Below, piece by piece: positions 1 through 64,000 of a stretch of DNA of 64,000 nucleotides (within the stretch, counting starts at the first letter, position 1; every line of letters begins with the position of its first letter). The stretch covers positions 1-64,000 of the forward strand of contig NZ_QOLD01000033.1 of assembly GCF_003333305.1 (NCBI RefSeq), given 5' to 3'. A program made the position numbers and the translations under genes. Under the pieces are notes generated by a model. The model did no database searches, was not told the origin of the DNA, and saw only the letters and a list, made by a program, of their open reading frames with translations. The stretch comes from Candidatus Colwellia aromaticivorans. Lineage in GTDB: Bacteria; Pseudomonadota; Gammaproteobacteria; Enterobacterales; Alteromonadaceae.

Positions 1-48
1 ACCTTCGCGGCGACTAAGCTTTAACTTAGGACCTAAATATCTAGCCAT
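1..48 (-). CDS. rpsD: 30S ribosomal protein S4, N-terminal 16 codons (partial)
   Basis: The minus strand from 48 reads MARYLGPKLKLSRREG, the conserved N-terminus of ribosomal protein S4, and runs off the window edge. S4 starts assembly of the 30S body and, in enterobacteria, represses its own alpha operon by binding the leader before rpsM. Its place directly after rpsK is the usual alpha-operon order (rpsM, rpsK, rpsD, rpoA, rplQ). Only the start is visible, so nothing can be said about the rest of the protein. Confidence 0.95.
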   Translation of the reverse strand, partial: MARYLGPKLKLSRREG

Positions 49-79
49 TTTCTTTCTCCAACTATCCTAAAAAGTGCAA

Positions 80-469
80 TTAAACGCGACGTTTCTTAGG
101 AGGACGACAACCATTATGAGGAATAGGCGTAACGTCAGTAATGTTGGTGATTTTAAAACCAGCAGCATTTAAGGCACGGATAGCAGATTCACGACCTGGA
201 CCTGGACCTTTAACGAACACTTCAATATTCTTCAAGCCAAACTCTTTTGCAGTAGCGCCTGCGCGGTCTGCAGCTACTTGCGCAGCAAAAGGGGTAGATT
301 TACGTGAACCACGGAAACCTGAACCACCTGCAGTCGCCCAAGATAATGCATTACCTTGACGGTCTGTAAGAGTCACGATTGTGTTGTTGAAAGAAGCATG
401 TATATGAGCCATGCCATCAGCAACTTGTTTTTTTACGCGTTTACGCGAACGAACGGGTGTTTTAGCCAT
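80..469 (-). CDS. rpsK: 30S ribosomal protein S11
   Basis: A 129-residue S11, the normal length, with the basic N-terminus and the conserved C-terminal stretch [14 protein letters not shown]11 sits on the 30S platform near the mRNA exit and the 16S 3' end. It lies 13 nt after rpsM and 31 nt before rpsD in the alpha operon, so it should be co-transcribed and under S4 autocontrol. Nothing unusual was seen. Confidence 0.98.
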
Positions 470-482
470 TGTCTAGTTCCTC

Positions 483-839
483 TTACTTCTTAATTGGCTT
501 ACGAGGACCTTTACGGGTACGCGCATTTGTTTTAGTGCGTTGACCACGTAGAGGAAGACTGCGACGGTGGCGTATACCACGGTAACAACCTAAATCCATA
601 AGACGTTTAATATTCATTGAAACTTCACGGCGCAAATCACCTTCGACGGTAAATTTGTCCACTTCAGCACGGAGCAAATCAATTTTTGCTTCGTCTAATT
701 CACTGATCTTCGTTGATTCATCGATACCTGCTGCTACACAAATTGCTTTCGCACGTGTTGCACCAATACCGTAAATCGCAGTAATGGCGATTACTGCATG
801 CTTACGATCAGGGATGTTAATGCCAGCGATACGGGCCAC
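483..839 (-). CDS. rpsM: 30S ribosomal protein S13 (GTG start)
   Basis: S13 of the 30S head, which contacts tRNA and forms bridges to the 50S. The frame can be opened at an ATG at 848, but the protein matching the family, (M)[15 protein letters not shown], begins at the GTG at 839. An AGGAG lies about 9 nt before that GTG, while it nearly touches the upstream ATG. E. coli rpsM also starts with GTG. The resulting 118 residues are the usual length, with the basic C-terminal tail [12 protein letters not shown]. It is the first gene of the alpha operon, with its own leader and promoter upstream. Confidence 0.97.
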
Positions 840-910
840 TAAACACATCTCCTATAGTTATTTAAAATTACTTTGGTTGGAAAGCCCGTTAGGATACCCA
901 ACCATTCTCT
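837..910 (-). promoter_or_regulatory. Alpha_RBS-type S4 autoregulatory leader of rpsM
   Basis: On the minus strand the rpsM leader contains TGGTTGG (898-904) pairing with CCAACCA (874-880). Between them is GTATCCT, then AACGGGCTTT, followed by the AGGAG and GTG start. From memory, the E. coli alpha-operon leader bound by S4 has the same GTATCCT...AACGGGCTTTTC core and GTG start. I infer the same pseudoknot that entraps the 30S subunit when S4 is in excess. Covariance scoring against Rfam Alpha_RBS was not possible here. Confidence 0.8.
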
Positions 911-931
911 TTTTTCGCAAATCGAAGCGGC

Positions 932-960
932 ATTATACAGAAAACTCTGCATAATGCCAG
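932..960 (-). promoter_or_regulatory. Candidate alpha-operon promoter
   Basis: The minus strand shows a perfect TATAAT -10 (932-937) and, 17 nt upstream, CTGGCA (955-960), which matches the -35 consensus at 4 of 6 positions. The -10 is followed by a GC-containing discriminator (GCCGC). It lies just upstream of the S4 leader, where a separate alpha promoter is expected. The -10 also sits in a palindrome, GGCATTAT...ATAATGCC (929-958), so another role is possible. Confidence 0.5.
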
Positions 961-1036
961 TTCAAAAAGATCTAAGCGTTAACTCGTTACTAATCTATAG
1001 CTTGCGCTTTTAATTCGTAACTCGTTGCTTGGGCAA

Positions 1037-1150
1037 TTAGCCCTGTCTTTGTTTGTGCTTTGGCTCTGTGCAAAGAACGCGAATAACGCCTTTACGCTTA
1101 ACCACTTTACAATTACGACAAATCTTTTTTACGGATGCACGTACTTTCAT
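1037..1150 (-). CDS. rpmJ: 50S ribosomal protein L36
   Basis: A 37-residue protein read on the minus strand, beginning [17 protein letters not shown]. Its zinc-ribbon ligands C11, C14, C27 and H32 fit the C+ form of L36. It lies 29 nt after secY and is the last gene of the spc operon, the standard position. L36 binds domain V of 23S rRNA. Its small size is normal for the family. Confidence 0.96.
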
Positions 1151-1179
1151 TTTATACTCCGTTACCTAATCAGCTCGGT

Positions 1180-2514
1180 CTAACGACCGCCTTTTAAGTT
1201 AGCTTTTTTAAGTACATTGTCATATTGATGAGACATCATATGCGTTTGTACTTGTGCCATAAAATCCATAATCACTACGACGATAATCAATAAAGATGTA
1301 CCACCGAAATAGAACTGTACGTCCCATGCCATGATCATAAACTGTGGAACCAAACAGACAAAGGTAATATACATCGCACCAGCTAAGGTTAAGCGGGTCA
1401 TTACTTTATCTATGTATTTGGATGTTTGTTCACCCGGACGAATCCCTGGAATGAACGCACCTGACTTTTTCAAGTTATCTGCTGTTTCACGCGGATTGAA
1501 AACAAGAGCCGTGTAAAAGAAACAGAAAAATATTATTGCAGCTGCTAGCATAAATACATACAAAGGTTGTCCTGGCGACATCGCCTGAGAAACACCTTGT
1601 AAGAAATCAGCTACCGGGCCATCACCTTGTCCAAACCAGCTCGCAAGCGTGCCTGGGAACAAAATAATACTTGAGGCAAAGATTGGAGGGATTACACCCG
1701 CCATATTCACTTTTAAAGGTAAATGTGTACTTTGCGCGGCAAAGACCTTGCGGCCTTGTTGGCGCTTAGCGTAGTTAACAACAATACGTCGTTGACCACG
1801 TTCTACAAATACTACCAAAAAAGTGATTGCAAATACCACAACGCCAATTAGCAATAATACTAATAAGTGCAATTCACCTTGACGCGCCATTTCAGCTGTT
1901 TGACCAACTGCTGATGGCATGCCCGCAACAATACCAGCGAAAATAATAATCGAAATACCATTACCGATTCCACGTTCAGTAATTTGCTCACCTAACCACA
2001 TTAAAAACATGGTACCAGTAACCAAACTAATCACCGCGGTGAAATAGAATCCAAAGCCAGCGTTAATAACTAAGCCTTGCATCATTTCCGGTAAACTTCT
2101 GGCAATCGCTATCGATTGTACTGTTGCTAGAACAAGTGTGCCGTAGCGTGTGTATTGGCTGATTTTACGACGTCCAGCTTCACCTTCTTTCTTAAGCTCT
2201 GCAAATTTCGGTGTCATAACCGTAAGCAGTTGCATAATAATTGAAGCTGAGATGTACGGCATAATACCAAGCGCCAATACTGAGGCTCGTTCTAAAGCAC
2301 CACCGGAGAACATGTTAAACATTTCTACAATGGTGCCCTTTTGTTGTTCAAAGAACTGAGCTAATACAGCGGCGTCAATACCAGGGATTGGTACAAATGA
2401 TCCTAAACGAAGCACTACAAGCGCAACGAATACGAACCACAATCTTTGTTTTAGCTCAGACAAACCGCCTGCGCCTTTACTTCCCTTTTGAGAAGCCATT
2501 CCTGGTGTAGCCAT
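1180..2514 (-). CDS. secY: Preprotein translocase subunit SecY
   Basis: A 444-residue inner-membrane protein with about ten hydrophobic segments, the size and pattern of the SecY channel. SecYEG carries unfolded secretory and membrane proteins with SecA or the ribosome. The N-terminus has the typical amphipathic [21 protein letters not shown] region, including the plug segment VPIPGID. The cytosolic C5/C6 loops are present, including [23 protein letters not shown]. It follows rplO by 8 nt and precedes rpmJ, the conserved spc order. Confidence 0.98.
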
Positions 2515-2522
2515 GATCTGTA

Positions 2523-2957
2523 TTATTCCTCGATGTTACCACCGGCAGCTTCAATAGCTGCACGAGCACCTTTAGTTACGCCTAGACCACGAACAGTTAT
2601 CTTGCGTGTAATCTCGCCCGAAAGCATGATTTTTACAGCGATAACGTTACGGGTGATTAGACCAGCATCTTTCAACGCGTGAATATCAACAACATCACCT
2701 TTAATAAGGTTTAATTCATGTAAACGTACTTCAGCGCGAACTAAAGATTTACGTGATGTAAAACCAAATTTAGGTAAACGTTGTTTCAATGGCATTTGAC
2801 CACCTTCAAAACCAGGACGTACACTACCGCCAGAACGAGACTTCTGACCTTTGTGACCACGACCACCAGTTTTACCGATGCCTGAACCAATACCACGACC
2901 ACAGCGCTTTCTAGCTTTGTGAGAACCTGGTGCAGGGGATAAAGTATTTAAATGCAT
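2523..2957 (-). CDS. rplO: 50S ribosomal protein L15
   Basis: A 144-residue L15 beginning [26 protein letters not shown], the glycine- and basic-rich extension that penetrates 23S rRNA. It then carries the conserved FGFTSRK and a C-terminal globular part. L15 is a late 50S assembly protein near the tRNA exit region. It lies 2 nt after rpmD and 8 nt before secY, so it is surely co-transcribed. Confidence 0.98.
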
Positions 2958-2959
2958 AA

Positions 2960-3139
2960 TTAATCCTCCACCTTAATCATATAGTAAACCTTGTTAATCA
3001 TACCACGTACAGATGGAGTATCTTCTAACTCAACTGTATGATTGATACGACGTAGACCAAGGCCTCTTAATGTAGCTCTATGTTTCGGTAAACGACCAAT
3101 AGAACTTTTCAACTGAGTTACTTTAACTGTTTTAGACAT
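2960..3139 (-). CDS. rpmD: 50S ribosomal protein L30
   Basis: A 59-residue protein, [20 protein letters not shown]..., ending VED, with the ferredoxin-like L30 pattern (SxIGR.p.....tl.gLGL). It lies between rpsE and rplO as in other gammaproteobacteria, with 2 nt to rplO and 6 nt after rpsE. The ATG is at 3139 and the stop TAA at 2960. Confidence 0.96.
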
Positions 3140-3145
3140 GCTTAA

Positions 3146-3655
3146 TTACCCCAAAATGTCTTCAACGCTTTTGCCACGTTTAGCTGCCATGCCTTCTGGT
3201 GAATGCATATTCACTAGGGCAGAAACAGTAGCGCGAACTACGTTGATTGGGTTAGTAGAACCGTATGCTTTTGACAATACGTTCTGAACGCCTGCTACTT
3301 CAAGTACTGCACGCATAGCGCCACCGGCGATGATACCTGTACCTTCAGAAGCTGGTTGCATGTAAACTTTAGAACCAGAGTGCTTGCCAATAATGACATG
3401 TTGAAGAGTAGTACCCTTCAGGTCAACGTTTACGATGTTACGGTGTGCTTTTTCCATTGCTTTTTGGATTGCAGCAGGCACTTCACGTGCTTTACCGTAG
3501 CCAAAACCAACACGACCATTACCGTCACCAACTACTGTTAGTGCAGTAAAGCTGAAAATACGACCACCTTTAACCACTTTTGAAACGCGGTTAACGGCGA
3601 TTAGCTTTTCAGCCATATCACTTTGCTGTGAGTTTTCTTGATTATGATTAGCCAT
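3146..3655 (-). CDS. rpsE: 30S ribosomal protein S5
   Basis: S5 helps form the mRNA entry tunnel and is linked to decoding fidelity. I start it at the ATG at 3655 ([18 protein letters not shown]), because the in-frame codon at 3661 is TTG with no gain in similarity. This gives 169 residues. The double-stranded RNA-binding N-domain ([21 protein letters not shown]) and the C-terminal domain ([15 protein letters not shown]) are both complete. The short polar leader of about 15 residues before EKLIAVNRV is somewhat variable in the family. Confidence 0.97.
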
Positions 3656-3664
3656 TATCAACCC

Positions 3665-4018
3665 CTAGAATTGAAGACCAGCTTCACGAGCTGCTTCTGC
3701 TAACGCTTTCACGCGGCCATGGTAACGAAACCCAGAACGATCAAAAGCGATGCTTGTGATGCCCTTAGCTACAGCACGTTCAGCAATTGCTGTACCTACT
3801 GCTGTTGCTGCTGCAACATTACCGGTTTTTTCCAATTGTGCTGCTACTTCTTTGTCTAAAGTAGACGCAGATGCGATAACCTCAGAACCAGTTGGCGCAA
3901 TCAATTGTGCGTAAATGTGACGAGGAGTACGGAATACAACTAAACGATTCGCACCCAACTCGCTAATTTTTGCACGAGAGCGTTTAGCCCTGCGCAAACG
4001 AGATGTTTTCTTATCCAT
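3665..4018 (-). CDS. rplR: 50S ribosomal protein L18
   Basis: A 117-residue L18, the normal length, starting [18 protein letters not shown]. It has the conserved [15 protein letters not shown] and the C-terminal [21 protein letters not shown]. With L5 and L25, L18 binds 5S rRNA and docks it in the central protuberance. It lies in standard spc order, 9 nt from each neighbour. Confidence 0.98.
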
Positions 4019-4027
4019 AGTATTACC

Positions 4028-4561
4028 CTACTTCTTTTTAGCTTCTTTACGACGAACATGTTCATCAGCGTAACGAACACCTTTACCTTTATAAGGCTCA
4101 GGTTTACGGTATGCGCGAATGTTCGCAGCGGTTTGACCAACTAAATGCTTATCTGCACCTTTCAGTACAACTTCAGTTTGGCTAGGAGTTTCACAAGTAA
4201 TTCCTGCAGGAATTGTATGTTTAATTGGGTGTGAAAAACCTAAAGATAAATCAAGAGACTTACCCGCAGCTTTGGCACGGTAACCAACACCTTGTAAAAC
4301 TAATTTCTTTTCAAAACCTTTACTAACACCTTCAACCATATTATTGATTAAAGCACGTGTAGTACCGGCTTGAGCCCAAGCGCCTTTAACATCAGCAACG
4401 ATATTAGTAATGATGTTGTTTTCTTCTTGAGAAACAACAACGTCACTATGGATCGTGCGAGATAATTCGCCTACTGGACCTTTAACTGTAATGTCTTGAC
4501 CTGATAACGTAATGGTAACGCCAGCAGGAACAACGACAGGTGCTTTTGCAACACGAGACAT
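4028..4561 (-). CDS. rplF: 50S ribosomal protein L6
   Basis: A 177-residue L6 with the two tandem L6 domains and the C-terminal signature [25 protein letters not shown]6 lies near the sarcin-ricin loop and supports GTPase-factor binding. It lies between rpsH and rplR with short gaps and shows no anomalies. Confidence 0.98.
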
Positions 4562-4571
4562 ATTATTCTCC

Positions 4572-4961
4572 TTACTCTACGAAACCAAGAACTTCACCGC
4601 CAATACCCGCAGAGCGAGCGGCGCGATCAGTCATCAAACCTTTAGAAGTAGAAATGATCGCAATACCCATACCTGCAAGAACTTTAGGAAGTTCATCACA
4701 GCTTTTGTATATACGAAGACCAGGACGTGAAACACGTTTGATCACTTCAATTACTTCTTTACCTTCAAAATATTTCAACTCTACAGATAGCTCTGGCTTT
4801 ACTTCGCCTGCTACTGAAAAATCTGAAATATAACCTTCTTCTTTAAGCAAGTTGGCAATTGCAACTTTAACTTTAGAAGATGGCATTGTTACTGCAACTT
4901 TTGTTGCAGATTGACCGTTGCGGATGCGTGTAAACATGTCCGCGATAGGATCAGTCATCAT
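4572..4961 (-). CDS. rpsH: 30S ribosomal protein S8
   Basis: S8 organises the 16S central domain and, in enterobacteria, represses the spc operon by binding mRNA near the rplE start. Three ATGs lie close together (4967, 4961, 4958). A GGGAG is 3 nt before the first and 9 nt before the second, so I take 4961 ([17 protein letters not shown]), giving 129 residues; E. coli S8 has 130. The C-terminal [26 protein letters not shown] region is conserved. The two-codon uncertainty does not affect the identity. Confidence 0.96.
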
Positions 4962-4980
4962 AACCATTTACTCCCGTGAA

Positions 4981-5286
4981 TTACCAACTAGCTTTCTTAA
5001 GACCTGGAACTTCACCACGCATCATAGTTTCGCGTAATTTAATACGGCTTAAACCAAATTTACGTAAGAAACCATGTGGACGTCCAGTAATGTTACAACG
5101 GTTACGTTGACGACTACTGCTCGAATCACGAGGTAAACTTTGAAGTTTCAATACAGCATCCCAGCGTTCTTCTTCAGAAGAATCTACACCAGAGATGATT
5201 GCTTTTAACGCAGCACGCTTTTCAGCATATTGTGCTACTAACTTGGTTCTTTTAGCTTCACGAGCTTTCATTGACGTTTTAGCCAT
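4981..5286 (-). CDS. rpsN: 30S ribosomal protein S14
   Basis: S14 begins at the ATG at 5286 ([17 protein letters not shown]), giving 101 residues. An upstream in-frame start at 5319 would add 11 unconserved residues inside the end of rplE, so I reject it. This is the longer, zinc-free C- type of S14: the zinc-ribbon CxxC pairs are absent, and the C-terminal part reads [20 protein letters not shown]. It lies 4 nt after rplE. Confidence 0.97.
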
Positions 5287-5290
5287 AACT

Positions 5291-5836
5291 CTACACCTTC
5301 TTCTTGAACGGGAAATCAAAGGCAGACAATAAAGCTAGTCCTTCTTCGTTATCTTTCGCGCTAGTAGTAATAGTGACATCTAGTCCGCGAATTTTATCGA
5401 TTTTATCGTATTCGATTTCCGGGAAGATGATTTGCTCACGAACGCCCATGCTGTAGTTTCCACGACCATCAAATGACTTAGGATTTAAGCCACGAAAATC
5501 GCGAATACGAGGAATAGAAATAGAGATTAAACGCTCTAAAAATTCCCACATACGTTCGCCACGAAGAGTTACTTTCGTACCAATAGGATAGCCTTCACGA
5601 ATCTTGAAGCCCGCAACTGATTTGCGTGCTACTGTCGTGAGCGGCTTTTGACCTGAGATTGCAGTAAGATCATTTGTGGCGTGCTCTAATACTTTCTTAT
5701 CAGAAATCGCTTCACCAACGCCCATATTAAGGGTGATCTTTTCAATCCGAGGGACTTGCATGACACTTTTATAACCGAATTGCTTTTGCAATTCAGCTAC
5801 AACTGTATCTTTGTAAAAATCATGCAGTTTCGCCAT
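5291..5836 (-). CDS. rplE: 50S ribosomal protein L5
   Basis: A 181-residue L5, close to the 179 of E. coli, with [13 protein letters not shown] and [22 protein letters not shown]5 binds 5S rRNA and contacts P-site tRNA. The first codons and RBS read GGAGTAAACG ATGGCGAAACTGCATGAT. From memory this closely resembles the E. coli rplE start, which forms the S8 repressor site. S8 feedback here is plausible but not shown. Confidence 0.98.
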
Positions 5837-5848
5837 CGTTTACTCCAA

Positions 5849-6163
5849 TTAAATTAATTCGTTATCAGATTTGAAGAAACGAACTTTTTTGCCGTCTTCA
5901 ATTCTAAAACCAACGCGATCAGCCTTGCCCGATTTCGGGTTAAGGATAGCTACGTTAGAAACTTGCAAAGGTGCTTCTTTTTCAACAATTCCACCAGGCT
6001 GCTGTAACTGAGGTACAGGCTTAGTGTGTTTCTTGATTAAGTTAACGCCTTCTACGAATACTTTGCCGCTTTCAACAAGAACTTTGGTAACTTTACCAGT
6101 TTTGCCCTTGTCTTTGCCTGCAAGTATAACTACTTCATCATCACGACGAATTTTAGATGCCAT
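5849..6163 (-). CDS. rplX: 50S ribosomal protein L24
   Basis: A 104-residue L24 with the KOW motif near the N-terminus ([21 protein letters not shown]) and the C-terminal [21 protein letters not shown]24 is one of the two initiators of 50S assembly. It lies between rplN and rplE with gaps of about 12 nt, in standard order. Confidence 0.98.
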
Positions 6164-6175
6164 TATCGTGACTCC

Positions 6176-6544
6176 TTATAGTACTTCAGGTGCTAATGAT
6201 ACGATTTTCATAAATTTTTCATTACGAAGTTCACGTGTCACAGGCCCGAAAATACGAGTACCAATTGGTTGTAAGTTTGCATTCAAAATTACAGCCGCGT
6301 TTTCATCAAAACGGATAGCAGAGCCATCTGTACGACGAATACCTTTCTTAGTGCGCACCACTACCGCAGTAACAACATCACCTTTTTTTACTTTACCGCG
6401 AGGACTTGCTTCCTTTACGGCAACTTTGATGATATCACCAATGCGTGCATAGCGACGGTGCGAGCCACCAAGAACCTTTATACATTGAACACGCTTAGCG
6501 CCACTGTTATCAGCAACATTCAGCTGTGATTGCATTTGGATCAT
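6176..6544 (-). CDS. rplN: 50S ribosomal protein L14
   Basis: A 122-residue L14, the usual length, beginning [27 protein letters not shown] and ending in the conserved REL.e.F.KI.SLAPEVL. L14 binds near the 50S interface and is the contact for RsfS. It is the first gene of the spc operon. Unlike most gammaproteobacteria, no rpsQ and no other S10-operon gene precedes it. Confidence 0.98.
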
Positions 6545-6713
6545 TGATTTTTTGCTCCATTTTTATCTTCTTACCTACATGTTTCCAAAAGAAAACAATC
6601 AGTAAAACAAAAAGATAAGTTATAATTCAAGGCCAGAAATTTGACCCGTCACTGCCTTAAAAAGACTACCCTACCACTGAGAATAAAAGTTCAATAACTA
6701 ACACTCAAAGCAA

Positions 6714-6753
6714 GCGGGCGCGAGATTATAACACCACCGGTGATAAAGTGGTA
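6714..6753 (-). promoter_or_regulatory. spc operon promoter (extended -10, GC-rich discriminator)
   Basis: The minus strand reads GTGTTATAATCTCGCGCCCGC: a perfect TATAAT (6725-6730), an extended -10 TG one base before it, and a GC-rich discriminator. At 17 nt upstream the -35 is weak (TACCAC), which the extended -10 could offset. From memory, the E. coli Pspc has a near-identical GGTGTTATAATGCCGCGCCC core. The GC-rich discriminator is the type that makes stable-RNA and ribosomal protein promoters sensitive to ppGpp/DksA. The transcript would have a leader of about 170 nt before rplN. Confidence 0.75.
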
Positions 6754-7008
6754 GTTTAATTAACTAAAAAACAATCAAGGGTATGTTAGGTTTTTACCTA
6801 ACGAATAAAACAACGCTAATGCAACGCCAGTAAGGTAAAAACTTTATTGATCATATTTAATATGCAATCAGCACTAATTTAATAATGTATCAAAGGCTAG
6901 TGTACGTTCTATTCGAATAAAAACCTTCGCGCCGCCATACAAGGCCTGAAGTGGTATAATTGCAAATTCACAAGAGGATAGTCTTACTATTGAAGCGTTT
7001 ATAACAGT

Positions 7009-7043
7009 AAAAAGCCTAAGTATTCATCAAATACTTAGGCTTT
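7009..7043 (-). terminator. Intrinsic terminator after the outer-membrane protein gene
   Basis: A perfect 13-bp stem, AAGCCTAAGTATT (7012-7024) with AATACTTAGGCTT (7030-7042), has a 5-nt loop and is flanked by A and T runs. It lies 26 nt past the stop of the minus-strand gene at 7069, so it should end that transcript before the spc promoter. It could work in both directions. Confidence 0.85.
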
Positions 7044-7068
7044 ATAGTCAATTCATACATTAGGAAGG

Positions 7069-7737
7069 TTAGAATATAGAGCCAATTTCTAAGTGAACCA
7101 TCCCCATACTTAAATCATCAGAGTTGCTCATAGTAATCCAATTCTGTTGGTAGCTAGCACGGAAGAATATACTGTTATCTAATTCATATCGAAAACCCGC
7201 AGCAACATTATAAGAAAAACGAGTATCGTTATGGGTATTTTGATAACCTTCACAAATGTATCCCCACCACGGATCCCACCAACATATGGTATTTGGCGGG
7301 CCATCGGCTATATTACTATCTAGGTAACTCCAACCAGCACCTGCTTGTACAAACGGTGTAAATTGTTCAGTCATAAAATTATAGACAACATTAAATTGGC
7401 TATTATATATATTCATTTTATGCTTTATGTTGTATGTATTATCATCTTCGCTAACGAGCGTTGCATCATACTTTGGCGATGTTGATGAAAATTCAAAATT
7501 AACCAAAACGTGAGGGTTAACGTTATAACCTAAAGTAAAACCCCAACCAATATCACTATCTATATCTACCGCTGAACCATTTTCACCACTGATATCTGAA
7601 GACAAACTATTAAGCGTAATAAAACTTGCTTCCCATTTACCATCACGTTGAGTGTATTTAGCTTGGGAATCAATACTATAACTAAGTACTAATAAAGCCA
7701 TTATACTCAATAGAACAAGTCCATGTTTTGCCAACAT
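7069..7737 (-). CDS. Small outer-membrane beta-barrel protein (OmpW/OmpA-barrel type)
   Basis: A 222-residue protein. A signal peptide of about 26 residues ends near SIDSQA|KYTQ. Alternating amphipathic strands follow, with GWGFTLGYNVNPHVLVNFEF, FTPFVQAGAGWSYLD and YNVAAGFRYELDNSIFFRASY, and the chain ends in phenylalanine as BAM substrates do. This is the pattern of an eight-stranded barrel; I cannot name the subfamily. One predicted extracellular loop is rich in tryptophan with two cysteines (CWWDPWWGYIC). An AAGGAT lies 8 nt before the ATG. It follows efp by 31 nt with no terminator seen between them, so co-transcription is possible. Confidence 0.8.
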   Translation of the reverse strand: MLAKHGLVLLSIMALLVLSYSIDSQAKYTQRDGKWEASFITLNSLSSDISGENGSAVDIDSDIGWGFTLGYNVNPHVLVNFEFSSTSPKYDATLVSEDDNTYNIKHKMNIYNSQFNVVYNFMTEQFTPFVQAGAGWSYLDSNIADGPPNTICWWDPWWGYICEGYQNTHNDTRFSYNVAAGFRYELDNSIFFRASYQQNWITMSNSDDLSMGMVHLEIGSIF

Positions 7738-7768
7738 CTTTAAGTATCCTTTTTAGTTACTAACTAAA

Positions 7769-8338
7769 CTACTTGGTCGCACGAGAAACATACTCACCTG
7801 AGCGCGTATCAATTCTTACTTTTTCACCTATTTGCACAAACAACGGTACACGTACTACCGCACCTGTTGCTAAGGTAGCAGGTTTTCCACCCGTACCAGC
7901 AGTGTCACCTTTAAGGCCAGGATCAGTTTCAGTAATATCAATTTCAACAAAGTTAGGTGTTGTCACTGAAATAGGGGAATTATTCCATAAAGTAATGGTA
8001 CAAATATCACCTTCAACTAACCATTTAACCGTATCAGCAACCGCCTTATCATCAGCCGCAATTTGTTCAAATGTTTCATTATTCATGAAATGCCAAAACT
8101 CACCGTCAGCATAAAGGTAAGCAAGCTCTACTTCCATTACATCAGCGCCTTCAACAGATTCGCCAGACTTAAAGGTTTTTTCTAACACTTTACCTGAAAC
8201 CAATTTGCGAATTTTTACTCGGCTGAACGCTTGTCCTTTGCCTGGTTTAACCAATTCATTTTCAATAATGTTACATGGTTCGCCATCAAGCATGATTTTA
8301 AGTCCAGCTTTAAACTGGTTGGTACTGAAATTCGCCAT
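7769..8338 (-). CDS. efp: Elongation factor P
   Basis: A 189-residue EF-P, which relieves ribosome stalling at polyproline stretches by binding between the P and E sites. It shows the three-domain layout, from the N-terminal KOW-like domain ([16 protein letters not shown]) to the C-terminal OB domain ending [11 protein letters not shown]. Lys34 in KPGKGQAF is the residue that EpmA and EpmB modify with beta-lysine in gammaproteobacteria. epmB lies divergently 79 bp away, which supports that modification; epmA is not in the window. Confidence 0.98.
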
Positions 8339-8417
8339 AAGTGTGCTCTTTTATTAATTGTTGATAACCTTTAAACTACACAGCATAGTTAAATTATAAC
8401 TGAGTAGAAATTTACCA

Positions 8418-9458
8418 TTGGAATTAGAATTACCGCTGATAATAACCCAAATAGACAAGGATTTGCATCCTTGTGAGCAAAAATCATGGCAAAAATATTT
8501 GCAAGAAGTAATTACTGAGCCAGAAAAGTTACTCTCCTTAGTTAATATCAATCCTGAACAGTATTTACACCATTTTAAAGCGCGACAATTATTTCCAGTG
8601 CGAGTACCACTGCCTTTTATTAAACGGATTAAAAAAGGCGATATTGACGATCCGCTTTTAAAGCAAGTCATGCCATTATCAAGTGAGTTTGTTGTTACTG
8701 ACGGTTTTGTTGCTGATCCATTACAAGAGCACGATACAGTCGCGACAGGCTTACTACATAAATATAAAAACCGCGTGTTGATGATCGTAAAGTCAGCTTG
8801 TGCAATAAATTGCCGTTATTGTTTTCGTCGACACTTTCCTTATCAAGATAACAGCCCAAGCAAACAACATTGGCAGCCCGCTTTAAACTATATCTCAGCA
8901 CATAAAGAAATATCAGAAGTGATTTTTAGCGGTGGCGATCCCTTGATGGCAAATGATCAACATTTAGCTTGGCTAGTCAAACAAATAGAGCAAATTTCAC
9001 ATGTTAAATGGTTACGCATCCATACACGATTACCCGTGGTAATACCTAATCGCATCACGAGTGATTTAGTGTCTTTACTCAAAAATAGTCGTTTAAAAGC
9101 CACTATGGTGTTGCATATAAATCATGGTAACGAAATTGATGATGATTTGACTGCAGCACTTGAACCATTGCGTGATGCTAGGATCCCACTATTTAATCAA
9201 AGTGTATTGCTTAAAGGGGTTAATGATAATGCCAACACGTTAATTGAACTAAGCGAAAAGATGTTTTATGCCGGTATTCAACCCTATTATTTACATCTTT
9301 TTGATCCCGTTCAAGGCGCTGCGCATTTTGATGTAAAACAAGAAGCCGCTGTTAGCATTATGAATGAAATGCTCGCGACATTACCGGGATTTTTAATGCC
9401 TAAACTCGTCAGGGAAATTGCAGGACAAGCGAATAAAACCCCAATTAATTTGACATGA
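8418..9458 (+). CDS. epmB: EF-P beta-lysylation protein EpmB (radical SAM lysine 2,3-aminomutase family)
   Basis: A 346-residue protein of the KamA/EpmB family that turns (S)-alpha-lysine into (R)-beta-lysine for attachment to EF-P Lys34. The radical-SAM cluster motif is CAINCRYCFRRHFPY (CxxxCxxC). It also has FSGGDPLMAND, the PLP-region pattern MPKLVREI and the family-typical N-terminus ending PLPFIKRI.KGDIDDPLLKQV. Length and order match E. coli EpmB (342 aa). The start appears to be the TTG at 8418: no in-frame ATG or GTG fits and the RBS is weak, so translation may be poor. It is divergent from efp. Confidence 0.93.
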   Translation: MELELPLIITQIDKDLHPCEQKSWQKYLQEVITEPEKLLSLVNINPEQYLHHFKARQLFPVRVPLPFIKRIKKGDIDDPLLKQVMPLSSEFVVTDGFVADPLQEHDTVATGLLHKYKNRVLMIVKSACAINCRYCFRRHFPYQDNSPSKQHWQPALNYISAHKEISEVIFSGGDPLMANDQHLAWLVKQIEQISHVKWLRIHTRLPVVIPNRITSDLVSLLKNSRLKATMVLHINHGNEIDDDLTAALEPLRDARIPLFNQSVLLKGVNDNANTLIELSEKMFYAGIQPYYLHLFDPVQGAAHFDVKQEAAVSIMNEMLATLPGFLMPKLVREIAGQANKTPINLT

Positions 9459-9551
9459 CATTTAAACAGAACATAATTAAGTTAATACACAACAAAACTA
9501 ACCATAGTGCAAATAGTCTGACATAATATATTGTAGATCGTACTTCGATTA

Positions 9552-9613
9552 TATATACCCATGATACTTCAAGATGTGCTGAATCCGACATATTAAAGTA
9601 ACATGGGTATATA
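9552..9613. repeat. Imperfect palindrome (TATATACCCATG...CATGGGTATATA)
   Basis: Perfect 12-nt arms lie at 9552-9563 and 9602-9613. They are extended inward by TACTT/AAGTA after one mismatch and enclose a loop of about 26 nt. It lies between epmB and the small gene at 9721. It could be a terminator-like hairpin or a reduced relative of the palindromic elements seen elsewhere in the window; it includes CTTCAAGATG, also seen near their ends. Confidence 0.6.
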
Positions 9614-9626
9614 CGGATATCTCTGA

Positions 9627-9659
9627 TTAGACAATGCTTAGACAATGCTTAGACAATGC
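9627..9659 (+). repeat. Tandem triplication of an 11-bp unit
   Basis: TTAGACAATGC occurs three times head to tail with no mismatches. It lies in the upstream region of the 9721 gene. Because 11 is not a multiple of 3, changes in copy number would shift any frame read through it. It may therefore be a slippage site; no function is known. Confidence 0.85.
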
Positions 9660-9720
9660 AGAACGTGATATATCCTGTACGGCAATATTATTAACCACTC
9701 AAACCGATAAAGAAAACACC

Positions 9721-10029
9721 ATGACCAAAGCGATAGAACAGCAATTAATCGAAAACATTTCAGTCATTTTAAAAAAATCATTAACCGCAGATGCCACTTT
9801 AGCCGATCTACGTGAGAAGAAAGTAGCCAGTTTTGAAGCCGTTTTCAAAAAAGAGGCAGGTTTTACTTGTTCCGCCAATACCTTTCAACCTTATATTCAA
9901 GAAATTGCTGATGATTTTCTTCATTGGCAAGAAAATAAAACCCAACAACAATTACTTATCCCTCTAGTGAAAAAAATTGAACAGTTATTCACGGTATTGG
10001 CCGGTTTTGAGCAAAGCCATAGTGCTTAA
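9721..10029 (+). CDS. Small protein of unknown function
   Basis: A 102-residue, mostly helical soluble protein starting MTKAIEQQLIENISVILKKS, which I do not recognise. I choose the ATG at 9721. The frame stays open upstream to 9634, but that part is made of the 11-bp tandem repeat and looks non-coding. No signal peptide or membrane segment is seen. It follows epmB after a 262-bp gap containing a palindrome, so it probably has its own promoter. Codon use looks like its neighbours, which supports a real gene. Confidence 0.6.
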   Translation: MTKAIEQQLIENISVILKKSLTADATLADLREKKVASFEAVFKKEAGFTCSANTFQPYIQEIADDFLHWQENKTQQQLLIPLVKKIEQLFTVLAGFEQSHSA

Positions 10030-10040
10030 ATCTATATAGC

Positions 10041-10984
10041 TTAAACCACTCTGTCGCTAACAACTTGCAACTGACACTGGTGTTTTTCAAGTAATGATAA
10101 AATAGTTAGGTTCAACTGATTAATTTCATTTAGATAAACATCAAAGTTAGTTGTTTTAACATAAACTAAAATATTGATTTCAATCCCTTGATAAGTACAT
10201 GCTTTCATATGCACTCGTTGTGGCTCTGTAGATAAAGCTTCAACACTTATAAAGTAATAGCACCAATAATATTTTCTACCGTTTTTTGTGCTGCAAGGGC
10301 TATGGCTAAACCACCAAGACCCAAAGCCAAGCAATAGTCAGTAAAGTTGCCCATTCAGATACAGCCTTTGAAGCTAATGTAGTATTGGCATCAGGTAAAA
10401 TAATGCGTAAAAAAATAACAGACAATAATAAAGCGAGTGGCTTTCTAATAAATGTTTGAGTTTCCAAAGAGAGTTTTGGATAAAAAAGTATCAGTAGTTT
10501 ACTCAATAACCAAGTCAATACTTTAGCAGCAAGAAAAAAAACAAAAAACATGAAGAAGAAATACACCCATTGCCACAGCAGCACGCCCAAGAAACTTGCT
10601 GATGCTTTCAGTGTCTATCCATAAGGTTCTCCCTAAAACCACATATAATTGTCTGGCTAGCTCTTCTTTACTCACAGAGAGTGTGTTTTTTTAACATTTC
10701 TAAAATCAATAAATTCCATTGCTCGAACAAAGTCTTGATTTTTCGCAGCCAATAAAAAGCCTTCAAAGCTACTTCTAGGCTGCCCACGATTATATTTATC
10801 TTCTGGTACATAGTACTCAAAAGAAGAATCGTTTTCATCAGATGTCGCTGTTTGTTGATTGTTGATTTTCTTTTTCCAAAACATCTTTTAATGAAACTTG
10901 AGGTGCTTGTTGTTCTTGTGCATATAAAACATTAGGGAAAACCAAAACAAACAGACAAAATAATATGGATCATGAAGTTTTCAT
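10041..10984 (-). pseudogene. Decayed MscS-family mechanosensitive channel gene
   Basis: Pieces of one MscS-type protein are spread over all three minus-strand frames. From 10984: MKTS, a TGA stop, then the rest of a signal peptide (FCLFVLVFPNVLYA|QEQQ). Next comes the periplasmic part (VPEDKYNRGQPRSSFEGFLLAA..., EELARQLYVVLGRTLWIDTES). Then membrane helices (10590 down), the pore-helix signature GLGGLAIALAAQKTVENIIG (about 10330-10270), and last the cytoplasmic C-terminal part to 10041. At least one in-frame stop, several frameshifts and internal deletions break it; intact relatives are about 500 residues. It cannot make a working channel. Confidence 0.85.
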
Positions 10985-11065
10985 GCATGATTCCGAGAGA
11001 TAGGTATAATAATAAGCTTACACAGGTAAGTAATTAACCTCAAGATAGTCATTTTATTTAGGCAA

Positions 11066-11091
11066 TAAAAAAGCCGCCGAAGCAGCTTTTC
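11066..11091 (-). terminator. Intrinsic terminator with UUCG loop
   Basis: The minus strand reads GCTGC TTCG GCGGC followed by six T. This 5-bp GC stem (one G-T pair) is capped by a stable TTCG tetraloop. It lies just past the stop of the DUF3016 gene at 11113 and should end that transcript. Confidence 0.88.
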
Positions 11092-11112
11092 TTATAATGT
11101 CTGTTGATAAGG

Positions 11113-11619
11113 TTACTTTTTCTCAACGACGAACTCTTTGAAGGTTTCAGCAAACCATTCATCCAACATTTTCTTTTCGTAACCTAGTGATTCATTACGG
11201 TACTTTAAATTACTCCCCATCATAAAACTCATGTCCCTAATTACGACTTCATCCGACGTAACTATGCTGCCATTAGCATTAACTAATTCGTAAGAAAAAT
11301 TCATTCTGGGAAAATAAATATCTTTAACAATACGAAATTGATTAATACCGCCACTATGGGTATCGCCCGCTAAATCCACATCAGTAACATTGATTTTTAA
11401 CACTTGCCCTTCTGGCAAATTTTTTGCTAATTTAGCAAAGTGTTTCTCAAAGCTTTCAAAGATACGTTCGCGAAAACTCTTGCGACCTTCACTACTTGGT
11501 TGTATATCTCGATATTTTTCATGATCGGTCCAAGTCACTTCTGATGTAGCTGCATAAGCCACATAAGGTAATGAGAAAAAAGTAAACATAACCAGTATAG
11601 TAATCGTTAATTTTTTCAT
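11113..11619 (-). CDS. DUF3016 family periplasmic protein
   Basis: A 168-residue protein with a signal peptide (MKKLTITILVMFTFFSLPYVAYA|A). It has the DUF3016 hallmarks VTWTDHEKYRDI near the N-terminus, then LKINVTDVDLAGD, FPRMNFSYEL and the C-terminal LGYEKKMLDEWF. The ATG at 11619 is 8 nt from AGAGG, while the in-frame ATG at 11625 is too close to it. The function of the family is unknown. It stands as a single gene with its own terminator. Confidence 0.85.
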   Translation of the reverse strand: MKKLTITILVMFTFFSLPYVAYAATSEVTWTDHEKYRDIQPSSEGRKSFRERIFESFEKHFAKLAKNLPEGQVLKINVTDVDLAGDTHSGGINQFRIVKDIYFPRMNFSYELVNANGSIVTSDEVVIRDMSFMMGSNLKYRNESLGYEKKMLDEWFAETFKEFVVEKK

Positions 11620-11688
11620 TAGCATATCCTCTTATGAACGGTATATCTAATTAGACCCTATTTCGGTGAAGAACATTGTAAATTAATG

Positions 11689-12255
11689 TTAATTTGTTTG
11701 GTAAAATTGTTTCATTACGTTTGCTACGATTTTAGCGGCACGCTGGTGGCGCTGCGCAGGAGTGAGATCAGTATTAGCAAAGCCTTGTGCTATACCTCGC
11801 CATACACGTTGTCCAGTAACAGCATCTTCAATGTAAATTAATAAACTCCCTTTCTTTAAACCTGATTTTTCTGATAGACCCGGCGTTATGCCAAATTTAT
11901 CACTAATTTTTTTATCCGATAAATCATTTGAAAGTGCAACACCAAAGCCAACATAAAAAGCAGCTTGTTGTATTGCTTTTCCAGTAACGTAACCATTTTT
12001 TATTAAATCACTCACAATAGCATTATTATAAAGATGGTAAATAACTTGAGTTTGTTCTGCCTTTAAAGAAGTTTCTTTAACATATTTAGGTGAAAGTGCA
12101 AACAAACTCCCCTGAGGGTAACTGACAGGTGAATCTCTAACACTAGAAATAGCCAGCTGATTGTTATTTTGTTTCTGTTCAGGTGGAACTTGTACACAAC
12201 CGGTGATTACCCAGCTAGACAAAAGCATTATAAATAAACTGATATTTTTTTTCAT
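11689..12255 (-). CDS. DUF4136 family lipoprotein
   Basis: A 188-residue lipoprotein. A short signal peptide ends in the lipobox VITGC (C20). The mature part fits the DUF4136 pattern, with a central helical part and the C-terminal GSLLIYIEDAVTGQRVWRGIAQG...RAAKIVANVMKQF. The residue after the lipid-modified Cys is Val, not Asp, so outer-membrane sorting by Lol is expected. No function is known. It lies in a run of envelope genes with no clear operon partner. Confidence 0.82.
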   Translation of the reverse strand: MKKNISLFIMLLSSWVITGCVQVPPEQKQNNNQLAISSVRDSPVSYPQGSLFALSPKYVKETSLKAEQTQVIYHLYNNAIVSDLIKNGYVTGKAIQQAAFYVGFGVALSNDLSDKKISDKFGITPGLSEKSGLKKGSLLIYIEDAVTGQRVWRGIAQGFANTDLTPAQRHQRAAKIVANVMKQFYQTN

Positions 12256-12650
12256 TTTTCAATCCTAGAAATGTTTTAAGCTAGACTATCACACTCGTTA
12301 CTAACTTATAGCAACGAAATACAGTAAGTAAGTATAAATATAGAACGTATTCAATTCTGCAATAAAGTGTAATTACCTTTGTTAATTTCTTGTGATACTC
12401 CATTTTAGCTATCTAGCAATAGTTTTATCAGTTTACTCTTTAATACCTCTGCAGTTATACCGTCCCATTGAATTGTGAACACAATTGGCCTATTTTTAAT
12501 CGCGTGTGTTCTGCGCTAATTAACTCCTCTTTTTCTAGTTTTAACATTATTTTTAAGATAATTATTTAAATCGGTGACTTTTGAAGGTACCCTCCCGCTA
12601 TGAAATAAGAAATTAAATAAAATAACATGAAACTCTACAAGGATTTAACC
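12256..12650. other. Divergent spacer before the OmpA-family gene
   Basis: About 395 bp between the divergent lipoprotein and OmpA-family genes. It is AT-rich and should hold both promoters, but I could not pick convincing -35/-10 pairs. The only structure noted is a short palindrome, AATTGTG (12471-12477) with CACAATT (12480-12486), which could be an operator. No open frame looks real. Confidence 0.4.
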
Positions 12651-13733
12651 ATGAAAACTTTTAAAATCACTCTATTAGCAGCATTAATTAGTTCTCCGTT
12701 AGCGGCAGAAGCCATCGATAAAACATGGGAAGTGGGTGTGTTTGGTGAATACATCAAATCAAGCACAAATAAAGAAGACCAAGCTGACTGGCAACAAATT
12801 GAAGCTGGCAGAGGTATTGGTATTGATTTAGAAAAAATAATCAATGATCAATGGAATGCTCGTTTTGAATTAGCGAAAACTCGTTACGACATTCAAAATG
12901 GTAATGATACTGATTACGGCACACGATTCGGTATTGATGCAATTTATAAAGTTAAAGATTCAGGTCTATATCTTTTCGCGGGTGTGAAACGTTTTAACAA
13001 TGTAAAAAGTTACAATGCCGTTAATGTAGGGGCGGGCTATAGCTATCAAATCAATGAGCGTTTTTCTTTATATAGTGAAGCGGTTGTATATCGTGATGTT
13101 GATTATGGCTATACCGATCAGGGTATTAAATTTGGTTTGAAATACGCCTTTGGTGAAGCGACAAAAACAGCTGTAGTTAGTAAGCCTGTAGAACAGGAAG
13201 TAATACCAGCATCAGTAGAGAAAGAAATAGTGCCTGTATCTGCAGTTGCAGTAATCATTACTGATACCGATAATGACGGCATTAGTGATGAAAACGACAA
13301 TTGTAAAAATACACCTAAAAATGTAGAAGTGGATCCAAAAGGATGCCCACTATTTTTAGATACCGCTGTAGATGTTGAATTGAACGTATCGTTTGAAACG
13401 AATAGCGCACAATTAAAAACAGAATCAATGGTTGATATTCAACGTTTGGCTGATTTTATGGCAGAATACAAAAATACAAGTGCTGCCATTGAGGGACATA
13501 GCTCTGCTGTAGGGAATGAAAAATATAACCTAACACTTTCACAAAAGCGTGCTGATGCGGTTAAAAAGGTATTGATTACTCAGTTTAATATTGAAGAAAG
13601 CCGCTTATCTTCAACAGGCTTTGGTGAAACGCAGTTAATTTCTAAAGGCAATACTAAAGCCGACCATAAAGTAAACCGTCGAGTAGTTGCTAGCATAGAA
13701 GCGACTGTTAAAAAAATGAAGATAAAAGGCTAA
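12651..13733 (+). CDS. OmpA-family outer-membrane protein with thrombospondin type 3 repeat
   Basis: A 360-residue protein. The signal peptide is MKTFKITLLAALISSPLAAEA. An N-terminal barrel-like domain covers about residues 22-175. A linker rich in Val, Pro and Glu follows, then a calcium-binding type 3 repeat (DTDNDGISDENDNC). The C-terminal OmpA peptidoglycan-binding domain reads VSFETNSAQL...IEGHSSAVGNEKYN...LSQKRADAVKKVL...NRRV. The ATG at 12651 has AAGGA 7 nt upstream; the longer frame from 12627 lacks this. It probably links the outer membrane to peptidoglycan. A strong terminator follows. Confidence 0.9.
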   Translation: MKTFKITLLAALISSPLAAEAIDKTWEVGVFGEYIKSSTNKEDQADWQQIEAGRGIGIDLEKIINDQWNARFELAKTRYDIQNGNDTDYGTRFGIDAIYKVKDSGLYLFAGVKRFNNVKSYNAVNVGAGYSYQINERFSLYSEAVVYRDVDYGYTDQGIKFGLKYAFGEATKTAVVSKPVEQEVIPASVEKEIVPVSAVAVIITDTDNDGISDENDNCKNTPKNVEVDPKGCPLFLDTAVDVELNVSFETNSAQLKTESMVDIQRLADFMAEYKNTSAAIEGHSSAVGNEKYNLTLSQKRADAVKKVLITQFNIEESRLSSTGFGETQLISKGNTKADHKVNRRVVASIEATVKKMKIKG

Positions 13734-13801
13734 AGAATCACATAATATTTAGTTGTAAGTTGAAGTAAATATACTTAGCGATATACACTACTATAAAGAC
13801 T

Positions 13802-13833
13802 AAAAAGCCCGAATATTTCTATTCGGGCTTTTT
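13802..13833 (+). terminator. Intrinsic terminator after the OmpA-family gene
   Basis: The 13-nt arms AAAAGCCCGAATA and TATTCGGGCTTTT have a 4-nt loop and run into a T tract. It lies about 70 nt past the stop codon at 13733. It is symmetric enough to work on both strands, but only the plus-strand gene points at it. Confidence 0.92.
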
Positions 13834-14388
13834 CAATTTTGAGCTAGTAAATGGTAATGACTATTTATGCGTAGAGTAAACTGTTTATTCAAGACGCTTT
13901 ATAGTGACGTTTAGGCTTATTAAGCGAACTATAAAGCAACGAAGAAATTAACAATTGAGACAAGCATAAATCACATCATGCTGCCCCAACACTGTAACAC
14001 ACTAATTTTAAAGAAAAATAAACACCAGTAAATTATAGTAGCCTGCATTATACCCTTGAGCTACTGACGCTCTTTAATAACTGGATTGTTCCCAAAAATT
14101 CAATATAACTTTTAAGGTTTCAATAGCCATAACTGGCTTTATTTTATCAAACATAGCATGGAAAAATCAGCTTTAGGCTTAACAAGGCTATATTAAATTA
14201 GGGCATTTACTCTATGGCGCTTTCGCCCCCATAGTGAGATAAAAATTATAAATTAGTGGTCTAGAGCATTTAATCACAACATTTTTACTAAACAACAATA
14301 ATTTCAAATAAATACCTTATATACACTGCTATTTTTATGAGGCAATTCATGACAGAATTATAACCAACTTATTTTCTGGTAGCTTTAT
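13834..14388. other. 555-bp AT-rich spacer before the methyltransferase
   Basis: No gene is seen here. Two inverted repeats stand out. One is GCTTTATAGT (13896-13905) with ACTATAAAGC (13928-13937). The other is a compact hairpin CTATGG...CCATAG (14212-14234) with a GGCG/CGCC inner stem. The region should contain the promoter and any regulator site for the methyltransferase at 14389. A leader transcript with these hairpins is possible but not shown. Confidence 0.5.
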
Positions 14389-15477
14389 ATGGATTATTAT
14401 TCTAAACCCAAGGACATCTCAGCCTTAGACGCAAAATTAGAAGCACAAAAAATTGCATTTTCCCCCATTGCCTTTCAAGCGGTAATGACACTGCTTAGAA
14501 CCAATATTTTGAAATACCTATCTGATACTGGTGAGCAAGGAGCTACGTCTAAACAGTTAGCTGAGCAATCAAAAATCTCTGAATACGGCGTTAAGGTATT
14601 ACTTGATATGGCGGCCTCTATGGGAGTCGTTTGGATTAAAAATGATGATACGTTTAGGCTAGATAAAATAGGTCACTTTATTGTTAATGATAAATTAACC
14701 TTAGCTAACATCAATTTTACCCAGGATGTTTGTTATCAAGGTATGTTTCACTTAGAAGAAGCGATCAGATCAGGCAAGCCTTCCGGATTAAAAGTATTTG
14801 GTGATTGGCCAACGATATATCCCGCTTTAACTTCACTGCCTGATAATGTTAAGAAAAGTTGGTTTGAGTTTGATCATTTTTATTCAGACCATTCATTCCC
14901 CGAAGTTATGCCTATTATTTTTGAAGATAAGCCACAATGTATTTTAGATGTTGGCGGAAATACCGGTAAGTGGACGTTGGCTTGTCTAAATTTTGATACT
15001 GATGTTCATATGGCCATTATGGACTTACCACAGCAATTAACCGTATTGCAGAGCAACGTCGCAGAGCAAGGCATGCTCGAACGAATAGAAGTTCATCCAA
15101 CGGATTTACTTGCAGCAGACGCTCAATTTTATCAAGGGGCTGATGTGATTTGGATGAGCCAATTCTTAGACTGCTTTTCACAAGAGCAAATCCTTGATAT
15201 TTTAAAAGGCGCGGTGAAAGTTATGACGCAAGATACTAGCTTATTTATTATGGAGACCTATTGCGATAGACAAAGATTTGAAGCTGCAACATATTGTATC
15301 AATGCAACATCACTGTATTTTACCGCCTTAGCAAATGGAGATAGCCGAATGTATCATTCAGGTGATTTCATCAAGTTAATTCAAAAAGCGGGCCTATATG
15401 TAGAGAAAGACATTGACGATATTGGCTTAGGGCACACCTTGTTTAAATGCAGAAAGAATATGCGCATTACAGAATAG
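14389..15477 (+). CDS. SAM-dependent methyltransferase of the aryl polyene cluster
   Basis: A 362-residue class I methyltransferase of the O-methyltransferase-2 type. It has an N-terminal winged-helix dimerisation part (about residues 20-105, LAEQSKISEYGVKVLLDMAASMG) and a C-terminal Rossmann domain with the SAM motif ILDVGGNTGKWT (about 185-196) and IMDLPQQ. Such a gene is a regular member of aryl polyene clusters (ApeB in E. coli), where it may methylate the aryl head; C- or O-methylation cannot be decided here. It faces the main operon on the opposite strand and shares a two-way terminator with it, so it can be controlled separately. Confidence 0.82.
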   Translation: MDYYSKPKDISALDAKLEAQKIAFSPIAFQAVMTLLRTNILKYLSDTGEQGATSKQLAEQSKISEYGVKVLLDMAASMGVVWIKNDDTFRLDKIGHFIVNDKLTLANINFTQDVCYQGMFHLEEAIRSGKPSGLKVFGDWPTIYPALTSLPDNVKKSWFEFDHFYSDHSFPEVMPIIFEDKPQCILDVGGNTGKWTLACLNFDTDVHMAIMDLPQQLTVLQSNVAEQGMLERIEVHPTDLLAADAQFYQGADVIWMSQFLDCFSQEQILDILKGAVKVMTQDTSLFIMETYCDRQRFEAATYCINATSLYFTALANGDSRMYHSGDFIKLIQKAGLYVEKDIDDIGLGHTLFKCRKNMRITE

Positions 15478-15511
15478 TCGTTCTACCTTTCGAACTTCAT
15501 ATTTTACACTA

Positions 15512-15553
15512 CTGTTTTTTGCATTTATCTTAAATTATAAATGCAAAAAACAG
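15512..15553. terminator. Bidirectional terminator between methyltransferase and apeR-like gene
   Basis: Perfect 17-nt arms CTGTTTTTTGCATTTAT (15512-15528) and ATAAATGCAAAAAACAG (15537-15553) flank an 8-nt loop, with A and T runs inside the stem. It lies between two convergent genes (stops at 15477 and 15581) and probably ends both transcripts. Confidence 0.8.
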
Positions 15554-15580
15554 TTAGGTAACCAACTTCAACAGTTCGTT

Positions 15581-16810
15581 CTATAAACCCTGCCAACGCT
15601 TAAAAATCAATGAGGTATTTATACCACCAAAAGCAAAATTATTACTCATTACATAATTTGTCTTTAATGTTCTTGCCTGTCCTTGAATATAATCCAGTGG
15701 TGCACAGTCGCTATCAATGCTTTCAAGGTTTAACGTTGGTGCAAACCAGTTATCTGTCATCATATTGATACTTGCCCACGCCTCAATAGCGCCACAAGCG
15801 CCCAAGGTATGACCTAAATAGCTTTTAAGTGAACTGATAGGGATTTCACCAAAAATGCTATGAGTTGCAAGTGACTCGGCAATATCGCCTTTTTCAGTAG
15901 AAGTACCATGAGCATTAACGTAACCAATATCTTCAGGTGATAGCTGGGCATCATCTAATGCCAAACGCATAGCTCGTTCCATAGTTTCAGCGGTTGGTTG
16001 AGTTACGTGTTTACCGTCAGCATTGGTACCAAAGCCGACGAGTTCAGCTAAGATAGTTGCGCCTCTTGCCTGTGCATACTCAAGATCTTCAAGAATAAAA
16101 GTACAGGCCCCCTCACCAATGACTAATCCATCACGTTTATTGTCAAATGGCCTTGGCGTAGTGTTTGGAAGTTCATTTTTCAAGCTTGTGGCAAATAACG
16201 TATCAAAAACAGCGACACTGGATAAACACAATTCTTCTGCACCACCGGCAACCATTGCTTTTTGCTTACCAAACTTAATTGCTTCATAGGCATAACCAAG
16301 CCCTTGTGATGAAGAGGTACACGCTGAACTTGTGGTAATGGTTCTTCCCTTTAAGCCGAAGAAAATACCAACATTAACGGGTGTTGTATGAGCCATCATT
16401 TTGATATAACTAGTGGCAGTAAGACCATCCATATTGTTATCTTTAAGTAAATCGCCAAAAGCGGGAATAGGCTCAGGTGATCCCATACAAGAGCCATAAG
16501 AAATACCTATATCACCACTTGTTAATCGCTCACTCCCTAATAATCCTGCTTGAGTTAATGCCTCTTCAGTGACTTGAGTTGCCATTATCGACACTTTACC
16601 CATAGAGCGTATTTGCTTACGTTTATAATGCTTTGGCGTTTGGTAAAGCGGAACAGGTGCTGCTAAGTTAGTATTTAAACCCGAAACCTTTCGCCACTCT
16701 GGCATATTAACCACAGCATTTTCGCCTTTTTCAAGAGCGACTTTAAAACTGTCCCAACAATTACCTAAGGCTGTGATCGCAGAAATTCCGGTGATAACAA
16801 CTCTTTTCAT
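15581..16810 (-). CDS. apeR: Beta-ketoacyl-ACP synthase, ApeR-like
   Basis: A 409-residue FabF/FabB-type condensing enzyme with the complete Cys-His-His triad: C164 in SSACTSSSQG, H301 in NAHGTSTEKGD and H334 in LGHTLGACGA. It extends acyl-ACP chains with malonyl-ACP. In E. coli aryl polyene clusters the last gene (apeR) is such a synthase, and the order O-P-Q-R is kept here. Its ATG overlaps the apeQ-like stop (TAATG), so translation is coupled. The symbol rests on position and family. Confidence 0.88.
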   Translation of the reverse strand: MKRVVITGISAITALGNCWDSFKVALEKGENAVVNMPEWRKVSGLNTNLAAPVPLYQTPKHYKRKQIRSMGKVSIMATQVTEEALTQAGLLGSERLTSGDIGISYGSCMGSPEPIPAFGDLLKDNNMDGLTATSYIKMMAHTTPVNVGIFFGLKGRTITTSSACTSSSQGLGYAYEAIKFGKQKAMVAGGAEELCLSSVAVFDTLFATSLKNELPNTTPRPFDNKRDGLVIGEGACTFILEDLEYAQARGATILAELVGFGTNADGKHVTQPTAETMERAMRLALDDAQLSPEDIGYVNAHGTSTEKGDIAESLATHSIFGEIPISSLKSYLGHTLGACGAIEAWASINMMTDNWFAPTLNLESIDSDCAPLDYIQGQARTLKTNYVMSNNFAFGGINTSLIFKRWQGL

Positions 16811-17544
16811 TATGCTAATCCCCCATTAACTGAAATAGTTTGTCGGGTAATATACGCGGCATCATCCGACATCAAAAACGACACAGTACCAGCAACTTCT
16901 TCAGGTTTTCCCATACGTTTAAGTGGGATCATTTTTAATATTTCAGTCACGGGTAACTCTTCTGTCATTTCAGTATCGATTAAACCAGGGGCGACACAAT
17001 TTACCGTGATTTTTCGCTTCGCCAACTCTAAAGAGAGTGCTTTTGTCGCGCCAATAAGTCCCGCCTTGGCTGCACTGTAATTAACCTGTCCTCGATTACC
17101 GATAATGCCAGAAACAGAGGAAAGCGTTACGATCCTGCCACCTTTTCGAGTTTGAATCATTGGCATCACCGTTGGGTGTACCACATTATAAAAGCCATCT
17201 AAGCCTGTTCTAATAACACTATCCCAATCTTCACCTGTCATAGCAGGAAAAGCAGTATCCTTGGTTAAACCGGCATTACACACTACGCCATAATAAGCGC
17301 CATTTTCAGTGATATCATGGTCAATTATTGCTTTAACTTGCTCTCTATCACAAACATCAAATTGTAGAATATTTGCCGTTCTACCTATTGCTTCTACTTC
17401 TCGTGCAGTTTCTTGAGCGCGTTCGATACTATTGAGGCAATGAACAGTTATATTGAAGCCATCTTTTGCTAAACGTAATGCAATCGACTTTCCGATGCCT
17501 CGGCTTGAACCTGTCACTAATATTCTTTTACTCATATCACCCAT
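16810..17544 (-). CDS. apeQ: 3-oxoacyl-ACP reductase (FabG family), ApeQ-like
   Basis: A 244-residue short-chain dehydrogenase with the NADPH-binding GSSRGIGKS near residue 12, a catalytic Ser in SSVSG and the YSAAK Tyr-Lys pair. The C-terminus TISVNGGLA is FabG-like. It reduces the 3-keto group in each polyene extension round. An alternative ATG three codons in (17535) is possible. It lies between the ApeP- and ApeR-like genes, 25 nt after the former. Confidence 0.9.
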   Translation of the reverse strand: MGDMSKRILVTGSSRGIGKSIALRLAKDGFNITVHCLNSIERAQETAREVEAIGRTANILQFDVCDREQVKAIIDHDITENGAYYGVVCNAGLTKDTAFPAMTGEDWDSVIRTGLDGFYNVVHPTVMPMIQTRKGGRIVTLSSVSGIIGNRGQVNYSAAKAGLIGATKALSLELAKRKITVNCVAPGLIDTEMTEELPVTEILKMIPLKRMGKPEEVAGTVSFLMSDDAAYITRQTISVNGGLA

Positions 17545-17569
17545 CTCGCTTCATTCCTAAACTAAACTT

Positions 17570-18031
17570 TTACTGTTTTTCACTCATCCCAACAAAATCT
17601 TGTGGCTCTGGAGGTAAAAAAACATTCACCTGTGCGCTAGCTATCATGCACTCTTGGTTTAAAATTTCACAACTATATACACCAAGCCCTGAGGACTCTT
17701 TGTGTAATTCAACAATTTTTACTTTTAAATGACTACCATTTTTAAAATAGTTTTGCGTCTGCTGGTATTTTCTTGAGCCTAATAGAAATCCTATTTGCAC
17801 TGGTTTCCCCTGCTCTAACGCTTTAGCCCCTGCAAAAGCAGCAATTGACTGAGCCATATATTCAATACCGATATAAGCGGGCACTCCAGACTTATCTGTC
17901 TGATAAAAAGCTGAGTGTTCGTCAATATCAAGCCAACACGTGGCCGACTCATTATTAAAGTCGTCTAAACCGCCAATGAGGATCATTGGCTCACGATGGG
18001 AGATAAGCTCGTTAATAGGGTATTTATTCAA
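17570..18031 (-). CDS. apeP: Hotdog-fold 3-hydroxyacyl-ACP dehydratase, ApeP-like
   Basis: A 153-residue single-hotdog protein. The ApeP family pattern is clear: HREPMILI near the N-terminus, with the probable catalytic His12, and GIEYMAQSIAAFAG, with the probable acidic partner. It would dehydrate 3-hydroxyacyl-ACP to the enoyl form, leaving the double bonds of the polyene because no enoyl reductase is in the cluster. It starts with TTG at 18031 inside the last codons of the ApeO-like gene (8-nt overlap). Confidence 0.87.
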   Translation of the reverse strand: MNKYPINELISHREPMILIGGLDDFNNESATCWLDIDEHSAFYQTDKSGVPAYIGIEYMAQSIAAFAGAKALEQGKPVQIGFLLGSRKYQQTQNYFKNGSHLKVKIVELHKESSGLGVYSCEILNQECMIASAQVNVFLPPEPQDFVGMSEKQ

Positions 18032-19214
18032 AACTAGTTCCTAATATTAGACTGATATTACTGCCTCCAAAAGCAAAAGAGTTAGATAGACACATTGATA
18101 AGCTATCTACTGATTCACCTGAGCTTACATTAAAGCTATTCAATGTCGGGTCAATATTGCCATTGTTCTTATTCTCAGGAATAAGTCGTTTTGTATTTTC
18201 TTTACTTAACAGCAACCAAGTTAACCCCGCTTCAATTGCTCCTGCCGCGCCTAATGTATGACCTGTAAACCTTTTGGTTGAACCGGCCAAAACTTCATGC
18301 TGACAAAATGCGGAAACAGCCTTAGCTTCCATATCATCATTTTTGGGCGTGCCTGTACCATGTAAATTTAGGTAATTTAGCTGCTCTGCTGAAATATTTG
18401 CATTTTCAACCGCTTGTTTCATTGAAGATAACGCACCAACCCCTTCAGGCTCCGGCGCTGAAACATGATAGGCATCAGATGATTCACCCACAGACAACAG
18501 CTTAATATCATCTTTAGTCTGACTCATAACAAACAGTGCTGCACCTTCGCCAATATTAATACCATCACGCTCACTACCAAACGGATTACAATAAGATTTG
18601 GCGGTAGACTCAAGTGATTTAAAGCCATTACTTGGTAATTGACTTAAGGTATCAACACCACCACAAATAACGATATCAGCCAAGTCACTTTCGAGTATCA
18701 TTTTAGCGCTATGTAAAGCTTTAGCACTTGAGCTACAAGCGGTAGAAATACTATAAACCGGACCTTGAGCGTCTACTTTACTGGCAATAAATTGCGCTGG
18801 AGCAATCATTTCTTGGCTCGAGTAATGAAAGGCTTGGGGCATATCACCTGTCGCTAACAATGACGCTCTTGCTTGCTCTCCTTCTAAAATGCCAGAAGTA
18901 CTTGTCCCTATTACCACACCAATTCGGGCAGAATTCTTTTGTGCTTTTAACCGCTCTATTGTTGGCATTATTTGAATTAATGCAGCAAGCGCTAATTGAT
19001 TATTGCGACTGTTAAAGTGACTTTCTTCATTGTCCATCGATGGCAGTTCACCATTTACTTGACCCACATATAAAGGCTCGCCATTAACCAATAAACGGGT
19101 ATTAAAAGATAAAAACTCTTCATCCGTTTGCGTGGTCAAATTTTTCAGTACACTATTTTTATCTGTGCCCAGTGAGCAGATAATACCTAAATCATGAAGG
19201 CTTGCCGCTAACAT
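18024..19214 (-). CDS. apeO: Beta-ketoacyl-ACP synthase, ApeO-like (elongating KS)
   Basis: A 396-residue condensing enzyme with C160 in STACSSSAKA, H285 in NLHGTGTPKND and H319 in FTGHTLGAAGA, so it should be active. In the E. coli aryl polyene system the ApeO ketosynthase works as a heterodimer with the chain-length factor ApeC. The matching factor here is encoded at 31257-32000. It lies 4 nt after the DUF3261 gene and overlaps the next gene. Confidence 0.88.
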   Translation of the reverse strand: MLAASLHDLGIICSLGTDKNSVLKNLTTQTDEEFLSFNTRLLVNGEPLYVGQVNGELPSMDNEESHFNSRNNQLALAALIQIMPTIERLKAQKNSARIGVVIGTSTSGILEGEQARASLLATGDMPQAFHYSSQEMIAPAQFIASKVDAQGPVYSISTACSSSAKALHSAKMILESDLADIVICGGVDTLSQLPSNGFKSLESTAKSYCNPFGSERDGINIGEGAALFVMSQTKDDIKLLSVGESSDAYHVSAPEPEGVGALSSMKQAVENANISAEQLNYLNLHGTGTPKNDDMEAKAVSAFCQHEVLAGSTKRFTGHTLGAAGAIEAGLTWLLLSKENTKRLIPENKNNGNIDPTLNSFNVSSGESVDSLSMCLSNSFAFGGSNISLILGTSFE

Positions 19215-19218
19215 TGTA

Positions 19219-19785
19219 TTACTCCATAGGTAAAATGGTTAACTGATAACCACGTTGAAAGTGCTTGTAACTAATGCTATCAGTACCTTTGACAATACTT
19301 ATGATTAAATTACCATCTGATTTAATTATTCGCTCTTTACCATTTTCGTTTTCTGTAATTACCGCATCTGTAAGCGCTGCATTTAATGCGGCTAAAGGCC
19401 AATACACTAATTGAATATCTGAAATGATATACGGCAGAGGTAACATATCAAACTCAACATATTTCTTTTGTTTCAGTGCCTGCCCTTCTACAAAAACCAG
19501 CTCAAATAAAGGTAAACCTTGTGGGGAAACAGCCACTAAATTTAGCCCTTGTTCGGTTAGCTCTAACTGCGTCAGTAATTGATTTTCTTTACCCTGATAG
19601 GTAATGGTTAACAGCTGGTTTTTTGATTGATTAACCAATGAGCCTGGTGGTGCAGTTAATTGCAATGTCACAGCCTCAGCAATATCCACTTGATTAACGT
19701 TATTCTGGTTAACGCCAACATTTGAGTTGCTACTACAGCCACAAAGCATGAACACTAGCGCGGCAAGCATTAATTTTACTGACAT
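19219..19785 (-). CDS. DUF3261 family lipoprotein
   Basis: A 188-residue lipoprotein. A short signal peptide ends in the lipobox LCGC (C17), followed by SSNSN. The mature part fits DUF3261, with a lipid-binding-like beta architecture: LVNQSKNQLLTITYQGKENQLLTQLEL and FELVFVEGQALKQKKY. Such lipoproteins sit in aryl polyene clusters next to the LolA-like and MMPL genes and probably help place the product in the outer membrane. Its start lies inside the end of the flavoprotein gene (10-nt overlap). Confidence 0.82.
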   Translation of the reverse strand: MSVKLMLAALVFMLCGCSSNSNVGVNQNNVNQVDIAEAVTLQLTAPPGSLVNQSKNQLLTITYQGKENQLLTQLELTEQGLNLVAVSPQGLPLFELVFVEGQALKQKKYVEFDMLPLPYIISDIQLVYWPLAALNAALTDAVITENENGKERIIKSDGNLIISIVKGTDSISYKHFQRGYQLTILPME

Positions 19786-21011
19786 AGCGCTACCAATGTT
19801 TTAAAACGTCTTTCACTTTGTGCGACATAAGGGTTACTTTGATCCCAAGCGTAGCCCGCTAAAATTGAACTAATCATAGCTTTTACTTTGGTATCTTGAT
19901 CTTGGTAAAAAATCACATCTTGAAAACCAGATTCATACCATGAATTTACAAAAGTTTTAAAGCAATCTACACCCTTTTTGAGCGGCACCGCAAAGCTTTG
20001 TTCAAAATCAACCGATTCACCATCAAGGTAACGTAATACTTGTGGAGCAATTAATACTGCAGAGCAAAGCGCAATGGTAACCCCTGAAGAAAATACAGGG
20101 TCTAGAAACTCTCCTGCATTACCTAATAAGGCATAATTTTTAGCGGCTAAATGTGTTACATCAGCTGAGTATCCGGCTAACTTATTGACTTCATTGTGCC
20201 ATTTTGCCTTTTTTAATAAGTTGTGTAAATTTGGAGCAGCATGAATAAAGTGCTTCAATATCATTTCAGGAGTGTCACCTTGAGAAAACTGCTCAGGTTT
20301 TCCGACTACGCCAACGCTTGAAGTCCCATCTGAAAAGGGGATTAGCCAATACCAGATGTCTGAATCATTAGGGTTTACTGTGATCAATATCTTGTCACGA
20401 TCAAAGTTACAGCACTCAATATTGTCTTCAACGTGAGTAAAATATGAAGTACGGGTTGGCAGGTGTGATGGCTTTTCTAACGATAACATACGCGGTAAAA
20501 CGCGTGCAAAGCCACTGGCATCAAGTAAAAATTTACTTTCGACTTGGTATAAGCTGCCTTGTTCATCTAATACTTCTAATATTGGGCAAAGACAATCAAC
20601 ATCAACCGTTTTCACTTCATGACCATACCTAATTTGTGCGCCGGCATCTGCAGCACCATCAGCTAATACTTTATCGAAACTTGCGCGCTTCACTTGGTAT
20701 GTTGTACCCGGTCCTTTTGAGAATTTCTGAGTAAAATTAAACTCAGTATCTTGGCCTTGCTTATGAAATGCTGCGCCGTTTTTAAACTGAAAGCCATTTT
20801 CTTTTGCATTGTCGTGCACTGTTTGCTCTAAACCCGCTTGTGCAAGAAACGCCATGCATTGTGGTAAAAGGCTTTCTCCGATTGAAAAACGGGGAAAATA
20901 CTGCTTTTCGATAACTAGTACACTTCGCCCTGCACGAGCAAGCATCGCTGAAGCAACGGCTCCCGATGGTCCCGCACCAATAATTACTACATCAAATTGT
21001 TCTTTATTCAC
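19776..21011 (-). CDS. FAD-dependent oxidoreductase with halogenase-type motif
   Basis: A 411-residue flavoprotein with GAGPSGAVASAMLARAG (residues 12-28) for FAD, GESLLP after it and a second FAD site GNAGEFLDPVFSSG. Residues 220-225 are WYWLIP, fitting the WxWxIP motif of flavin-dependent halogenases. Lys77 in FQFKNGAAF lies where those enzymes keep a catalytic lysine. It could halogenate the aryl head of the pigment, as in brominated xanthomonadins, or be a reductase or desaturase of the same superfamily. It starts with GTG in a GTGA overlap with the MMPL gene. No flavin reductase gene is nearby. Confidence 0.8.
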   Translation of the reverse strand: MNKEQFDVVIIGAGPSGAVASAMLARAGRSVLVIEKQYFPRFSIGESLLPQCMAFLAQAGLEQTVHDNAKENGFQFKNGAAFHKQGQDTEFNFTQKFSKGPGTTYQVKRASFDKVLADGAADAGAQIRYGHEVKTVDVDCLCPILEVLDEQGSLYQVESKFLLDASGFARVLPRMLSLEKPSHLPTRTSYFTHVEDNIECCNFDRDKILITVNPNDSDIWYWLIPFSDGTSSVGVVGKPEQFSQGDTPEMILKHFIHAAPNLHNLLKKAKWHNEVNKLAGYSADVTHLAAKNYALLGNAGEFLDPVFSSGVTIALCSAVLIAPQVLRYLDGESVDFEQSFAVPLKKGVDCFKTFVNSWYESGFQDVIFYQDQDTKVKAMISSILAGYAWDQSNPYVAQSERRFKTLVALCQ

Positions 21012-23299
21012 GGTTCTTCCTTATTTACCACAGACAATGGTGCGAGTATAAAAATACTCACTATGCCTAGCATCACTGTTAATCCAAAGCTATAAACTGC
21101 AGGGGTTTTACTAAAGATCAATACGCCAAAAACAAACAAAGACGACAACGCAGATAAGCTAATTGCCAACACATTGAATTTATTAGTGCCTCGGTATTGA
21201 TAAAAAATTAAATAATCAATGGCTAAGGCAAGAATCAACATCATTGCCAATACATTAAATAAGTTTAAAGGCCCTTGAATCATATAACTTAGCATTAATG
21301 CAATCGATACTGATAAGACTAGGGCCAGGCTATGATTACATGCGGCCTTAAGACCAAATCGAATCCATATAACCAATGAGAACATTATTAATGCCAGCAT
21401 AAACCAATACAGTAAACTCTCTCTTGAATCATTCATTATCTGTGAAATATTCTCTGCTTTATCAAAGGGGATTACTTGGCCACCGAAACCTTCAATGATA
21501 CTAACTAACTGCGCTGTGGTAATATTTGAAAGCTGTAACAAGGAAACAAATTCATCGTTATGATTTTCTTTATCTACACCTAACCCAGAATTTAAACCAA
21601 CATATATAAACGGTAAAACGTAAGGCGCAATAACTGAATTTTTAATCGCTTGGTAAGTGAGTGGCGCAGAAGTATTAATAGTCACCTCTAGCCCTGTTGC
21701 TTCCTCCCAAGAAGAAAACACATCATTGCTTTGGGCAAGCTTTAGTCGCTTATTATTGTCATTTTGTCGCTGTTTCGATGGCAACCAATCACTAATACCT
21801 TTTACTTGAGGTGTGACATCTAATTCGGTACTTAACGCTAAAATCCGAGCACGAATAGCTTCCTCTGTCTGCAAAACTTGTTCAATAGTCGAGCCTAGTA
21901 TGAATAATCGCTTAACGTCTTGTCCAGATAACGTTTTTTGATGAAAAGTTTCATTACTAATGAGTGTCGCACTACTGCCATTGAGATCTGCAATACTGTC
22001 ATTAAATTTTATCGGTATTAACAAATAACTGACAAAAACTAGGCCACTGACCACAATCAACAGACCTACTCTTCGACCTTGAAATTTCTTAATAAGCTTA
22101 ATAAGATTTGCTAGTTTTTTGTCTAGTGTTGAATTGTTCAGCTCTGACTTTGAAGATGAGATAGTTGGTACTAATGTAAAGACACAGACCATTGCCCCCA
22201 CCAAACCAGCGATGATAAATGTAGCTACTTGACTTAAGAAACTCATCGGCGCAAGTGTCAATAATATATAACCTAAGGCAGTAGAGATAAAACCGAGAAA
22301 AATAGATTTATTTACCATCGTTAATGATGGTTTTTTATTGTGTAACTCTGTTAAAACATGAAAACAGTAATCAATAGAAATACCGATGAGTGTCACGCCG
22401 AAAACCAGACTAATGATATGCACACTATCAAATAATAACGCTAAAGCAATAAAGCCATAAATCACCGCATTCATAATAGTCAAAATAACTGCAAACAAGG
22501 CAGTTTTACTGCGAAAAACAAAGTAAACCATAACGAGCATAGCGAGCAGACTAAGCCCGCCAAAAAAGCTCATTTCAAATTTCGCTTGGCTAGAATTCTC
22601 TGCAGTATGAAACAGCACACCTGAGTACTTCACCACTGATTCTGGGTATTGTTTTTCTACCTGATGGATAACCTGCTTAATTTCTTGGGCTACAGTTATC
22701 GCTTTGTTAACATTAAGAGCTTCATTATCAATAGTAAAAATTATAATAAATTGTTGCTGACCCTTTAATGACGATGTAGTTATCAACCGGCCATCTTCAA
22801 GTGCTAAGCCATCATTTTTAGCAAATGCTTGTTCAACAAATTCAGCGGTCGATAGGCTGGGATCTTGTGCAATTGATGCGCTGACAAACGGGTTGACTAT
22901 CTCGGTGAGTTTTTGGCTAGCAAATAGCAGATAACTTTCTGGGCTAGACAACGCCTTTAAAAAGTTATCTGCTAGTAAAACACCTTGGTATGGCAAGTAA
23001 AATTGTACAGATTTTTCTAAATCGAGTTCTATGGCCTTTACATTAAACCATGGGTTTTTTTGTGATAATGAAAAGAATTGATCATGGGAAAGTTTTGCGT
23101 CTGTACCTGAAAAGGAAATAAATACATGTCTTTTATTGCCATCAAAAAAATGCGATTCAGCATCTTGCACCACTGTTTGTATATTTTGTGGTAATAGCGA
23201 CAAAATATCTGCTTGAAATTTCGCTTTGCCCGTAATCAAAACAAATACCAGCAAAATCATTGCAACTAACCCTTGGATAAGTCCAAGTTGACGTTTCAT
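21008..23299 (-). CDS. apeM: MMPL/RND-superfamily exporter of the aryl polyene cluster
   Basis: A 763-residue inner-membrane protein in two similar halves. Each half has one leading helix, a large periplasmic loop and five more helices; the second cluster begins near residue 625. Motifs such as GVTLIGISIDYCFHVL and LALAIDYLIFYQYRG place the proton-relay Asp residues in TM4 and TM10. It probably moves the finished aryl polyene lipid from the inner membrane to the periplasm. It lies 18 nt after the LolA-like gene and overlaps the flavoprotein gene by 4 nt. The symbol follows the E. coli order. Confidence 0.86.
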   Translation of the reverse strand: MKRQLGLIQGLVAMILLVFVLITGKAKFQADILSLLPQNIQTVVQDAESHFFDGNKRHVFISFSGTDAKLSHDQFFSLSQKNPWFNVKAIELDLEKSVQFYLPYQGVLLADNFLKALSSPESYLLFASQKLTEIVNPFVSASIAQDPSLSTAEFVEQAFAKNDGLALEDGRLITTSSLKGQQQFIIIFTIDNEALNVNKAITVAQEIKQVIHQVEKQYPESVVKYSGVLFHTAENSSQAKFEMSFFGGLSLLAMLVMVYFVFRSKTALFAVILTIMNAVIYGFIALALLFDSVHIISLVFGVTLIGISIDYCFHVLTELHNKKPSLTMVNKSIFLGFISTALGYILLTLAPMSFLSQVATFIIAGLVGAMVCVFTLVPTISSSKSELNNSTLDKKLANLIKLIKKFQGRRVGLLIVVSGLVFVSYLLIPIKFNDSIADLNGSSATLISNETFHQKTLSGQDVKRLFILGSTIEQVLQTEEAIRARILALSTELDVTPQVKGISDWLPSKQRQNDNNKRLKLAQSNDVFSSWEEATGLEVTINTSAPLTYQAIKNSVIAPYVLPFIYVGLNSGLGVDKENHNDEFVSLLQLSNITTAQLVSIIEGFGGQVIPFDKAENISQIMNDSRESLLYWFMLALIMFSLVIWIRFGLKAACNHSLALVLSVSIALMLSYMIQGPLNLFNVLAMMLILALAIDYLIFYQYRGTNKFNVLAISLSALSSLFVFGVLIFSKTPAVYSFGLTVMLGIVSIFILAPLSVVNKEEP

Positions 23300-23317
23300 A
23301 CACTTCCCTATTTGTCG

Positions 23318-23947
23318 CTATAATTCTTTATTGTAAGAGATTGATATTTCGGTTCTATTCATGTTTTTATCAAATAACACAAACTCATCAACCTGCTTAT
23401 CACCACATAATATTATTTGTTCAATAAAGGCTGTCATTGACGATGTTTTTGGCTTCAAAGTCACACAATTAGCAGTATTGTTATCATCATAGAAAGCAAA
23501 ACTATTTGTTAGCGCAGTGAAGTTACCCGCTATTAAGTGTTGTAATAATTGCGCAATGGTACTAGCTTGAGCAGGCGCCTTTTTACTGCCAGAGTTATCT
23601 TTAAAGTAAAGTTCACCGTTATTAAAGGTAATGGCACTCTCTACAGGTTTACGTGTTTTCCAAATAAATTCATCATTGGATATCACAAAGTTACCAGACG
23701 ATAAAAATGGCTTTTTTAAGACTTTAAAATATTTTCTTTGAATAAAATCGCCTTGTTGACTGACGAAACCACCTTGATTAATCTGTAACCGGTTTTCAAC
23801 CTGTTCAACGGATAGTGACACTTTATCAGCTGAGGTAGTAGGTATTACTGTATTATCGGCAATGGCTGAATTAATCGAAAAAAGAGAAAAAACGCAGTAA
23901 AAAAGAACAAATAAATGACTAGCCATTTTAGCAAATGAAATATTCAT
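23318..23947 (-). CDS. apeL: LolA-like periplasmic carrier protein
   Basis: A 209-residue protein with a signal peptide ending near INSAIA|DNTV. The pattern QGDFIQRKYFKVLKKPFLSSGNFVIS and EFIWKTRKPVESAITF is that of LolA-type lipid carriers with an open beta-barrel. In aryl polyene clusters it likely carries the product across the periplasm. It is coupled to the thioesterase gene before it (TAATG) and precedes the MMPL gene by 18 nt. Confidence 0.84.
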   Translation of the reverse strand: MNISFAKMASHLFVLFYCVFSLFSINSAIADNTVIPTTSADKVSLSVEQVENRLQINQGGFVSQQGDFIQRKYFKVLKKPFLSSGNFVISNDEFIWKTRKPVESAITFNNGELYFKDNSGSKKAPAQASTIAQLLQHLIAGNFTALTNSFAFYDDNNTANCVTLKPKTSSMTAFIEQIILCGDKQVDEFVLFDKNMNRTEISISYNKEL

Positions 23948-24372
23948 TACAGTACCTTAGTTAGTTTATCTAACAATACTTTAGGACTCGTATATTGCAT
24001 TTCTTGATTACTTCTATCGACTGCTACTTGTACCGTTGATGCTTTAGTCAGTTTCTCACCTGTTTTACTATCAAAAATTAAATAATCAATTTTCAAACAA
24101 GTTTCATACTCTTTTAAATAGGCAGTCACCTTGATTTTTTGAGTAAAGACTGCCGAGCCAATATACTTAATGCGCATATCAACAATGGGCCATAGATAAC
24201 CGGAGTCATCCATAGCAAGGTAATCGTAATCAAATTGTCTTAATAATTCACAGCGTGCCACTTCAATATAACGTGCATAATTACCATGCCACACCACTTG
24301 CATTGGATCACAGTCGTGAAACGGTATTTCAATGTCTACTTCTGCGGTTAACAATGCATTTTTGCTATTCAT
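23947..24372 (-). CDS. apeK: 4HBT-family acyl thioesterase, ApeK-like
   Basis: A 141-residue single-hotdog thioesterase with the classic HDCDPMQVVWHGNYARYIE motif, whose first Asp is probably catalytic. The family hydrolyses aryl- or acyl-CoA and -ACP. In this pathway it could release the chain or proofread the carrier proteins. I use the ATG at 24372, which overlaps the ammonia-lyase stop; the in-frame TTG at 24405 would add residues with no family match. Confidence 0.86.
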   Translation of the reverse strand: MNSKNALLTAEVDIEIPFHDCDPMQVVWHGNYARYIEVARCELLRQFDYDYLAMDDSGYLWPIVDMRIKYIGSAVFTQKIKVTAYLKEYETCLKIDYLIFDSKTGEKLTKASTVQVAVDRSNQEMQYTSPKVLLDKLTKVL

Positions 24373-25906
24373 AAAGTTTCCAGCGCTGTGTTTGTATCGC
24401 GTCAATGGTATAACGTAAGTCAGACTCCAATGGTCTGTCTTCCACTAAGGTTTCAAAGTTTTCAGCTACGTCGTCATACATTTCCATCAAATTTGGCGAT
24501 AAGGTATCGTGATCCAACTCACCACTTTTAATACGAATTCTTAGGGCTTGTACGGCAGCTAATAAGGTACTTGCTAATACTTGCTCAGTTAGTTGCATTA
24601 CACGTAAAGCATCTCTTGCAGCGATGGTGCCCATACTCACTTTATCTTGATTGTGACATTCTGTTGAGCGTGAGAATACACTTGCTGGCATCGTTAATTT
24701 CAATGCTTCAGCGGTATAAGCTGAGGCTCCGATTTGTACGGCTTTGAACCCGTGGTTAATAAATCTACGCTCGTCACAACTTGCCGATAAATTTGACGGT
24801 AAACCATTGTTATAACGGGTATCAACTAATGAGGCAATTTGCCTATCGGCTAAATCTGCTAAGTTAGCAACGACAGTTTTCATGCTATCCATAACCATGG
24901 CAATATGTCCACCATAAAAATGTCCACCATGTAAAACATGCTCACCAATGCCGTCGATTATTGGATTATCATTCGCTGAATTAAGTTCGTTTTCTATCAT
25001 ACTTCTAAAGAATGGCAGACTGTCTTGCAACACTCCTATGATGTGTGGAGCGCAACGAATAGAGTAGCGATCTTGTAATCTATCTGAATTTCTTGGGTGT
25101 TCATAATGATTTAAATCTTGACGAATCCAAGCCGCAATTTGCCCTTGCCCTGGATGTGGTTTCACCGAAAACAAAATATCATCAAAATGATGACTATTGC
25201 CTTGCAGCGCAAGACTAGATAGTGCGGTAATACGGCTGGCCAACTTAGCCAAATACTCAGCGCGATCGTAAGCTAAACATGAAAGTGCTGTCATCACAGC
25301 AGTACCGTTCATTATCGCTAAACCTTCTTTAGGTCTAAGCGTAATTGGTGTTAATCCTTCCTGCGCCATAACAATATTACTGGATTTAATTTCACCTTTA
25401 AACAATACATCTCGTTCGCCAATGAGTGCTCCGGCAACGTATGAAAGTGGCGTCAAATCGCCACTTGCGCCTACTGAGCCTTCTTGAGGAATAACAGGGA
25501 TAATATCTTGGTTAATAAATTCGACCAGTAGATTAAGTAATTCCCAACTAACACCTGAGAATCCTTGGCTTAAAGAGGCAAGACGGGTAGCAAGTATTGC
25601 TCGACCCTCTGTTCGATTAAAAGCTTGGCCTAAGCCACAACCATGAAAACGTGTTAAGTGTAATGGTAATTCTTTAACGAGATCTAGGGGGATATTTACC
25701 GTTACCGAGTCACCATAGCCGGTAGTAACGCCGTATATCACGCCATCTTCTTTTAGAAGGGTGTCTAAAAATTCAAGCGCTGAATTAATCTTTTTACTAA
25801 AATGTTCATCATTGGTTAATTCAACTAATACATCTTGTTTTGATATGTTAACAATGTCTTCTATTGATAACCTATTTAAGCCAAAAATGGCAACTTGCTG
25901 ACTCAC
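24365..25906 (-). CDS. Aromatic amino-acid ammonia-lyase (HAL/PAL/TAL family)
   Basis: A 513-residue lyase. The MIO prosthetic group would form from Ala147-Ser148-Gly149 in GSVGASGDLTP. The catalytic Tyr58 is in YGVTTGYG. NDNPI, QDKVS and the helical C-terminal half are present. The substrate-selectivity pair that is Ser-His in histidine ammonia-lyases reads Phe87-His88 (RFHGCG). This argues against histidine and for an aromatic substrate such as tyrosine, giving 4-hydroxycinnamate. Its place in an aryl polyene operon fits supply of the aryl starter. It starts with GTG in a GTGA overlap with the acyltransferase gene. Confidence 0.9.
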   Translation of the reverse strand: MSQQVAIFGLNRLSIEDIVNISKQDVLVELTNDEHFSKKINSALEFLDTLLKEDGVIYGVTTGYGDSVTVNIPLDLVKELPLHLTRFHGCGLGQAFNRTEGRAILATRLASLSQGFSGVSWELLNLLVEFINQDIIPVIPQEGSVGASGDLTPLSYVAGALIGERDVLFKGEIKSSNIVMAQEGLTPITLRPKEGLAIMNGTAVMTALSCLAYDRAEYLAKLASRITALSSLALQGNSHHFDDILFSVKPHPGQGQIAAWIRQDLNHYEHPRNSDRLQDRYSIRCAPHIIGVLQDSLPFFRSMIENELNSANDNPIIDGIGEHVLHGGHFYGGHIAMVMDSMKTVVANLADLADRQIASLVDTRYNNGLPSNLSASCDERRFINHGFKAVQIGASAYTAEALKLTMPASVFSRSTECHNQDKVSMGTIAARDALRVMQLTEQVLASTLLAAVQALRIRIKSGELDHDTLSPNLMEMYDDVAENFETLVEDRPLESDLRYTIDAIQTQRWKLYE

Positions 25907-26895
25907 TTATTCTCTCCATTAGATTCGATACGGCTTACTTGCTCGTCTGTCTGCCAAAAGTCATAAAAATTAAACCATTGATAGGGGTACTTTACCGCGT
26001 AATGACTTAGCCGTTGTGCATATTTTTCTACAATTTCTTGTAATACCTGTGCACGTTGTTTCCTGGGCAAAGCTAACCTGTCAGTCACATGTTCAAAAAT
26101 CAAGTTAAAGCGCCCTTTTGATTTAAAACAAAATATCCAATAGATTGGACATTCTAACAAAGCAGCCAGAATAAATGGACCTTGAGCAAATGGTGCCTTT
26201 TTACCTAAAAATGGGGCATATATAACTCTACCACCAATGCTGATACTGGTTCTATCACCGACGATAACAATGGCTTCGCCTTGTTCAACTTTTTCTTTAA
26301 GCACAACAGCCAGTCCTGGACCAATATCACCAACTTGGATCAGATTTACCGTCACTTTATTGTTTACTTTTTCTAATAATTTATTAAATTTAACTGCATT
26401 ATCGGTAAAAACTAACACATTAATAACAACATCATCTTTCATGGTACTTAAGGCTCGACATACCTCTAGGTTACCTAAATGAGAGCCTATAAAAATCCCG
26501 CCTTGTTTTTGTTCTACCAGCTCTTTAATTCCGTTTCTATCAAGGTAATCAATATCATTTTCGCTGACTCTACCTAGCCAAGCATCGAGTTTATCAAATA
26601 CCGAATCAGCAAAACTGCAGTGAAGTTTTAACCCATGCCAGAAACCAGCCCTTTCTCTCTGACCATTTTCATCATGTAAGGCTCTTGCTAAGAACTGAAG
26701 CGAAGCATGACGAGCGACTTTATTAACGATATATAAATAACAAACAACAGGGAATAACACTAGCCACAATATACGTCTGCCAACAAGACGATAGAAAGCA
26801 AATAATATTCGCATACCTAAAATAGAGCCACGTTCTTCTAGCGTCGACCAATGTTGGTTTTGAGCTTCTTTTTCTTTAATTGTTGGTTTAGACAT
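25903..26895 (-). CDS. LpxL/HtrB-like lipid acyltransferase
   Basis: A 330-residue protein with an N-terminal membrane segment (about residues 40-60) and the LPLAT motif GSHLGNLEVCRAL (HxxxxE form), then GDRTSI and FILAALLECPIYW. It should acylate a lipid or sugar anchor. In E. coli the matching function is, as far as I recall, fused to a glycosyltransferase (ApeJ); here it is a separate gene overlapping the GT2 gene by 1 nt (TAATG). Its role in joining the polyene to a lipid anchor is inferred from context. Confidence 0.83.
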   Translation of the reverse strand: MSKPTIKEKEAQNQHWSTLEERGSILGMRILFAFYRLVGRRILWLVLFPVVCYLYIVNKVARHASLQFLARALHDENGQRERAGFWHGLKLHCSFADSVFDKLDAWLGRVSENDIDYLDRNGIKELVEQKQGGIFIGSHLGNLEVCRALSTMKDDVVINVLVFTDNAVKFNKLLEKVNNKVTVNLIQVGDIGPGLAVVLKEKVEQGEAIVIVGDRTSISIGGRVIYAPFLGKKAPFAQGPFILAALLECPIYWIFCFKSKGRFNLIFEHVTDRLALPRKQRAQVLQEIVEKYAQRLSHYAVKYPYQWFNFYDFWQTDEQVSRIESNGENK

Positions 26896-27623
26896 TAGCA
26901 GAAGTGACGAAAAATAAGTTTGGGGGCTCTGAACAACATACCAAAAAACAATCGTGTATGCATCCAGCTTATGCGAGCATTGTCTTCAAACGCTCTAAAA
27001 TGCGATATACCAAATTCAGGATAAATAACTTTTGTTGGTAAAAACTTAACATCAATACCTTGCCAATATAAGCGCACCATAATTTCAGTATCAAAGTCCA
27101 TACGTTTACCTAAGTTAACCTTATTCATTAACTCAATACTTTGACCAACTGGGTATACGCGAAAGCCGCACATACTGTCTTTTAATTGAAAAGATAAGGT
27201 TTCAATGTATACCCAAAAGTGGGTAATAAAGCGAGCAAAATAGCGGTGCTTAGGAATTGATTCATCGTACACTGGTTTACCAGAAATGAGTGCATCAGGA
27301 TGTTGTTTAGATAACGCGATTAATGACGTAATATCGGCAAGATTATGTTGGCCGTCGGCATCGACTTGGATAGCATATTCAAAGCCAAGCTTATGCGCGT
27401 ATTTTAAACCTGTTTGCACCGCAGCGCCCTTGCCTTGATTTTCGCTATGGTGAATCAGGGTAAGTAAGGGCACTTTATCGACAAGTGATTCAAAAAGCTT
27501 TTTTGCCGATGCTTTACTGCCATCATCAATCATAATAATAGAAAATTCATAGGCCGATAAACGCAATAATAACACCTCTAACTCATGAGTATGATTGTAA
27601 TTAGGAATAATCAAACAGTACAT
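26895..27623 (-). CDS. Family 2 glycosyltransferase (dolichol-P-mannose synthase-like)
   Basis: A 242-residue GT-A enzyme starting MYCLIIPNYNHTHEL, with the nucleotide-sugar site DDGSKASAK, the metal-binding QVDADGQHN and the acceptor-side GFRVYP. There is no clear membrane anchor. It likely puts a sugar on the lipid anchor of the pigment. ATG at 27623 or GTG at 27626 could start it; GAGGA lies 6 to 9 nt upstream. It overlaps the dehydratase stop before it and the acyltransferase start after it. Confidence 0.85.
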   Translation of the reverse strand: MYCLIIPNYNHTHELEVLLLRLSAYEFSIIMIDDGSKASAKKLFESLVDKVPLLTLIHHSENQGKGAAVQTGLKYAHKLGFEYAIQVDADGQHNLADITSLIALSKQHPDALISGKPVYDESIPKHRYFARFITHFWVYIETLSFQLKDSMCGFRVYPVGQSIELMNKVNLGKRMDFDTEIMVRLYWQGIDVKFLPTKVIYPEFGISHFRAFEDNARISWMHTRLFFGMLFRAPKLIFRHFC

Positions 27624-28015
27624 CACAAGGTTTCCTCAAGTGCGGCTTCTTCTAACATTGTTTCTTCTAAAAGAATGCGGCCACTAGCGTGCACTCCTTT
27701 TTCTGAATGATATTCAAATAAAAATTTATGGTCCGATTTACGTATTAACGACAAGTCTACAATTTGATCTGCATGGATTATTTCTTTAAATTTAAGGACT
27801 TCAACTTGTCTAACTACAGTAGACGATAATTTTAAATGTTCATGGGCGAAATTAACGGCCCAATTTAATTGCACTACACCTGCAAGGATAGAAACATTGG
27901 GAAAATGCCCTTTAAAGTAATCTAAGCTCGCTTGTACTTTGAAGGTCAATTTGACCCCTTCACCAATAATTTCTTTCTTGATAAATAACGGCTGGGTTTC
28001 TTGCAATTTATTCAA
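27623..28015 (-). CDS. apeI: Hotdog-fold dehydratase, ApeI-like
   Basis: A 130-residue FabZ-like protein with FKGHFPNVSILAGVVQLNWA; His37 is the probable catalytic His. The acidic residue that FabZ keeps a few positions later is not obvious (QLNWA), as in other ApeI-type proteins. ApeI and ApeP are the two dehydratases of the system. Start is TTG at 28015, inside the end of the AMP-ligase gene. The C-terminal tail is a run of Glu, Leu and Thr and may be disordered. Confidence 0.85.
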   Translation of the reverse strand: MNKLQETQPLFIKKEIIGEGVKLTFKVQASLDYFKGHFPNVSILAGVVQLNWAVNFAHEHLKLSSTVVRQVEVLKFKEIIHADQIVDLSLIRKSDHKFLFEYHSEKGVHASGRILLEETMLEEAALEETL

Positions 28016-29396
28016 AAAGTTTCTCCAATTCTCTTTGTACTAATTTTCCCTGAGAATTATAAGGTAATTCGGTTAAGTAACGCCATTTTTTCGGTAAACA
28101 AACCAACTCAAACTTACCTAATAAGTGATTTTTAATCTCACGGGTAAACGCGATAGTGGTTAGCTCATCTCGTTTAACTAAACCAAGTTCAGTTAAACTT
28201 AACACGGCAAACAGCACATCTCGCTTGCCTGTTTTTAATAAAATTCGAGATTCATTTATCCAACAGTGTTCATTTGCAACTTGTTCCATAGCGGATAAAT
28301 TGACCCGTTTTTCTTCTAATTTTACATTACGGTCTATACGCCCTTGTAATGTGAACTCAGTAGCCGACGTTAACTCGCCCATGTCATCTAATAGCATTGA
28401 TGAATCTGACACCCAGGGTGATTGTAATATTAGCCTTTTGCTTTGCGCTTCTACGCTTAAGGTAATACCTTTAAATGTCTGCCAATGCGATGCTGGCAAA
28501 GAGTCAACTTGGCGATAGGCAATACCACCGGTTTCTGTACTGCCGTAAACTTGGGTGATAGGAAAATCTAGTTGTTGATTTAAATGAATCGCAATGTCAT
28601 CGGCAAGCAAACCGCCGGATGAAAATATATAACTAAAGTGATTAGAATACGCAGCCAAAACATTGTCATTTATCAAGCGTTTTAAAAATGCAGGACTAGA
28701 AATTAATGCTACCTTTTTGTCACTCTGCAATGCTGATTTTACATGCTCAGGATACTCAAAGGTATCAGATATTAACGTACCGTTAGATAAAGGCCATAGC
28801 AAACGAAAAAGCAGGCCGTAAATATGCTGATGAGAAACCGTGGCAATCAATTTTTCGTAACGCTTTATGTTAAATACGTTTTGTAACTGAGCGAGTTCTA
28901 AATTAATTTGTTGCCATGACTTATGAATAATCTTTGCATCCCCTGTTGAACCAGAGGTAGAGAAATAAAGGTCTCCAGAGTCAGGCCAACTAAAACCCGA
29001 TGTTGAATTTAGCTGCGGATTATCGCTTTTTCTTTCGAAATCAACGGACTCTATACTTGGAAAAGTGATTTCATGACCAAGTTCACCAGAAAATGCATCT
29101 GTCGTTGCAAAGAGCGAATCAAGTGTTTGTATTTGGCTATTACTTGGAAAGTATACGTCAATTGACTCAGCACTTAAGGCAAATAACCGTATTGAAAATT
29201 GGTAAGTATCGCTGTGATACAAGACTACTTTAAGTGGCGTATTTATTAACTGATTCGCACTACTCTGTGCTTTTTTAAAGTTCCGAATCTTGGCTCGATA
29301 ATGGTTAATATCAATGATAAATTCGTTGAGGGATATATCATTACCGTTAAGAAAAAATAGTCTGTGCGAGTTGGCCAGATGCGTTAAATCAAACAC
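28008..29396 (-). CDS. apeH: AMP-dependent acyl/aryl-ACP ligase, ApeH-like
   Basis: A 462-residue adenylate-forming enzyme. The P-loop is STSGSTGDAKIIHKSW, the adenine motif YGSTETGGIAYR, and the C-terminal Lys motif LPYNSQGKLVQREL. It would activate the aryl acid and load it on a carrier protein; with the lyase downstream, 4-hydroxycinnamate is the simplest substrate guess. It is about 50 residues shorter than CoA ligases, typical of this subfamily. GTG start, 8-nt overlap with the membrane-protein gene. Confidence 0.87.
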   Translation of the reverse strand: MFDLTHLANSHRLFFLNGNDISLNEFIIDINHYRAKIRNFKKAQSSANQLINTPLKVVLYHSDTYQFSIRLFALSAESIDVYFPSNSQIQTLDSLFATTDAFSGELGHEITFPSIESVDFERKSDNPQLNSTSGFSWPDSGDLYFSTSGSTGDAKIIHKSWQQINLELAQLQNVFNIKRYEKLIATVSHQHIYGLLFRLLWPLSNGTLISDTFEYPEHVKSALQSDKKVALISSPAFLKRLINDNVLAAYSNHFSYIFSSGGLLADDIAIHLNQQLDFPITQVYGSTETGGIAYRQVDSLPASHWQTFKGITLSVEAQSKRLILQSPWVSDSSMLLDDMGELTSATEFTLQGRIDRNVKLEEKRVNLSAMEQVANEHCWINESRILLKTGKRDVLFAVLSLTELGLVKRDELTTIAFTREIKNHLLGKFELVCLPKKWRYLTELPYNSQGKLVQRELEKLFE

Positions 29397-29952
29397 TTTT
29401 CTTCCGCCCTGCTTTTACTTTCCAGCGTACCAACCACTCTACTGACATTAACGTGCCCATTAAGATGTAAGAAATAAGGCCATTGTATAAGGTCCATTGA
29501 GCTATCGATGAATACAGTGCAGTGTAAAGCGCAATACTGCCATTTATACTAAAAAACAAGCACCATACCCATGTCACTTTTTCAGTATATTTAACGGCAA
29601 AATCATCGAGCTCTGGCTCTTGAAGTCGTGCTAAAGTTTCTATGACACTTGGCTTTTGATACAAAGAATAGGAAAAAATGCAAAGTAACCCTAGATTCAT
29701 AGCGACAGGATAGAGTAAAACACCGATAGCTTGGTCAAAAACTACCGAAAACAGCAGTACTGAAATAGCCATGACTGAGGTTAATTTCAACCACGGCTGT
29801 TTGCTTTTAGAATTTGTTGCCAACCGCAGAGAAAAAACACCTATAAGCGCAACAGCAACATAGCGAGGCTCAAAATAGTTAAGCCCCGTATAGACAATGA
29901 TTGGATAAAAAATTAACAGTAGAGCGATCAACGCTGTGGTAAGTGTTTTCAC
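29389..29952 (-). CDS. apeG: COG4648-type integral membrane protein, ApeG-like
   Basis: A 187-residue inner-membrane protein with five or six hydrophobic helices and the conserved cytosolic loop LARLQEPELDDFAVKYTEKVTW. It matches the COG4648 membrane proteins of aryl polyene clusters, which older databases often mislabel as gyrase. Its function is unknown; it may help assemble the product at the membrane. It starts with GTG and lies 40 nt after the second ACP gene. Confidence 0.82.
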   Translation of the reverse strand: MKTLTTALIALLLIFYPIIVYTGLNYFEPRYVAVALIGVFSLRLATNSKSKQPWLKLTSVMAISVLLFSVVFDQAIGVLLYPVAMNLGLLCIFSYSLYQKPSVIETLARLQEPELDDFAVKYTEKVTWVWCLFFSINGSIALYTALYSSIAQWTLYNGLISYILMGTLMSVEWLVRWKVKAGRKKSV

Positions 29953-29992
29953 TAGTATTGGCTTTTAATTGCTTTTTTCTGTTAGTTAAGCG

Positions 29993-30241
29993 CTATACGC
30001 TCAGTAACTTTGATAATTCGTCGATTATATCGTTAACTGTTCTTACTTTTTTAAAGGCATCTGGTTCTATTTTTTGACCAGTGAACGCTTTAAGTTTAAC
30101 AATGAGATCTATAGCATCAATGCTGTCTAAGTCTAAATCTTCATATAAATTTGCCGTCAATGAGATATCTTCTGGTTCAATCTCAAAATCATCGATAAAT
30201 ATTGTCGATAAAGTGTTGTATATTTCTTCTCTAGATTGCAT
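29993..30241 (-). CDS. apeF: Acyl carrier protein, ApeF-like
   Basis: An 82-residue acidic carrier protein. The phosphopantetheine Ser is in DLDLDSIDAIDLIV (Ser40). I start it at the ATG at 30241 (MQSREEIYNTLS), which has GGA 7 nt upstream. The ATG at 30253, just after the previous stop, is the alternative. Aryl polyene clusters carry two ACPs in tandem, as here. Confidence 0.88.
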   Translation of the reverse strand: MQSREEIYNTLSTIFIDDFEIEPEDISLTANLYEDLDLDSIDAIDLIVKLKAFTGQKIEPDAFKKVRTVNDIIDELSKLLSV

Positions 30242-30255
30242 TTTTAGATCCATTA

Positions 30256-30510
30256 CTACTGATTTGTCTCAATAAACTCTGATAAGCTATTGATTGAGCT
30301 GAAATGTTTTTTCGTTTCTTCTGAATTAGCATCAATTTTTATATTGAATGTTTTCTTAATTGCTAAACCTAATTCAAGTGCGTCAATGCTATCTAAGCCA
30401 AGGCCATCAACAAACAACGCTTCATCATCTTGTATATCTTCTATACTCACATCTTCTAAATCAAGCGTTTCAATAATTAAAGCTTTGATCTTAGCTTTTA
30501 AGTCTGACAT
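30256..30510 (-). CDS. apeE: Acyl carrier protein, ApeE-like
   Basis: An 84-residue acidic carrier protein with the attachment site GLGLDSIDALELG (Ser41). It holds the growing chain for the KS/CLF pair. It overlaps the end of the acyltransferase gene by 20 nt and is followed by the second ACP after a few bases, so the two should be made in similar amounts. Confidence 0.9.
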   Translation of the reverse strand: MSDLKAKIKALIIETLDLEDVSIEDIQDDEALFVDGLGLDSIDALELGLAIKKTFNIKIDANSEETKKHFSSINSLSEFIETNQ

Positions 30511-31264
30511 TACTTTCTAATTCCTTGTTATAAAATTGTTCAAGCTCACGTGTATATATTCTAGATAGTAAACTTATTGGAGCTTCTTCTTGTGCTTTAG
30601 GCATTGGGACTGCAGGCATCAAATTCAAATCAACTTGAAATTTTCGCACAGGTACTCGATACCACTTTTCATTTTTCGTTAATGTGGTCGGATTTATCTT
30701 TAGCTTAAAACATTGGATAGGCGATCCACACCTAATAACAATATTAGCAACACCTCGCTTAAATTTTAATGGCATATTGGGTGTTGTTCTTGTTCCTTCA
30801 GGAAAAATTATTAAGTTATTTCCTTGTGCCAATGAGTCTCGACAATCTTCAATTAATTGTTCCGCATTATCATTACTGATGTAACCTGTATTACTAAGAA
30901 CACCTCTGATAAAAGGGTTTTTAAACAAGTTTGCTTTCACAATACACACTGCATTGGGTATAACTGAAATCAATAATACCACATCTATTAAAGATGGGTG
31001 ATTACAAATAACTACAGTTCCTCGAAAATCACTGAGTTTTCGACGATTTTTCACGGTAAAATGAGATGTTTTTGTAAATTGCATAATACCAATAAACAAC
31101 TTGGTTGCGTATTGTACTGTTTTTCTTGATTGCTGTTGTGCTGCCAGTGTGTCTTTGCAGAATACTCTTTGAAGTGGCAAAATTAAGATTGTTAGTACTA
31201 AACCACCCAGTGCAAATATAGTAAAACATAAGCCAGTTGCAAATATACGCCATAACTTATTCAT
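30491..31264 (-). CDS. apeD: PlsC-type 1-acylglycerol-3-phosphate acyltransferase, ApeD-like
   Basis: A 257-residue acyltransferase. An N-terminal hydrophobic helix (about residues 10-30) is followed by motif I NHPSLIDVVLL (HxxxxD) and motif III FPEGTRTTP. In E. coli apeD takes this position. It may acylate the polyene or its glycerol/sugar anchor. It overlaps the chain-length-factor gene by 8 nt. Confidence 0.86.
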   Translation of the reverse strand: MNKLWRIFATGLCFTIFALGGLVLTILILPLQRVFCKDTLAAQQQSRKTVQYATKLFIGIMQFTKTSHFTVKNRRKLSDFRGTVVICNHPSLIDVVLLISVIPNAVCIVKANLFKNPFIRGVLSNTGYISNDNAEQLIEDCRDSLAQGNNLIIFPEGTRTTPNMPLKFKRGVANIVIRCGSPIQCFKLKINPTTLTKNEKWYRVPVRKFQVDLNLMPAVPMPKAQEEAPISLLSRIYTRELEQFYNKELESNVRLKS

Positions 31265-32000
31265 TGTTTAACCTGTTAATTTTCCATTGATTAGCAACCA
31301 TATCTAACTCTTGAGGTTTTGTCATATCACTTAACCATCGATAAAATGACACTGCCTGCGGAAGCTCAGTTAGGCTGTCATCTGATGTAACACTGATATT
31401 GTTATATTTCTTGATTGAAAGCCTCTGCCCAACAAAGTTATCTTTAGTTAAAATTAAGGCGACTGCATGGTCTACTTGTAACTCATCAGCATATTGTGAA
31501 TAAGGGCTTGGCAGAACCTGATCACTATGTACCAAAAGTACTTGCTCGTGTTTACCCGTTTTCAATCGTATGTAAGCTTCGACTAATGCCATGAAAAAGG
31601 TATCTTTCCCTGCGGAAACCGTAGTAGATGCTTGAGTGTTTTGCGTGAAAATTGTAAAAAGGCCTGAAACGGCATTATGCACTGACAAACTAAATGCTGT
31701 TGGAGAGATATCTTCCTCCAAAGCTAAGTCATGGAGCATGGTAGAGGTTTTATGAAGATCACCATGACGCGATGAAAATACACTGACCAAAGGTTGGTTT
31801 TCATGTTTTGTTACTTCTAAAGCACAATACATGGCTAACTTAGCAAAGGGACTTAGACGTCTCCGCTGCATTGGTTTTAAATCGGCTAATTTTGGTAATT
31901 CAGCTTTACTAAAAGACCTTTCCTGATGGCCATCAAGGTTAATGACCGGATTTACAGCTTCAATAGCGACTATTTTTTTTATATTTATACAAAAATCCAT
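31257..32000 (-). CDS. apeC: Beta-ketoacyl synthase-like chain-length factor, ApeC-like
   Basis: A 247-residue truncated thiolase-fold protein of the chain-length-factor family. The segment where active synthases keep Cys reads STTVSAGKDTF, with no cysteine, so it cannot condense on its own. It should pair with the ApeO-like synthase. The start is the ATG at 32000 (MDFCINIKKIV), which matches family N-termini; an ATG at 32030 would add ten unmatched residues. This is the first gene of the 19-gene operon. Confidence 0.85.
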   Translation of the reverse strand: MDFCINIKKIVAIEAVNPVINLDGHQERSFSKAELPKLADLKPMQRRRLSPFAKLAMYCALEVTKHENQPLVSVFSSRHGDLHKTSTMLHDLALEEDISPTAFSLSVHNAVSGLFTIFTQNTQASTTVSAGKDTFFMALVEAYIRLKTGKHEQVLLVHSDQVLPSPYSQYADELQVDHAVALILTKDNFVGQRLSIKKYNNISVTSDDSLTELPQAVSFYRWLSDMTKPQELDMVANQWKINRLNNE

Positions 32001-32401
32001 ATCAGAAACCGCTTTCCTAACGCCCAACATTCTTATTTGGTATGGTCATAATTGACAGTAGAATAACATCAATTTAATAGGCTTCCCATATTTCAATGGT
32101 CTAACTGATAGCTTAAGCGCTAATAATGTTAGTGTTGACTTTCAAACTGTTCATTTCCATTCAGCGAAAAAATACAATTTAACTTCTATGTCACTTTTGC
32201 ATTGTTAATAAAGTGAGCAGTAAGCTTTATACGACCACCTAGCGCAAATTGGTATAAATCAGCAATTGATGTTAACACCACTCTAAACCCGCAGTTATTT
32301 GCCACAGAACTTAAATAGCTAGGAAGTGAAGTCAATAAAAAAGCCCGTAAACTATAAGCTTACGGGCTTTTCTAGGAAGCACTAGTATTTGGGCAATACG
32401 T
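32001..32401. other. Spacer between groEL and the aryl polyene operon
   Basis: About 400 bp. The groEL-proximal end holds the groEL terminator (32337-32372). The remaining 330 bp or so must contain the promoter and control region of the minus-strand aryl polyene operon. It is AT-rich, and I could not choose one -35/-10 pair with confidence. No regulator gene lies in the spacer or next to it. Confidence 0.5.
32337..32372 (-). terminator. Intrinsic terminator after groEL
   Basis: The arms AAAAGCCCGTAA and TTACGGGCTTTT have a 9-nt loop and flanking A and T runs. It lies about 30 nt past the groEL stop at 32402 on the minus strand. It separates groESL from the aryl polyene operon, which points the same way. 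Confidence 0.92.
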
Positions 32402-34123
<1,722 letters not shown>

Positions 34124-34130
34124 TTAATAT

Positions 34131-34214
34131 GCTAGTTCGCTCAAGAGCAAAGAAGAAGCACGGAGCTGACGCTAGTCAGTGAGTACTTCTGATGCCGCTA
34201 TTGTGTGAACTAGC
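34131..34214. repeat. Nested inverted repeat in the groES-groEL spacer
   Basis: The outer arms are GCTAGTTC (34131-34138) and GAACTAGC (34207-34214). Inside them are AGAAG/CTTCT, then CTGAC...GTCAG around a 4-nt loop. In RNA form the block would fold into one long hairpin between the two cistrons. It is more GC-rich than its surroundings and looks inserted. It may lower or stabilise groEL expression. Confidence 0.6.
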
Positions 34215-34233
34215 GACATAAAAATTCCTGCGA

Positions 34234-34524
34234 CTATTCTACGATTGCTAAAATGTCAGCTTCACTTAAAATAAGCACTTCTTCACCATCAATTTTTTCA
34301 GTTTTTAAACCGTAGCCTTCTGAAAAGATAATTTGGTCACCGACTTTAACGTCTAAAGCACGTACTTCACCGTTTTCTAATACGCGGCCATTACCCACAG
34401 CAATAACTTCACCACGAGTAGATTTCTCAGCTGCACTACCAGTTAAAACAATGCCACCGGCTGATTTTGATTCAACTTCTTTACGTTTTATAATTACACG
34501 GTCATGTAATGGACGAATGCTCAT
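34234..34524 (-). CDS. groES: Co-chaperonin GroES (Hsp10)
   Basis: A 96-residue GroES starting [18 protein letters not shown], with the mobile loop [15 protein letters not shown] that docks on GroEL and the roof region. It forms the seven-fold lid of the chaperonin. It is the first gene of groESL, with a sigma-32 type promoter about 65 nt upstream of its ATG and the RBS CAGGAGAAA. Confidence 0.98.
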
Positions 34525-34587
34525 TTATTTTCTCCTGAGGGTGTTCAATTAGTAGATTAATTAACAGAGTTAATTTGTTGTTACTAG

Positions 34588-34615
34588 AAGTGGGGATGAA
34601 ATTAATATTCACAAG
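34588..34615 (-). promoter_or_regulatory. Sigma-32 heat-shock promoter of groESL
   Basis: On the minus strand CTTGTGA (34609-34615) is followed after 13 nt by CCCCACTT (34588-34595). These match the RpoH consensus CTTGAAA-N(11-15)-CCCCATNT at 5 of 7 and 6 of 7 defined positions. The location upstream of groES is as expected. No CIRCE element was seen, so control is likely by sigma-32 rather than HrcA. Confidence 0.78.
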
Positions 34616-34631
34616 CCCACTGATTATTTTT

Positions 34632-35141
34632 TTATTCTTTACGGGTGTATTCACCTTCAATCGTTTCACTATGATGTTGAGGTATAACTTTGTTATCTGG
34701 GTTTGGTGTGTGAGAAAAGTCTTCATTTTCATAGGTATTTCCCGTGTGAAAACTTGCACCTGCACTATTTCCTGTAACATGGGGGTTAACTTTAATATGC
34801 TTTTGTACGCTAGCTGCAATCACTTGACGAACACTAGGTATCAGTAATGACAAACCCAAAATATCAGTAACAAAGCCAGGGGTAACTAATAATACCCCGG
34901 CAACTAATAGCATGAGTCCAGTAACAATCTCACTCGACGGCATTTCACCTTGTGCCATTTTAGCTTGTACCGATTGCAGTGTTGCTAAACCTTGCTGGCG
35001 AACATATTTTGCACCGATCCAAGCACTCAAAATAACAATACCAATAGTTGGCCACATTCCGAGTAACTCACCGACTTGCATTAGCACGCTAATTTCAATA
35101 ATAGGGATAATAATAAAAAGTACAAATAACACACGAAACAT
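34632..35141 (-). CDS. fxsA: FxsA family membrane protein
   Basis: A 169-residue protein with the FxsA core: MFRVLFVLFIIIPIIEISVL, WIGAKYVRQQG and LLLVAGVLLVTPGFVTDILG, making about three or four helices. The C-terminal tail is polar and variable. In E. coli, overexpression of FxsA relieves exclusion of phage T7 by the F plasmid; its normal role is not clear. It is encoded before groES on the same strand, a common gammaproteobacterial neighbourhood, but groESL has its own promoter. Confidence 0.9.
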   Translation of the reverse strand: MFRVLFVLFIIIPIIEISVLMQVGELLGMWPTIGIVILSAWIGAKYVRQQGLATLQSVQAKMAQGEMPSSEIVTGLMLLVAGVLLVTPGFVTDILGLSLLIPSVRQVIAASVQKHIKVNPHVTGNSAGASFHTGNTYENEDFSHTPNPDNKVIPQHHSETIEGEYTRKE

Positions 35142-35279
35142 AATGATTCCTTATTTTCTATGAAACTTATATTGGGGTTCACGGGTCTTTTTCAAGGTGT
35201 GTATCGCCCTAAGCAAAAATGCACTATTAAATACTAGTATTGTTAAGTTATTTTTAAGAGAATACCAGTAACTTACATA

Positions 35280-35593
35280 ATACCTGTTCCACTTGAAGAT
35301 GCATGATTCAGCTGGAATTAGAAACGCCTTTAGGCAAGGCATTGATTGAGGAGAATGGTTATTCCCTTCTCAAAATCAATAACGCAGCATAAAGCGTTTC
35401 TAAACCAGCCCCTTGGGGAAGGCTGAGCAAATCATACTCTGCGTTACATTTCTTTTTAAGGACGCTACATGGATGTAGCTTATTAGAGAATGCAGGAGCA
35501 TATTCTCCTGAATAACCCTTAAACAAAAAATGTGCCTTGATTATGAATTGCTCAGACTTCCTGAAACGAGCATCTTCGAGTGGAGCAGGCATA
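35280..35593. mobile_element. MITE-like element, copy 1 (314 bp)
   Basis: The terminal inverted repeats are ATACCTGTTCCACTTGAAG... at the left (35280-35302) and ...GCATCTTCGAGTGGAGCAGG at the right (35570-35593). The interior matches copy 2 at 44911-45177 over most of its length. Copy 1 has about 48 extra bases near 35461-35512 containing two small palindromes (GCTACAT/ATGTAGC and AGGAG/CTCCT). No transposase is encoded. A minus-strand frame of 77 codons lies inside (35359-35592). The element ends 17 bp before the cutA start. Confidence 0.85.
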
Positions 35594-35609
35594 TATTAGG
35601 AATAAAAAA

Positions 35610-35921
35610 TTGTTTCAATTAGTACTCTCGACTTGTCCAAATAAAGATGTGGCGCATAATATTGCTCAGCACTTAGTAACAGAAAAGTTAGCTGCTTGTG
35701 TCAACATTATACCCGAGGTAACTTCTGTTTACATTTGGCAGGCTGAACTACAGTGCGATGATGAAGTACAATTGTTAATTAAAACAGATAGCGCTAAATT
35801 TAAGCGATTAAATGCGCGAATAAATGAATTACATCCTTATGATGTAGTAGAAGTTATTGCCTTGAACATCCAGCAAGGTGATACGCATTACTTAAACTGG
35901 ATAACAGAGTCGTTGAAGTAA
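35610..35921 (+). CDS. cutA: Divalent-cation tolerance protein CutA
   Basis: A 103-residue CutA, a trimeric PII-like protein linked to copper and divalent-metal tolerance. It has LVLSTCPNKDVAHNIAQHLV, KLAACVNIIP, VTSVYIWQAEL and the C-terminal HPYDVVEVIAL. I start it at the TTG at 35610, with AGGA 8 nt upstream. The frame is open further into the right end of the MITE-like copy (GTG at 35580), but that part has no CutA similarity. It is followed by dsbD after 5 nt, as in many gammaproteobacteria. Confidence 0.92.
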   Translation: MFQLVLSTCPNKDVAHNIAQHLVTEKLAACVNIIPEVTSVYIWQAELQCDDEVQLLIKTDSAKFKRLNARINELHPYDVVEVIALNIQQGDTHYLNWITESLK

Positions 35922-35926
35922 AATAA

Positions 35927-37792
35927 ATGAAAAAATTATCTTTGTTTTTGAACTTGATTGTTGGTCTACTTTTGACCTTGGTAACCTTATTGCCAACAAT
36001 CAGCCATGCCCAACAATCTATTTTTGATACTTCAAGTTCATCTTTATTTAGTAATGATGATGAATTTTTGAAAGTAGACCAAGCTTTTTCTTTTAATTTT
36101 GATCAACAAAACGACCAGTTACATGTCAATTTCGACATTAGTGAAGGGTATTACCTTTATCGTCATCAATTTAAGTTTACCGCCAACAATGCCAGTTATT
36201 CAACTATTGATTTGCCAACAGGGTTAGATCATGAAGATGAATTTTTTGGTGTTCAACAAATCTATAAAGAACAGCTAAATTTCACGATAAATATTGAACA
36301 GGCAAACGAAGACGCCAGTATTACTATTCGTTATCAAGGATGTGCAGATAAAGGCCTTTGCTATCCGCCAACCAAAAAAGTAATAGCACTAGATAGTGTG
36401 CTCACACCTAATGATGCTACAGCTGTATTTTCAGCCCTTACTAAAGTAAATGATAGTGCTACATTGGCTGAACAAAAATCTAAAAATATTGAGCAAGTAA
36501 CATCAAGTAGTGAGCAACATCAACTCGCAGACATGTTAAAACAAGGCAGCTTAATATTAACGTTAATCGCTTTTTTTGTCGGTGGCTTATTGTTGTCTTT
36601 TACGCCATGTGTTTTCCCTATGTACCCAATTTTAACAGGGATTATTGTTGGTCAAGGTAAGGCGCTGACAACTAAAAAGGCGTTCACTTTATCTTTCTTC
36701 TATGTACAAGGGATGGCTGTAACGTATACATTGCTCGGAATTGTCGTCGCGTTGGCGGGGGCACAATTTCAAGCTATTTTTCAACATCCCTTTGTATTAA
36801 TTGCACTAAGCATATTATTTATCTTTCTAGCGCTTTCTATGTTTGGTATTTTCAATTTAGCATTACCTACTAGCTGGCAAAATAAATTGAATAACATAAG
36901 TAATAAACAAAAAGGTGGCTCTATTGCTGGCGTAGTAATGATGGGTGTTATTTCTGGATTAGTGGCCTCTCCTTGCACAACAGCACCACTGACTGGAGCT
37001 TTATTATATATATCTCAAACCGGAGATGTTGTATTAGGCGCATCAGCATTATACGCATTAAGTTTGGGTATGGGATTACCGCTGCTAATACTGGGAAGTT
37101 CTGGCGGAAAATTACTACCTAAAGCTGGTGCTTGGATGAATGTTATCAAAAATATTTTTGGATTACTGTTACTGGCTGTGCCGATATTTTTACTTGAACG
37201 CTTTATCCCTGAAATGGCCAGCCAAGCATTATGGGCACTGCTCTTATTAAGTGCTGCAAGTTATTTTTATGTGACTAATATTAACGCTAACAATAGAGGC
37301 TTCTGGTTTGGTGCTCGTTCATTAGCTATATTCTTAATGTTATTTGTTGGCGCAAATATGGCGTATCAACTTATTGTACCTAAGCACAATTTACCTGCTG
37401 TGGAATCAAACACCACTCAAAAAGTACAACATTTTACGCAAGTGAAAACATTAGATGAATTACAAACGGCCATTACTCAAGCCAATGAACAAGGAAAAAC
37501 AGTCATGCTCGATTTGTATGCTGACTGGTGTATAGCTTGTAAAGAATTTGAAAAATATACATTTTCTGATAGTAAGGTACAAAAATCTTTAGCTAACTCG
37601 GTGTTATTACAAATAGATTTAACAGATACTGGTACTAAGAAAAATATTGAGTTAATGGAGCATTTCAATGTTTTTGGTTTACCTTCTATTTTGTTCTTTA
37701 ATTTACAAGGTGAAGAATTAAGCCAGCAACGTATAACTGGCTTTATGGGGGCTAATGAATTTAGTGCTCATGTGAAGATTATCTTTAACTAA
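35927..37792 (+). CDS. dsbD: Thiol:disulfide interchange protein DsbD
   Basis: A 621-residue inner-membrane reductase hub. A signal peptide leads to the periplasmic alpha domain with CADKGLCYPP (about 139-145). Next is the eight-helix beta domain with FTPCVFPMYP and SPCTTAPLTG, the two electron-carrying cysteines. Last comes the thioredoxin-like gamma domain with WCIACKEFEKY (about 535-539). All six redox cysteines are present. It passes electrons from cytosolic thioredoxin to DsbC and cytochrome c maturation. It is encoded just after cutA. Confidence 0.96.
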   Translation: MKKLSLFLNLIVGLLLTLVTLLPTISHAQQSIFDTSSSSLFSNDDEFLKVDQAFSFNFDQQNDQLHVNFDISEGYYLYRHQFKFTANNASYSTIDLPTGLDHEDEFFGVQQIYKEQLNFTINIEQANEDASITIRYQGCADKGLCYPPTKKVIALDSVLTPNDATAVFSALTKVNDSATLAEQKSKNIEQVTSSSEQHQLADMLKQGSLILTLIAFFVGGLLLSFTPCVFPMYPILTGIIVGQGKALTTKKAFTLSFFYVQGMAVTYTLLGIVVALAGAQFQAIFQHPFVLIALSILFIFLALSMFGIFNLALPTSWQNKLNNISNKQKGGSIAGVVMMGVISGLVASPCTTAPLTGALLYISQTGDVVLGASALYALSLGMGLPLLILGSSGGKLLPKAGAWMNVIKNIFGLLLLAVPIFLLERFIPEMASQALWALLLLSAASYFYVTNINANNRGFWFGARSLAIFLMLFVGANMAYQLIVPKHNLPAVESNTTQKVQHFTQVKTLDELQTAITQANEQGKTVMLDLYADWCIACKEFEKYTFSDSKVQKSLANSVLLQIDLTDTGTKKNIELMEHFNVFGLPSILFFNLQGEELSQQRITGFMGANEFSAHVKIIFN

Positions 37793-37820
37793 TTTATTGA
37801 TAATTAACTACCATGACTCT

Positions 37821-37863
37821 ATTCATTCTGAGCTTGCCCACTTGTCCTGAGCTAGTCGAAGGA
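37821..37863. repeat. CTGAG...TCGAAG intergenic repeat
   Basis: The sequence ATTCTGAGCTTG...TGTCCTGAGCTAGTCGAAGGA resembles the short CATTCTGAGCTTGTCGAAGG repeats common in marine gammaproteobacteria. A reverse-oriented relative is at 49041-49066. It lies between the convergent dsbD and GGDEF-EAL genes. It supplies the last codons and stop (37852) of the latter. Confidence 0.5.
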
Positions 37864-40311
37864 AGCAGTAGTAATAGCCTGCTTTTCTACTTGGGTTTTC
37901 CAGTAGCCACCTTGAATATGAGTGTGAATAAAATCAAATAATTCCACTTCAGGGATGGGTTTTGAAAAATAATAACCCTGAATAATATCGCAATCATTTT
38001 CAGATAAACTACGTAATTGTGCTGCTGTTTCAACCCCTTCAGCAATAACAGTTAACTCTAAGTTTTTCACCATAGCAATAGTTGACATAATAATTTGGTA
38101 ATCAGCATGGTTCTCTAACATACCAAAGACAAAGCTTTGATCAATTTTAATTACATCTATTGGCATTTTCTTTATATAAGCCAGCGAAGAATAACCGGTA
38201 CCAAAATCATCAATAGCGAAGGTAAAGCCCATACTTTTTAATTCATCCATCATGGCAATGGTACGATCAATGTCTTTAACCAACGTTTGTTCTGTTAACT
38301 CTAACTCAAATGTTTGTGCCGGTAGTGAATATTGTATGAGTAAACTGTGTAGATATTTTGGTAGGTTGACATCAATAAATTGCCCTGCTGATAAGTTTAT
38401 TGACATTCTAGAGTCTGTTAATCCTTGCTTTTTAATCGCTACGGCTAATTCAAAGCAACGATTAATAATCCAATAACCTAACTCAATCATATGCTGAGAG
38501 TTTTCTAAAATTGGAATGAAATCATCTGGTGAAATCATACCTCGCTCGGGATGGTGCCAACGAAGTAATGCTTCAAAACCATACACTTTTTTATCTTTTG
38601 CACATAACTGAGGTTGTAAACTTAAACTAAATTGTTTTTTAGCAAGTGCTTGGCGCACTTCAGCTTCAAGCATAACTCTGCGTGCAACCCGTTGATACAT
38701 TTCTTGATGATAAACATAATATTGACCACCGCCATTATCTTTAGCTTCATACATAGCAATGTCAGCATGAGAAATGAGATCTTCAGCTTTTTCATCAGCC
38801 AATTCAGTATAAGCAATGCCAATACTGGTTGACACATAAAAAATACTCGACCCCAGCCTAATTGGCTCTTTAAATTGCGCAAGCAATATGTCAGCAACAT
38901 TTACTGCATCATTCACCGAGGTTAAATTGCCAAGTACAACAACAAACTCATCACCGCCAAAGCGACAGGCTAAATCCATTCGGCCAACACTCAAGCGAAC
39001 TCGGTCAGCCGCTTGAATTAAGAGTTTATCTCCTTCACCATGGCCATTACTATCGTTCACTTTTTTAAAATCATCTAAATCTAAAAATAATACCGCCACG
39101 CCGTATCCATGACGACCAATATTAGCGAGAGATTTACGCAATTGATAATTCAGCATATTACGATTGGGCAAGCCTGTTAGCAAATCGTACATGGCTATAT
39201 TTTCTAATTCTTTAGTTTTTTGCTCAACCTCTATATTTAACTGCTCTAACTCATAACTTAGATCTAATGCAGAATTAGTTAATACATCAAGTTCATCAGC
39301 AAACAAAACATGCCTTTTCAATTTTATTTGCCGAAACTGATCAAATTTTTTGTTCGATAAAAGCGGAAGTGCGCCAGACAAGCGTAACAGGCGTTTGGTA
39401 AACGGGCGAGCAACAAAATATACAAAAAAACCTAAAACAAAAAATATACCCGCAAGAGAAATTAAAAACTGCTGTCGATACTTAACATTCTTATTTTTAA
39501 ACGCTGTAACATCATCTATTAAGGTTAAGTAAAATGCTCGTTGATTATTATTTGCTAAAGGTAATAAGTTAATTAAGTAGCTAAGCTCTGCTATATCACT
39601 TTGCAAGCCTTGCTCAAGCATGGCGCTTAAACTAGCTTGTTGATTAAGATGCAGAAGTTTTTGAGTAAGCGCCATATCTGATGCTGAGATGATTTTTGCA
39701 TTAGTGTTAATTCCATCACTTTGCACAGCAAAGCTAACTATGGCTACATCACTATTTAATGAAGTTTTCATTGCATACAGCATATCAATGAGTGAGGCGC
39801 TCACGGTAATAACAACCTCGTCACCTTGATTATTTAGTAACGGTAGGCTCAATAATAATTGACAGCTACTTTGACAATAAATTTGATGACTCGGCTGTTG
39901 TAGTTTAAATACTTGCGCAATATTATCTTGAGCCACGGTGGGAATTTCTGAGGTAGAAAAAAGTACCTGATTAGTATCATCTACCAACCACACATTCTCA
40001 ACATTCAAATTAAGCTGTAATCCATCGATTTGTTTAGCTAGTTGCTGTGCAAAAATAGTGAAGTCATTCTGCTGAGAAAGTTGTGTGATCTCAGAAAAAG
40101 ACTCTAACCAAACATTTAACTTAGAACGTAAAATATCGCCATGTAAAGCAAACTGAGCCTGACCTTGATCTAAAGTCCTCTCTTGAAATTGCTGATAATC
40201 TTCTTGCAGCCGTGATAATGATAAAATAGAAAACCCTATAGCTAATAACAATAAGGCGGAAACAATTAGCATCAACAACTTGATTGGCACGCTAATGAAT
40301 GTTTTTGCCAT
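37852..40311 (-). CDS. Membrane-bound GGDEF-EAL cyclic-di-GMP enzyme
   Basis: An 819-residue protein. Transmembrane helix 1 is near residues 10-28. A periplasmic sensor region of about 250 residues follows (no motif recognised, dCache/CHASE-like in size), then helix 2 near 283-305 and a short linker with a coiled stretch. The GGDEF domain has FGGDEFVVVL near residue 450. The EAL domain has FEALLRWHHP near 578, then NLSAGQF, ELTEQ, DDFGTGYSSL and AEGVET. Both active sites look complete, so it may make and break c-di-GMP. It is last in an operon after the porin-like and binding-protein genes, which suggests the sensor part reads a periplasmic ligand. The final residues lie in a repeat. Confidence 0.92.
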   Translation of the reverse strand: MAKTFISVPIKLLMLIVSALLLLAIGFSILSLSRLQEDYQQFQERTLDQGQAQFALHGDILRSKLNVWLESFSEITQLSQQNDFTIFAQQLAKQIDGLQLNLNVENVWLVDDTNQVLFSTSEIPTVAQDNIAQVFKLQQPSHQIYCQSSCQLLLSLPLLNNQGDEVVITVSASLIDMLYAMKTSLNSDVAIVSFAVQSDGINTNAKIISASDMALTQKLLHLNQQASLSAMLEQGLQSDIAELSYLINLLPLANNNQRAFYLTLIDDVTAFKNKNVKYRQQFLISLAGIFFVLGFFVYFVARPFTKRLLRLSGALPLLSNKKFDQFRQIKLKRHVLFADELDVLTNSALDLSYELEQLNIEVEQKTKELENIAMYDLLTGLPNRNMLNYQLRKSLANIGRHGYGVAVLFLDLDDFKKVNDSNGHGEGDKLLIQAADRVRLSVGRMDLACRFGGDEFVVVLGNLTSVNDAVNVADILLAQFKEPIRLGSSIFYVSTSIGIAYTELADEKAEDLISHADIAMYEAKDNGGGQYYVYHQEMYQRVARRVMLEAEVRQALAKKQFSLSLQPQLCAKDKKVYGFEALLRWHHPERGMISPDDFIPILENSQHMIELGYWIINRCFELAVAIKKQGLTDSRMSINLSAGQFIDVNLPKYLHSLLIQYSLPAQTFELELTEQTLVKDIDRTIAMMDELKSMGFTFAIDDFGTGYSSLAYIKKMPIDVIKIDQSFVFGMLENHADYQIIMSTIAMVKNLELTVIAEGVETAAQLRSLSENDCDIIQGYYFSKPIPEVELFDFIHTHIQGGYWKTQVEKQAITTASFD

Positions 40312-40326
40312 CAGTAACTTCCTTAT

Positions 40327-41517
40327 TTAAAACCAATACATTAATTGCGCAGTCCACAATTGCCAATTTTTACTGTCATTAACTCGTGGGTTAGGTAAAA
40401 CAACAGGGGTTAAACGCGCTGCTCCTTGAAACCAATGATATTCTAACCTCAAACTAATATCACTTGAAAAATCATATGATATACCTACGGTTGTATCTCG
40501 GTGATAACCAAAATAAGCAGGAACAAGACCACCGGTTGATTCTTCTAACGTTTTACCGTCTTTATCATTTTTATCATTATAGAAACGCTCATAACGAGCC
40601 AGCAAAGTTAACTTTTTATTGACCTTATAGCGTGACTGCACGTACAGGCCCTGCCAAATTGGTGAGCTATAGAACTGTGGATTATAGAATCCTTTAGTAC
40701 TAAACTTATTTTGGTGTATTTCTCCACTAAACTCCCATTTTTCACCTTCATATAACGCATTTATGGTGTAAAACTGAAAATAAAAATCGCCATCGACAAA
40801 AAAATCAACATTATTATTTGTCCTATAGCTAAAAGCAGCGTCTAAGAGTGATAGACCAAACCGCCAAGATGAAAAAGCTGGCTGCCAATAGATACTAGCT
40901 GATGCATCATATTCTTGCTTAAACTTTCCTTGGGCAAGTTTGCTCAAAACAATTTCGGCTTGTTCATCTGATATTGGCGAGGTGCCGTAGCTTAAACTAA
41001 AGTCAAAATTACCATAATCATCATCACTCCGACTGATTTTTATTGCAATACCGTCACTGCCAACGGCAATATCTCTAAAACCGTCAAAATAAACAGATTG
41101 TGGCAAAATAATACTTGGACGAGCAAAAGGGATATCTCTAGTGCTTGAATATAACCAATGATTATTTTTAAATCGGCCTAAATATACATTTGCTTGCCAG
41201 TTATCGCTGTCGTAAACGGACCAATCAAGTAAAGCATAATCAATACGTACACCTTTAGCATATCGATTACCGCCATCTAGATAAACCACTTGCCCGGTTA
41301 ATCTTAGTGTAGAACTGAGCTGATAAGAGCCATTTAGGCCTAACTCTGTTAATTCGGCAGACAGGCCTCCATCATCATTGACAAAGTTACTCCCATCAAC
41401 ATCAATAAGTCCTTGAGAGATAAAACCATGCAACTGAAAATTTTGCTCTGATGCTATGGAATTAGTAGAAAAAAAATAAAATATAGCTATCAACAAAAGT
41501 GGTTTTTTTATAAGCAT
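40327..41517 (-). CDS. Porin-like outer-membrane beta-barrel protein
   Basis: A 396-residue protein. The signal peptide (MLIKKPLLLIAIFYFFSTNSIA|SEQN) is followed by LHGFISQGLIDV and many alternating strands (WQANVYLGRFKNNHWLY, YVQSRYKVNKKLTLLARYERF, SLRLEYHWFQGA), and it ends LMYWF, a typical barrel C-terminus. The ATG at 41517 has AGGA 8 nt upstream; the frame is open to 41550 without support. It lies 10 nt after the small binding-protein gene and 15 nt before the GGDEF-EAL gene. The substrate is unknown. Confidence 0.82.
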   Translation of the reverse strand: MLIKKPLLLIAIFYFFSTNSIASEQNFQLHGFISQGLIDVDGSNFVNDDGGLSAELTELGLNGSYQLSSTLRLTGQVVYLDGGNRYAKGVRIDYALLDWSVYDSDNWQANVYLGRFKNNHWLYSSTRDIPFARPSIILPQSVYFDGFRDIAVGSDGIAIKISRSDDDYGNFDFSLSYGTSPISDEQAEIVLSKLAQGKFKQEYDASASIYWQPAFSSWRFGLSLLDAAFSYRTNNNVDFFVDGDFYFQFYTINALYEGEKWEFSGEIHQNKFSTKGFYNPQFYSSPIWQGLYVQSRYKVNKKLTLLARYERFYNDKNDKDGKTLEESTGGLVPAYFGYHRDTTVGISYDFSSDISLRLEYHWFQGAARLTPVVLPNPRVNDSKNWQLWTAQLMYWF

Positions 41518-41527
41518 ATTTTCCATC

Positions 41528-41953
41528 CTAGCTTTTAACTTCAATAACATAAAAACCTTTCTTATCCTTCAGTTTTTCAACATAACCTATTGCCCCAGGC
41601 GTTCTTCTAACTGCATCAATAAGTGCTGCTGGTGATGTAACCGTAATTGGTGCTACACCAAGACCCGAATATGTTAACTTATTCCATATTCGGTCAAGCT
41701 GATAAGGGTACATTTCTAAACGCTCCTTGCTAAATTGTAAATGCAGTACGTGGTGTCTAGGTAACACAAAAACGGTGATCCGTTGAGCATCCGACCATTG
41801 TGTTTGCCGCATTGTATAGATACGGCGCAATTGCGACGTTGTTAAAGTGGATTCACTTACAGACGGATTTACAACAACGTCAACAGCAAAAACTGATACG
41901 CTAATACAGCCTAGAAATACAATTAAGCATAAAGAGTAAATGGTTTTGATAAT
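41528..41953 (-). CDS. Small periplasmic phosphate-binding-protein-like protein (no conventional start)
   Basis: A protein of about 141 residues with a clear signal peptide (KTIYSLCLIVFLGCISVSVFA|VDVVV). A short PBP-like domain follows: LRRIYTMRQTQWSDAQRITVFVLP, PYQLDRIWNKLTYSGLG, and TPGAIGYVEKL. Related PstS-like domains bind phosphate, but only the second-lobe pattern is present. ATG at 41830 would remove the signal peptide. Between the upstream in-frame stop and the signal peptide there is no ATG, GTG or TTG; ATT at 41953 or ATC at 41950, after AAGGA, are the only plausible initiators. It leads the porin-GGDEF-EAL operon. Confidence 0.65.
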   Translation of the reverse strand: MIKTIYSLCLIVFLGCISVSVFAVDVVVNPSVSESTLTTSQLRRIYTMRQTQWSDAQRITVFVLPRHHVLHLQFSKERLEMYPYQLDRIWNKLTYSGLGVAPITVTSPAALIDAVRRTPGAIGYVEKLKDKKGFYVIEVKS

Positions 41954-42477
41954 ACGGTCCTTGCTATACCAATTATTATTTGGGGGGATTTAATAGGATT
42001 GGTATTAGCTACAAGAAAAATTAAAACAATTAAAAACACCTTCTTACTAAAAGGTTAAATAAAGAATAATATTTTCAGTAAGGTATCAGAAGTTACCTAC
42101 CCGTTACAACTATTAGTTGCTGCTAACAATAAATAGAAGCAACAAATCTCATTCATTACATCTACTTAGATAATCATTTGAAATACAACAAAAAACTTTT
42201 TAATTTTAAATTATATTGCCAACCATTCAAAAAAGGTAACCCTTTTAAAACAACACCTTAAAAAAAACAAAAATGCTAATAATAAGTACAATCAACAATT
42301 AGAAAAAAACCAATTATTCATAACACCAAACAGATAAGACCAGTATTTTGCTGCTATATTCTTCGAAAACACGATAATAATCGCCTAAATCAGAAAAATA
42401 GCTTTTTTTAGTTCACTCTGGCATTATTTTATGTAATCATTATTAGTGAATTTATTTTATAGGTGTTTTTGACGAAG
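41954..42477. other. AT-rich spacer between the binding-protein operon and aroQ
   Basis: A divergent, very AT-rich gap of 524 bp with runs of A and T. It contains one hairpin of the ATACCAAT family (41963-42009). It should hold promoters for the minus-strand operon and for aroQ-accBC; several TATAAT-like strings occur but I could not choose. No gene was recognised. Confidence 0.5.
41963..42009. repeat. ATACCAAT...ATTGGTAT hairpin
   Basis: GCT-ATACCAAT (ATACCAAT at 41966-41973) pairs with ATTGGTAT-TAGC (ATTGGTAT at 41998-42005) with one mismatch between the inner and outer stem. Similar arms occur at 49069-49100 and 50561-50605. It lies just upstream of the signal-peptide codons of the binding-protein gene. 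Confidence 0.65.
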
Positions 42478-42930
42478 ATGACTACAAAGTTCAAAATTTT
42501 AGTGTTAAATGGTCCAAATTTAAACATGTTAGGTAAGCGTGAGCCTGAAATCTATGGCGCGCAAACATTAGATGAGATAATTAGCCAATTAACACAACAA
42601 GCACAAACAGAAGAAATTGAGCTATCACATGTGCAATCAAATGCTGAACATGAATTGATTAATACGATTCATCAAGCATTTCATAAAATAGATTTCATCA
42701 TTATAAACCCTGCGGCTTTTACTCACACCAGTGTAGCGCTTCGAGATGCGTTGTTAGCCGTAGATATTCCGTTTATTGAGGTGCACTTATCTAATGTGCA
42801 CGCAAGGGAAAAATTTAGACAACATTCCTATTTGTCCGATGTTGCAAACGGCGTTATATGTGGATTAGGTGCAAAAGGCTATAGCTATGCACTTGAATCA
42901 GCAAAAGAATATTTAGAAAAAAACAGATAA
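42478..42930 (+). CDS. aroQ: Type II 3-dehydroquinate dehydratase
   Basis: A 150-residue enzyme of the shikimate pathway (dehydroquinate to dehydroshikimate). It has [20 protein letters not shown] with the active Arg and the Tyr region, then [27 protein letters not shown] and [14 protein letters not shown] with the catalytic His. I choose the ATG at 42478; GTG at 42463 and TTG at 42469 are possible, and the RBS (AGG at 42461) does not settle it. It is followed by accB and accC, a common order. Confidence 0.95.
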
Positions 42931-43015
42931 CGAGTTATGAGTGCCGAGCCACAAACAACTATGTAAGTGAAACTCGAAACTCAAAATATATTTATATTTA
43001 TATTAAGGTATTACA

Positions 43016-43462
43016 ATGGATATTCGCAAGATAAAAAAACTTATCGAGTTAGTAGAAGAGTCAGGAATAAACGAATTAGAAATTTCTGAAGGTGAAGAGT
43101 CTGTACGAATTTGCCGTGGCGCTCCTTTGGTTGCTGCGCCAATAATGCAAGCAGCGCCAATTGCTGCTACGGCTGCTGCTCCACTTACTGCTCCAGTAAC
43201 TACTGAAGCGGCCGCACCAGAACAAACAGGTCACATAGTTCGCTCTCCAATGGTAGGCACTTTTTACGCTTCAACTTCTCCTGATGCACCATCATTCACC
43301 GAAATTGGCAAGCATGTCAATGCTGGTGATACATTATGTATTATTGAAGCCATGAAAATGATGAACCAAATTGAAGCAGATAAATCCGGTGTTATCAAAG
43401 AAATTTTAGCGCAAAATGAAGATGCTATTGAATTTGATCAACCGCTATTCATCATTGAATAA
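43016..43462 (+). CDS. accB: Biotin carboxyl carrier protein of acetyl-CoA carboxylase
   Basis: A 148-residue BCCP: a short N-terminal domain ([23 protein letters not shown]), an Ala/Pro/Thr-rich linker (about 40-73), and the biotinyl domain with [14 protein letters not shown], where the Lys between the two Met carries biotin. The thumb loop of AccB proteins is present (STSPDAPSF). It acts in the first step of fatty-acid synthesis. It lies 23 nt before accC. Confidence 0.98.
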
Positions 43463-43485
43463 GCCCAACCTAAAAGGGTCATTCC

Positions 43486-44832
43486 ATGTTAGATAAAGTT
43501 GTTATCGCCAACCGTGGCGAAATTGCCTTAAGAATATTACGCGCTTGTAAAGAGCTTGGTATCAAAACCGTTGCTGTACATTCAACCGCCGATAAAAACT
43601 TAAAGCATGTACTATTAGCCGATGAAACCATCTGTATTGGTAAAGCTTCAGCACTTGATAGTTATTTAAATGCACCAGCAATAATCACAGCGGCAGAAGT
43701 CACTAATGCTGTCGCTATTCACCCTGGTTATGGCTTTTTAGCCGAAAATGCTGATTTTGCTGAACAAGTAGAAAAATCAGGCTTTGCCTTTATTGGTCCA
43801 AAAGCCGAAAGTATAAGAATAATGGGTGACAAAGTTGCTGCCATTCGAGCAATGAAAGTAGCTGGCGTACCTTGTGTACCAGGTTCAGACGGCCCATTAA
43901 CGGATGATGAAGTAGCAAACAAAGCCCATGCTAAACGCATTGGTTACCCTGTTATCGTTAAAGCTGCAGGTGGCGGTGGTGGTCGTGGTATGCGCGTTGT
44001 GCGTACTGAAGAAGAATTAGTAGACTCTATTGCGTTAACCAAGAAAGAAGCAGGCACTATTTTCAAAAATGACATGGTTTACATGGAAAAATTTCTTGAA
44101 AATCCACGTCATGTTGAAATTCAAATAATGGCTGACGGACAAGGTGCAGCAATCCACTTAGGTGAGCGTGATTGTTCAATGCAACGTCGCCATCAAAAAG
44201 TAGTAGAAGAAGCACCTGCCCCAGGTATTACGCCTGAAATGCGAGCAAAAATTGGTGAACGTTGTTGTAATGCTTGTATTGAAATTAATTATCGTGGTGC
44301 CGGTACTTTTGAATTCTTATATGAAAACGGTGAATTCTATTTCATTGAAATGAACACCCGTATTCAAGTTGAACATCCCGTATCAGAGATGATCACAGGT
44401 GTAGACTTAATCAAAGAACAACTACGTGTAGCTGCAGGACAACCTTTATCTTACACCCAAGATGATATTAAAATTGCAGGTCACTCAATTGAATGTCGTA
44501 TTAATGCTGAAGATCCACGTACTTTTATTCCTTCACCGGGTAAAATAACACGCTTTCATCCGCCAGGTGGTTTAGGCGTTCGTTGGGATTCTCACATCTA
44601 TGCTGATTATTCTGTACCACCACATTATGACTCAATGGTTGGTAAATTAATCACTTGGGGTGATAACCGTGACGTAGCGATTGCCCGTATGCGCAATGCA
44701 TTATCAGAACTAGTTATTGATGGCATCAAAACCAACATTACTTTGCATCAAGACATTTTAAATGATCAAGGTTTCGTTAATGGTGGTGCCAATATTCACT
44801 ACCTAGAGAAAAAATTGGCTGCATCTGAGTAG
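43486..44832 (+). CDS. accC: Biotin carboxylase subunit of acetyl-CoA carboxylase
   Basis: A 448-residue ATP-grasp carboxylase with the N-terminal [18 protein letters not shown], the flexible Gly-rich loop [39 protein letters not shown] and the C-terminal region. It carboxylates biotin on AccB using bicarbonate and ATP. The length is normal and it is co-transcribed with accB. A terminator follows. Confidence 0.98.
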
Positions 44833-44857
44833 ACTATACGCCAGTATTAAACTATAT

Positions 44858-44886
44858 AAAAGCTCTGCATTTGCAGAGCTTTTTTG
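44858..44886 (+). terminator. Intrinsic terminator after accC
   Basis: The stem AAAGCTCTGCA/TGCAGAGCTTT has a 2- to 4-nt loop and is followed by a T run. It lies 25 nt past the accC stop and ends the aroQ-accB-accC transcript just before the MITE-like copy 2. Confidence 0.92.
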
Positions 44887-44910
44887 TTTTCTAAACAATT
44901 TATTGTATAA

Positions 44911-45177
44911 TATACCCGCTCCACTTGAAGATGCATGATTCAGCTGGAATTAGAAATGTCTTTAGGCAAGGCATTGATTGAAGAGAATGGTTGTTCCCTT
45001 ATCAAAATCAATAACGCAGTATAAAGCGCTTCTAAACCAGCCCTTTGGGGAAGACTGAGCAAATCATACTCTGCGTTACATTTATTTTTAAGGGAATGAC
45101 CCTTAATAAAAAAATGCGCCTTGATTATGAATCGCTCAGACTTCCTGAAACGCGCATCTTCAAATGGAGCGGGTATA
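44911..45177. mobile_element. MITE-like element, copy 2 (267 bp)
   Basis: It has the same terminal inverted repeats as copy 1: TATACCCGCTCCACTTGAAG at the left and CTTCAAATGGAGCGGGTATA at the right, and a similar interior. The roughly 48-base block found in copy 1 is missing. A minus-strand reading frame (44940-45206) encodes a peptide like that of copy 1, with EDARFRKSE, FIIKAHF, KCNAEYDLLSLPQ and ALLIL. No transposase is seen. It lies between the accC terminator and the small cysteine-rich gene. Confidence 0.88.
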
Positions 45178-45204
45178 ATATCAGTAATCAGAACGAGACA
45201 AACC

Positions 45205-45369
45205 ATGACTATACCAATAGAAAAACCTATTCCCCCTGCCGATGATGACTGCTGTGGCGGCGGCGCTTGTAACCCTTGCGTATGGGATCATTATTATGCA
45301 GAAGTACAAAAATGGCGTATTGAACAAGCAAAAATCAAAGAACAGCAAACACAATGCAGTGTTACATAA
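45205..45369 (+). CDS. Oxidoreductase-like N-domain small protein
   Basis: A 54-residue protein, MTIPIEKPIPPADDDCCGGG, then ACNPCVWDHYYAEVQKW. The CC-G-GC-PCVWD-Y pattern is that of the 'oxidoreductase-like' small domain family (Pfam Oxidored-like). Its four cysteines may bind metal; the role is unknown. The frame is open upstream through the MITE-like copy, but similarity begins at the ATG at 45205. The element may supply its upstream region. Confidence 0.8.
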   Translation: MTIPIEKPIPPADDDCCGGGACNPCVWDHYYAEVQKWRIEQAKIKEQQTQCSVT

Positions 45370-45589
45370 CCTACACTAACGACCTTAGCCATCTCTTCAG
45401 GTTTACTAAAATAAACCACATGTTTGAATTGCTTTTTAAAGTTGAAACCTTGCACATAATCCACTAGCAATTGTTTCACTAACTGTAAATCAAGCGTAAT
45501 TTATATTCCTGCTTAAACAACAGTATTGCTAATAATATTGATCCACCAAGCTAATGCTAAACTAGTATTTAAATATGGGGAAATAGAAC

Positions 45590-46063
45590 TTGCCAAAATT
45601 GAGAAAAAAACCTCATGTAATCAGTGATTTAAATGATATAAATACTGAGCTTATTCCTTTAAAGGAATTGGCAGACAGAGAGCTTGCCTCTATATATGGA
45701 CTAACAGGGATGATTTACACCCCACATCTAGATGCCTATATGCAGGTTTGCATAAAAAAGGCTGAGATATTAGCCTGTTTAAAAAAGCAAAAAATCCTGC
45801 CATTGTCAGAAGTCGAGTTGATCAGTGCAGCATTAGATAGTATACATAAGAGAGTTAAGAATAACGCTATCGTTGAATATAAAGGTAATAATTATCAACG
45901 ACGGTTCTCACCATTGAAATTAAGTAAATCGGGTAAAAGCGTGCAAAAATGGGCGAAATATTGGCTTTTACAATTATCGGACGAAAAAATTGACCCTGAC
46001 TGGGACAGCCAAGTACGAGAGATTTGGCCAACATATTTTTTAATTAGAACTGTCGATTTGTAA
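45590..46063 (+). CDS. Hypothetical protein (TTG start)
   Basis: A 157-residue soluble, basic protein that I do not recognise: MPKLRKKPHVISDLNDINTE, a helical middle, and a C-terminal half with RRFSPLKLSKSGKSVQKWAKYWLLQL. The start is TTG at 45590 with GGGG 9 nt upstream. It is flanked by what look like gene remnants on the other strand, so the area may be an insertion site. Codon use and length suggest a real gene. Confidence 0.5.
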   Translation: MPKLRKKPHVISDLNDINTELIPLKELADRELASIYGLTGMIYTPHLDAYMQVCIKKAEILACLKKQKILPLSEVELISAALDSIHKRVKNNAIVEYKGNNYQRRFSPLKLSKSGKSVQKWAKYWLLQLSDEKIDPDWDSQVREIWPTYFLIRTVDL

Positions 46064-46083
46064 TTAGGTTTAGTTAAGTAAAC

Positions 46084-46205
46084 TTATAAAATTACGGAAT
46101 ATTCCTCAACCATGTTGTAATCACCATGTAAAGCTTCGGCATTAAAATCAACACCAAGTAAATCTCTTAAATATTATGGCGTAAAGCAGTCATATTTTAA
46201 ATCAA
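46084..46205 (-). pseudogene. Possible C-terminal remnant of a lost gene
   Basis: The minus strand reads KYDCFTP, a TAA stop, then YLRDLLGVDFNAEALHGDYNMVEEYSVIL and a stop. The composition is protein-like and not explained by neighbours, but no start is seen and one stop interrupts it. I cannot name the family. It may be the tail of a decayed gene next to ssb. Confidence 0.3.
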
Positions 46206-46271
46206 TCTTATTTCAAGAGTATAAATATCAAACTCAAACCTCTTTACAACTTTTCCATGTCTTACATATAA

Positions 46272-46296
46272 AAAAGCCCCGTAAAAACGAGGCTTT
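46272..46296 (-). terminator. Intrinsic terminator after ssb
   Basis: The arms AAAGCCCCGT and ACGAGGCTTT (one mismatch) have a 4-nt A-rich loop and flanking A and T runs. It lies about 48 nt past the ssb stop at 46344 on the minus strand. Confidence 0.82.
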
Positions 46297-46343
46297 AGAT
46301 AAACTCTTCTTAAATCGTCTTTACAAAAAAGACAACCCGGAGC

Positions 46344-47039
46344 CTAAAAAGGTATATCGTCATCAAAATCAATTGATGGCTCTTGAGGGTTTACTTTAGG
46401 TGCTTGCTGTTGAGACTGTTGTTGTCCTTGTTGAGCAAAGCCACCTTGCTGTTGTGGAGCTTGTTGTTGAAAGCCACCTTGTGGTTGCGTAGTATAACCA
46501 CCTTGCTGTTGAGGAGCTTTCTGCTGCCCTTGTTGAGAGAAGCCGCCTTGTTGCTGCGCCGGTTTATTATATTGCTGTTGCGATGATTGTTGTTGAGGAG
46601 CAAAGCCACCGCTCTTCTGTTGAGGTGCTTGCTGTTGGAAGCCGCCACTTTGCTGCTGCCCTTGTTGCTGGAAGCCAGCCTGTTGGCCTGATGGTTTGCC
46701 ATCTAACATTTGCATTACACCGTTAAATCCTTGTAATACTATTTCAGTCGTATATTGATCTTGACCTTGCTGGTTAGTCCACTTACGGGTTTGTAGTGAG
46801 CCTTCAAGATATACCTTTGAGCCTTTTTTTAAATATTCACCAGCAATTTCGGCTAATTTACCGAACATCACCACACGGTGCCATTCAGTTTTCTCTTTTT
46901 GCTCACCAGTTTGCTTATCTTTCCATGTATCTGACGTTGCTACAGTAATATTCGCTACTGCGCCACCATTTGGCATAAAACGTACCTCAGGATCTTTACC
47001 TAAGTTACCTACGATGATTACTTTATTTACACCCGCCAT
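46344..47039 (-). CDS. ssb: Single-stranded DNA-binding protein with long Gln/Gly linker
   Basis: A 231-residue SSB. The OB-fold DNA-binding domain occupies residues 1-110 ([20 protein letters not shown]..., [22 protein letters not shown]). A linker of about 105 residues made of imperfect QQGGFxQQ repeats follows, then the conserved acidic tip DFDDDIPF that binds partner proteins. E. coli SSB is 178 residues, so the linker is long. Its DNA is repetitive and could vary by slippage. AGGA lies 7 nt before the ATG. I saw no CTG-N10-CAG LexA site upstream. Confidence 0.97.
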
Positions 47040-47459
47040 GAAAATATCCTATTAATTGTGCACTTCTAAGACAAGGTGAATACCAAATATACAACTTATA
47101 CTAGAGTTAAAAAAAATTTAATTAGGAGAGTAATTCTATAGGGAGAATCGATCAAATTCGAGTGCTTTTTACATTTAAAAGCTATTTATTTTTAGCTAGT
47201 TGATTTTACTAAGTTTAGATTACTTTAGCTTCATATAAATACTATGTTAATTGTGCCTTAATATCGTCAGGTATTTTCTGAGACTTTTGAGTCTGATAAT
47301 AAAAATCTACTAAGCAACAGGAAAAAAGCAGATAAAAATTTCTTAAACTTTCAGTAACCGCTATAATCAAATTATAGCGGTTGTTACCTTTAGCAGTTTA
47401 CCTAGGGATTCACTATATTTATAAGCAATAAAAGTGTTCATACACCTATCAAATGGATT
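47040..47459. other. Divergent spacer between ssb and the Omp85-family gene
   Basis: This 420-bp AT-rich region should hold the ssb promoter and that of the plus-strand gene. It contains a strong palindrome at 47356-47382. I saw no LexA box and no small gene. An AGGGA at 47404-47408 may be the ribosome site of the following gene. Confidence 0.45.
47356..47382. repeat. Perfect palindrome AACCGCTATAAT-CAA-ATTATAGCGGTT
   Basis: Twelve-base perfect arms are separated by CAA. TATAAT is present on both strands. It lies about 33 bp before the likely translation start region of the Omp85-family gene. It could be an operator overlapping a promoter -10, or an RNA hairpin in the leader. Confidence 0.7.
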
Positions 47460-49040
47460 TTGATATCCGTATTAATAATGGGTTTTGCGACATCAAGTGC
47501 CCACGGGCAAGAACAAATTTGTTCTCAAGGCCTTCAAAAAGTCACTTTCAAACCACAAACTATTTTTGATGAAAATGAGCAGGGTTTTTCCATCGTGCAT
47601 CGTTGGGCTAATGCTATTCATATAGATACAAAAAAAATAACTCTTGAAAATGAAGCGGCTTTTTTTATTGAAAAATGTGATAAAAATTTTGCTGATATGG
47701 CTGAATTAGAAAGACATTTGCGCAGCCGAAAATATTTACGTGATGCTAAAATAACCAGTGATGAAATGGTAGAGAACATCACTGTCACTACATGGGACAA
47801 TTGGTCATTAATGCCAACCATAAGCTTTGGTCGCCAAGGTGGTGAAAGTACATACAGCTTCGGCATAAAAGAGCGTAATTTACTGGGTTTAGGGATTGAT
47901 GCGGAAGTTCAAACATATAAAAATTCACAGCGCAAAGGCTACAAATTAAAAAGCACCATTCCTTTATTTCGAAAAAAAAATATTGATATAAAGTTACGCT
48001 TTGCTGACAACGATGACGGTACTCAACAATCCTTATTTTTACAAAAACACTTCGCTAGCTTTTATACCCATGATGCCTATAACATTGGTTTTAATGAAGA
48101 GTCACGTAACGATACCCTTTATCAAAATGATAGTGAGCTAGCAATATTTGCGCATGATATTAGTTTTAAAAATGCAGAGTATGCTTGGCTTGATTTTAAT
48201 CACAACAGTGCATTATTAAGATACCGTATAGGAATGACTCAAGATCAAGATAAATTTTCACCTATAGATGACACGGATAGTAGTATTAGTTCAGCGTTTC
48301 TTCCGCAAGATAGAGACTTTCTCTACCCTTGGTTCGGTGTTGACTACATAGAGAAAAACTTTAGAAAACTAACCAATATCCATTTGATTACTCAAATAGA
48401 AGACTTTAATCATGGTTGGCAAATTAGCTCTCGCTTAGGGCTTAGTGATGGTACAAAAGAAAACAATGCTTGGGCTTTGTTTCAAGTAAATATAGACAAG
48501 GGCTTTGAAATTCATGACAAGGCGCTATTACTCATGAATGTAGCCCTTAGTGGTGACATTTATGAGCAACAAGATCATCGCTTATTACTCCGTATTAATA
48601 CCGAATACTTCTACAATATCGATCCGAGATGGGGATTTTATTTAAGCAATACCAATATAGTCAGTACAAACCAATACCTTGATCAACCTGTTACTATAGG
48701 CGGAAATACTGGCTTACGCGGATTTCCTCTACAATACCAACATGGTGAACATAGCATAAAACTGACTAGCGAAATACGCTATTACCCACATATCAATTTA
48801 TTTAAATTATTTGATTTAGCAGGTGCCGCCTTCATGGATACCGGTAAAACTTTTGGTGATTCAGTCGTTAAAAATAGTGAAGATACTTGGTTATACTCTG
48901 TCGGTATCGGCGCTAGACTTTATTCGCCTCATTCTGCGGGAAGTCATCAAGTGATTCACATTGACTTTGCCTTTCCACAAAGTGATACCCCTGACATTGA
49001 TAGTTTTGAAATTAGAGTTGAAGCAAAACAATCATTTTAA
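47460..49040 (+). CDS. Omp85/BamA-like outer-membrane protein
   Basis: A 526-residue protein: signal sequence, one POTRA-like region (about residues 60-115, LERHLRSRKYLRDAKITSDEMVENITVTTWDNWSL), then a 16-strand-type barrel with GGNTGLRGFPLQYQHGEHS, the Omp85 loop-6 RGF motif, and LAGAAFMDTGKTFG. It ends in Phe. It could be a small relative of BamA/TamA; the substrate is unknown. The start is uncertain: TTG at 47460 has no RBS and gives a signal peptide without positive charge. Codons from ATA at 47415, 6 nt after AGGGA, would add a better one (...SVHTPIKWILISVLIMG). Confidence 0.8.
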   Translation: MISVLIMGFATSSAHGQEQICSQGLQKVTFKPQTIFDENEQGFSIVHRWANAIHIDTKKITLENEAAFFIEKCDKNFADMAELERHLRSRKYLRDAKITSDEMVENITVTTWDNWSLMPTISFGRQGGESTYSFGIKERNLLGLGIDAEVQTYKNSQRKGYKLKSTIPLFRKKNIDIKLRFADNDDGTQQSLFLQKHFASFYTHDAYNIGFNEESRNDTLYQNDSELAIFAHDISFKNAEYAWLDFNHNSALLRYRIGMTQDQDKFSPIDDTDSSISSAFLPQDRDFLYPWFGVDYIEKNFRKLTNIHLITQIEDFNHGWQISSRLGLSDGTKENNAWALFQVNIDKGFEIHDKALLLMNVALSGDIYEQQDHRLLLRINTEYFYNIDPRWGFYLSNTNIVSTNQYLDQPVTIGGNTGLRGFPLQYQHGEHSIKLTSEIRYYPHINLFKLFDLAGAAFMDTGKTFGDSVVKNSEDTWLYSVGIGARLYSPHSAGSHQVIHIDFAFPQSDTPDIDSFEIRVEAKQSF

Positions 49041-49100
49041 CCCTTCGACAAGCCTCTAAGAATGACCTATACCAACTAAATTTATGAACTCAATTGGTAT
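49041..49100. repeat. REP-like repeat plus ATACCAA...TTGGTAT inverted repeat
   Basis: CCCTTCGACAAGCCTCTAAG (49041-49060), then AATGACC, is a reverse-oriented relative of the repeat at 37821. It is followed by ATACCAA (49069-49075) and TTGGTAT (49094-49100). It lies between the convergent Omp85-family and pssA genes and may end either transcript. Confidence 0.5.
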
Positions 49101-49122
49101 TACATATCGAAAAACGATGAAA

Positions 49123-50463
49123 TTAGAGAAAACGTTTTAAAACACGATCTATTTGGGTAAGGCGTATCTTTTTAAGTAGTTTTTTGGGCTTATCAGGATA
49201 ATCACTAATGCCTTCTATTTCACTGTAATGACGAATCGGCTTAGCGTATTCCATAATATCGATGAGTTCAGCAGATACTTTAGGCATTAACCCTTGTGAT
49301 GGATCATCAAGCAACAACCCATTTTCTAAATCCAATGACCAAGCACGCGGATTCAAGTTACTTCCAGTTAATAGGTGATAACGTTCATCACTGATAATCC
49401 CTTTTAAATGAAAGCTATTATTTTCATTTTGCCATACATTTATATTTAGTAACCCATTATCAATAAAGTGCTGATATCTTTTGACAAAACGTTTTAATAA
49501 CATTTCATAAACATAAGGTACGATACCGATAGCAGTAAATTCGTTTTCATCATCAATGAAAAAATCATTCGCGGTTTTATCGCCCACGATGATAGTTATT
49601 TTTACGCCACGTTTTAGTGCTCTAATCACATCACGCGCCAGTACTGGCGGTAAATTAAAGTAAGGGGTTAAAATTAATAGCTTTTGCTGAGTATTTTTGA
49701 TGGTTTGGCGAATAACTTTATTTAACTGATTTTTTCTACGTCCGTAACCAATCAAAGGCATAACTGATATTGGATTATTAACAACACCTGATTCTTTATT
49801 GTGATCAGTTAATTCTATTTTGTAAGCTGATTTTTTTAACAATGATTTCAACGCAATAATATTACGTCTTTGCTGAGCTTGATTTGGTAAATTAAGCTCA
49901 TTTAATAAAGGAGCCAAATTTGATTTTACAAAAGTATTGGTTAAATAGTGACAAAAACTACTCGCTAGCGGCGCACAATTAATTTGATAATAACGATCTA
50001 AGCGATACCGCGTACCCTGCTGCATATAAATATCATTAATACTTGCGCCTGTATAAAAAAGCACATCATCAAAAACCATACCTTTTAAGTGCAATACACC
50101 GAACAGCTCTTTAGGTTTAACAGCAATACCATAAATAGCAATTTTTTGTTCATATTGTTCAGCAAGTGCAAGGTATATAGCCCGATTTCCCAGACTTCCT
50201 TTTTCACCTATTAAGCCACGTTGACCACGATGATAATCAACAAAAACCTTTATATCGAGTTCAGCGGTTTTCGCCTTAGCTTGATACAATGCATGCAGCA
50301 CTTCTCTTCCGGCATCATCATCTTGTACATAAAGTGCTGAGATATAAATGCGTTGACGAGCACTAGCAATAAGTGACAACAACTGTCCTTTATATTCTTT
50401 GGGTGTAGAATAAATATCTATATCACCACTACTAACCAATAAATGTTTCGTTTCAAAAGTCAC
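49123..50463 (-). CDS. pssA: CDP-diacylglycerol-serine O-phosphatidyltransferase (PLD type)
   Basis: A 446-residue enzyme of the phospholipase D superfamily with two HKD motifs: HLKGMVFDDVLFYTGASIND in the first half and HLKGIISDERYHLLTGSNLNPRAW in the second. The overall order closely follows E. coli PssA (451 aa), including VGDKTANDFF and a basic C-terminus (LLKKIRLTQIDRVLKRFL) for membrane contact. It makes phosphatidylserine, the precursor of phosphatidylethanolamine. The start is GTG at 50463. Confidence 0.95.
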   Translation of the reverse strand: MTFETKHLLVSSGDIDIYSTPKEYKGQLLSLIASARQRIYISALYVQDDDAGREVLHALYQAKAKTAELDIKVFVDYHRGQRGLIGEKGSLGNRAIYLALAEQYEQKIAIYGIAVKPKELFGVLHLKGMVFDDVLFYTGASINDIYMQQGTRYRLDRYYQINCAPLASSFCHYLTNTFVKSNLAPLLNELNLPNQAQQRRNIIALKSLLKKSAYKIELTDHNKESGVVNNPISVMPLIGYGRRKNQLNKVIRQTIKNTQQKLLILTPYFNLPPVLARDVIRALKRGVKITIIVGDKTANDFFIDDENEFTAIGIVPYVYEMLLKRFVKRYQHFIDNGLLNINVWQNENNSFHLKGIISDERYHLLTGSNLNPRAWSLDLENGLLLDDPSQGLMPKVSAELIDIMEYAKPIRHYSEIEGISDYPDKPKKLLKKIRLTQIDRVLKRFL

Positions 50464-50560
50464 AGGTAAAATCTTACTTATTTCACAATAATTACGTTAG
50501 CAGCAGTATAGTCTTGTTTCATACTGCTTTACACTGATTTACCAACAAATTACCTCTTTA

Positions 50561-50605
50561 TACCAAATGAAGTAATGAATTGATCATTCATTACTTCATT
50601 TGGTA
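50561..50605. repeat. Perfect 20-bp-arm palindrome after fadH
   Basis: TACCAAATGAAGTAATGAAT (50561-50580) and its exact complement at 50586-50605 flank TGATC. It begins right at the fadH stop codon (50606-50608, minus strand). There is no T tract, so it is not a standard terminator, but it could block 3' exonucleases. It shares ACCAA/TTGGT ends with the ATACCAAT family. Confidence 0.85.
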
Positions 50606-52702
<2,097 letters not shown>

Positions 52703-52849
52703 TTACTCATATTTGTTCAATATTACAAGTTGATTTTGACACCTGTCAGATCGAATCAAACTTTTATGTGCTTTGCCGTAAAAATAATTATCGATAATTC
52801 ATTAATAATAGTAGAATTATCAATAAAGAATAACTCATTGAATAGCGGT

Positions 52850-53347
52850 ATGACGTCAAAAAAAGTAGATAAAAAAATACTTGTTGCCTTGATCATTACA
52901 AACTTGAAGCAAGAATTATCACAAGCGATTAATGCGGCAAATGAAGCCCATGCAGCGGCAGTAGACGATCAAAGCGTCGCCGAAACGCAATATGACACCT
53001 TAGCCATTGAAGCCAGTTATTTAGCAGAAGGACAGTCAAGACGAGTGCAAGAGCTGCAAGAAGCGCTGCTCAATTATCAAGGGTTAACGCTAGTAGAATT
53101 CGACGAGAATAAGCCCATAGCCCTATCCGCTTTGGTACAACTTTACGCTGATAGCAAAAAACAACACTGGTTTTTCATAGGTCCCGCCGCAGGTGGTTTT
53201 CGTTGCCAATTAAATGACCAACACATCACAGTGATCACGCCAAAATCACCTATGGGGTTAGTATTAATGGGCGAATATAACGGTGAGAATATTGACATTA
53301 TGTTAGGTAATGGCAAGCTAACAGATTACATTGCTAGCGTGTATTAA
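52850..53347 (+). CDS. GreA/GreB-like C-terminal domain protein
   Basis: A 165-residue protein. An N-terminal helical hairpin (LKQELSQAINAANEAHAAAVDDQSVAETQYDTLAIEASYLAEGQSRR) is followed by a C-terminal FKBP-like domain (HWFFIGPAAGGFRCQ...ITVITPKSPMGLVLMG). The layout recalls Gre transcript-cleavage factors and the stand-alone 'GreAB' proteins of Shewanella and relatives. The hairpin tip has the DD pair (VDD), but a role with RNA polymerase is only inferred. I use the ATG at 52850; the frame is open back to 52679 without coding character. Confidence 0.72.
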   Translation: MTSKKVDKKILVALIITNLKQELSQAINAANEAHAAAVDDQSVAETQYDTLAIEASYLAEGQSRRVQELQEALLNYQGLTLVEFDENKPIALSALVQLYADSKKQHWFFIGPAAGGFRCQLNDQHITVITPKSPMGLVLMGEYNGENIDIMLGNGKLTDYIASVY

Positions 53348-53384
53348 CTTTAGGTATAAAATACTTTTAACGGAAACATTTATT

Positions 53385-54782
53385 TTATGCTCCCTGATGT
53401 AATAAAGCTTTAATGGCTAACAAATCGACAATTTTATCATCTACTTTTAAGTAGGCAACCGCAACACTTTTTTCTGAACTATTTCCAACATCATCCTGCA
53501 CTAAAGTGGCTTCAATAACGCCAGGCATGTTAATTAACAATTCAGCTATTTCATCGGCTTTGTCTTCACAACTGATATTAGTTACAAGGCTGAAGTTTTT
53601 AGATTTTTTCAATTTTTTCATACCAAAACTAAGTACTAACCAAATCAAACTGGCTATCGCCATCACTAAAAATATAGTTTGCTCACCATAGCTACTCGCC
53701 ACAAGGCCACCAACAATACCACCAACAAAAGCACCTAAAAATTGGCTACTAGAATAAATCCCCATTGCGCTACCTTTAACGCCGGCAGGAGCAATGCGAG
53801 ATAAAATAGAGGGCAGAGTCGCTTCTAAATAGTTAAAGGCGGTAAAAAACATCACTACAGATAACACTAAACTCCAAAAACCTGTTGGTAATAACCACAA
53901 TAAAAACAACGCTAAACTAAGAAGTGCAACCGCAGCACTAAACATTGGTTTCTCTTGCTCTTTTTTCATAGCAAAAATCATAAAAGGCACCATTAAAAAG
54001 AAAGAGCCTAATAGCGTGGGTAAATATATTTGCCAATGATTTTCTAATGCTAAGCCACTCGCCACAAATTGTTTTGGCAAGGTAACAAAACAAGCGGTAA
54101 GTGCCATATGTAAAATAAACACGCCCCAATTCAAACGGGATAATTGTGGATGGCGGATTAATTTAACTATTTGCTCAGGTAAAGCAACACTGTCGCCACG
54201 AGGCGCTTTATTTATTGAATAAGGCACCATAAATTGAATCATCAACATGGCTAGAATCGTTAAGAAGCCAGTAAACCAAAACAAGCCACTTAATCCGAAA
54301 AAATCAGCCACTATAGGCCCTAAAATCATAGCAAAGGTAAACGATAAACCAATAAACATACCAATAGTCGCCATCACTTTTGGACGTTGTTCTTCTCTGG
54401 TCAAATCGGCAGCTAAAGCTAAAATAGCACTGGCAATAGCCCCCATACCTTGAATGGCACGGCCAAGCACTACACCATATATAGTTGTCGACATAGCAGC
54501 AACAACGCTACCAATTAAAAAAACCACTAAACCTGCTAATATCACCGGCTTTCGACCATATTTATCAGATAAAATACCCATAGGTATTTGTAATAAGGCC
54601 TGTGTTAAGCCGTATGCTCCAATAGCAAGCCCCAACCATAATGGGCTATAACCTGCTAGCTGTTCGCCATATATAGCAAACACGGGCAATATCATAAAAA
54701 GCCCAAGCATACGTACACCAAAAACACTGGCTAGCGAAAATGCTGCTTTTTTCTCAATACGGTTTAAACCTGAAAGACTCAT
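53385..54782 (-). CDS. YajR-type MFS transporter with C-terminal ferredoxin-like domain
   Basis: A 465-residue membrane protein with twelve helices. It has the MFS motif A region GILSDKYGRKPVILAG between helices 2 and 3 and GRAIQGMGAIASAILALAADLT (motif B). A cytosolic C-terminal domain of about 65 residues (LVTNISCEDKADEIAELLINMPGVIEATLV...) is the YAM domain typical of E. coli YajR. The substrate is unknown; drugs or metabolites are exported by relatives. In relatives this type of gene often lies next to ssb; here it is 6 kb away. Confidence 0.85.
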   Translation of the reverse strand: MSLSGLNRIEKKAAFSLASVFGVRMLGLFMILPVFAIYGEQLAGYSPLWLGLAIGAYGLTQALLQIPMGILSDKYGRKPVILAGLVVFLIGSVVAAMSTTIYGVVLGRAIQGMGAIASAILALAADLTREEQRPKVMATIGMFIGLSFTFAMILGPIVADFFGLSGLFWFTGFLTILAMLMIQFMVPYSINKAPRGDSVALPEQIVKLIRHPQLSRLNWGVFILHMALTACFVTLPKQFVASGLALENHWQIYLPTLLGSFFLMVPFMIFAMKKEQEKPMFSAAVALLSLALFLLWLLPTGFWSLVLSVVMFFTAFNYLEATLPSILSRIAPAGVKGSAMGIYSSSQFLGAFVGGIVGGLVASSYGEQTIFLVMAIASLIWLVLSFGMKKLKKSKNFSLVTNISCEDKADEIAELLINMPGVIEATLVQDDVGNSSEKSVAVAYLKVDDKIVDLLAIKALLHQGA

Positions 54783-54880
54783 GAAAATACTTTACCTAAA
54801 AATACGGAGAGTTAAAAAATACAGAAACTTAAAAATCGCGATAGTTTACCATGCTATTCACGACAAAAAAATGATCTACA

Positions 54881-56230
54881 TCAGAACAAGAAAAAAGCAA
54901 CGGTGGCAATAACTAAAGCTATAACCAAATTAAGTACTAAACCTGCGCGCATCATTTGCGTTTGTGGGACTAAACCTGATGAAAACACAATCGCATTAGG
55001 TGGTGTGGCCACTGGCAACATAAAAGCGCATGAAGCACATAAAGCAATCATTACCGCAATGCCTGCAGGAGGTAAATGTAACTCGATTGCGACTGTCATA
55101 AACAGCGGAACTAATAAGGCTGCACTAGCAGTATTGCTGACAAGCTCAGTTAAAAAGATAACAAAAACACAAATAATGACTAAAACAAACCAGGTATTAT
55201 CCGCAGGTAAATTACTACTGATAACATTCGCCAACCACAAACTTGCCCCTGATGTTTTTAACAAAGCACTTAAGGTTAAACCGCCACCGAACAAGATTAA
55301 AATTCCCCAGTTGGTTTTTTTAATGAACTCATCAAATGATAAACACTTTGACCCCGTTAATAACACAATAGCTGTAACCGCTAACATGCCATCAAAACCA
55401 CTACTAACTCCCACAAATGTTGCTAATGGTGCACTAAAAACCCAACCACAAGCGGTTAATGAGAATATAGCAATAACGAGATTGCGTTGCCAACTCGATT
55501 CCACCACAGGTAACGTTAACTCAATGTGATTAGAAAATTTAGGTCTAAAAAGAATAAACAATATCAATATCATCAAAGGAAATAACAAGGCAAACATGGG
55601 TATGCCCCACTTGAGCCAGTCCGCAAAACTAAAACCAGCAGCCGAAGCAGCGATTGCGTTAGGTGGGCTACCAATGAGTGTTGCCATACCACCAAGGTTT
55701 CCTGAATACGCAAGCCCCAATAAAACAAAAACATACACGTTAGCTTGATTTTTTTCATTCGGATTATTCGCTTTCTGAGCGGATAACAACCCCAAAGCGA
55801 TAGGTAGCATTAAAGCAAGCGTAGCAGTATTACTTATCCACATAGAAAGTAACGCCGTAGTCAAAAATAACAATAATACGGCAAACAAGGGTCTTCCACT
55901 TGATAAAGATAGCATTTTCACAGCAAACAACTTATCTAACGAATATTTTTGCAGCCCAGCAGCTAACGCAAAGCCCCCCATAAACAGAAAAATAACGGGA
56001 CTAGCAAAATTGGCAAATGCTTGTGTTGCTGGCAATAGTCCGCTAACGATAGCTAAAACAGGAATTAATAACGCGGTAGTACTAATAGGCAATGCCTGTG
56101 TTATCCATAACCAGGCAATAGCGACAAAAATAGCTAAACCCTGCTGAACTTGCGGCGCTGCCTCAACAGTACTTACAATGCTAAAAGCAAACACAAACGA
56201 CAACAGCATATTGATTTTTTTCGTATCCAA
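54881..56230 (-). CDS. SLC13/DASS-type sodium:dicarboxylate (divalent anion) symporter
   Basis: A 449-residue inner-membrane protein with 11 or more helices. It has the two SNT signatures SNTATLALMLP and SNTASAALLVP of the substrate and sodium sites and NLGGMATLIGSPPNAIAAS; the second repeat has LPVATPPNAIVFSSG. It should import C4-dicarboxylates or similar anions. The TTG at 56230 has AAGG 8 nt upstream, so I prefer it to the TTG at 56296 or the ATG at 56209. It is divergent from uvrA. Confidence 0.88.
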   Translation of the reverse strand: MDTKKINMLLSFVFAFSIVSTVEAAPQVQQGLAIFVAIAWLWITQALPISTTALLIPVLAIVSGLLPATQAFANFASPVIFLFMGGFALAAGLQKYSLDKLFAVKMLSLSSGRPLFAVLLLFLTTALLSMWISNTATLALMLPIALGLLSAQKANNPNEKNQANVYVFVLLGLAYSGNLGGMATLIGSPPNAIAASAAGFSFADWLKWGIPMFALLFPLMILILFILFRPKFSNHIELTLPVVESSWQRNLVIAIFSLTACGWVFSAPLATFVGVSSGFDGMLAVTAIVLLTGSKCLSFDEFIKKTNWGILILFGGGLTLSALLKTSGASLWLANVISSNLPADNTWFVLVIICVFVIFLTELVSNTASAALLVPLFMTVAIELHLPPAGIAVMIALCASCAFMLPVATPPNAIVFSSGLVPQTQMMRAGLVLNLVIALVIATVAFFLF

Positions 56231-56385
56231 TGAGTTTACCTTATGTATTTGTCCTTTCCTTAATGATATTACATCGTTATACCCATGTGAATTCAAAAAT
56301 AAAAGTGTTTATCAACTGAACAAAATGTTTGATTTATGCCATAATATTCGGCTGTTATTTTTTGCGCATAAATTAGTGGATAAAA

Positions 56386-59217
56386 ATGAGAAACATTGAA
56401 GTCAGAGGGGCTCGTACCCACAACCTTAAAGATATTAGTTTAACGATCCCTCGTGATAAACTCGTGGTGATCACAGGACTTTCTGGCTCAGGTAAGTCAT
56501 CACTGGCTTTTGATACGCTATATGCAGAAGGACAGCGCCGTTATGTTGAGTCGCTATCTGCCTACGCGCGTCAATTTTTATCACTAATGGAAAAACCAGA
56601 CGTAGATCACATTGAAGGCTTATCACCAGCCATCTCTATTGAACAAAAATCAACCTCACATAACCCTCGCTCAACCGTGGGTACTATTACCGAAATTTAT
56701 GATTATTTAAGGCTGCTTTATGCCCGCGTTGGCGAACCTCGTTGTCCTGAACATAAACAACCATTAGCCGCACAAACGGTGTCACAAATGGTTGACAAAG
56801 TTTTAGAGCTTGAAGAAGGCACTAAAGTAATGCTGCTTGCGCCAGTATTACAAAATCGCAAAGGTGAACATGTAAAATTACTTGATAACCTTGCCGCACA
56901 GGGCTTTATTCGCGCCCGTATTGATGGCGAAGTTTGCGATTTATCAGATCCTCCAACGTTAGAACTTCATAAAAAACATACCATTGAAGTAGTGGTTGAT
57001 CGCCTTAAAGTACGCCCTGATATTCAATTACGTTTGTCCGAGTCTTTTGAGACCACGTTGGCATTAACTGCTGGCACGGCAAACGTTGCTTTTATGGACG
57101 AGCCAGAAAGAGAGGAATTACTCTTTTCTGCTAATTTTGCTTGCACTCGCTGTGGCTATAGCATGCAAGAATTAGAGCCACGATTGTTCTCATTCAACAG
57201 CCCTGCTGGCGCTTGTAAAACCTGTGATGGCTTAGGTATTGAACAATTTTTTGATACTAAACGCATTATCACTAATGATCAATTAAGCCTGTCTGGCGGC
57301 GCAATACGTGGTTGGGACAAACGTAATTTTTACTATTTTCAAATGCTGCAAGCGTTATCTGAACACTATAAATTTTCCTTAGATAAGCCTTTTAACCGCC
57401 TAAGCGATGAGGCAATAAAGGTTGTACTCTATGGTAGTGGCAAACAAGAAATTGAATTTAAGTACATGAACGACCGCGGTGATGTGGTACTACGCAAGCA
57501 CCCATTTGAAGGCATCATTAATAATATGCAACGCCGCTATAAAGAAACCGAATCAAATGCGGTACGCGAAGAATTATCTAAATATTTAAACAGTCAACAT
57601 TGTCCCGACTGTAATGGTAGTCGCTTACGATTAGAAGCACGTAATGTATTTATTGCTGATACACCATTACCCGTTGTCGCAGAATTTGCCATTAGCGACG
57701 CCTTAGCTTTCTTTGAAGGCTTAACGTTAACAGGACAAAAAGGTCAAGTTGCTGAAAAAATTCTAAAAGAAATTAATGAACGGTTAGGCTTTTTAGTCAA
57801 TGTTGGCTTGAACTATTTAAACTTATCTCGCGGAGCCAATACCTTATCAGGTGGGGAAGCTCAACGTATTCGTTTAGCCAGTCAAATTGGCGCCGGTTTA
57901 GTTGGCGTTATGTATGTTTTAGATGAACCTTCAATCGGCTTGCATCAACGAGATAACGAAAGATTATTAAGCACACTTATTCATTTACGTGATTTAGGCA
58001 ATACTGTCATTGTGGTTGAACATGATGAAGACGCCATTCGTGCCGCTGACTTTGTCATTGACATAGGCCCTGGCGCGGGGGTTCATGGTGGTGAAATTAT
58101 CGCCCAAGGTACAATAGACGACATTTTAAAGTGTAAAGACTCACTTACCGGAAAATACCTCTCTGGCGTAGAGCGAATTGAAATCCCGAAAAAACGCCAT
58201 CCCTTTAATAAGAAAAATGTAGTTAAATTAAAAGGTGCTAGTGGCAATAATTTAAAAAACGTTGATTTAGTTATTCCTAACGGCTTAATGACTTGTATTA
58301 CTGGTGTTTCTGGCTCGGGTAAATCAACCTTAATCAATGATACCTTATACAAGTTAGCGCACATTGAACTTAACGGTGCAACGCTTGACGAACCATCGCC
58401 TTATAAAAGCATTACTGGCTTAGAACATTTAGACAAAGTTATTGATATTGACCAAAGCCCCATTGGTAGAACGCCACGTTCAAATCCAGCCACTTACACA
58501 GGCATATTCACGGCTATTCGTGATATTTTTGCCGCGACTCAAGAGTCACGATCACGTGGCTATAAACCGGGTCGCTTTAGTTTTAATGTAAAAGGCGGTC
58601 GCTGTGAAGCTTGCCAAGGTGACGGCTTAATTAAGGTAGAAATGCACTTTTTACCAGATGTTTACGTGCCTTGTGATGTCTGTAAAAGTAAACGCTACAA
58701 TCGCGAAACATTAGAGGTACTCTATAAAGGTAAAAATATTCATCAGGTATTGGATATGACTATCGAAGATGCCTTTGAATTTTTCAAGGCTATTCCTGCA
58801 GTAAAACGTAAGTTACAAACGCTGATGGATGTTGGCTTAACTTATGTGAAACTTGGTCAATCAGCAACAACCCTCTCTGGTGGTGAAGCACAACGGGTTA
58901 AATTATCGAAAGAGCTATCAAAACGCGATACCGGTCAAACCTTATATATTTTAGATGAGCCAACCACAGGTTTACACTTTCATGATATTAAACAGTTATT
59001 GCAAGTGATTCATCGGTTACGTGATCATGGTAATACTATTGTAGTAATTGAGCATAACTTAGATGTAATAAAAACAGCTGACTGGGTTATTGATCTTGGC
59101 CCAGAAGGAGGCTCCGGCGGCGGTGAAATTTTAGTCACCGGTACGCCAGAGCAAGTTGCAAAGCATCAAACATCACACACCGCTCGTTTCTTGAAAACCT
59201 TACTAGATAAAAATTAA
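56386..59217 (+). CDS. uvrA: Excinuclease ABC subunit A
   Basis: A 943-residue UvrA, the damage sensor of nucleotide excision repair. It has two ATPase halves, with Walker [16 protein letters not shown] and [15 protein letters not shown] and ABC signatures [16 protein letters not shown] and [15 protein letters not shown]. Zinc modules include [11 protein letters not shown]...CKTCDG and CEACQGDG...CDVCKSKRY. Length is normal. In many gammaproteobacteria uvrA is divergent from ssb; here ssb is 9 kb away. I saw no CTG-N10-CAG LexA box in the 155 bp upstream. Confidence 0.98.
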
Positions 59218-59365
59218 TTGGCGTGATGAAAAGATGGGTATACGGTTTATTAAACAGTATGCCCTATTGGTGACTTTATATCGGTACACTACCAAATGTC
59301 AGTAAAATAGCTTAGTCTGGTTTATACTCCTTTAATCCTTAAGAATAGGGAATAAACCACTGATA

Positions 59366-60007
59366 ATGACTATTCAAAAACAAGGTTTTCCAAATACCTT
59401 CATCTACTTACTCGCTTTTACCAGTGGTTTTTGCATTATGGGTATTGAGCTATTGGGTGGCCGGATTTTAGCGCCTTTTTTTGGTAGTTCAGTACATATA
59501 TGGGGCAGTATCATTACTGTCTTTATGTTAAGTCTCTCTTTAGGTTACTTGTTTGGTGGTAAGCTTTCGACTCGCTCTGCCTCTCTTGCTATATATGGCA
59601 CTATATTCCTATTCGCCGCCATCGCACTGCTCCCTATTGCCTTATCAAGCCAATGGCTAATGGAAGGAATATTTATTACTGTTGAAGACTCTCGTTACGG
59701 TTCATTATTAGCCTCAATGGCATTGTTTTTTATTCCTACTGTTATTTTAGGAATGTTATCCCCCTACTCTGTACGTTTATTAGTTAAAAATTCTAATGAA
59801 AGTGGACAAGTTGCCGGAAAACTTTACTTTATTTCAACCTTAGGCAGTGCGTTGGGCACTATTACTACCTCATTTTATTTAGTGCTATGGTTTGATATTA
59901 ATATCATCATTTTTGGTTTTACCACAGCACTTGCTAGCTTAGGGTTGTTGGCGATACTGGTTAGTAAAACGAAAGGTTTACATCAAATGGAGCAAACTCA
60001 TGGCTAA
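59366..60007 (+). CDS. Polytopic membrane half of a spermidine-synthase-like pair
   Basis: A 213-residue protein with six hydrophobic helices, starting with TFIYLLAFTSGFCIMGIELLGGRILAPFFGSSVHIWGSI. It matches the membrane domain of 'fused MFS/spermidine synthase' proteins. The next gene overlaps it by 8 nt and carries the catalytic-like domain, so the fused protein is here split in two. The joint function is unknown; true polyamine synthesis is not assured. Confidence 0.8.
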   Translation: MTIQKQGFPNTFIYLLAFTSGFCIMGIELLGGRILAPFFGSSVHIWGSIITVFMLSLSLGYLFGGKLSTRSASLAIYGTIFLFAAIALLPIALSSQWLMEGIFITVEDSRYGSLLASMALFFIPTVILGMLSPYSVRLLVKNSNESGQVAGKLYFISTLGSALGTITTSFYLVLWFDINIIIFGFTTALASLGLLAILVSKTKGLHQMEQTHG

Positions 60008-60893
60008 AAAATTACTTTTCTGGTTAAGTTTATGTTCCCTCATTAGCATCGCTCAGGCGCAGGTTATCCATCAAGAACGTTCGCTTTATCGCAACATACT
60101 AGTTGAAGATAATGATGATTTACGCTGCTTAAAGTTTAATGTTAGAAGCACTAAAACCCAACAAAGCTGTTTCTTAAAAAGCCAACCAGAGCAATTAGTC
60201 TTTAATTATACTAAGTTGTTAATGGCCAGCTTATTAGTCATGCCTGAGCCAAAGCACATTTTAATTATTGGCTTAGGTGGCGGCACTATGTCTAATACTT
60301 TGGCGCAACTTTACCCACAAAGCCAAATTGATAATGTTGAGATAGATCAAGCCGTGATAAAAGTTGCGCGCGAATACTTTGAATTTTTTGAAAATGATAA
60401 CGTAAAAACGTATAACCAAGATGGTCGTATTTACATCAAACGCGCTTTATTAAAAAAACAACAATACGATTGGATTATTCTCGATGCTTTTAATGGCGAC
60501 TATATTCCTGAGCATTTAATGACGAAAGAGTTTTTACAAGAAGCTAAAGCGCTACTTAGTAAAGATGGCGTAATCAGTGCAAACACTTTTTCTTTAAGTG
60601 AATTATACGCGCATGAATCTGCAACCTATAAAGCTGTGTTTGGTGATTTTTATCAAGTAAACAACCAAGATAATGCTAACCGTATTATTATTGTTAACCG
60701 AAATGGTTTTGCCGTTAACAGCCTTAATAAAAATAATATCAAGCAACTTAACTCGACGTTACTCAAATACGGTGTAGATATTTATTCGCTTTATAACAAG
60801 ATTTATTTTACTGGAATAGAACAAAACTGGCCTAAAAGCACTCGCTTACTTACCGATCAGTTTTCTCCCGTTAACTTACTCAACACGCAGTAA
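60000..60893 (+). CDS. Spermidine-synthase-like protein with signal peptide
   Basis: A 297-residue protein. An N-terminal signal peptide (MAKKLLFWLSLCSLISIAQA|QVIH) precedes a Rossmann-fold domain with ILIIGLGGGTMSNTLAQLYP (nucleoside binding), NVEIDQAVIKVAREYF, DGRIYIKRAL and IILDAFNGDYIPEHL. This is the aminopropyltransferase/methyltransferase fold. The export signal would put the domain in the periplasm, where SAM is not expected, which is odd for a polyamine enzyme. It overlaps the membrane-protein gene. Confidence 0.82.
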   Translation: MAKKLLFWLSLCSLISIAQAQVIHQERSLYRNILVEDNDDLRCLKFNVRSTKTQQSCFLKSQPEQLVFNYTKLLMASLLVMPEPKHILIIGLGGGTMSNTLAQLYPQSQIDNVEIDQAVIKVAREYFEFFENDNVKTYNQDGRIYIKRALLKKQQYDWIILDAFNGDYIPEHLMTKEFLQEAKALLSKDGVISANTFSLSELYAHESATYKAVFGDFYQVNNQDNANRIIIVNRNGFAVNSLNKNNIKQLNSTLLKYGVDIYSLYNKIYFTGIEQNWPKSTRLLTDQFSPVNLLNTQ

Positions 60894-61027
60894 CGGTTAT
60901 ACTCAAATAACCTAAAAACAATAGCTCAGGCTAGTTCGAGTATATATATTAGCCAAAGGTCTAATTGTTCAGTTTTGTCGACACTTCTATAATAACAGCC
61001 ATAAAACACAACACATAAGGGCAACTC

Positions 61028-62923
61028 ATGAGCTTCAAAGAACAGCAGGAAAAAGCGAAGAATTCAGCAGAGTCATACTGGTTAGAGCAATCAGAACTTG
61101 TTTCTTGGTATAAAGCACCAAAAACAATATTGTCGACAAATGATAGCGGATGGACAGATTGGTATGCCGATGGCGAACTCAATACTAGCTATTTAGCATT
61201 AGATTATCATGTTGAGCAAGGCCGTGGTGAGCAAACTGCACTCATTTATGATTCGCCCGTTACAGGCGCAAAACAAACATTCTCTTTTCTCGAATTAACT
61301 GAATTAGTGGCAAAGTTTGCTGATGTTTTACAAAAGCAGCAAGTAGTCAAAGGTGATCGTGTACTTATTTATATGCCGATGATCCCACAAGCCGTTATCG
61401 CTATGCTAGCTTGTGCTAGAATTGGCGCTGTTCATTCGGTGGTCTTCGGTGGTTTTGCCGCTAAAGAGCTTGCTATCCGTATTGACGATGCAGAGCCTAA
61501 AGTTGTTGTCAGTGCCAGTTGTGGTATTGAAATTTCTAAAGTTATTCCTTATAAGCCATTACTCGATGACGCCATTGAGCTATCAAATCATAAACCAAGC
61601 AGTTGCATTGTTTACCAACGAGAACAATTAACGGCTGATATGAGTAGTGAGCGAGACCAAGATTGGCAAGCACTAATGAACGATGCTGAAGCCATAGCAG
61701 CTGTTAGTGTAAAAAGTACTGATCCTCTTTATATTTTATACACTTCAGGTACCACAGGAAAACCAAAGGGTGTGGTTAGAGATCACGGTGGTCATGCCGT
61801 TGCAATGCTGTATAGCATGAAAAATATTTACGGCATGAAAGCAGGCGATACTTTCTGGGCTGCTTCAGATGTAGGTTGGGTTGTTGGTCATTCTTTCATT
61901 GTCTACGGTCCTCTTTTAGCGGGTTGTAGCACTATTGTATATGAAGGAAAACCGGTTAGAACCCCTGATGCTGGTGCTTTTTGGCGTGTTTGTGAAGAAT
62001 ATAAAGTAAATGCATTGTTTAGTGCACCAACGGCATTTCGTGCTATCGCAAAAGAAGACCCTGATGCTGCGCTAATGGAAAATTATGATTTATCGCATTT
62101 AAAACGATTATATCTTGCTGGTGAACGCTTGGATCCCGCCACATACCATTGGCTCAAAGACAAAACACAAATACCTGTTATTGATCACTGGTGGCAAACA
62201 GAAACAGGTTGGTCTATTGCAAGCACCCCTTTTGCTGATGGCAGCTGTGAAGAATTAATGTTAACCAAAGCCGGTTCTTCAGGTTTTGCTGTTCCAGGTT
62301 ATAACGTTGAAATTTTAGATGCCTATGGTGAAGCTTTACCTGCTAATCAACAAGGTACTGTCGCGATAAAACTACCTATGCCTCCTGGTTGCTTGACTAC
62401 TGTTTACAAAGATGAAAAACGCTTTAAAGAAAGTTATTTATCAACTCACCCTGGTTATTATGTTACTGGCGATGGTGGCTTTTTTGATGATGATGGCTAC
62501 CTATTTATTATGGGACGTACGGACGACGTTATAAACGTTGCTGGTCATCGATTATCAACAGGAGAGATGGAAGAATCAATTTCTGGCCATTCTGCGGTAG
62601 CTGAATGTGCGGTAGTCGGCATTAACGATTCATTAAAAGGTCAAGTACCCTTTGGTTTAGTCGTGATTAAAAATGGCGTGTCACTGAGTGATGATGAATT
62701 AATTTCAGAATTAAAAACTAAAGTACGTAGCGATATAGGGGCTATTGCTTCATTAAAAGCCTTAATTATCGTTGAGCGCTTACCTAAGACCCGTTCAGGT
62801 AAAATCTTACGTAAAACCTTACGACAAATGATAGATGGTCAGCAAATAGATATTCCTTCAACGATTGAAGACCCTCAAGTACTGGAAGAATTAACGCCTA
62901 GGTTAGTCAATATAACAGGCTAA
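61028..62923 (+). CDS. prpE: Propionyl-CoA synthetase
   Basis: A 631-residue acyl-CoA synthetase of the ACS family, closer to PrpE than Acs. It has SYWLEQSELVSWYKAP at the N-terminus, the P-loop ILYTSGTTGKPKGVVRDHGGH, the DHWWQTETGW motif, GRTDDVINVAGHRLSTGEME, and the C-terminal KTRSGKILRKTLR, whose Lys is the usual acetylation switch. It activates propionate for the methylcitrate route. It appears to be a single gene here; prpBCD are not in the window. Confidence 0.93.
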   Translation: MSFKEQQEKAKNSAESYWLEQSELVSWYKAPKTILSTNDSGWTDWYADGELNTSYLALDYHVEQGRGEQTALIYDSPVTGAKQTFSFLELTELVAKFADVLQKQQVVKGDRVLIYMPMIPQAVIAMLACARIGAVHSVVFGGFAAKELAIRIDDAEPKVVVSASCGIEISKVIPYKPLLDDAIELSNHKPSSCIVYQREQLTADMSSERDQDWQALMNDAEAIAAVSVKSTDPLYILYTSGTTGKPKGVVRDHGGHAVAMLYSMKNIYGMKAGDTFWAASDVGWVVGHSFIVYGPLLAGCSTIVYEGKPVRTPDAGAFWRVCEEYKVNALFSAPTAFRAIAKEDPDAALMENYDLSHLKRLYLAGERLDPATYHWLKDKTQIPVIDHWWQTETGWSIASTPFADGSCEELMLTKAGSSGFAVPGYNVEILDAYGEALPANQQGTVAIKLPMPPGCLTTVYKDEKRFKESYLSTHPGYYVTGDGGFFDDDGYLFIMGRTDDVINVAGHRLSTGEMEESISGHSAVAECAVVGINDSLKGQVPFGLVVIKNGVSLSDDELISELKTKVRSDIGAIASLKALIIVERLPKTRSGKILRKTLRQMIDGQQIDIPSTIEDPQVLEELTPRLVNITG

Positions 62924-62931
62924 TATTCATT

Positions 62932-62963
62932 TGCTGCTAGTTAGAAAGTTTTAGCTAGCAGCA
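62932..62963 (+). terminator. Hairpin after prpE
   Basis: TGCTGCTAG (62932-62940) pairs with CTAGCAGCA (62955-62963) around a 14-nt loop, followed by the weak T-rich CTTTATT. It lies 9 nt past the prpE stop. It is a probable but not ideal terminator. Confidence 0.6.
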
Positions 62964-63020
62964 CTTTATTCAATGGAAATAAAATTAATAGACCCTGTTA
63001 TTACTTCAGCTACTTAAACT

Positions 63021-63812
63021 TTATATCCAAGGATTGCTTGGTAGGTTTTTCTGACTGGTTATAGTTTCATCGGCTGTTTTACTTGAGCTAGCGACTGCTT
63101 GATTTATTTCACTCATTTCAGCCGTTGTTAAGTCTCGCCACTGTCCTGATTTAAGTTGACCAAGTTCAACACTCATAATACGAGAACGCTTTAATTTTTT
63201 AACGTCATAATCTAAGTATTCACACATACGACGAATTTGTCGATTCAAGCCTTGCGTTAGAATAATAGTAAAGACAAAACGGCTTTCTACTCTAACAATA
63301 CAAGGTTTAGTAATGGTACCTAGAATAGGTACGCCGCGAGACATTCGTTCAATAAATCGCTCACTGATAGGCTTATCTACGGTAACGATATATTCTTTAT
63401 CATGTGCATTTTCAGCGCGTAATATTTTATTAACAATATCACCATCACTGGTTAAAAAAATTAATCCTTCAGAGGGTTTGTCTAATCGACCAATAGGGAA
63501 AATACGTGTCCGGTGACCAATAGCATCAATGATGTTACCCCCCACATGACTTTCCGTTGTACAAGTAATGCCGATGGGTTTGTTATAAGCAATATAAATA
63601 CGATCCGATTTATTTTTGGCGCTCGCGGCAATAGCGTTACCATCAACTTTTACCACATCACCCGGCTGAACTTTAGTACCAAGTTCAGGTATTTTACCAT
63701 TAATGGTAACGCGACTAGCTTCAATTAATTTGTCAGCACCACGACGTGAACAGAAACCTGATTCACTAATATACTTATTGAGGCGTTTTTCGTTTGCAGA
63801 ATTATCAGTCAT
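63021..63812 (-). CDS. rluF: 23S rRNA pseudouridine synthase RluF
   Basis: A 263-residue RsuA-family enzyme: an N-terminal S4 RNA-binding domain (KRLNKYISESGFCSRRGADKLIEASRVTING), then the catalytic domain with IFPIGRLDKPSEGLIFLTSDG, whose Asp is the nucleophile, and GLNRQIRRMCEYLDYDVKKLKR. The order and motif set fit RluF, which modifies U2604 of 23S rRNA in E. coli. It stands alone, with its ATG at 63812. Confidence 0.9.
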   Translation of the reverse strand: MTDNSANEKRLNKYISESGFCSRRGADKLIEASRVTINGKIPELGTKVQPGDVVKVDGNAIAASAKNKSDRIYIAYNKPIGITCTTESHVGGNIIDAIGHRTRIFPIGRLDKPSEGLIFLTSDGDIVNKILRAENAHDKEYIVTVDKPISERFIERMSRGVPILGTITKPCIVRVESRFVFTIILTQGLNRQIRRMCEYLDYDVKKLKRSRIMSVELGQLKSGQWRDLTTAEMSEINQAVASSSKTADETITSQKNLPSNPWI

Positions 63813-63847
63813 TGTATTTATATGAGTGCATTAGATATTATTGCTAT

Positions 63848-63920
63848 TATACCCAAGCCACTCCAAAATGCGAGTTTCAGGATGCCTGAGTGAATCATGA
63901 TCAAGGCTCATCGTGGCGCT
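63848..63920. mobile_element. MITE-like element, copy 3 (one end only)
   Basis: From about 63848 the plus strand reads TTATACCCAAGCCACTCCAA... and stays similar to the inverted right end of copy 2 for about 65 nt (roughly three quarters identical by eye). It includes the shared GTTTCAGGA, CTGAG and ATCAAGG. The match ends where the GDPD-like coding region starts. The rest of the element is absent, so it is a truncated or reused end. Confidence 0.7.
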
Positions 63921-64000
63921 AGCGGTGCTGAACCAGAGAACACCTTTCGCGCAATCAAAGCGAAATTGGATGCGAATGTTGATGGCATTGAGGAGATTAA
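63897..64000 (+). CDS. Glycerophosphodiester phosphodiesterase, N-terminus (partial)
   Basis: From the ATG at 63897 the frame reads MIKAHRGASGAEPENTFRAI and runs to the window end (34 codons). HRGASG...PENT is the signature of GDPD enzymes, with the first catalytic His and the metal-binding Glu region. They cleave glycerophosphodiesters to glycerol-3-phosphate and an alcohol. The first codons overlap a sequence related to the MITE-like ends. The usual (A)DGIE(L/I)DV pattern reads VDGIEEI here, which may be divergence or a frameshift; the window ends too soon to tell. Confidence 0.8.
   Translation, partial: MIKAHRGASGAEPENTFRAIKAKLDANVDGIEEI

Follow-up and report, generated by a model that had tools for sequence, protein, structure and literature searches.

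We identified in Candidatus Colwellia aromaticivorans a set of 19 genes and a convergent methyltransferase gene that very probably constitutes a complete, apparently intact and probably functional aryl polyene (APE) cluster of a lyase-plus-flavoprotein subtype; this confidence applies to the identification of the cluster and not to each biosynthetic step. The cluster lies within the 64,000-nucleotide stretch of contig NZ_QOLD01000033.1 that was analyzed (the window) and is an ordinary member of its subtype, which occurs commonly among marine Gammaproteobacteria and in Acinetobacter. Lyase and flavoprotein mark this common form, and the E. coli CFT073 cluster, which served as yardstick, is a form lacking both. 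The product of APE clusters is a yellow membrane pigment, predicted here from the genes alone.

In the open reading frame listing, 19 consecutive minus-strand genes occupy positions 15581-32030, with adjoining genes overlapping or at most 40 nt apart, as an earlier note on this DNA had described. That note had placed the block at 14389-32000; its start holds, and its end moves to 32030. The plus-strand methyltransferase gene (14389-15477) is convergent to the 19-gene block and 103 nt from it. The order of the cluster is C-D-E-F-G-H-I-GT2-AT-lyase-K-L-M-flavoprotein-N-O-P-Q-R, and its genes are as follows (percentages are identities).

14389..15477, plus strand: ApeB/FlxJ-family SAM methyltransferase, predicted ring C-methylation (NF053543 FlxJ, 500 bits, cut-off 560)
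15581..16810, minus strand: ApeR-like ketosynthase (PRK09116, 701.6 bits, cut-off 470; 59% to E. coli ApeR), with Cys164, HGT at 301 and GHT at 333
16810..17544, minus strand: ApeQ ketoreductase, FabG2 (TIGR01831, 402.8 bits, cut-off 338.85; 62% to E. coli), with a Ser-Tyr-Lys motif
17570..18031, minus strand: ApeP dehydratase, hotdog (PF22817 ApeP-like, above cut-off; 26% to E. coli ApeP)
18024..19214, minus strand: ApeO ketosynthase (PRK09185, 457 bits, cut-off 407; 41% to E. coli ApeO), with Cys160
19219..19785, minus strand: ApeN-like DUF3261 lipoprotein (PF11659), at the position of the DUF3261 gene of E. coli
19776..21011, minus strand: halogenase-like flavoprotein (PF04820 Trp_halogenase, above cut-off; best solved relative 3nix, then halogenases, among the matches listed)
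21008..23299, minus strand: ApeM MMPL/RND transporter (24% to E. coli ApeM, position shared)
23318..23947, minus strand: ApeL LolA-like carrier (PF03548, barely above cut-off; LolA2_flexi, 65 bits, cut-off 125)
23947..24372, minus strand: ApeK thioesterase, 4HBT (PF13279; 52% to E. coli ApeK), its start probably the internal ATG at about 24372 rather than the listed TTG
24365..25906, minus strand: aromatic amino acid ammonia-lyase, predicted tyrosine substrate (PF00221, 533 bits), with the MIO Ala-Ser-Gly triad
25903..26895, minus strand: LpxL-like acyltransferase, equivalent to the second half of E. coli ApeJ (38% to the ApeJ C-terminal half; Pfam Lip_A_acyltrans narrowly below cut-off)
26895..27626, minus strand: GT2 glycosyltransferase, equivalent to the first half of E. 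coli ApeJ (PF00535; 57% to the ApeJ N-terminal half)
27623..28015, minus strand: ApeI dehydratase (PF22818 ApeI-like, above cut-off)
28008..29396, minus strand: ApeH AMP-dependent ligase (PF00501; 32% to E. coli ApeH)
29389..29952, minus strand: ApeG membrane protein (46% to E. coli ApeG across part of its length)
29993..30253, minus strand: ACP, ApeF by position (PF00550; 49% to E. coli), with a Ser attachment motif
30256..30510, minus strand: ACP, ApeE by position (PF00550; 51% to E. coli), with a Ser attachment motif
30491..31264, minus strand: ApeD lysophospholipid acyltransferase (PF01553; 39% to E. coli ApeD), with an HX4D motif
31257..32030, minus strand: ApeC short chain-length factor (PF13723, 199 bits, above cut-off; 33% to E. 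coli ApeC)

The ApeO ketosynthase and the short chain-length factor ApeC were both present and both matched E. coli; a pattern search of ApeC for Cys-Ser/Thr (including the active-site Cys), HGT and GHT found none of these. ApeI and ApeP dehydratases, ApeQ reductase, ApeH ligase and the ACPs scored above the cut-offs of PF22818, PF22817, TIGR01831, PF00501 and PF00550, respectively. Genes for lipid attachment and Lol/MMPL export were represented by ApeD, the GT2 protein, the acyltransferase, the LolA-like protein and the DUF3261 lipoprotein, and the MMPL protein was recognized by its likeness to ApeM; it had no Pfam match at E 0.001, and its NCBIfam matches (HpnN and HAE3) were weak and below cut-off. 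The gene labels given earlier agree with the family matches for most genes, with the MMPL protein and ApeG assigned through these weak NCBIfam matches (MMPL) or through E. coli counterparts; ApeG matched no Pfam or NCBIfam family.

The CFT073 cluster (apeA-apeR), whose region was taken by coordinates, has the apeB-to-apeR gene set and order in common with the window. By tblastn, 15 of the 20 window proteins matched it in order and three more corresponded by position only. At 1e-4, tblastn detected no match in the CFT073 cluster for ApeI, ApeL or ApeN; a gene annotated as hypothetical lies there at the ApeI position and an annotated LolA gene at the ApeL position. No counterpart of the lyase or of the flavoprotein was found in this cluster. 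In addition, GT2 and acyltransferase are fused as ApeJ in CFT073 but separate in the window, and apeB lies upstream of apeC on the strand of the other genes in CFT073, whereas the window methyltransferase is convergent. The earlier note had this methyltransferase closing the block. It is indeed there, but as a relative of ApeB/FlxJ (49% identical to CFT073 ApeB, which itself reaches 470 bits with NF053543 and likewise falls below the cut-off of 560) it is part of the cluster and not an extra gene. A nucleotide search of E. coli DNA with apeO, a method too insensitive here, gave no match. Gene content, order and CFT073 synteny thus bear out the reading of the locus as a complete APE cluster. 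Moreover, a Colwellia piezophila locus (L010) has the genes and order of the window, with lyase and flavoprotein in place: 19 of 20 genes, including the convergent methyltransferase, recur in identical layout, and the twentieth, apeC, would fall past the end of the L010 DNA examined. This recurrence argues that the layout is not due to chance.

The flavoprotein resembles flavin-dependent halogenases in its modelled fold and its motifs, and we lean slightly toward halogenation of the aryl ring as its function. For comparison we used the best 80 of at least 560 confirmed flavoprotein relatives, which were selected for similarity to the flavoprotein by means of two peptide patterns, these patterns including Lys77 and the EFLDPxF motif; the structure model and the profile were built from 24 chosen loci of these 80 plus the window. 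Among the matches listed in the structure comparison, the best solved relative was 3nix from Cytophaga hutchinsonii, followed directly by eight halogenase entries (Z 42.9-37.6; this number includes Bmp2 and its mutant as separate entries). The same fold was found in p-hydroxybenzoate hydroxylases, at Z about 34-36, with the halogenase CmlS ranking below them at 33.9. The profile search likewise placed 3nix first and then halogenases, well above other FAD enzymes among the matches listed. In an alignment of 87 flavoproteins (the window and 86 loci, L003-L008 and L010-L089, with L001, which is the window, and L002 left out), GxGxxG and WxWxIP were invariant in 87/87, unaffected by the pattern-based choice of loci; Lys77 and FLDPxFSSG were also invariant in 87/87, which is partly built in by the fetch patterns. 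The regions containing the Lys and WxWxIP can be aligned to halogenases of solved structure, and GxGxxG, the active-site Lys and WxWxIP are presumably motifs of flavin-dependent halogenases.

It is also quite possible, if somewhat short of an even chance, that this protein, rather than being a halogenase, is a hydroxylase or another type of FAD oxidoreductase, with the ring or the polyene as its substrate. The nearest of the listed structures, 3nix, is titled simply flavoprotein/dehydrogenase, a title that names no function, the hydroxylases rank above CmlS, and the NCBIfam CmlS halogenase model gave 138 bits against a cut-off of 900. However, the eight halogenase entries all rank above the hydroxylases, and the profile order and the conserved motifs, two of them partly selected for, likewise argue against this reading. 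Halogenation, which would fit the modified aryl head suggested earlier, remains our preferred, if cautious, assignment.

The ammonia-lyase quite probably converts tyrosine to 4-coumarate as the starter unit, an analysis that agrees with the earlier suggestion of a starter route of its own. Of 70 aligned sequences, 69 carry its MIO Ala-Ser-Gly triad (147-149) and the other is gapped there. At Phe87-His88, which we take to be the substrate-selectivity position, the same alignment contained 60 Phe, nine Tyr and one gap. The available part of the flexirubin study describes FlxA as a proven tyrosine lyase that forms coumarate, and as departing from the TAL motif at the selectivity position while still preferring tyrosine (PMC3992019). 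The window lyase scored below the cut-offs of the NCBIfam HutH, FlxA and BagA/FevW models, with HutH scoring best, so its substrate is not settled by sequence. Histidine catabolism was considered and rejected: the HutH model matched this gene alone in the assembly, below cut-off and without a second match, and the gene lies inside the APE operon.

An unlikely alternative has the lyase acting on phenylalanine or histidine and the cluster starting, like that of E. coli, from 4-hydroxybenzoate made by UbiC. UbiC is present in the genome, so that 4-hydroxybenzoate would also be available as starter, and HutH is the best NCBIfam model of the lyase, though below cut-off. Among 394 genomes sampled from the order, that of the window included, an ApeO-like ketosynthase was detected in 181 (E up to 1e-65); 119 of these had the lyase (1e-120), 88 the flavoprotein (1e-100) and 82 both, counts that represent genome-level co-occurrence at three different E-value cut-offs, not gene positions, and in which some ApeO-like matches may fall outside APE clusters. 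The 62 ApeO genomes lacking the lyase at cut-off imply that APE clusters can run lyase-free. On the other hand, a cluster-embedded lyase makes coumarate in the flexirubin pathway (PMC3992019, available in part), and in the best 80 of at least 560 flavoprotein relatives the lyase was found in 66 loci and lay within the operon, in the order AT-lyase-TE, in 61. Given this association with ApeO and position in the operon, an idle lyase would be hard to explain, and tyrosine-derived coumarate is the starter we favor.

The earlier note had treated lyase and flavoprotein as additions peculiar to this locus, which did not hold. Within the same 80 loci, at least three of nine scored core genes were present in 76, the order MMPL-flavoprotein-(N or O) in 63, and both genes exactly at the window's positions in 55, from many genera; some genes were lost past locus ends, the four loci with fewer than three core genes were kept, and loci L051 and L052 share one contig. 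Annotated Pseudoalteromonas records (NZ_CP133572 and NZ_CP045419) have the genes and order of the window, with both genes at the same two places, and no methyltransferase match in the 33 kb examined of each; the lyase is 77% and 74% identical to that of the window in these two and 95% identical in C. piezophila. Acinetobacter baumannii CP035931 shares the order and has lyase and flavoprotein at the same places; its ApeH and ApeI matches fall in one annotated gene (separate in the window), a phosphopantetheinyl transferase is annotated downstream, and no methyltransferase match occurred within the stretch examined. The two genes are therefore not locus-specific, and it is highly improbable, despite the lack of counterparts in CFT073, that they recently joined an E. 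coli-type cluster here to give a product of its own. The subtype as a whole may make an undescribed product, as had been proposed for this gene set, which is one ordinary member of it.

Least probable is a flexirubin cluster whose polyene acid is esterified with dialkylresorcinol. In its favor, the methyltransferase and the LolA-like protein match the FlxJ and LolA2_flexi models, below cut-off, and 3nix comes from Cytophaga. Against it, E. coli ApeB also matches FlxJ below cut-off, the gene order is that of APE clusters, and the DarB search of the genome (101 contigs) reached 19.9 bits against a cut-off of 550, with such sub-threshold matches likewise found in 9 of 14 control genomes. Compared by description, the Chitinophaga pinensis flexirubin cluster shares with the window an aromatic amino acid lyase that provides the starter (FlxA, from a source available in part) and a methyltransferase family, named FlxJ by NCBIfam, but has dialkylresorcinol ester genes, whereas the genome of the window has no DarB above cut-off.

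A route can be proposed for the lyase-plus-flavoprotein cluster. By analogy with FlxA, the ammonia-lyase would make 4-coumarate from tyrosine, and ApeH may load it onto ACP. ApeO and ApeC would extend it with malonyl units, with reduction by ApeQ and dehydration by ApeI/ApeP giving the polyene, as previous work on other APE clusters has demonstrated. The ApeB methyltransferase would methylate the ring, and the flavoprotein would probably halogenate it. As proposed by others for E. coli, ApeK, ApeD and the GT2/acyltransferase pair would then link acid and lipid, with ApeL/M/N carrying the product to the outer membrane. The best NCBIfam model of ApeH was 4-coumarate-CoA ligase at 75 bits, far below the cut-off of 334.7, which we counted against the proposed route.

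We tentatively suggest that members of the subtype, across dozens of genera, make aryl polyene lipids that are primed with coumarate and carry a methylated and halogenated ring, the halogen in marine settings probably being bromine; we rate this proposal as somewhat less likely than not. In the literature searched, which left most subscription journals outside its scope, such halogenation was described only for xanthomonadins and chlorinated flexirubins, and none of the titles and abstract openings listed described an APE cluster with both lyase and halogenase. Halogenase genes are reported, in the available parts of the sources, for Xanthomonas clusters (PMC3691225) and for Azoarcus (arcA; PMC3949708); their likeness to the window flavoprotein is by description, not sequence, and these xanthomonadin and arcuflavin clusters, according to the same sources, have a XanB2-type chorismate enzyme for the starter, in place of which the window has a lyase. 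Pseudoalteromonas ape clusters have also been reported, some with a resorcinol cluster, in an article whose main text, as available, does not contain the word 'halogenase' (PMC9966250). Should the flavoprotein prove to be an active halogenase, aryl polyenes bearing halogens would be far commoner than the searched literature suggests.

Relatives of the flavoprotein were also seen in other settings. Loci L086 and L087 belong to Zoogloeaceae. An Aureispira plasmid encodes a 39% relative, beside which only MMPL-like and acyltransferase-like neighbors matched our queries. By tblastn, Cupriavidus and Caballeronia records had no lyase match and both contained the flavoprotein, which in Caballeronia lies downstream of ketosynthase genes.

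The aryl polyene (APE) locus at 14389-32030, with genes named after apeA-apeR of E. coli CFT073, belongs to a common APE subtype, of which it is a complete and ordinary example. The tight same-strand block with a convergent gene claimed in the earlier note was borne out by the ORF listing of the window, in which 19 minus-strand ORFs form an unbroken series, overlapping or spaced by at most 40 nt, and face a plus-strand ORF:

14389-15477, plus strand, convergent methyltransferase
32030 to 15581, minus strand, block of 19 genes
19776-21011, minus strand, halogenase-like flavoprotein
24365-25906, minus strand, aromatic amino acid lyase
28008-29396, within the minus-strand block, ApeH ligase

Pfam and NCBIfam searches identified ApeO-type and ApeR-type ketosynthases, a truncated chain-length factor (ApeC), two ACPs, a ligase, both APE-type dehydratases, a FabG2 reductase, acyltransferases, a GT2 glycosyltransferase, a thioesterase of the 4HBT family, a LolA-like protein, a DUF3261 protein, and the lyase and flavoprotein. 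The MMPL protein, which had no match in the Pfam search, was assigned from weak NCBIfam matches and similarity to E. coli ApeM, and ApeG was assigned from its E. coli match. The family searches agreed with the earlier labeling for most genes. In CFT073, apeB to apeR occur in the same order, and 15 of 20 window proteins, including the methyltransferase, matched in that order (tblastn, 1e-4). The five proteins with no CFT073 match at this threshold were the lyase, the flavoprotein and three (ApeI, ApeL, ApeN) for which the CFT073 record has a gene at the corresponding position. Judged by sequence, the convergent methyltransferase corresponds to ApeB, with which it shares 49% identity; the NCBIfam methyltransferase model FlxJ scored it at 500 bits and E. 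coli ApeB at 470 bits, neither reaching the cut-off of 560.

The lyase and flavoprotein had been regarded as unusual insertions into the APE order, a view that did not hold. In two Pseudoalteromonas records and one A. baumannii record, the acyltransferase and thioesterase genes flank one for an aromatic amino acid lyase, and the transporter and DUF3261 genes flank one for an FAD oxidoreductase. Scanning named genomes with the flavoprotein confirmed at least 560 relatives. Among the loci of the best 80 of these, the lyase was present in 66 and lay between acyltransferase and thioesterase in 61, the flavoprotein lay between MMPL and ApeN or ApeO in 63, and both were so placed in 55; part of the absences are not real, because several loci end at contig or flank ends. 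Both genes occupy these positions in, among other genera, Colwellia, Pseudoalteromonas, Shewanella, Thalassotalea, Acinetobacter, Comamonas and, judging by the titles of its records, Corallococcus. A modified aryl head with its own starter is plausible for the subtype, but is not peculiar to this locus.

Among the matches listed, the closest named relative was Colwellia piezophila (flavoprotein, 86%; lyase, 95%), whose cluster has the same layout, convergent methyltransferase included; the window thus probably derives from Colwellia or a closely related genus. Its ApeH, the enzyme choosing the starter, is 65% identical to that of the window, whereas all other biosynthetic enzymes reach 74-95%; among the cluster's proteins, just LolA is lower (57%). 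In Colwellia maritima (L033:5146-9957), lyase, thioesterase and MMPL were each matched in two pieces, and no match was found for KR, LolA or anything upstream of the lyase, as would be expected if this cluster is decaying or was badly assembled. Two records titled Corallococcus (myxobacteria; L067, L071) contain the same cluster with both genes, reflecting either transfer or contamination. A rearranged form, in which the methyltransferase adjoins the flavoprotein and both diverge from an operon starting with apeC, was observed in three Vibrio, a Grimontia and a Shewanella MAG (L053, L059, L062, L073, L084). In A. baumannii (L007:7735-9393), ApeH and ApeI appear fused, since both matches fall inside a single annotated gene.

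Presence was also scored per genome across 394 genomes sampled evenly from the window's order, its own genome among them (E-value cut-offs: ApeO-like ketosynthase, 1e-65; lyase, 1e-120; flavoprotein, 1e-100). An ApeO-like ketosynthase occurred in 181 genomes, of which 119 had the lyase, 88 the flavoprotein, 82 both and 56 neither. In the whole sample, the lyase occurred without the flavoprotein in 37 genomes and the reverse in 7; two had the flavoprotein without ApeO at the cut-off. Because these genome-level counts show each gene without the other, the two are separable, and the flavoprotein is therefore unlikely to be part of the starter route.

Alignment showed an intact MIO triad in the lyase. 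At the position that decides selectivity it has Phe-His, which does not point to one particular substrate. UbiC, the source of 4-hydroxybenzoate, is encoded in the genome, and thus 4-hydroxybenzoate is an alternative starter to coumarate. For flexirubin, coumarate supply by the cluster lyase is reported as proven, FlxA preferring tyrosine over phenylalanine about 1010-fold (PMC3992019). A search for the flexirubin marker DarB gave none above the cut-off, which speaks against a resorcinol ester in the predicted pigment. Polyene assembly would follow the steps reported for the APE clusters of E. coli and Xenorhabdus (PMC8253772).

The leading reading of the flavoprotein is a putative halogenase, although fold alone does not prove the reaction. 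Its confident structure model (mean pLDDT, 91.1) best matched 3nix from Cytophaga hutchinsonii (Z 51.9, rmsd 1.9, 400 aligned). Halogenases came next, namely ChlB4, PltA, Mpy16, Bmp2 (as mutant and as wild type), FasV, RadH and CndH (Z 42.9-37.6). The p-hydroxybenzoate hydroxylases ranked after these (Z 36.1 and lower), and the halogenase CmlS was further down (Z 33.9). Foldseek gave the same leaders, and halogenases ranked immediately behind 3nix in a profile search. GxGxxG, Lys77, WxWxIP and FLDPxFSSG were invariant in all 87 aligned sequences; Lys77 and FLDPxFSSG were partly selected for, because the locus-fetching patterns contained Lys77 and EFLDPxF, so that an independent test is provided by GxGxxG and WxWxIP only. 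Elsewhere, a halogenase and brominated pigments are reported for Xanthomonas clusters, Lysobacter is described as having a non-brominated pigment and no halogenase gene (PMC3691225), and the Azoarcus halogenase arcA is known by annotation (PMC3949708).

Outside the cluster, AT skew reached 0.246 at 54001-56000, in a stretch overlapping a CitMHS/Na_sulph_symp transporter gene (54881-56296); the second-highest value in the window was less than half of this.
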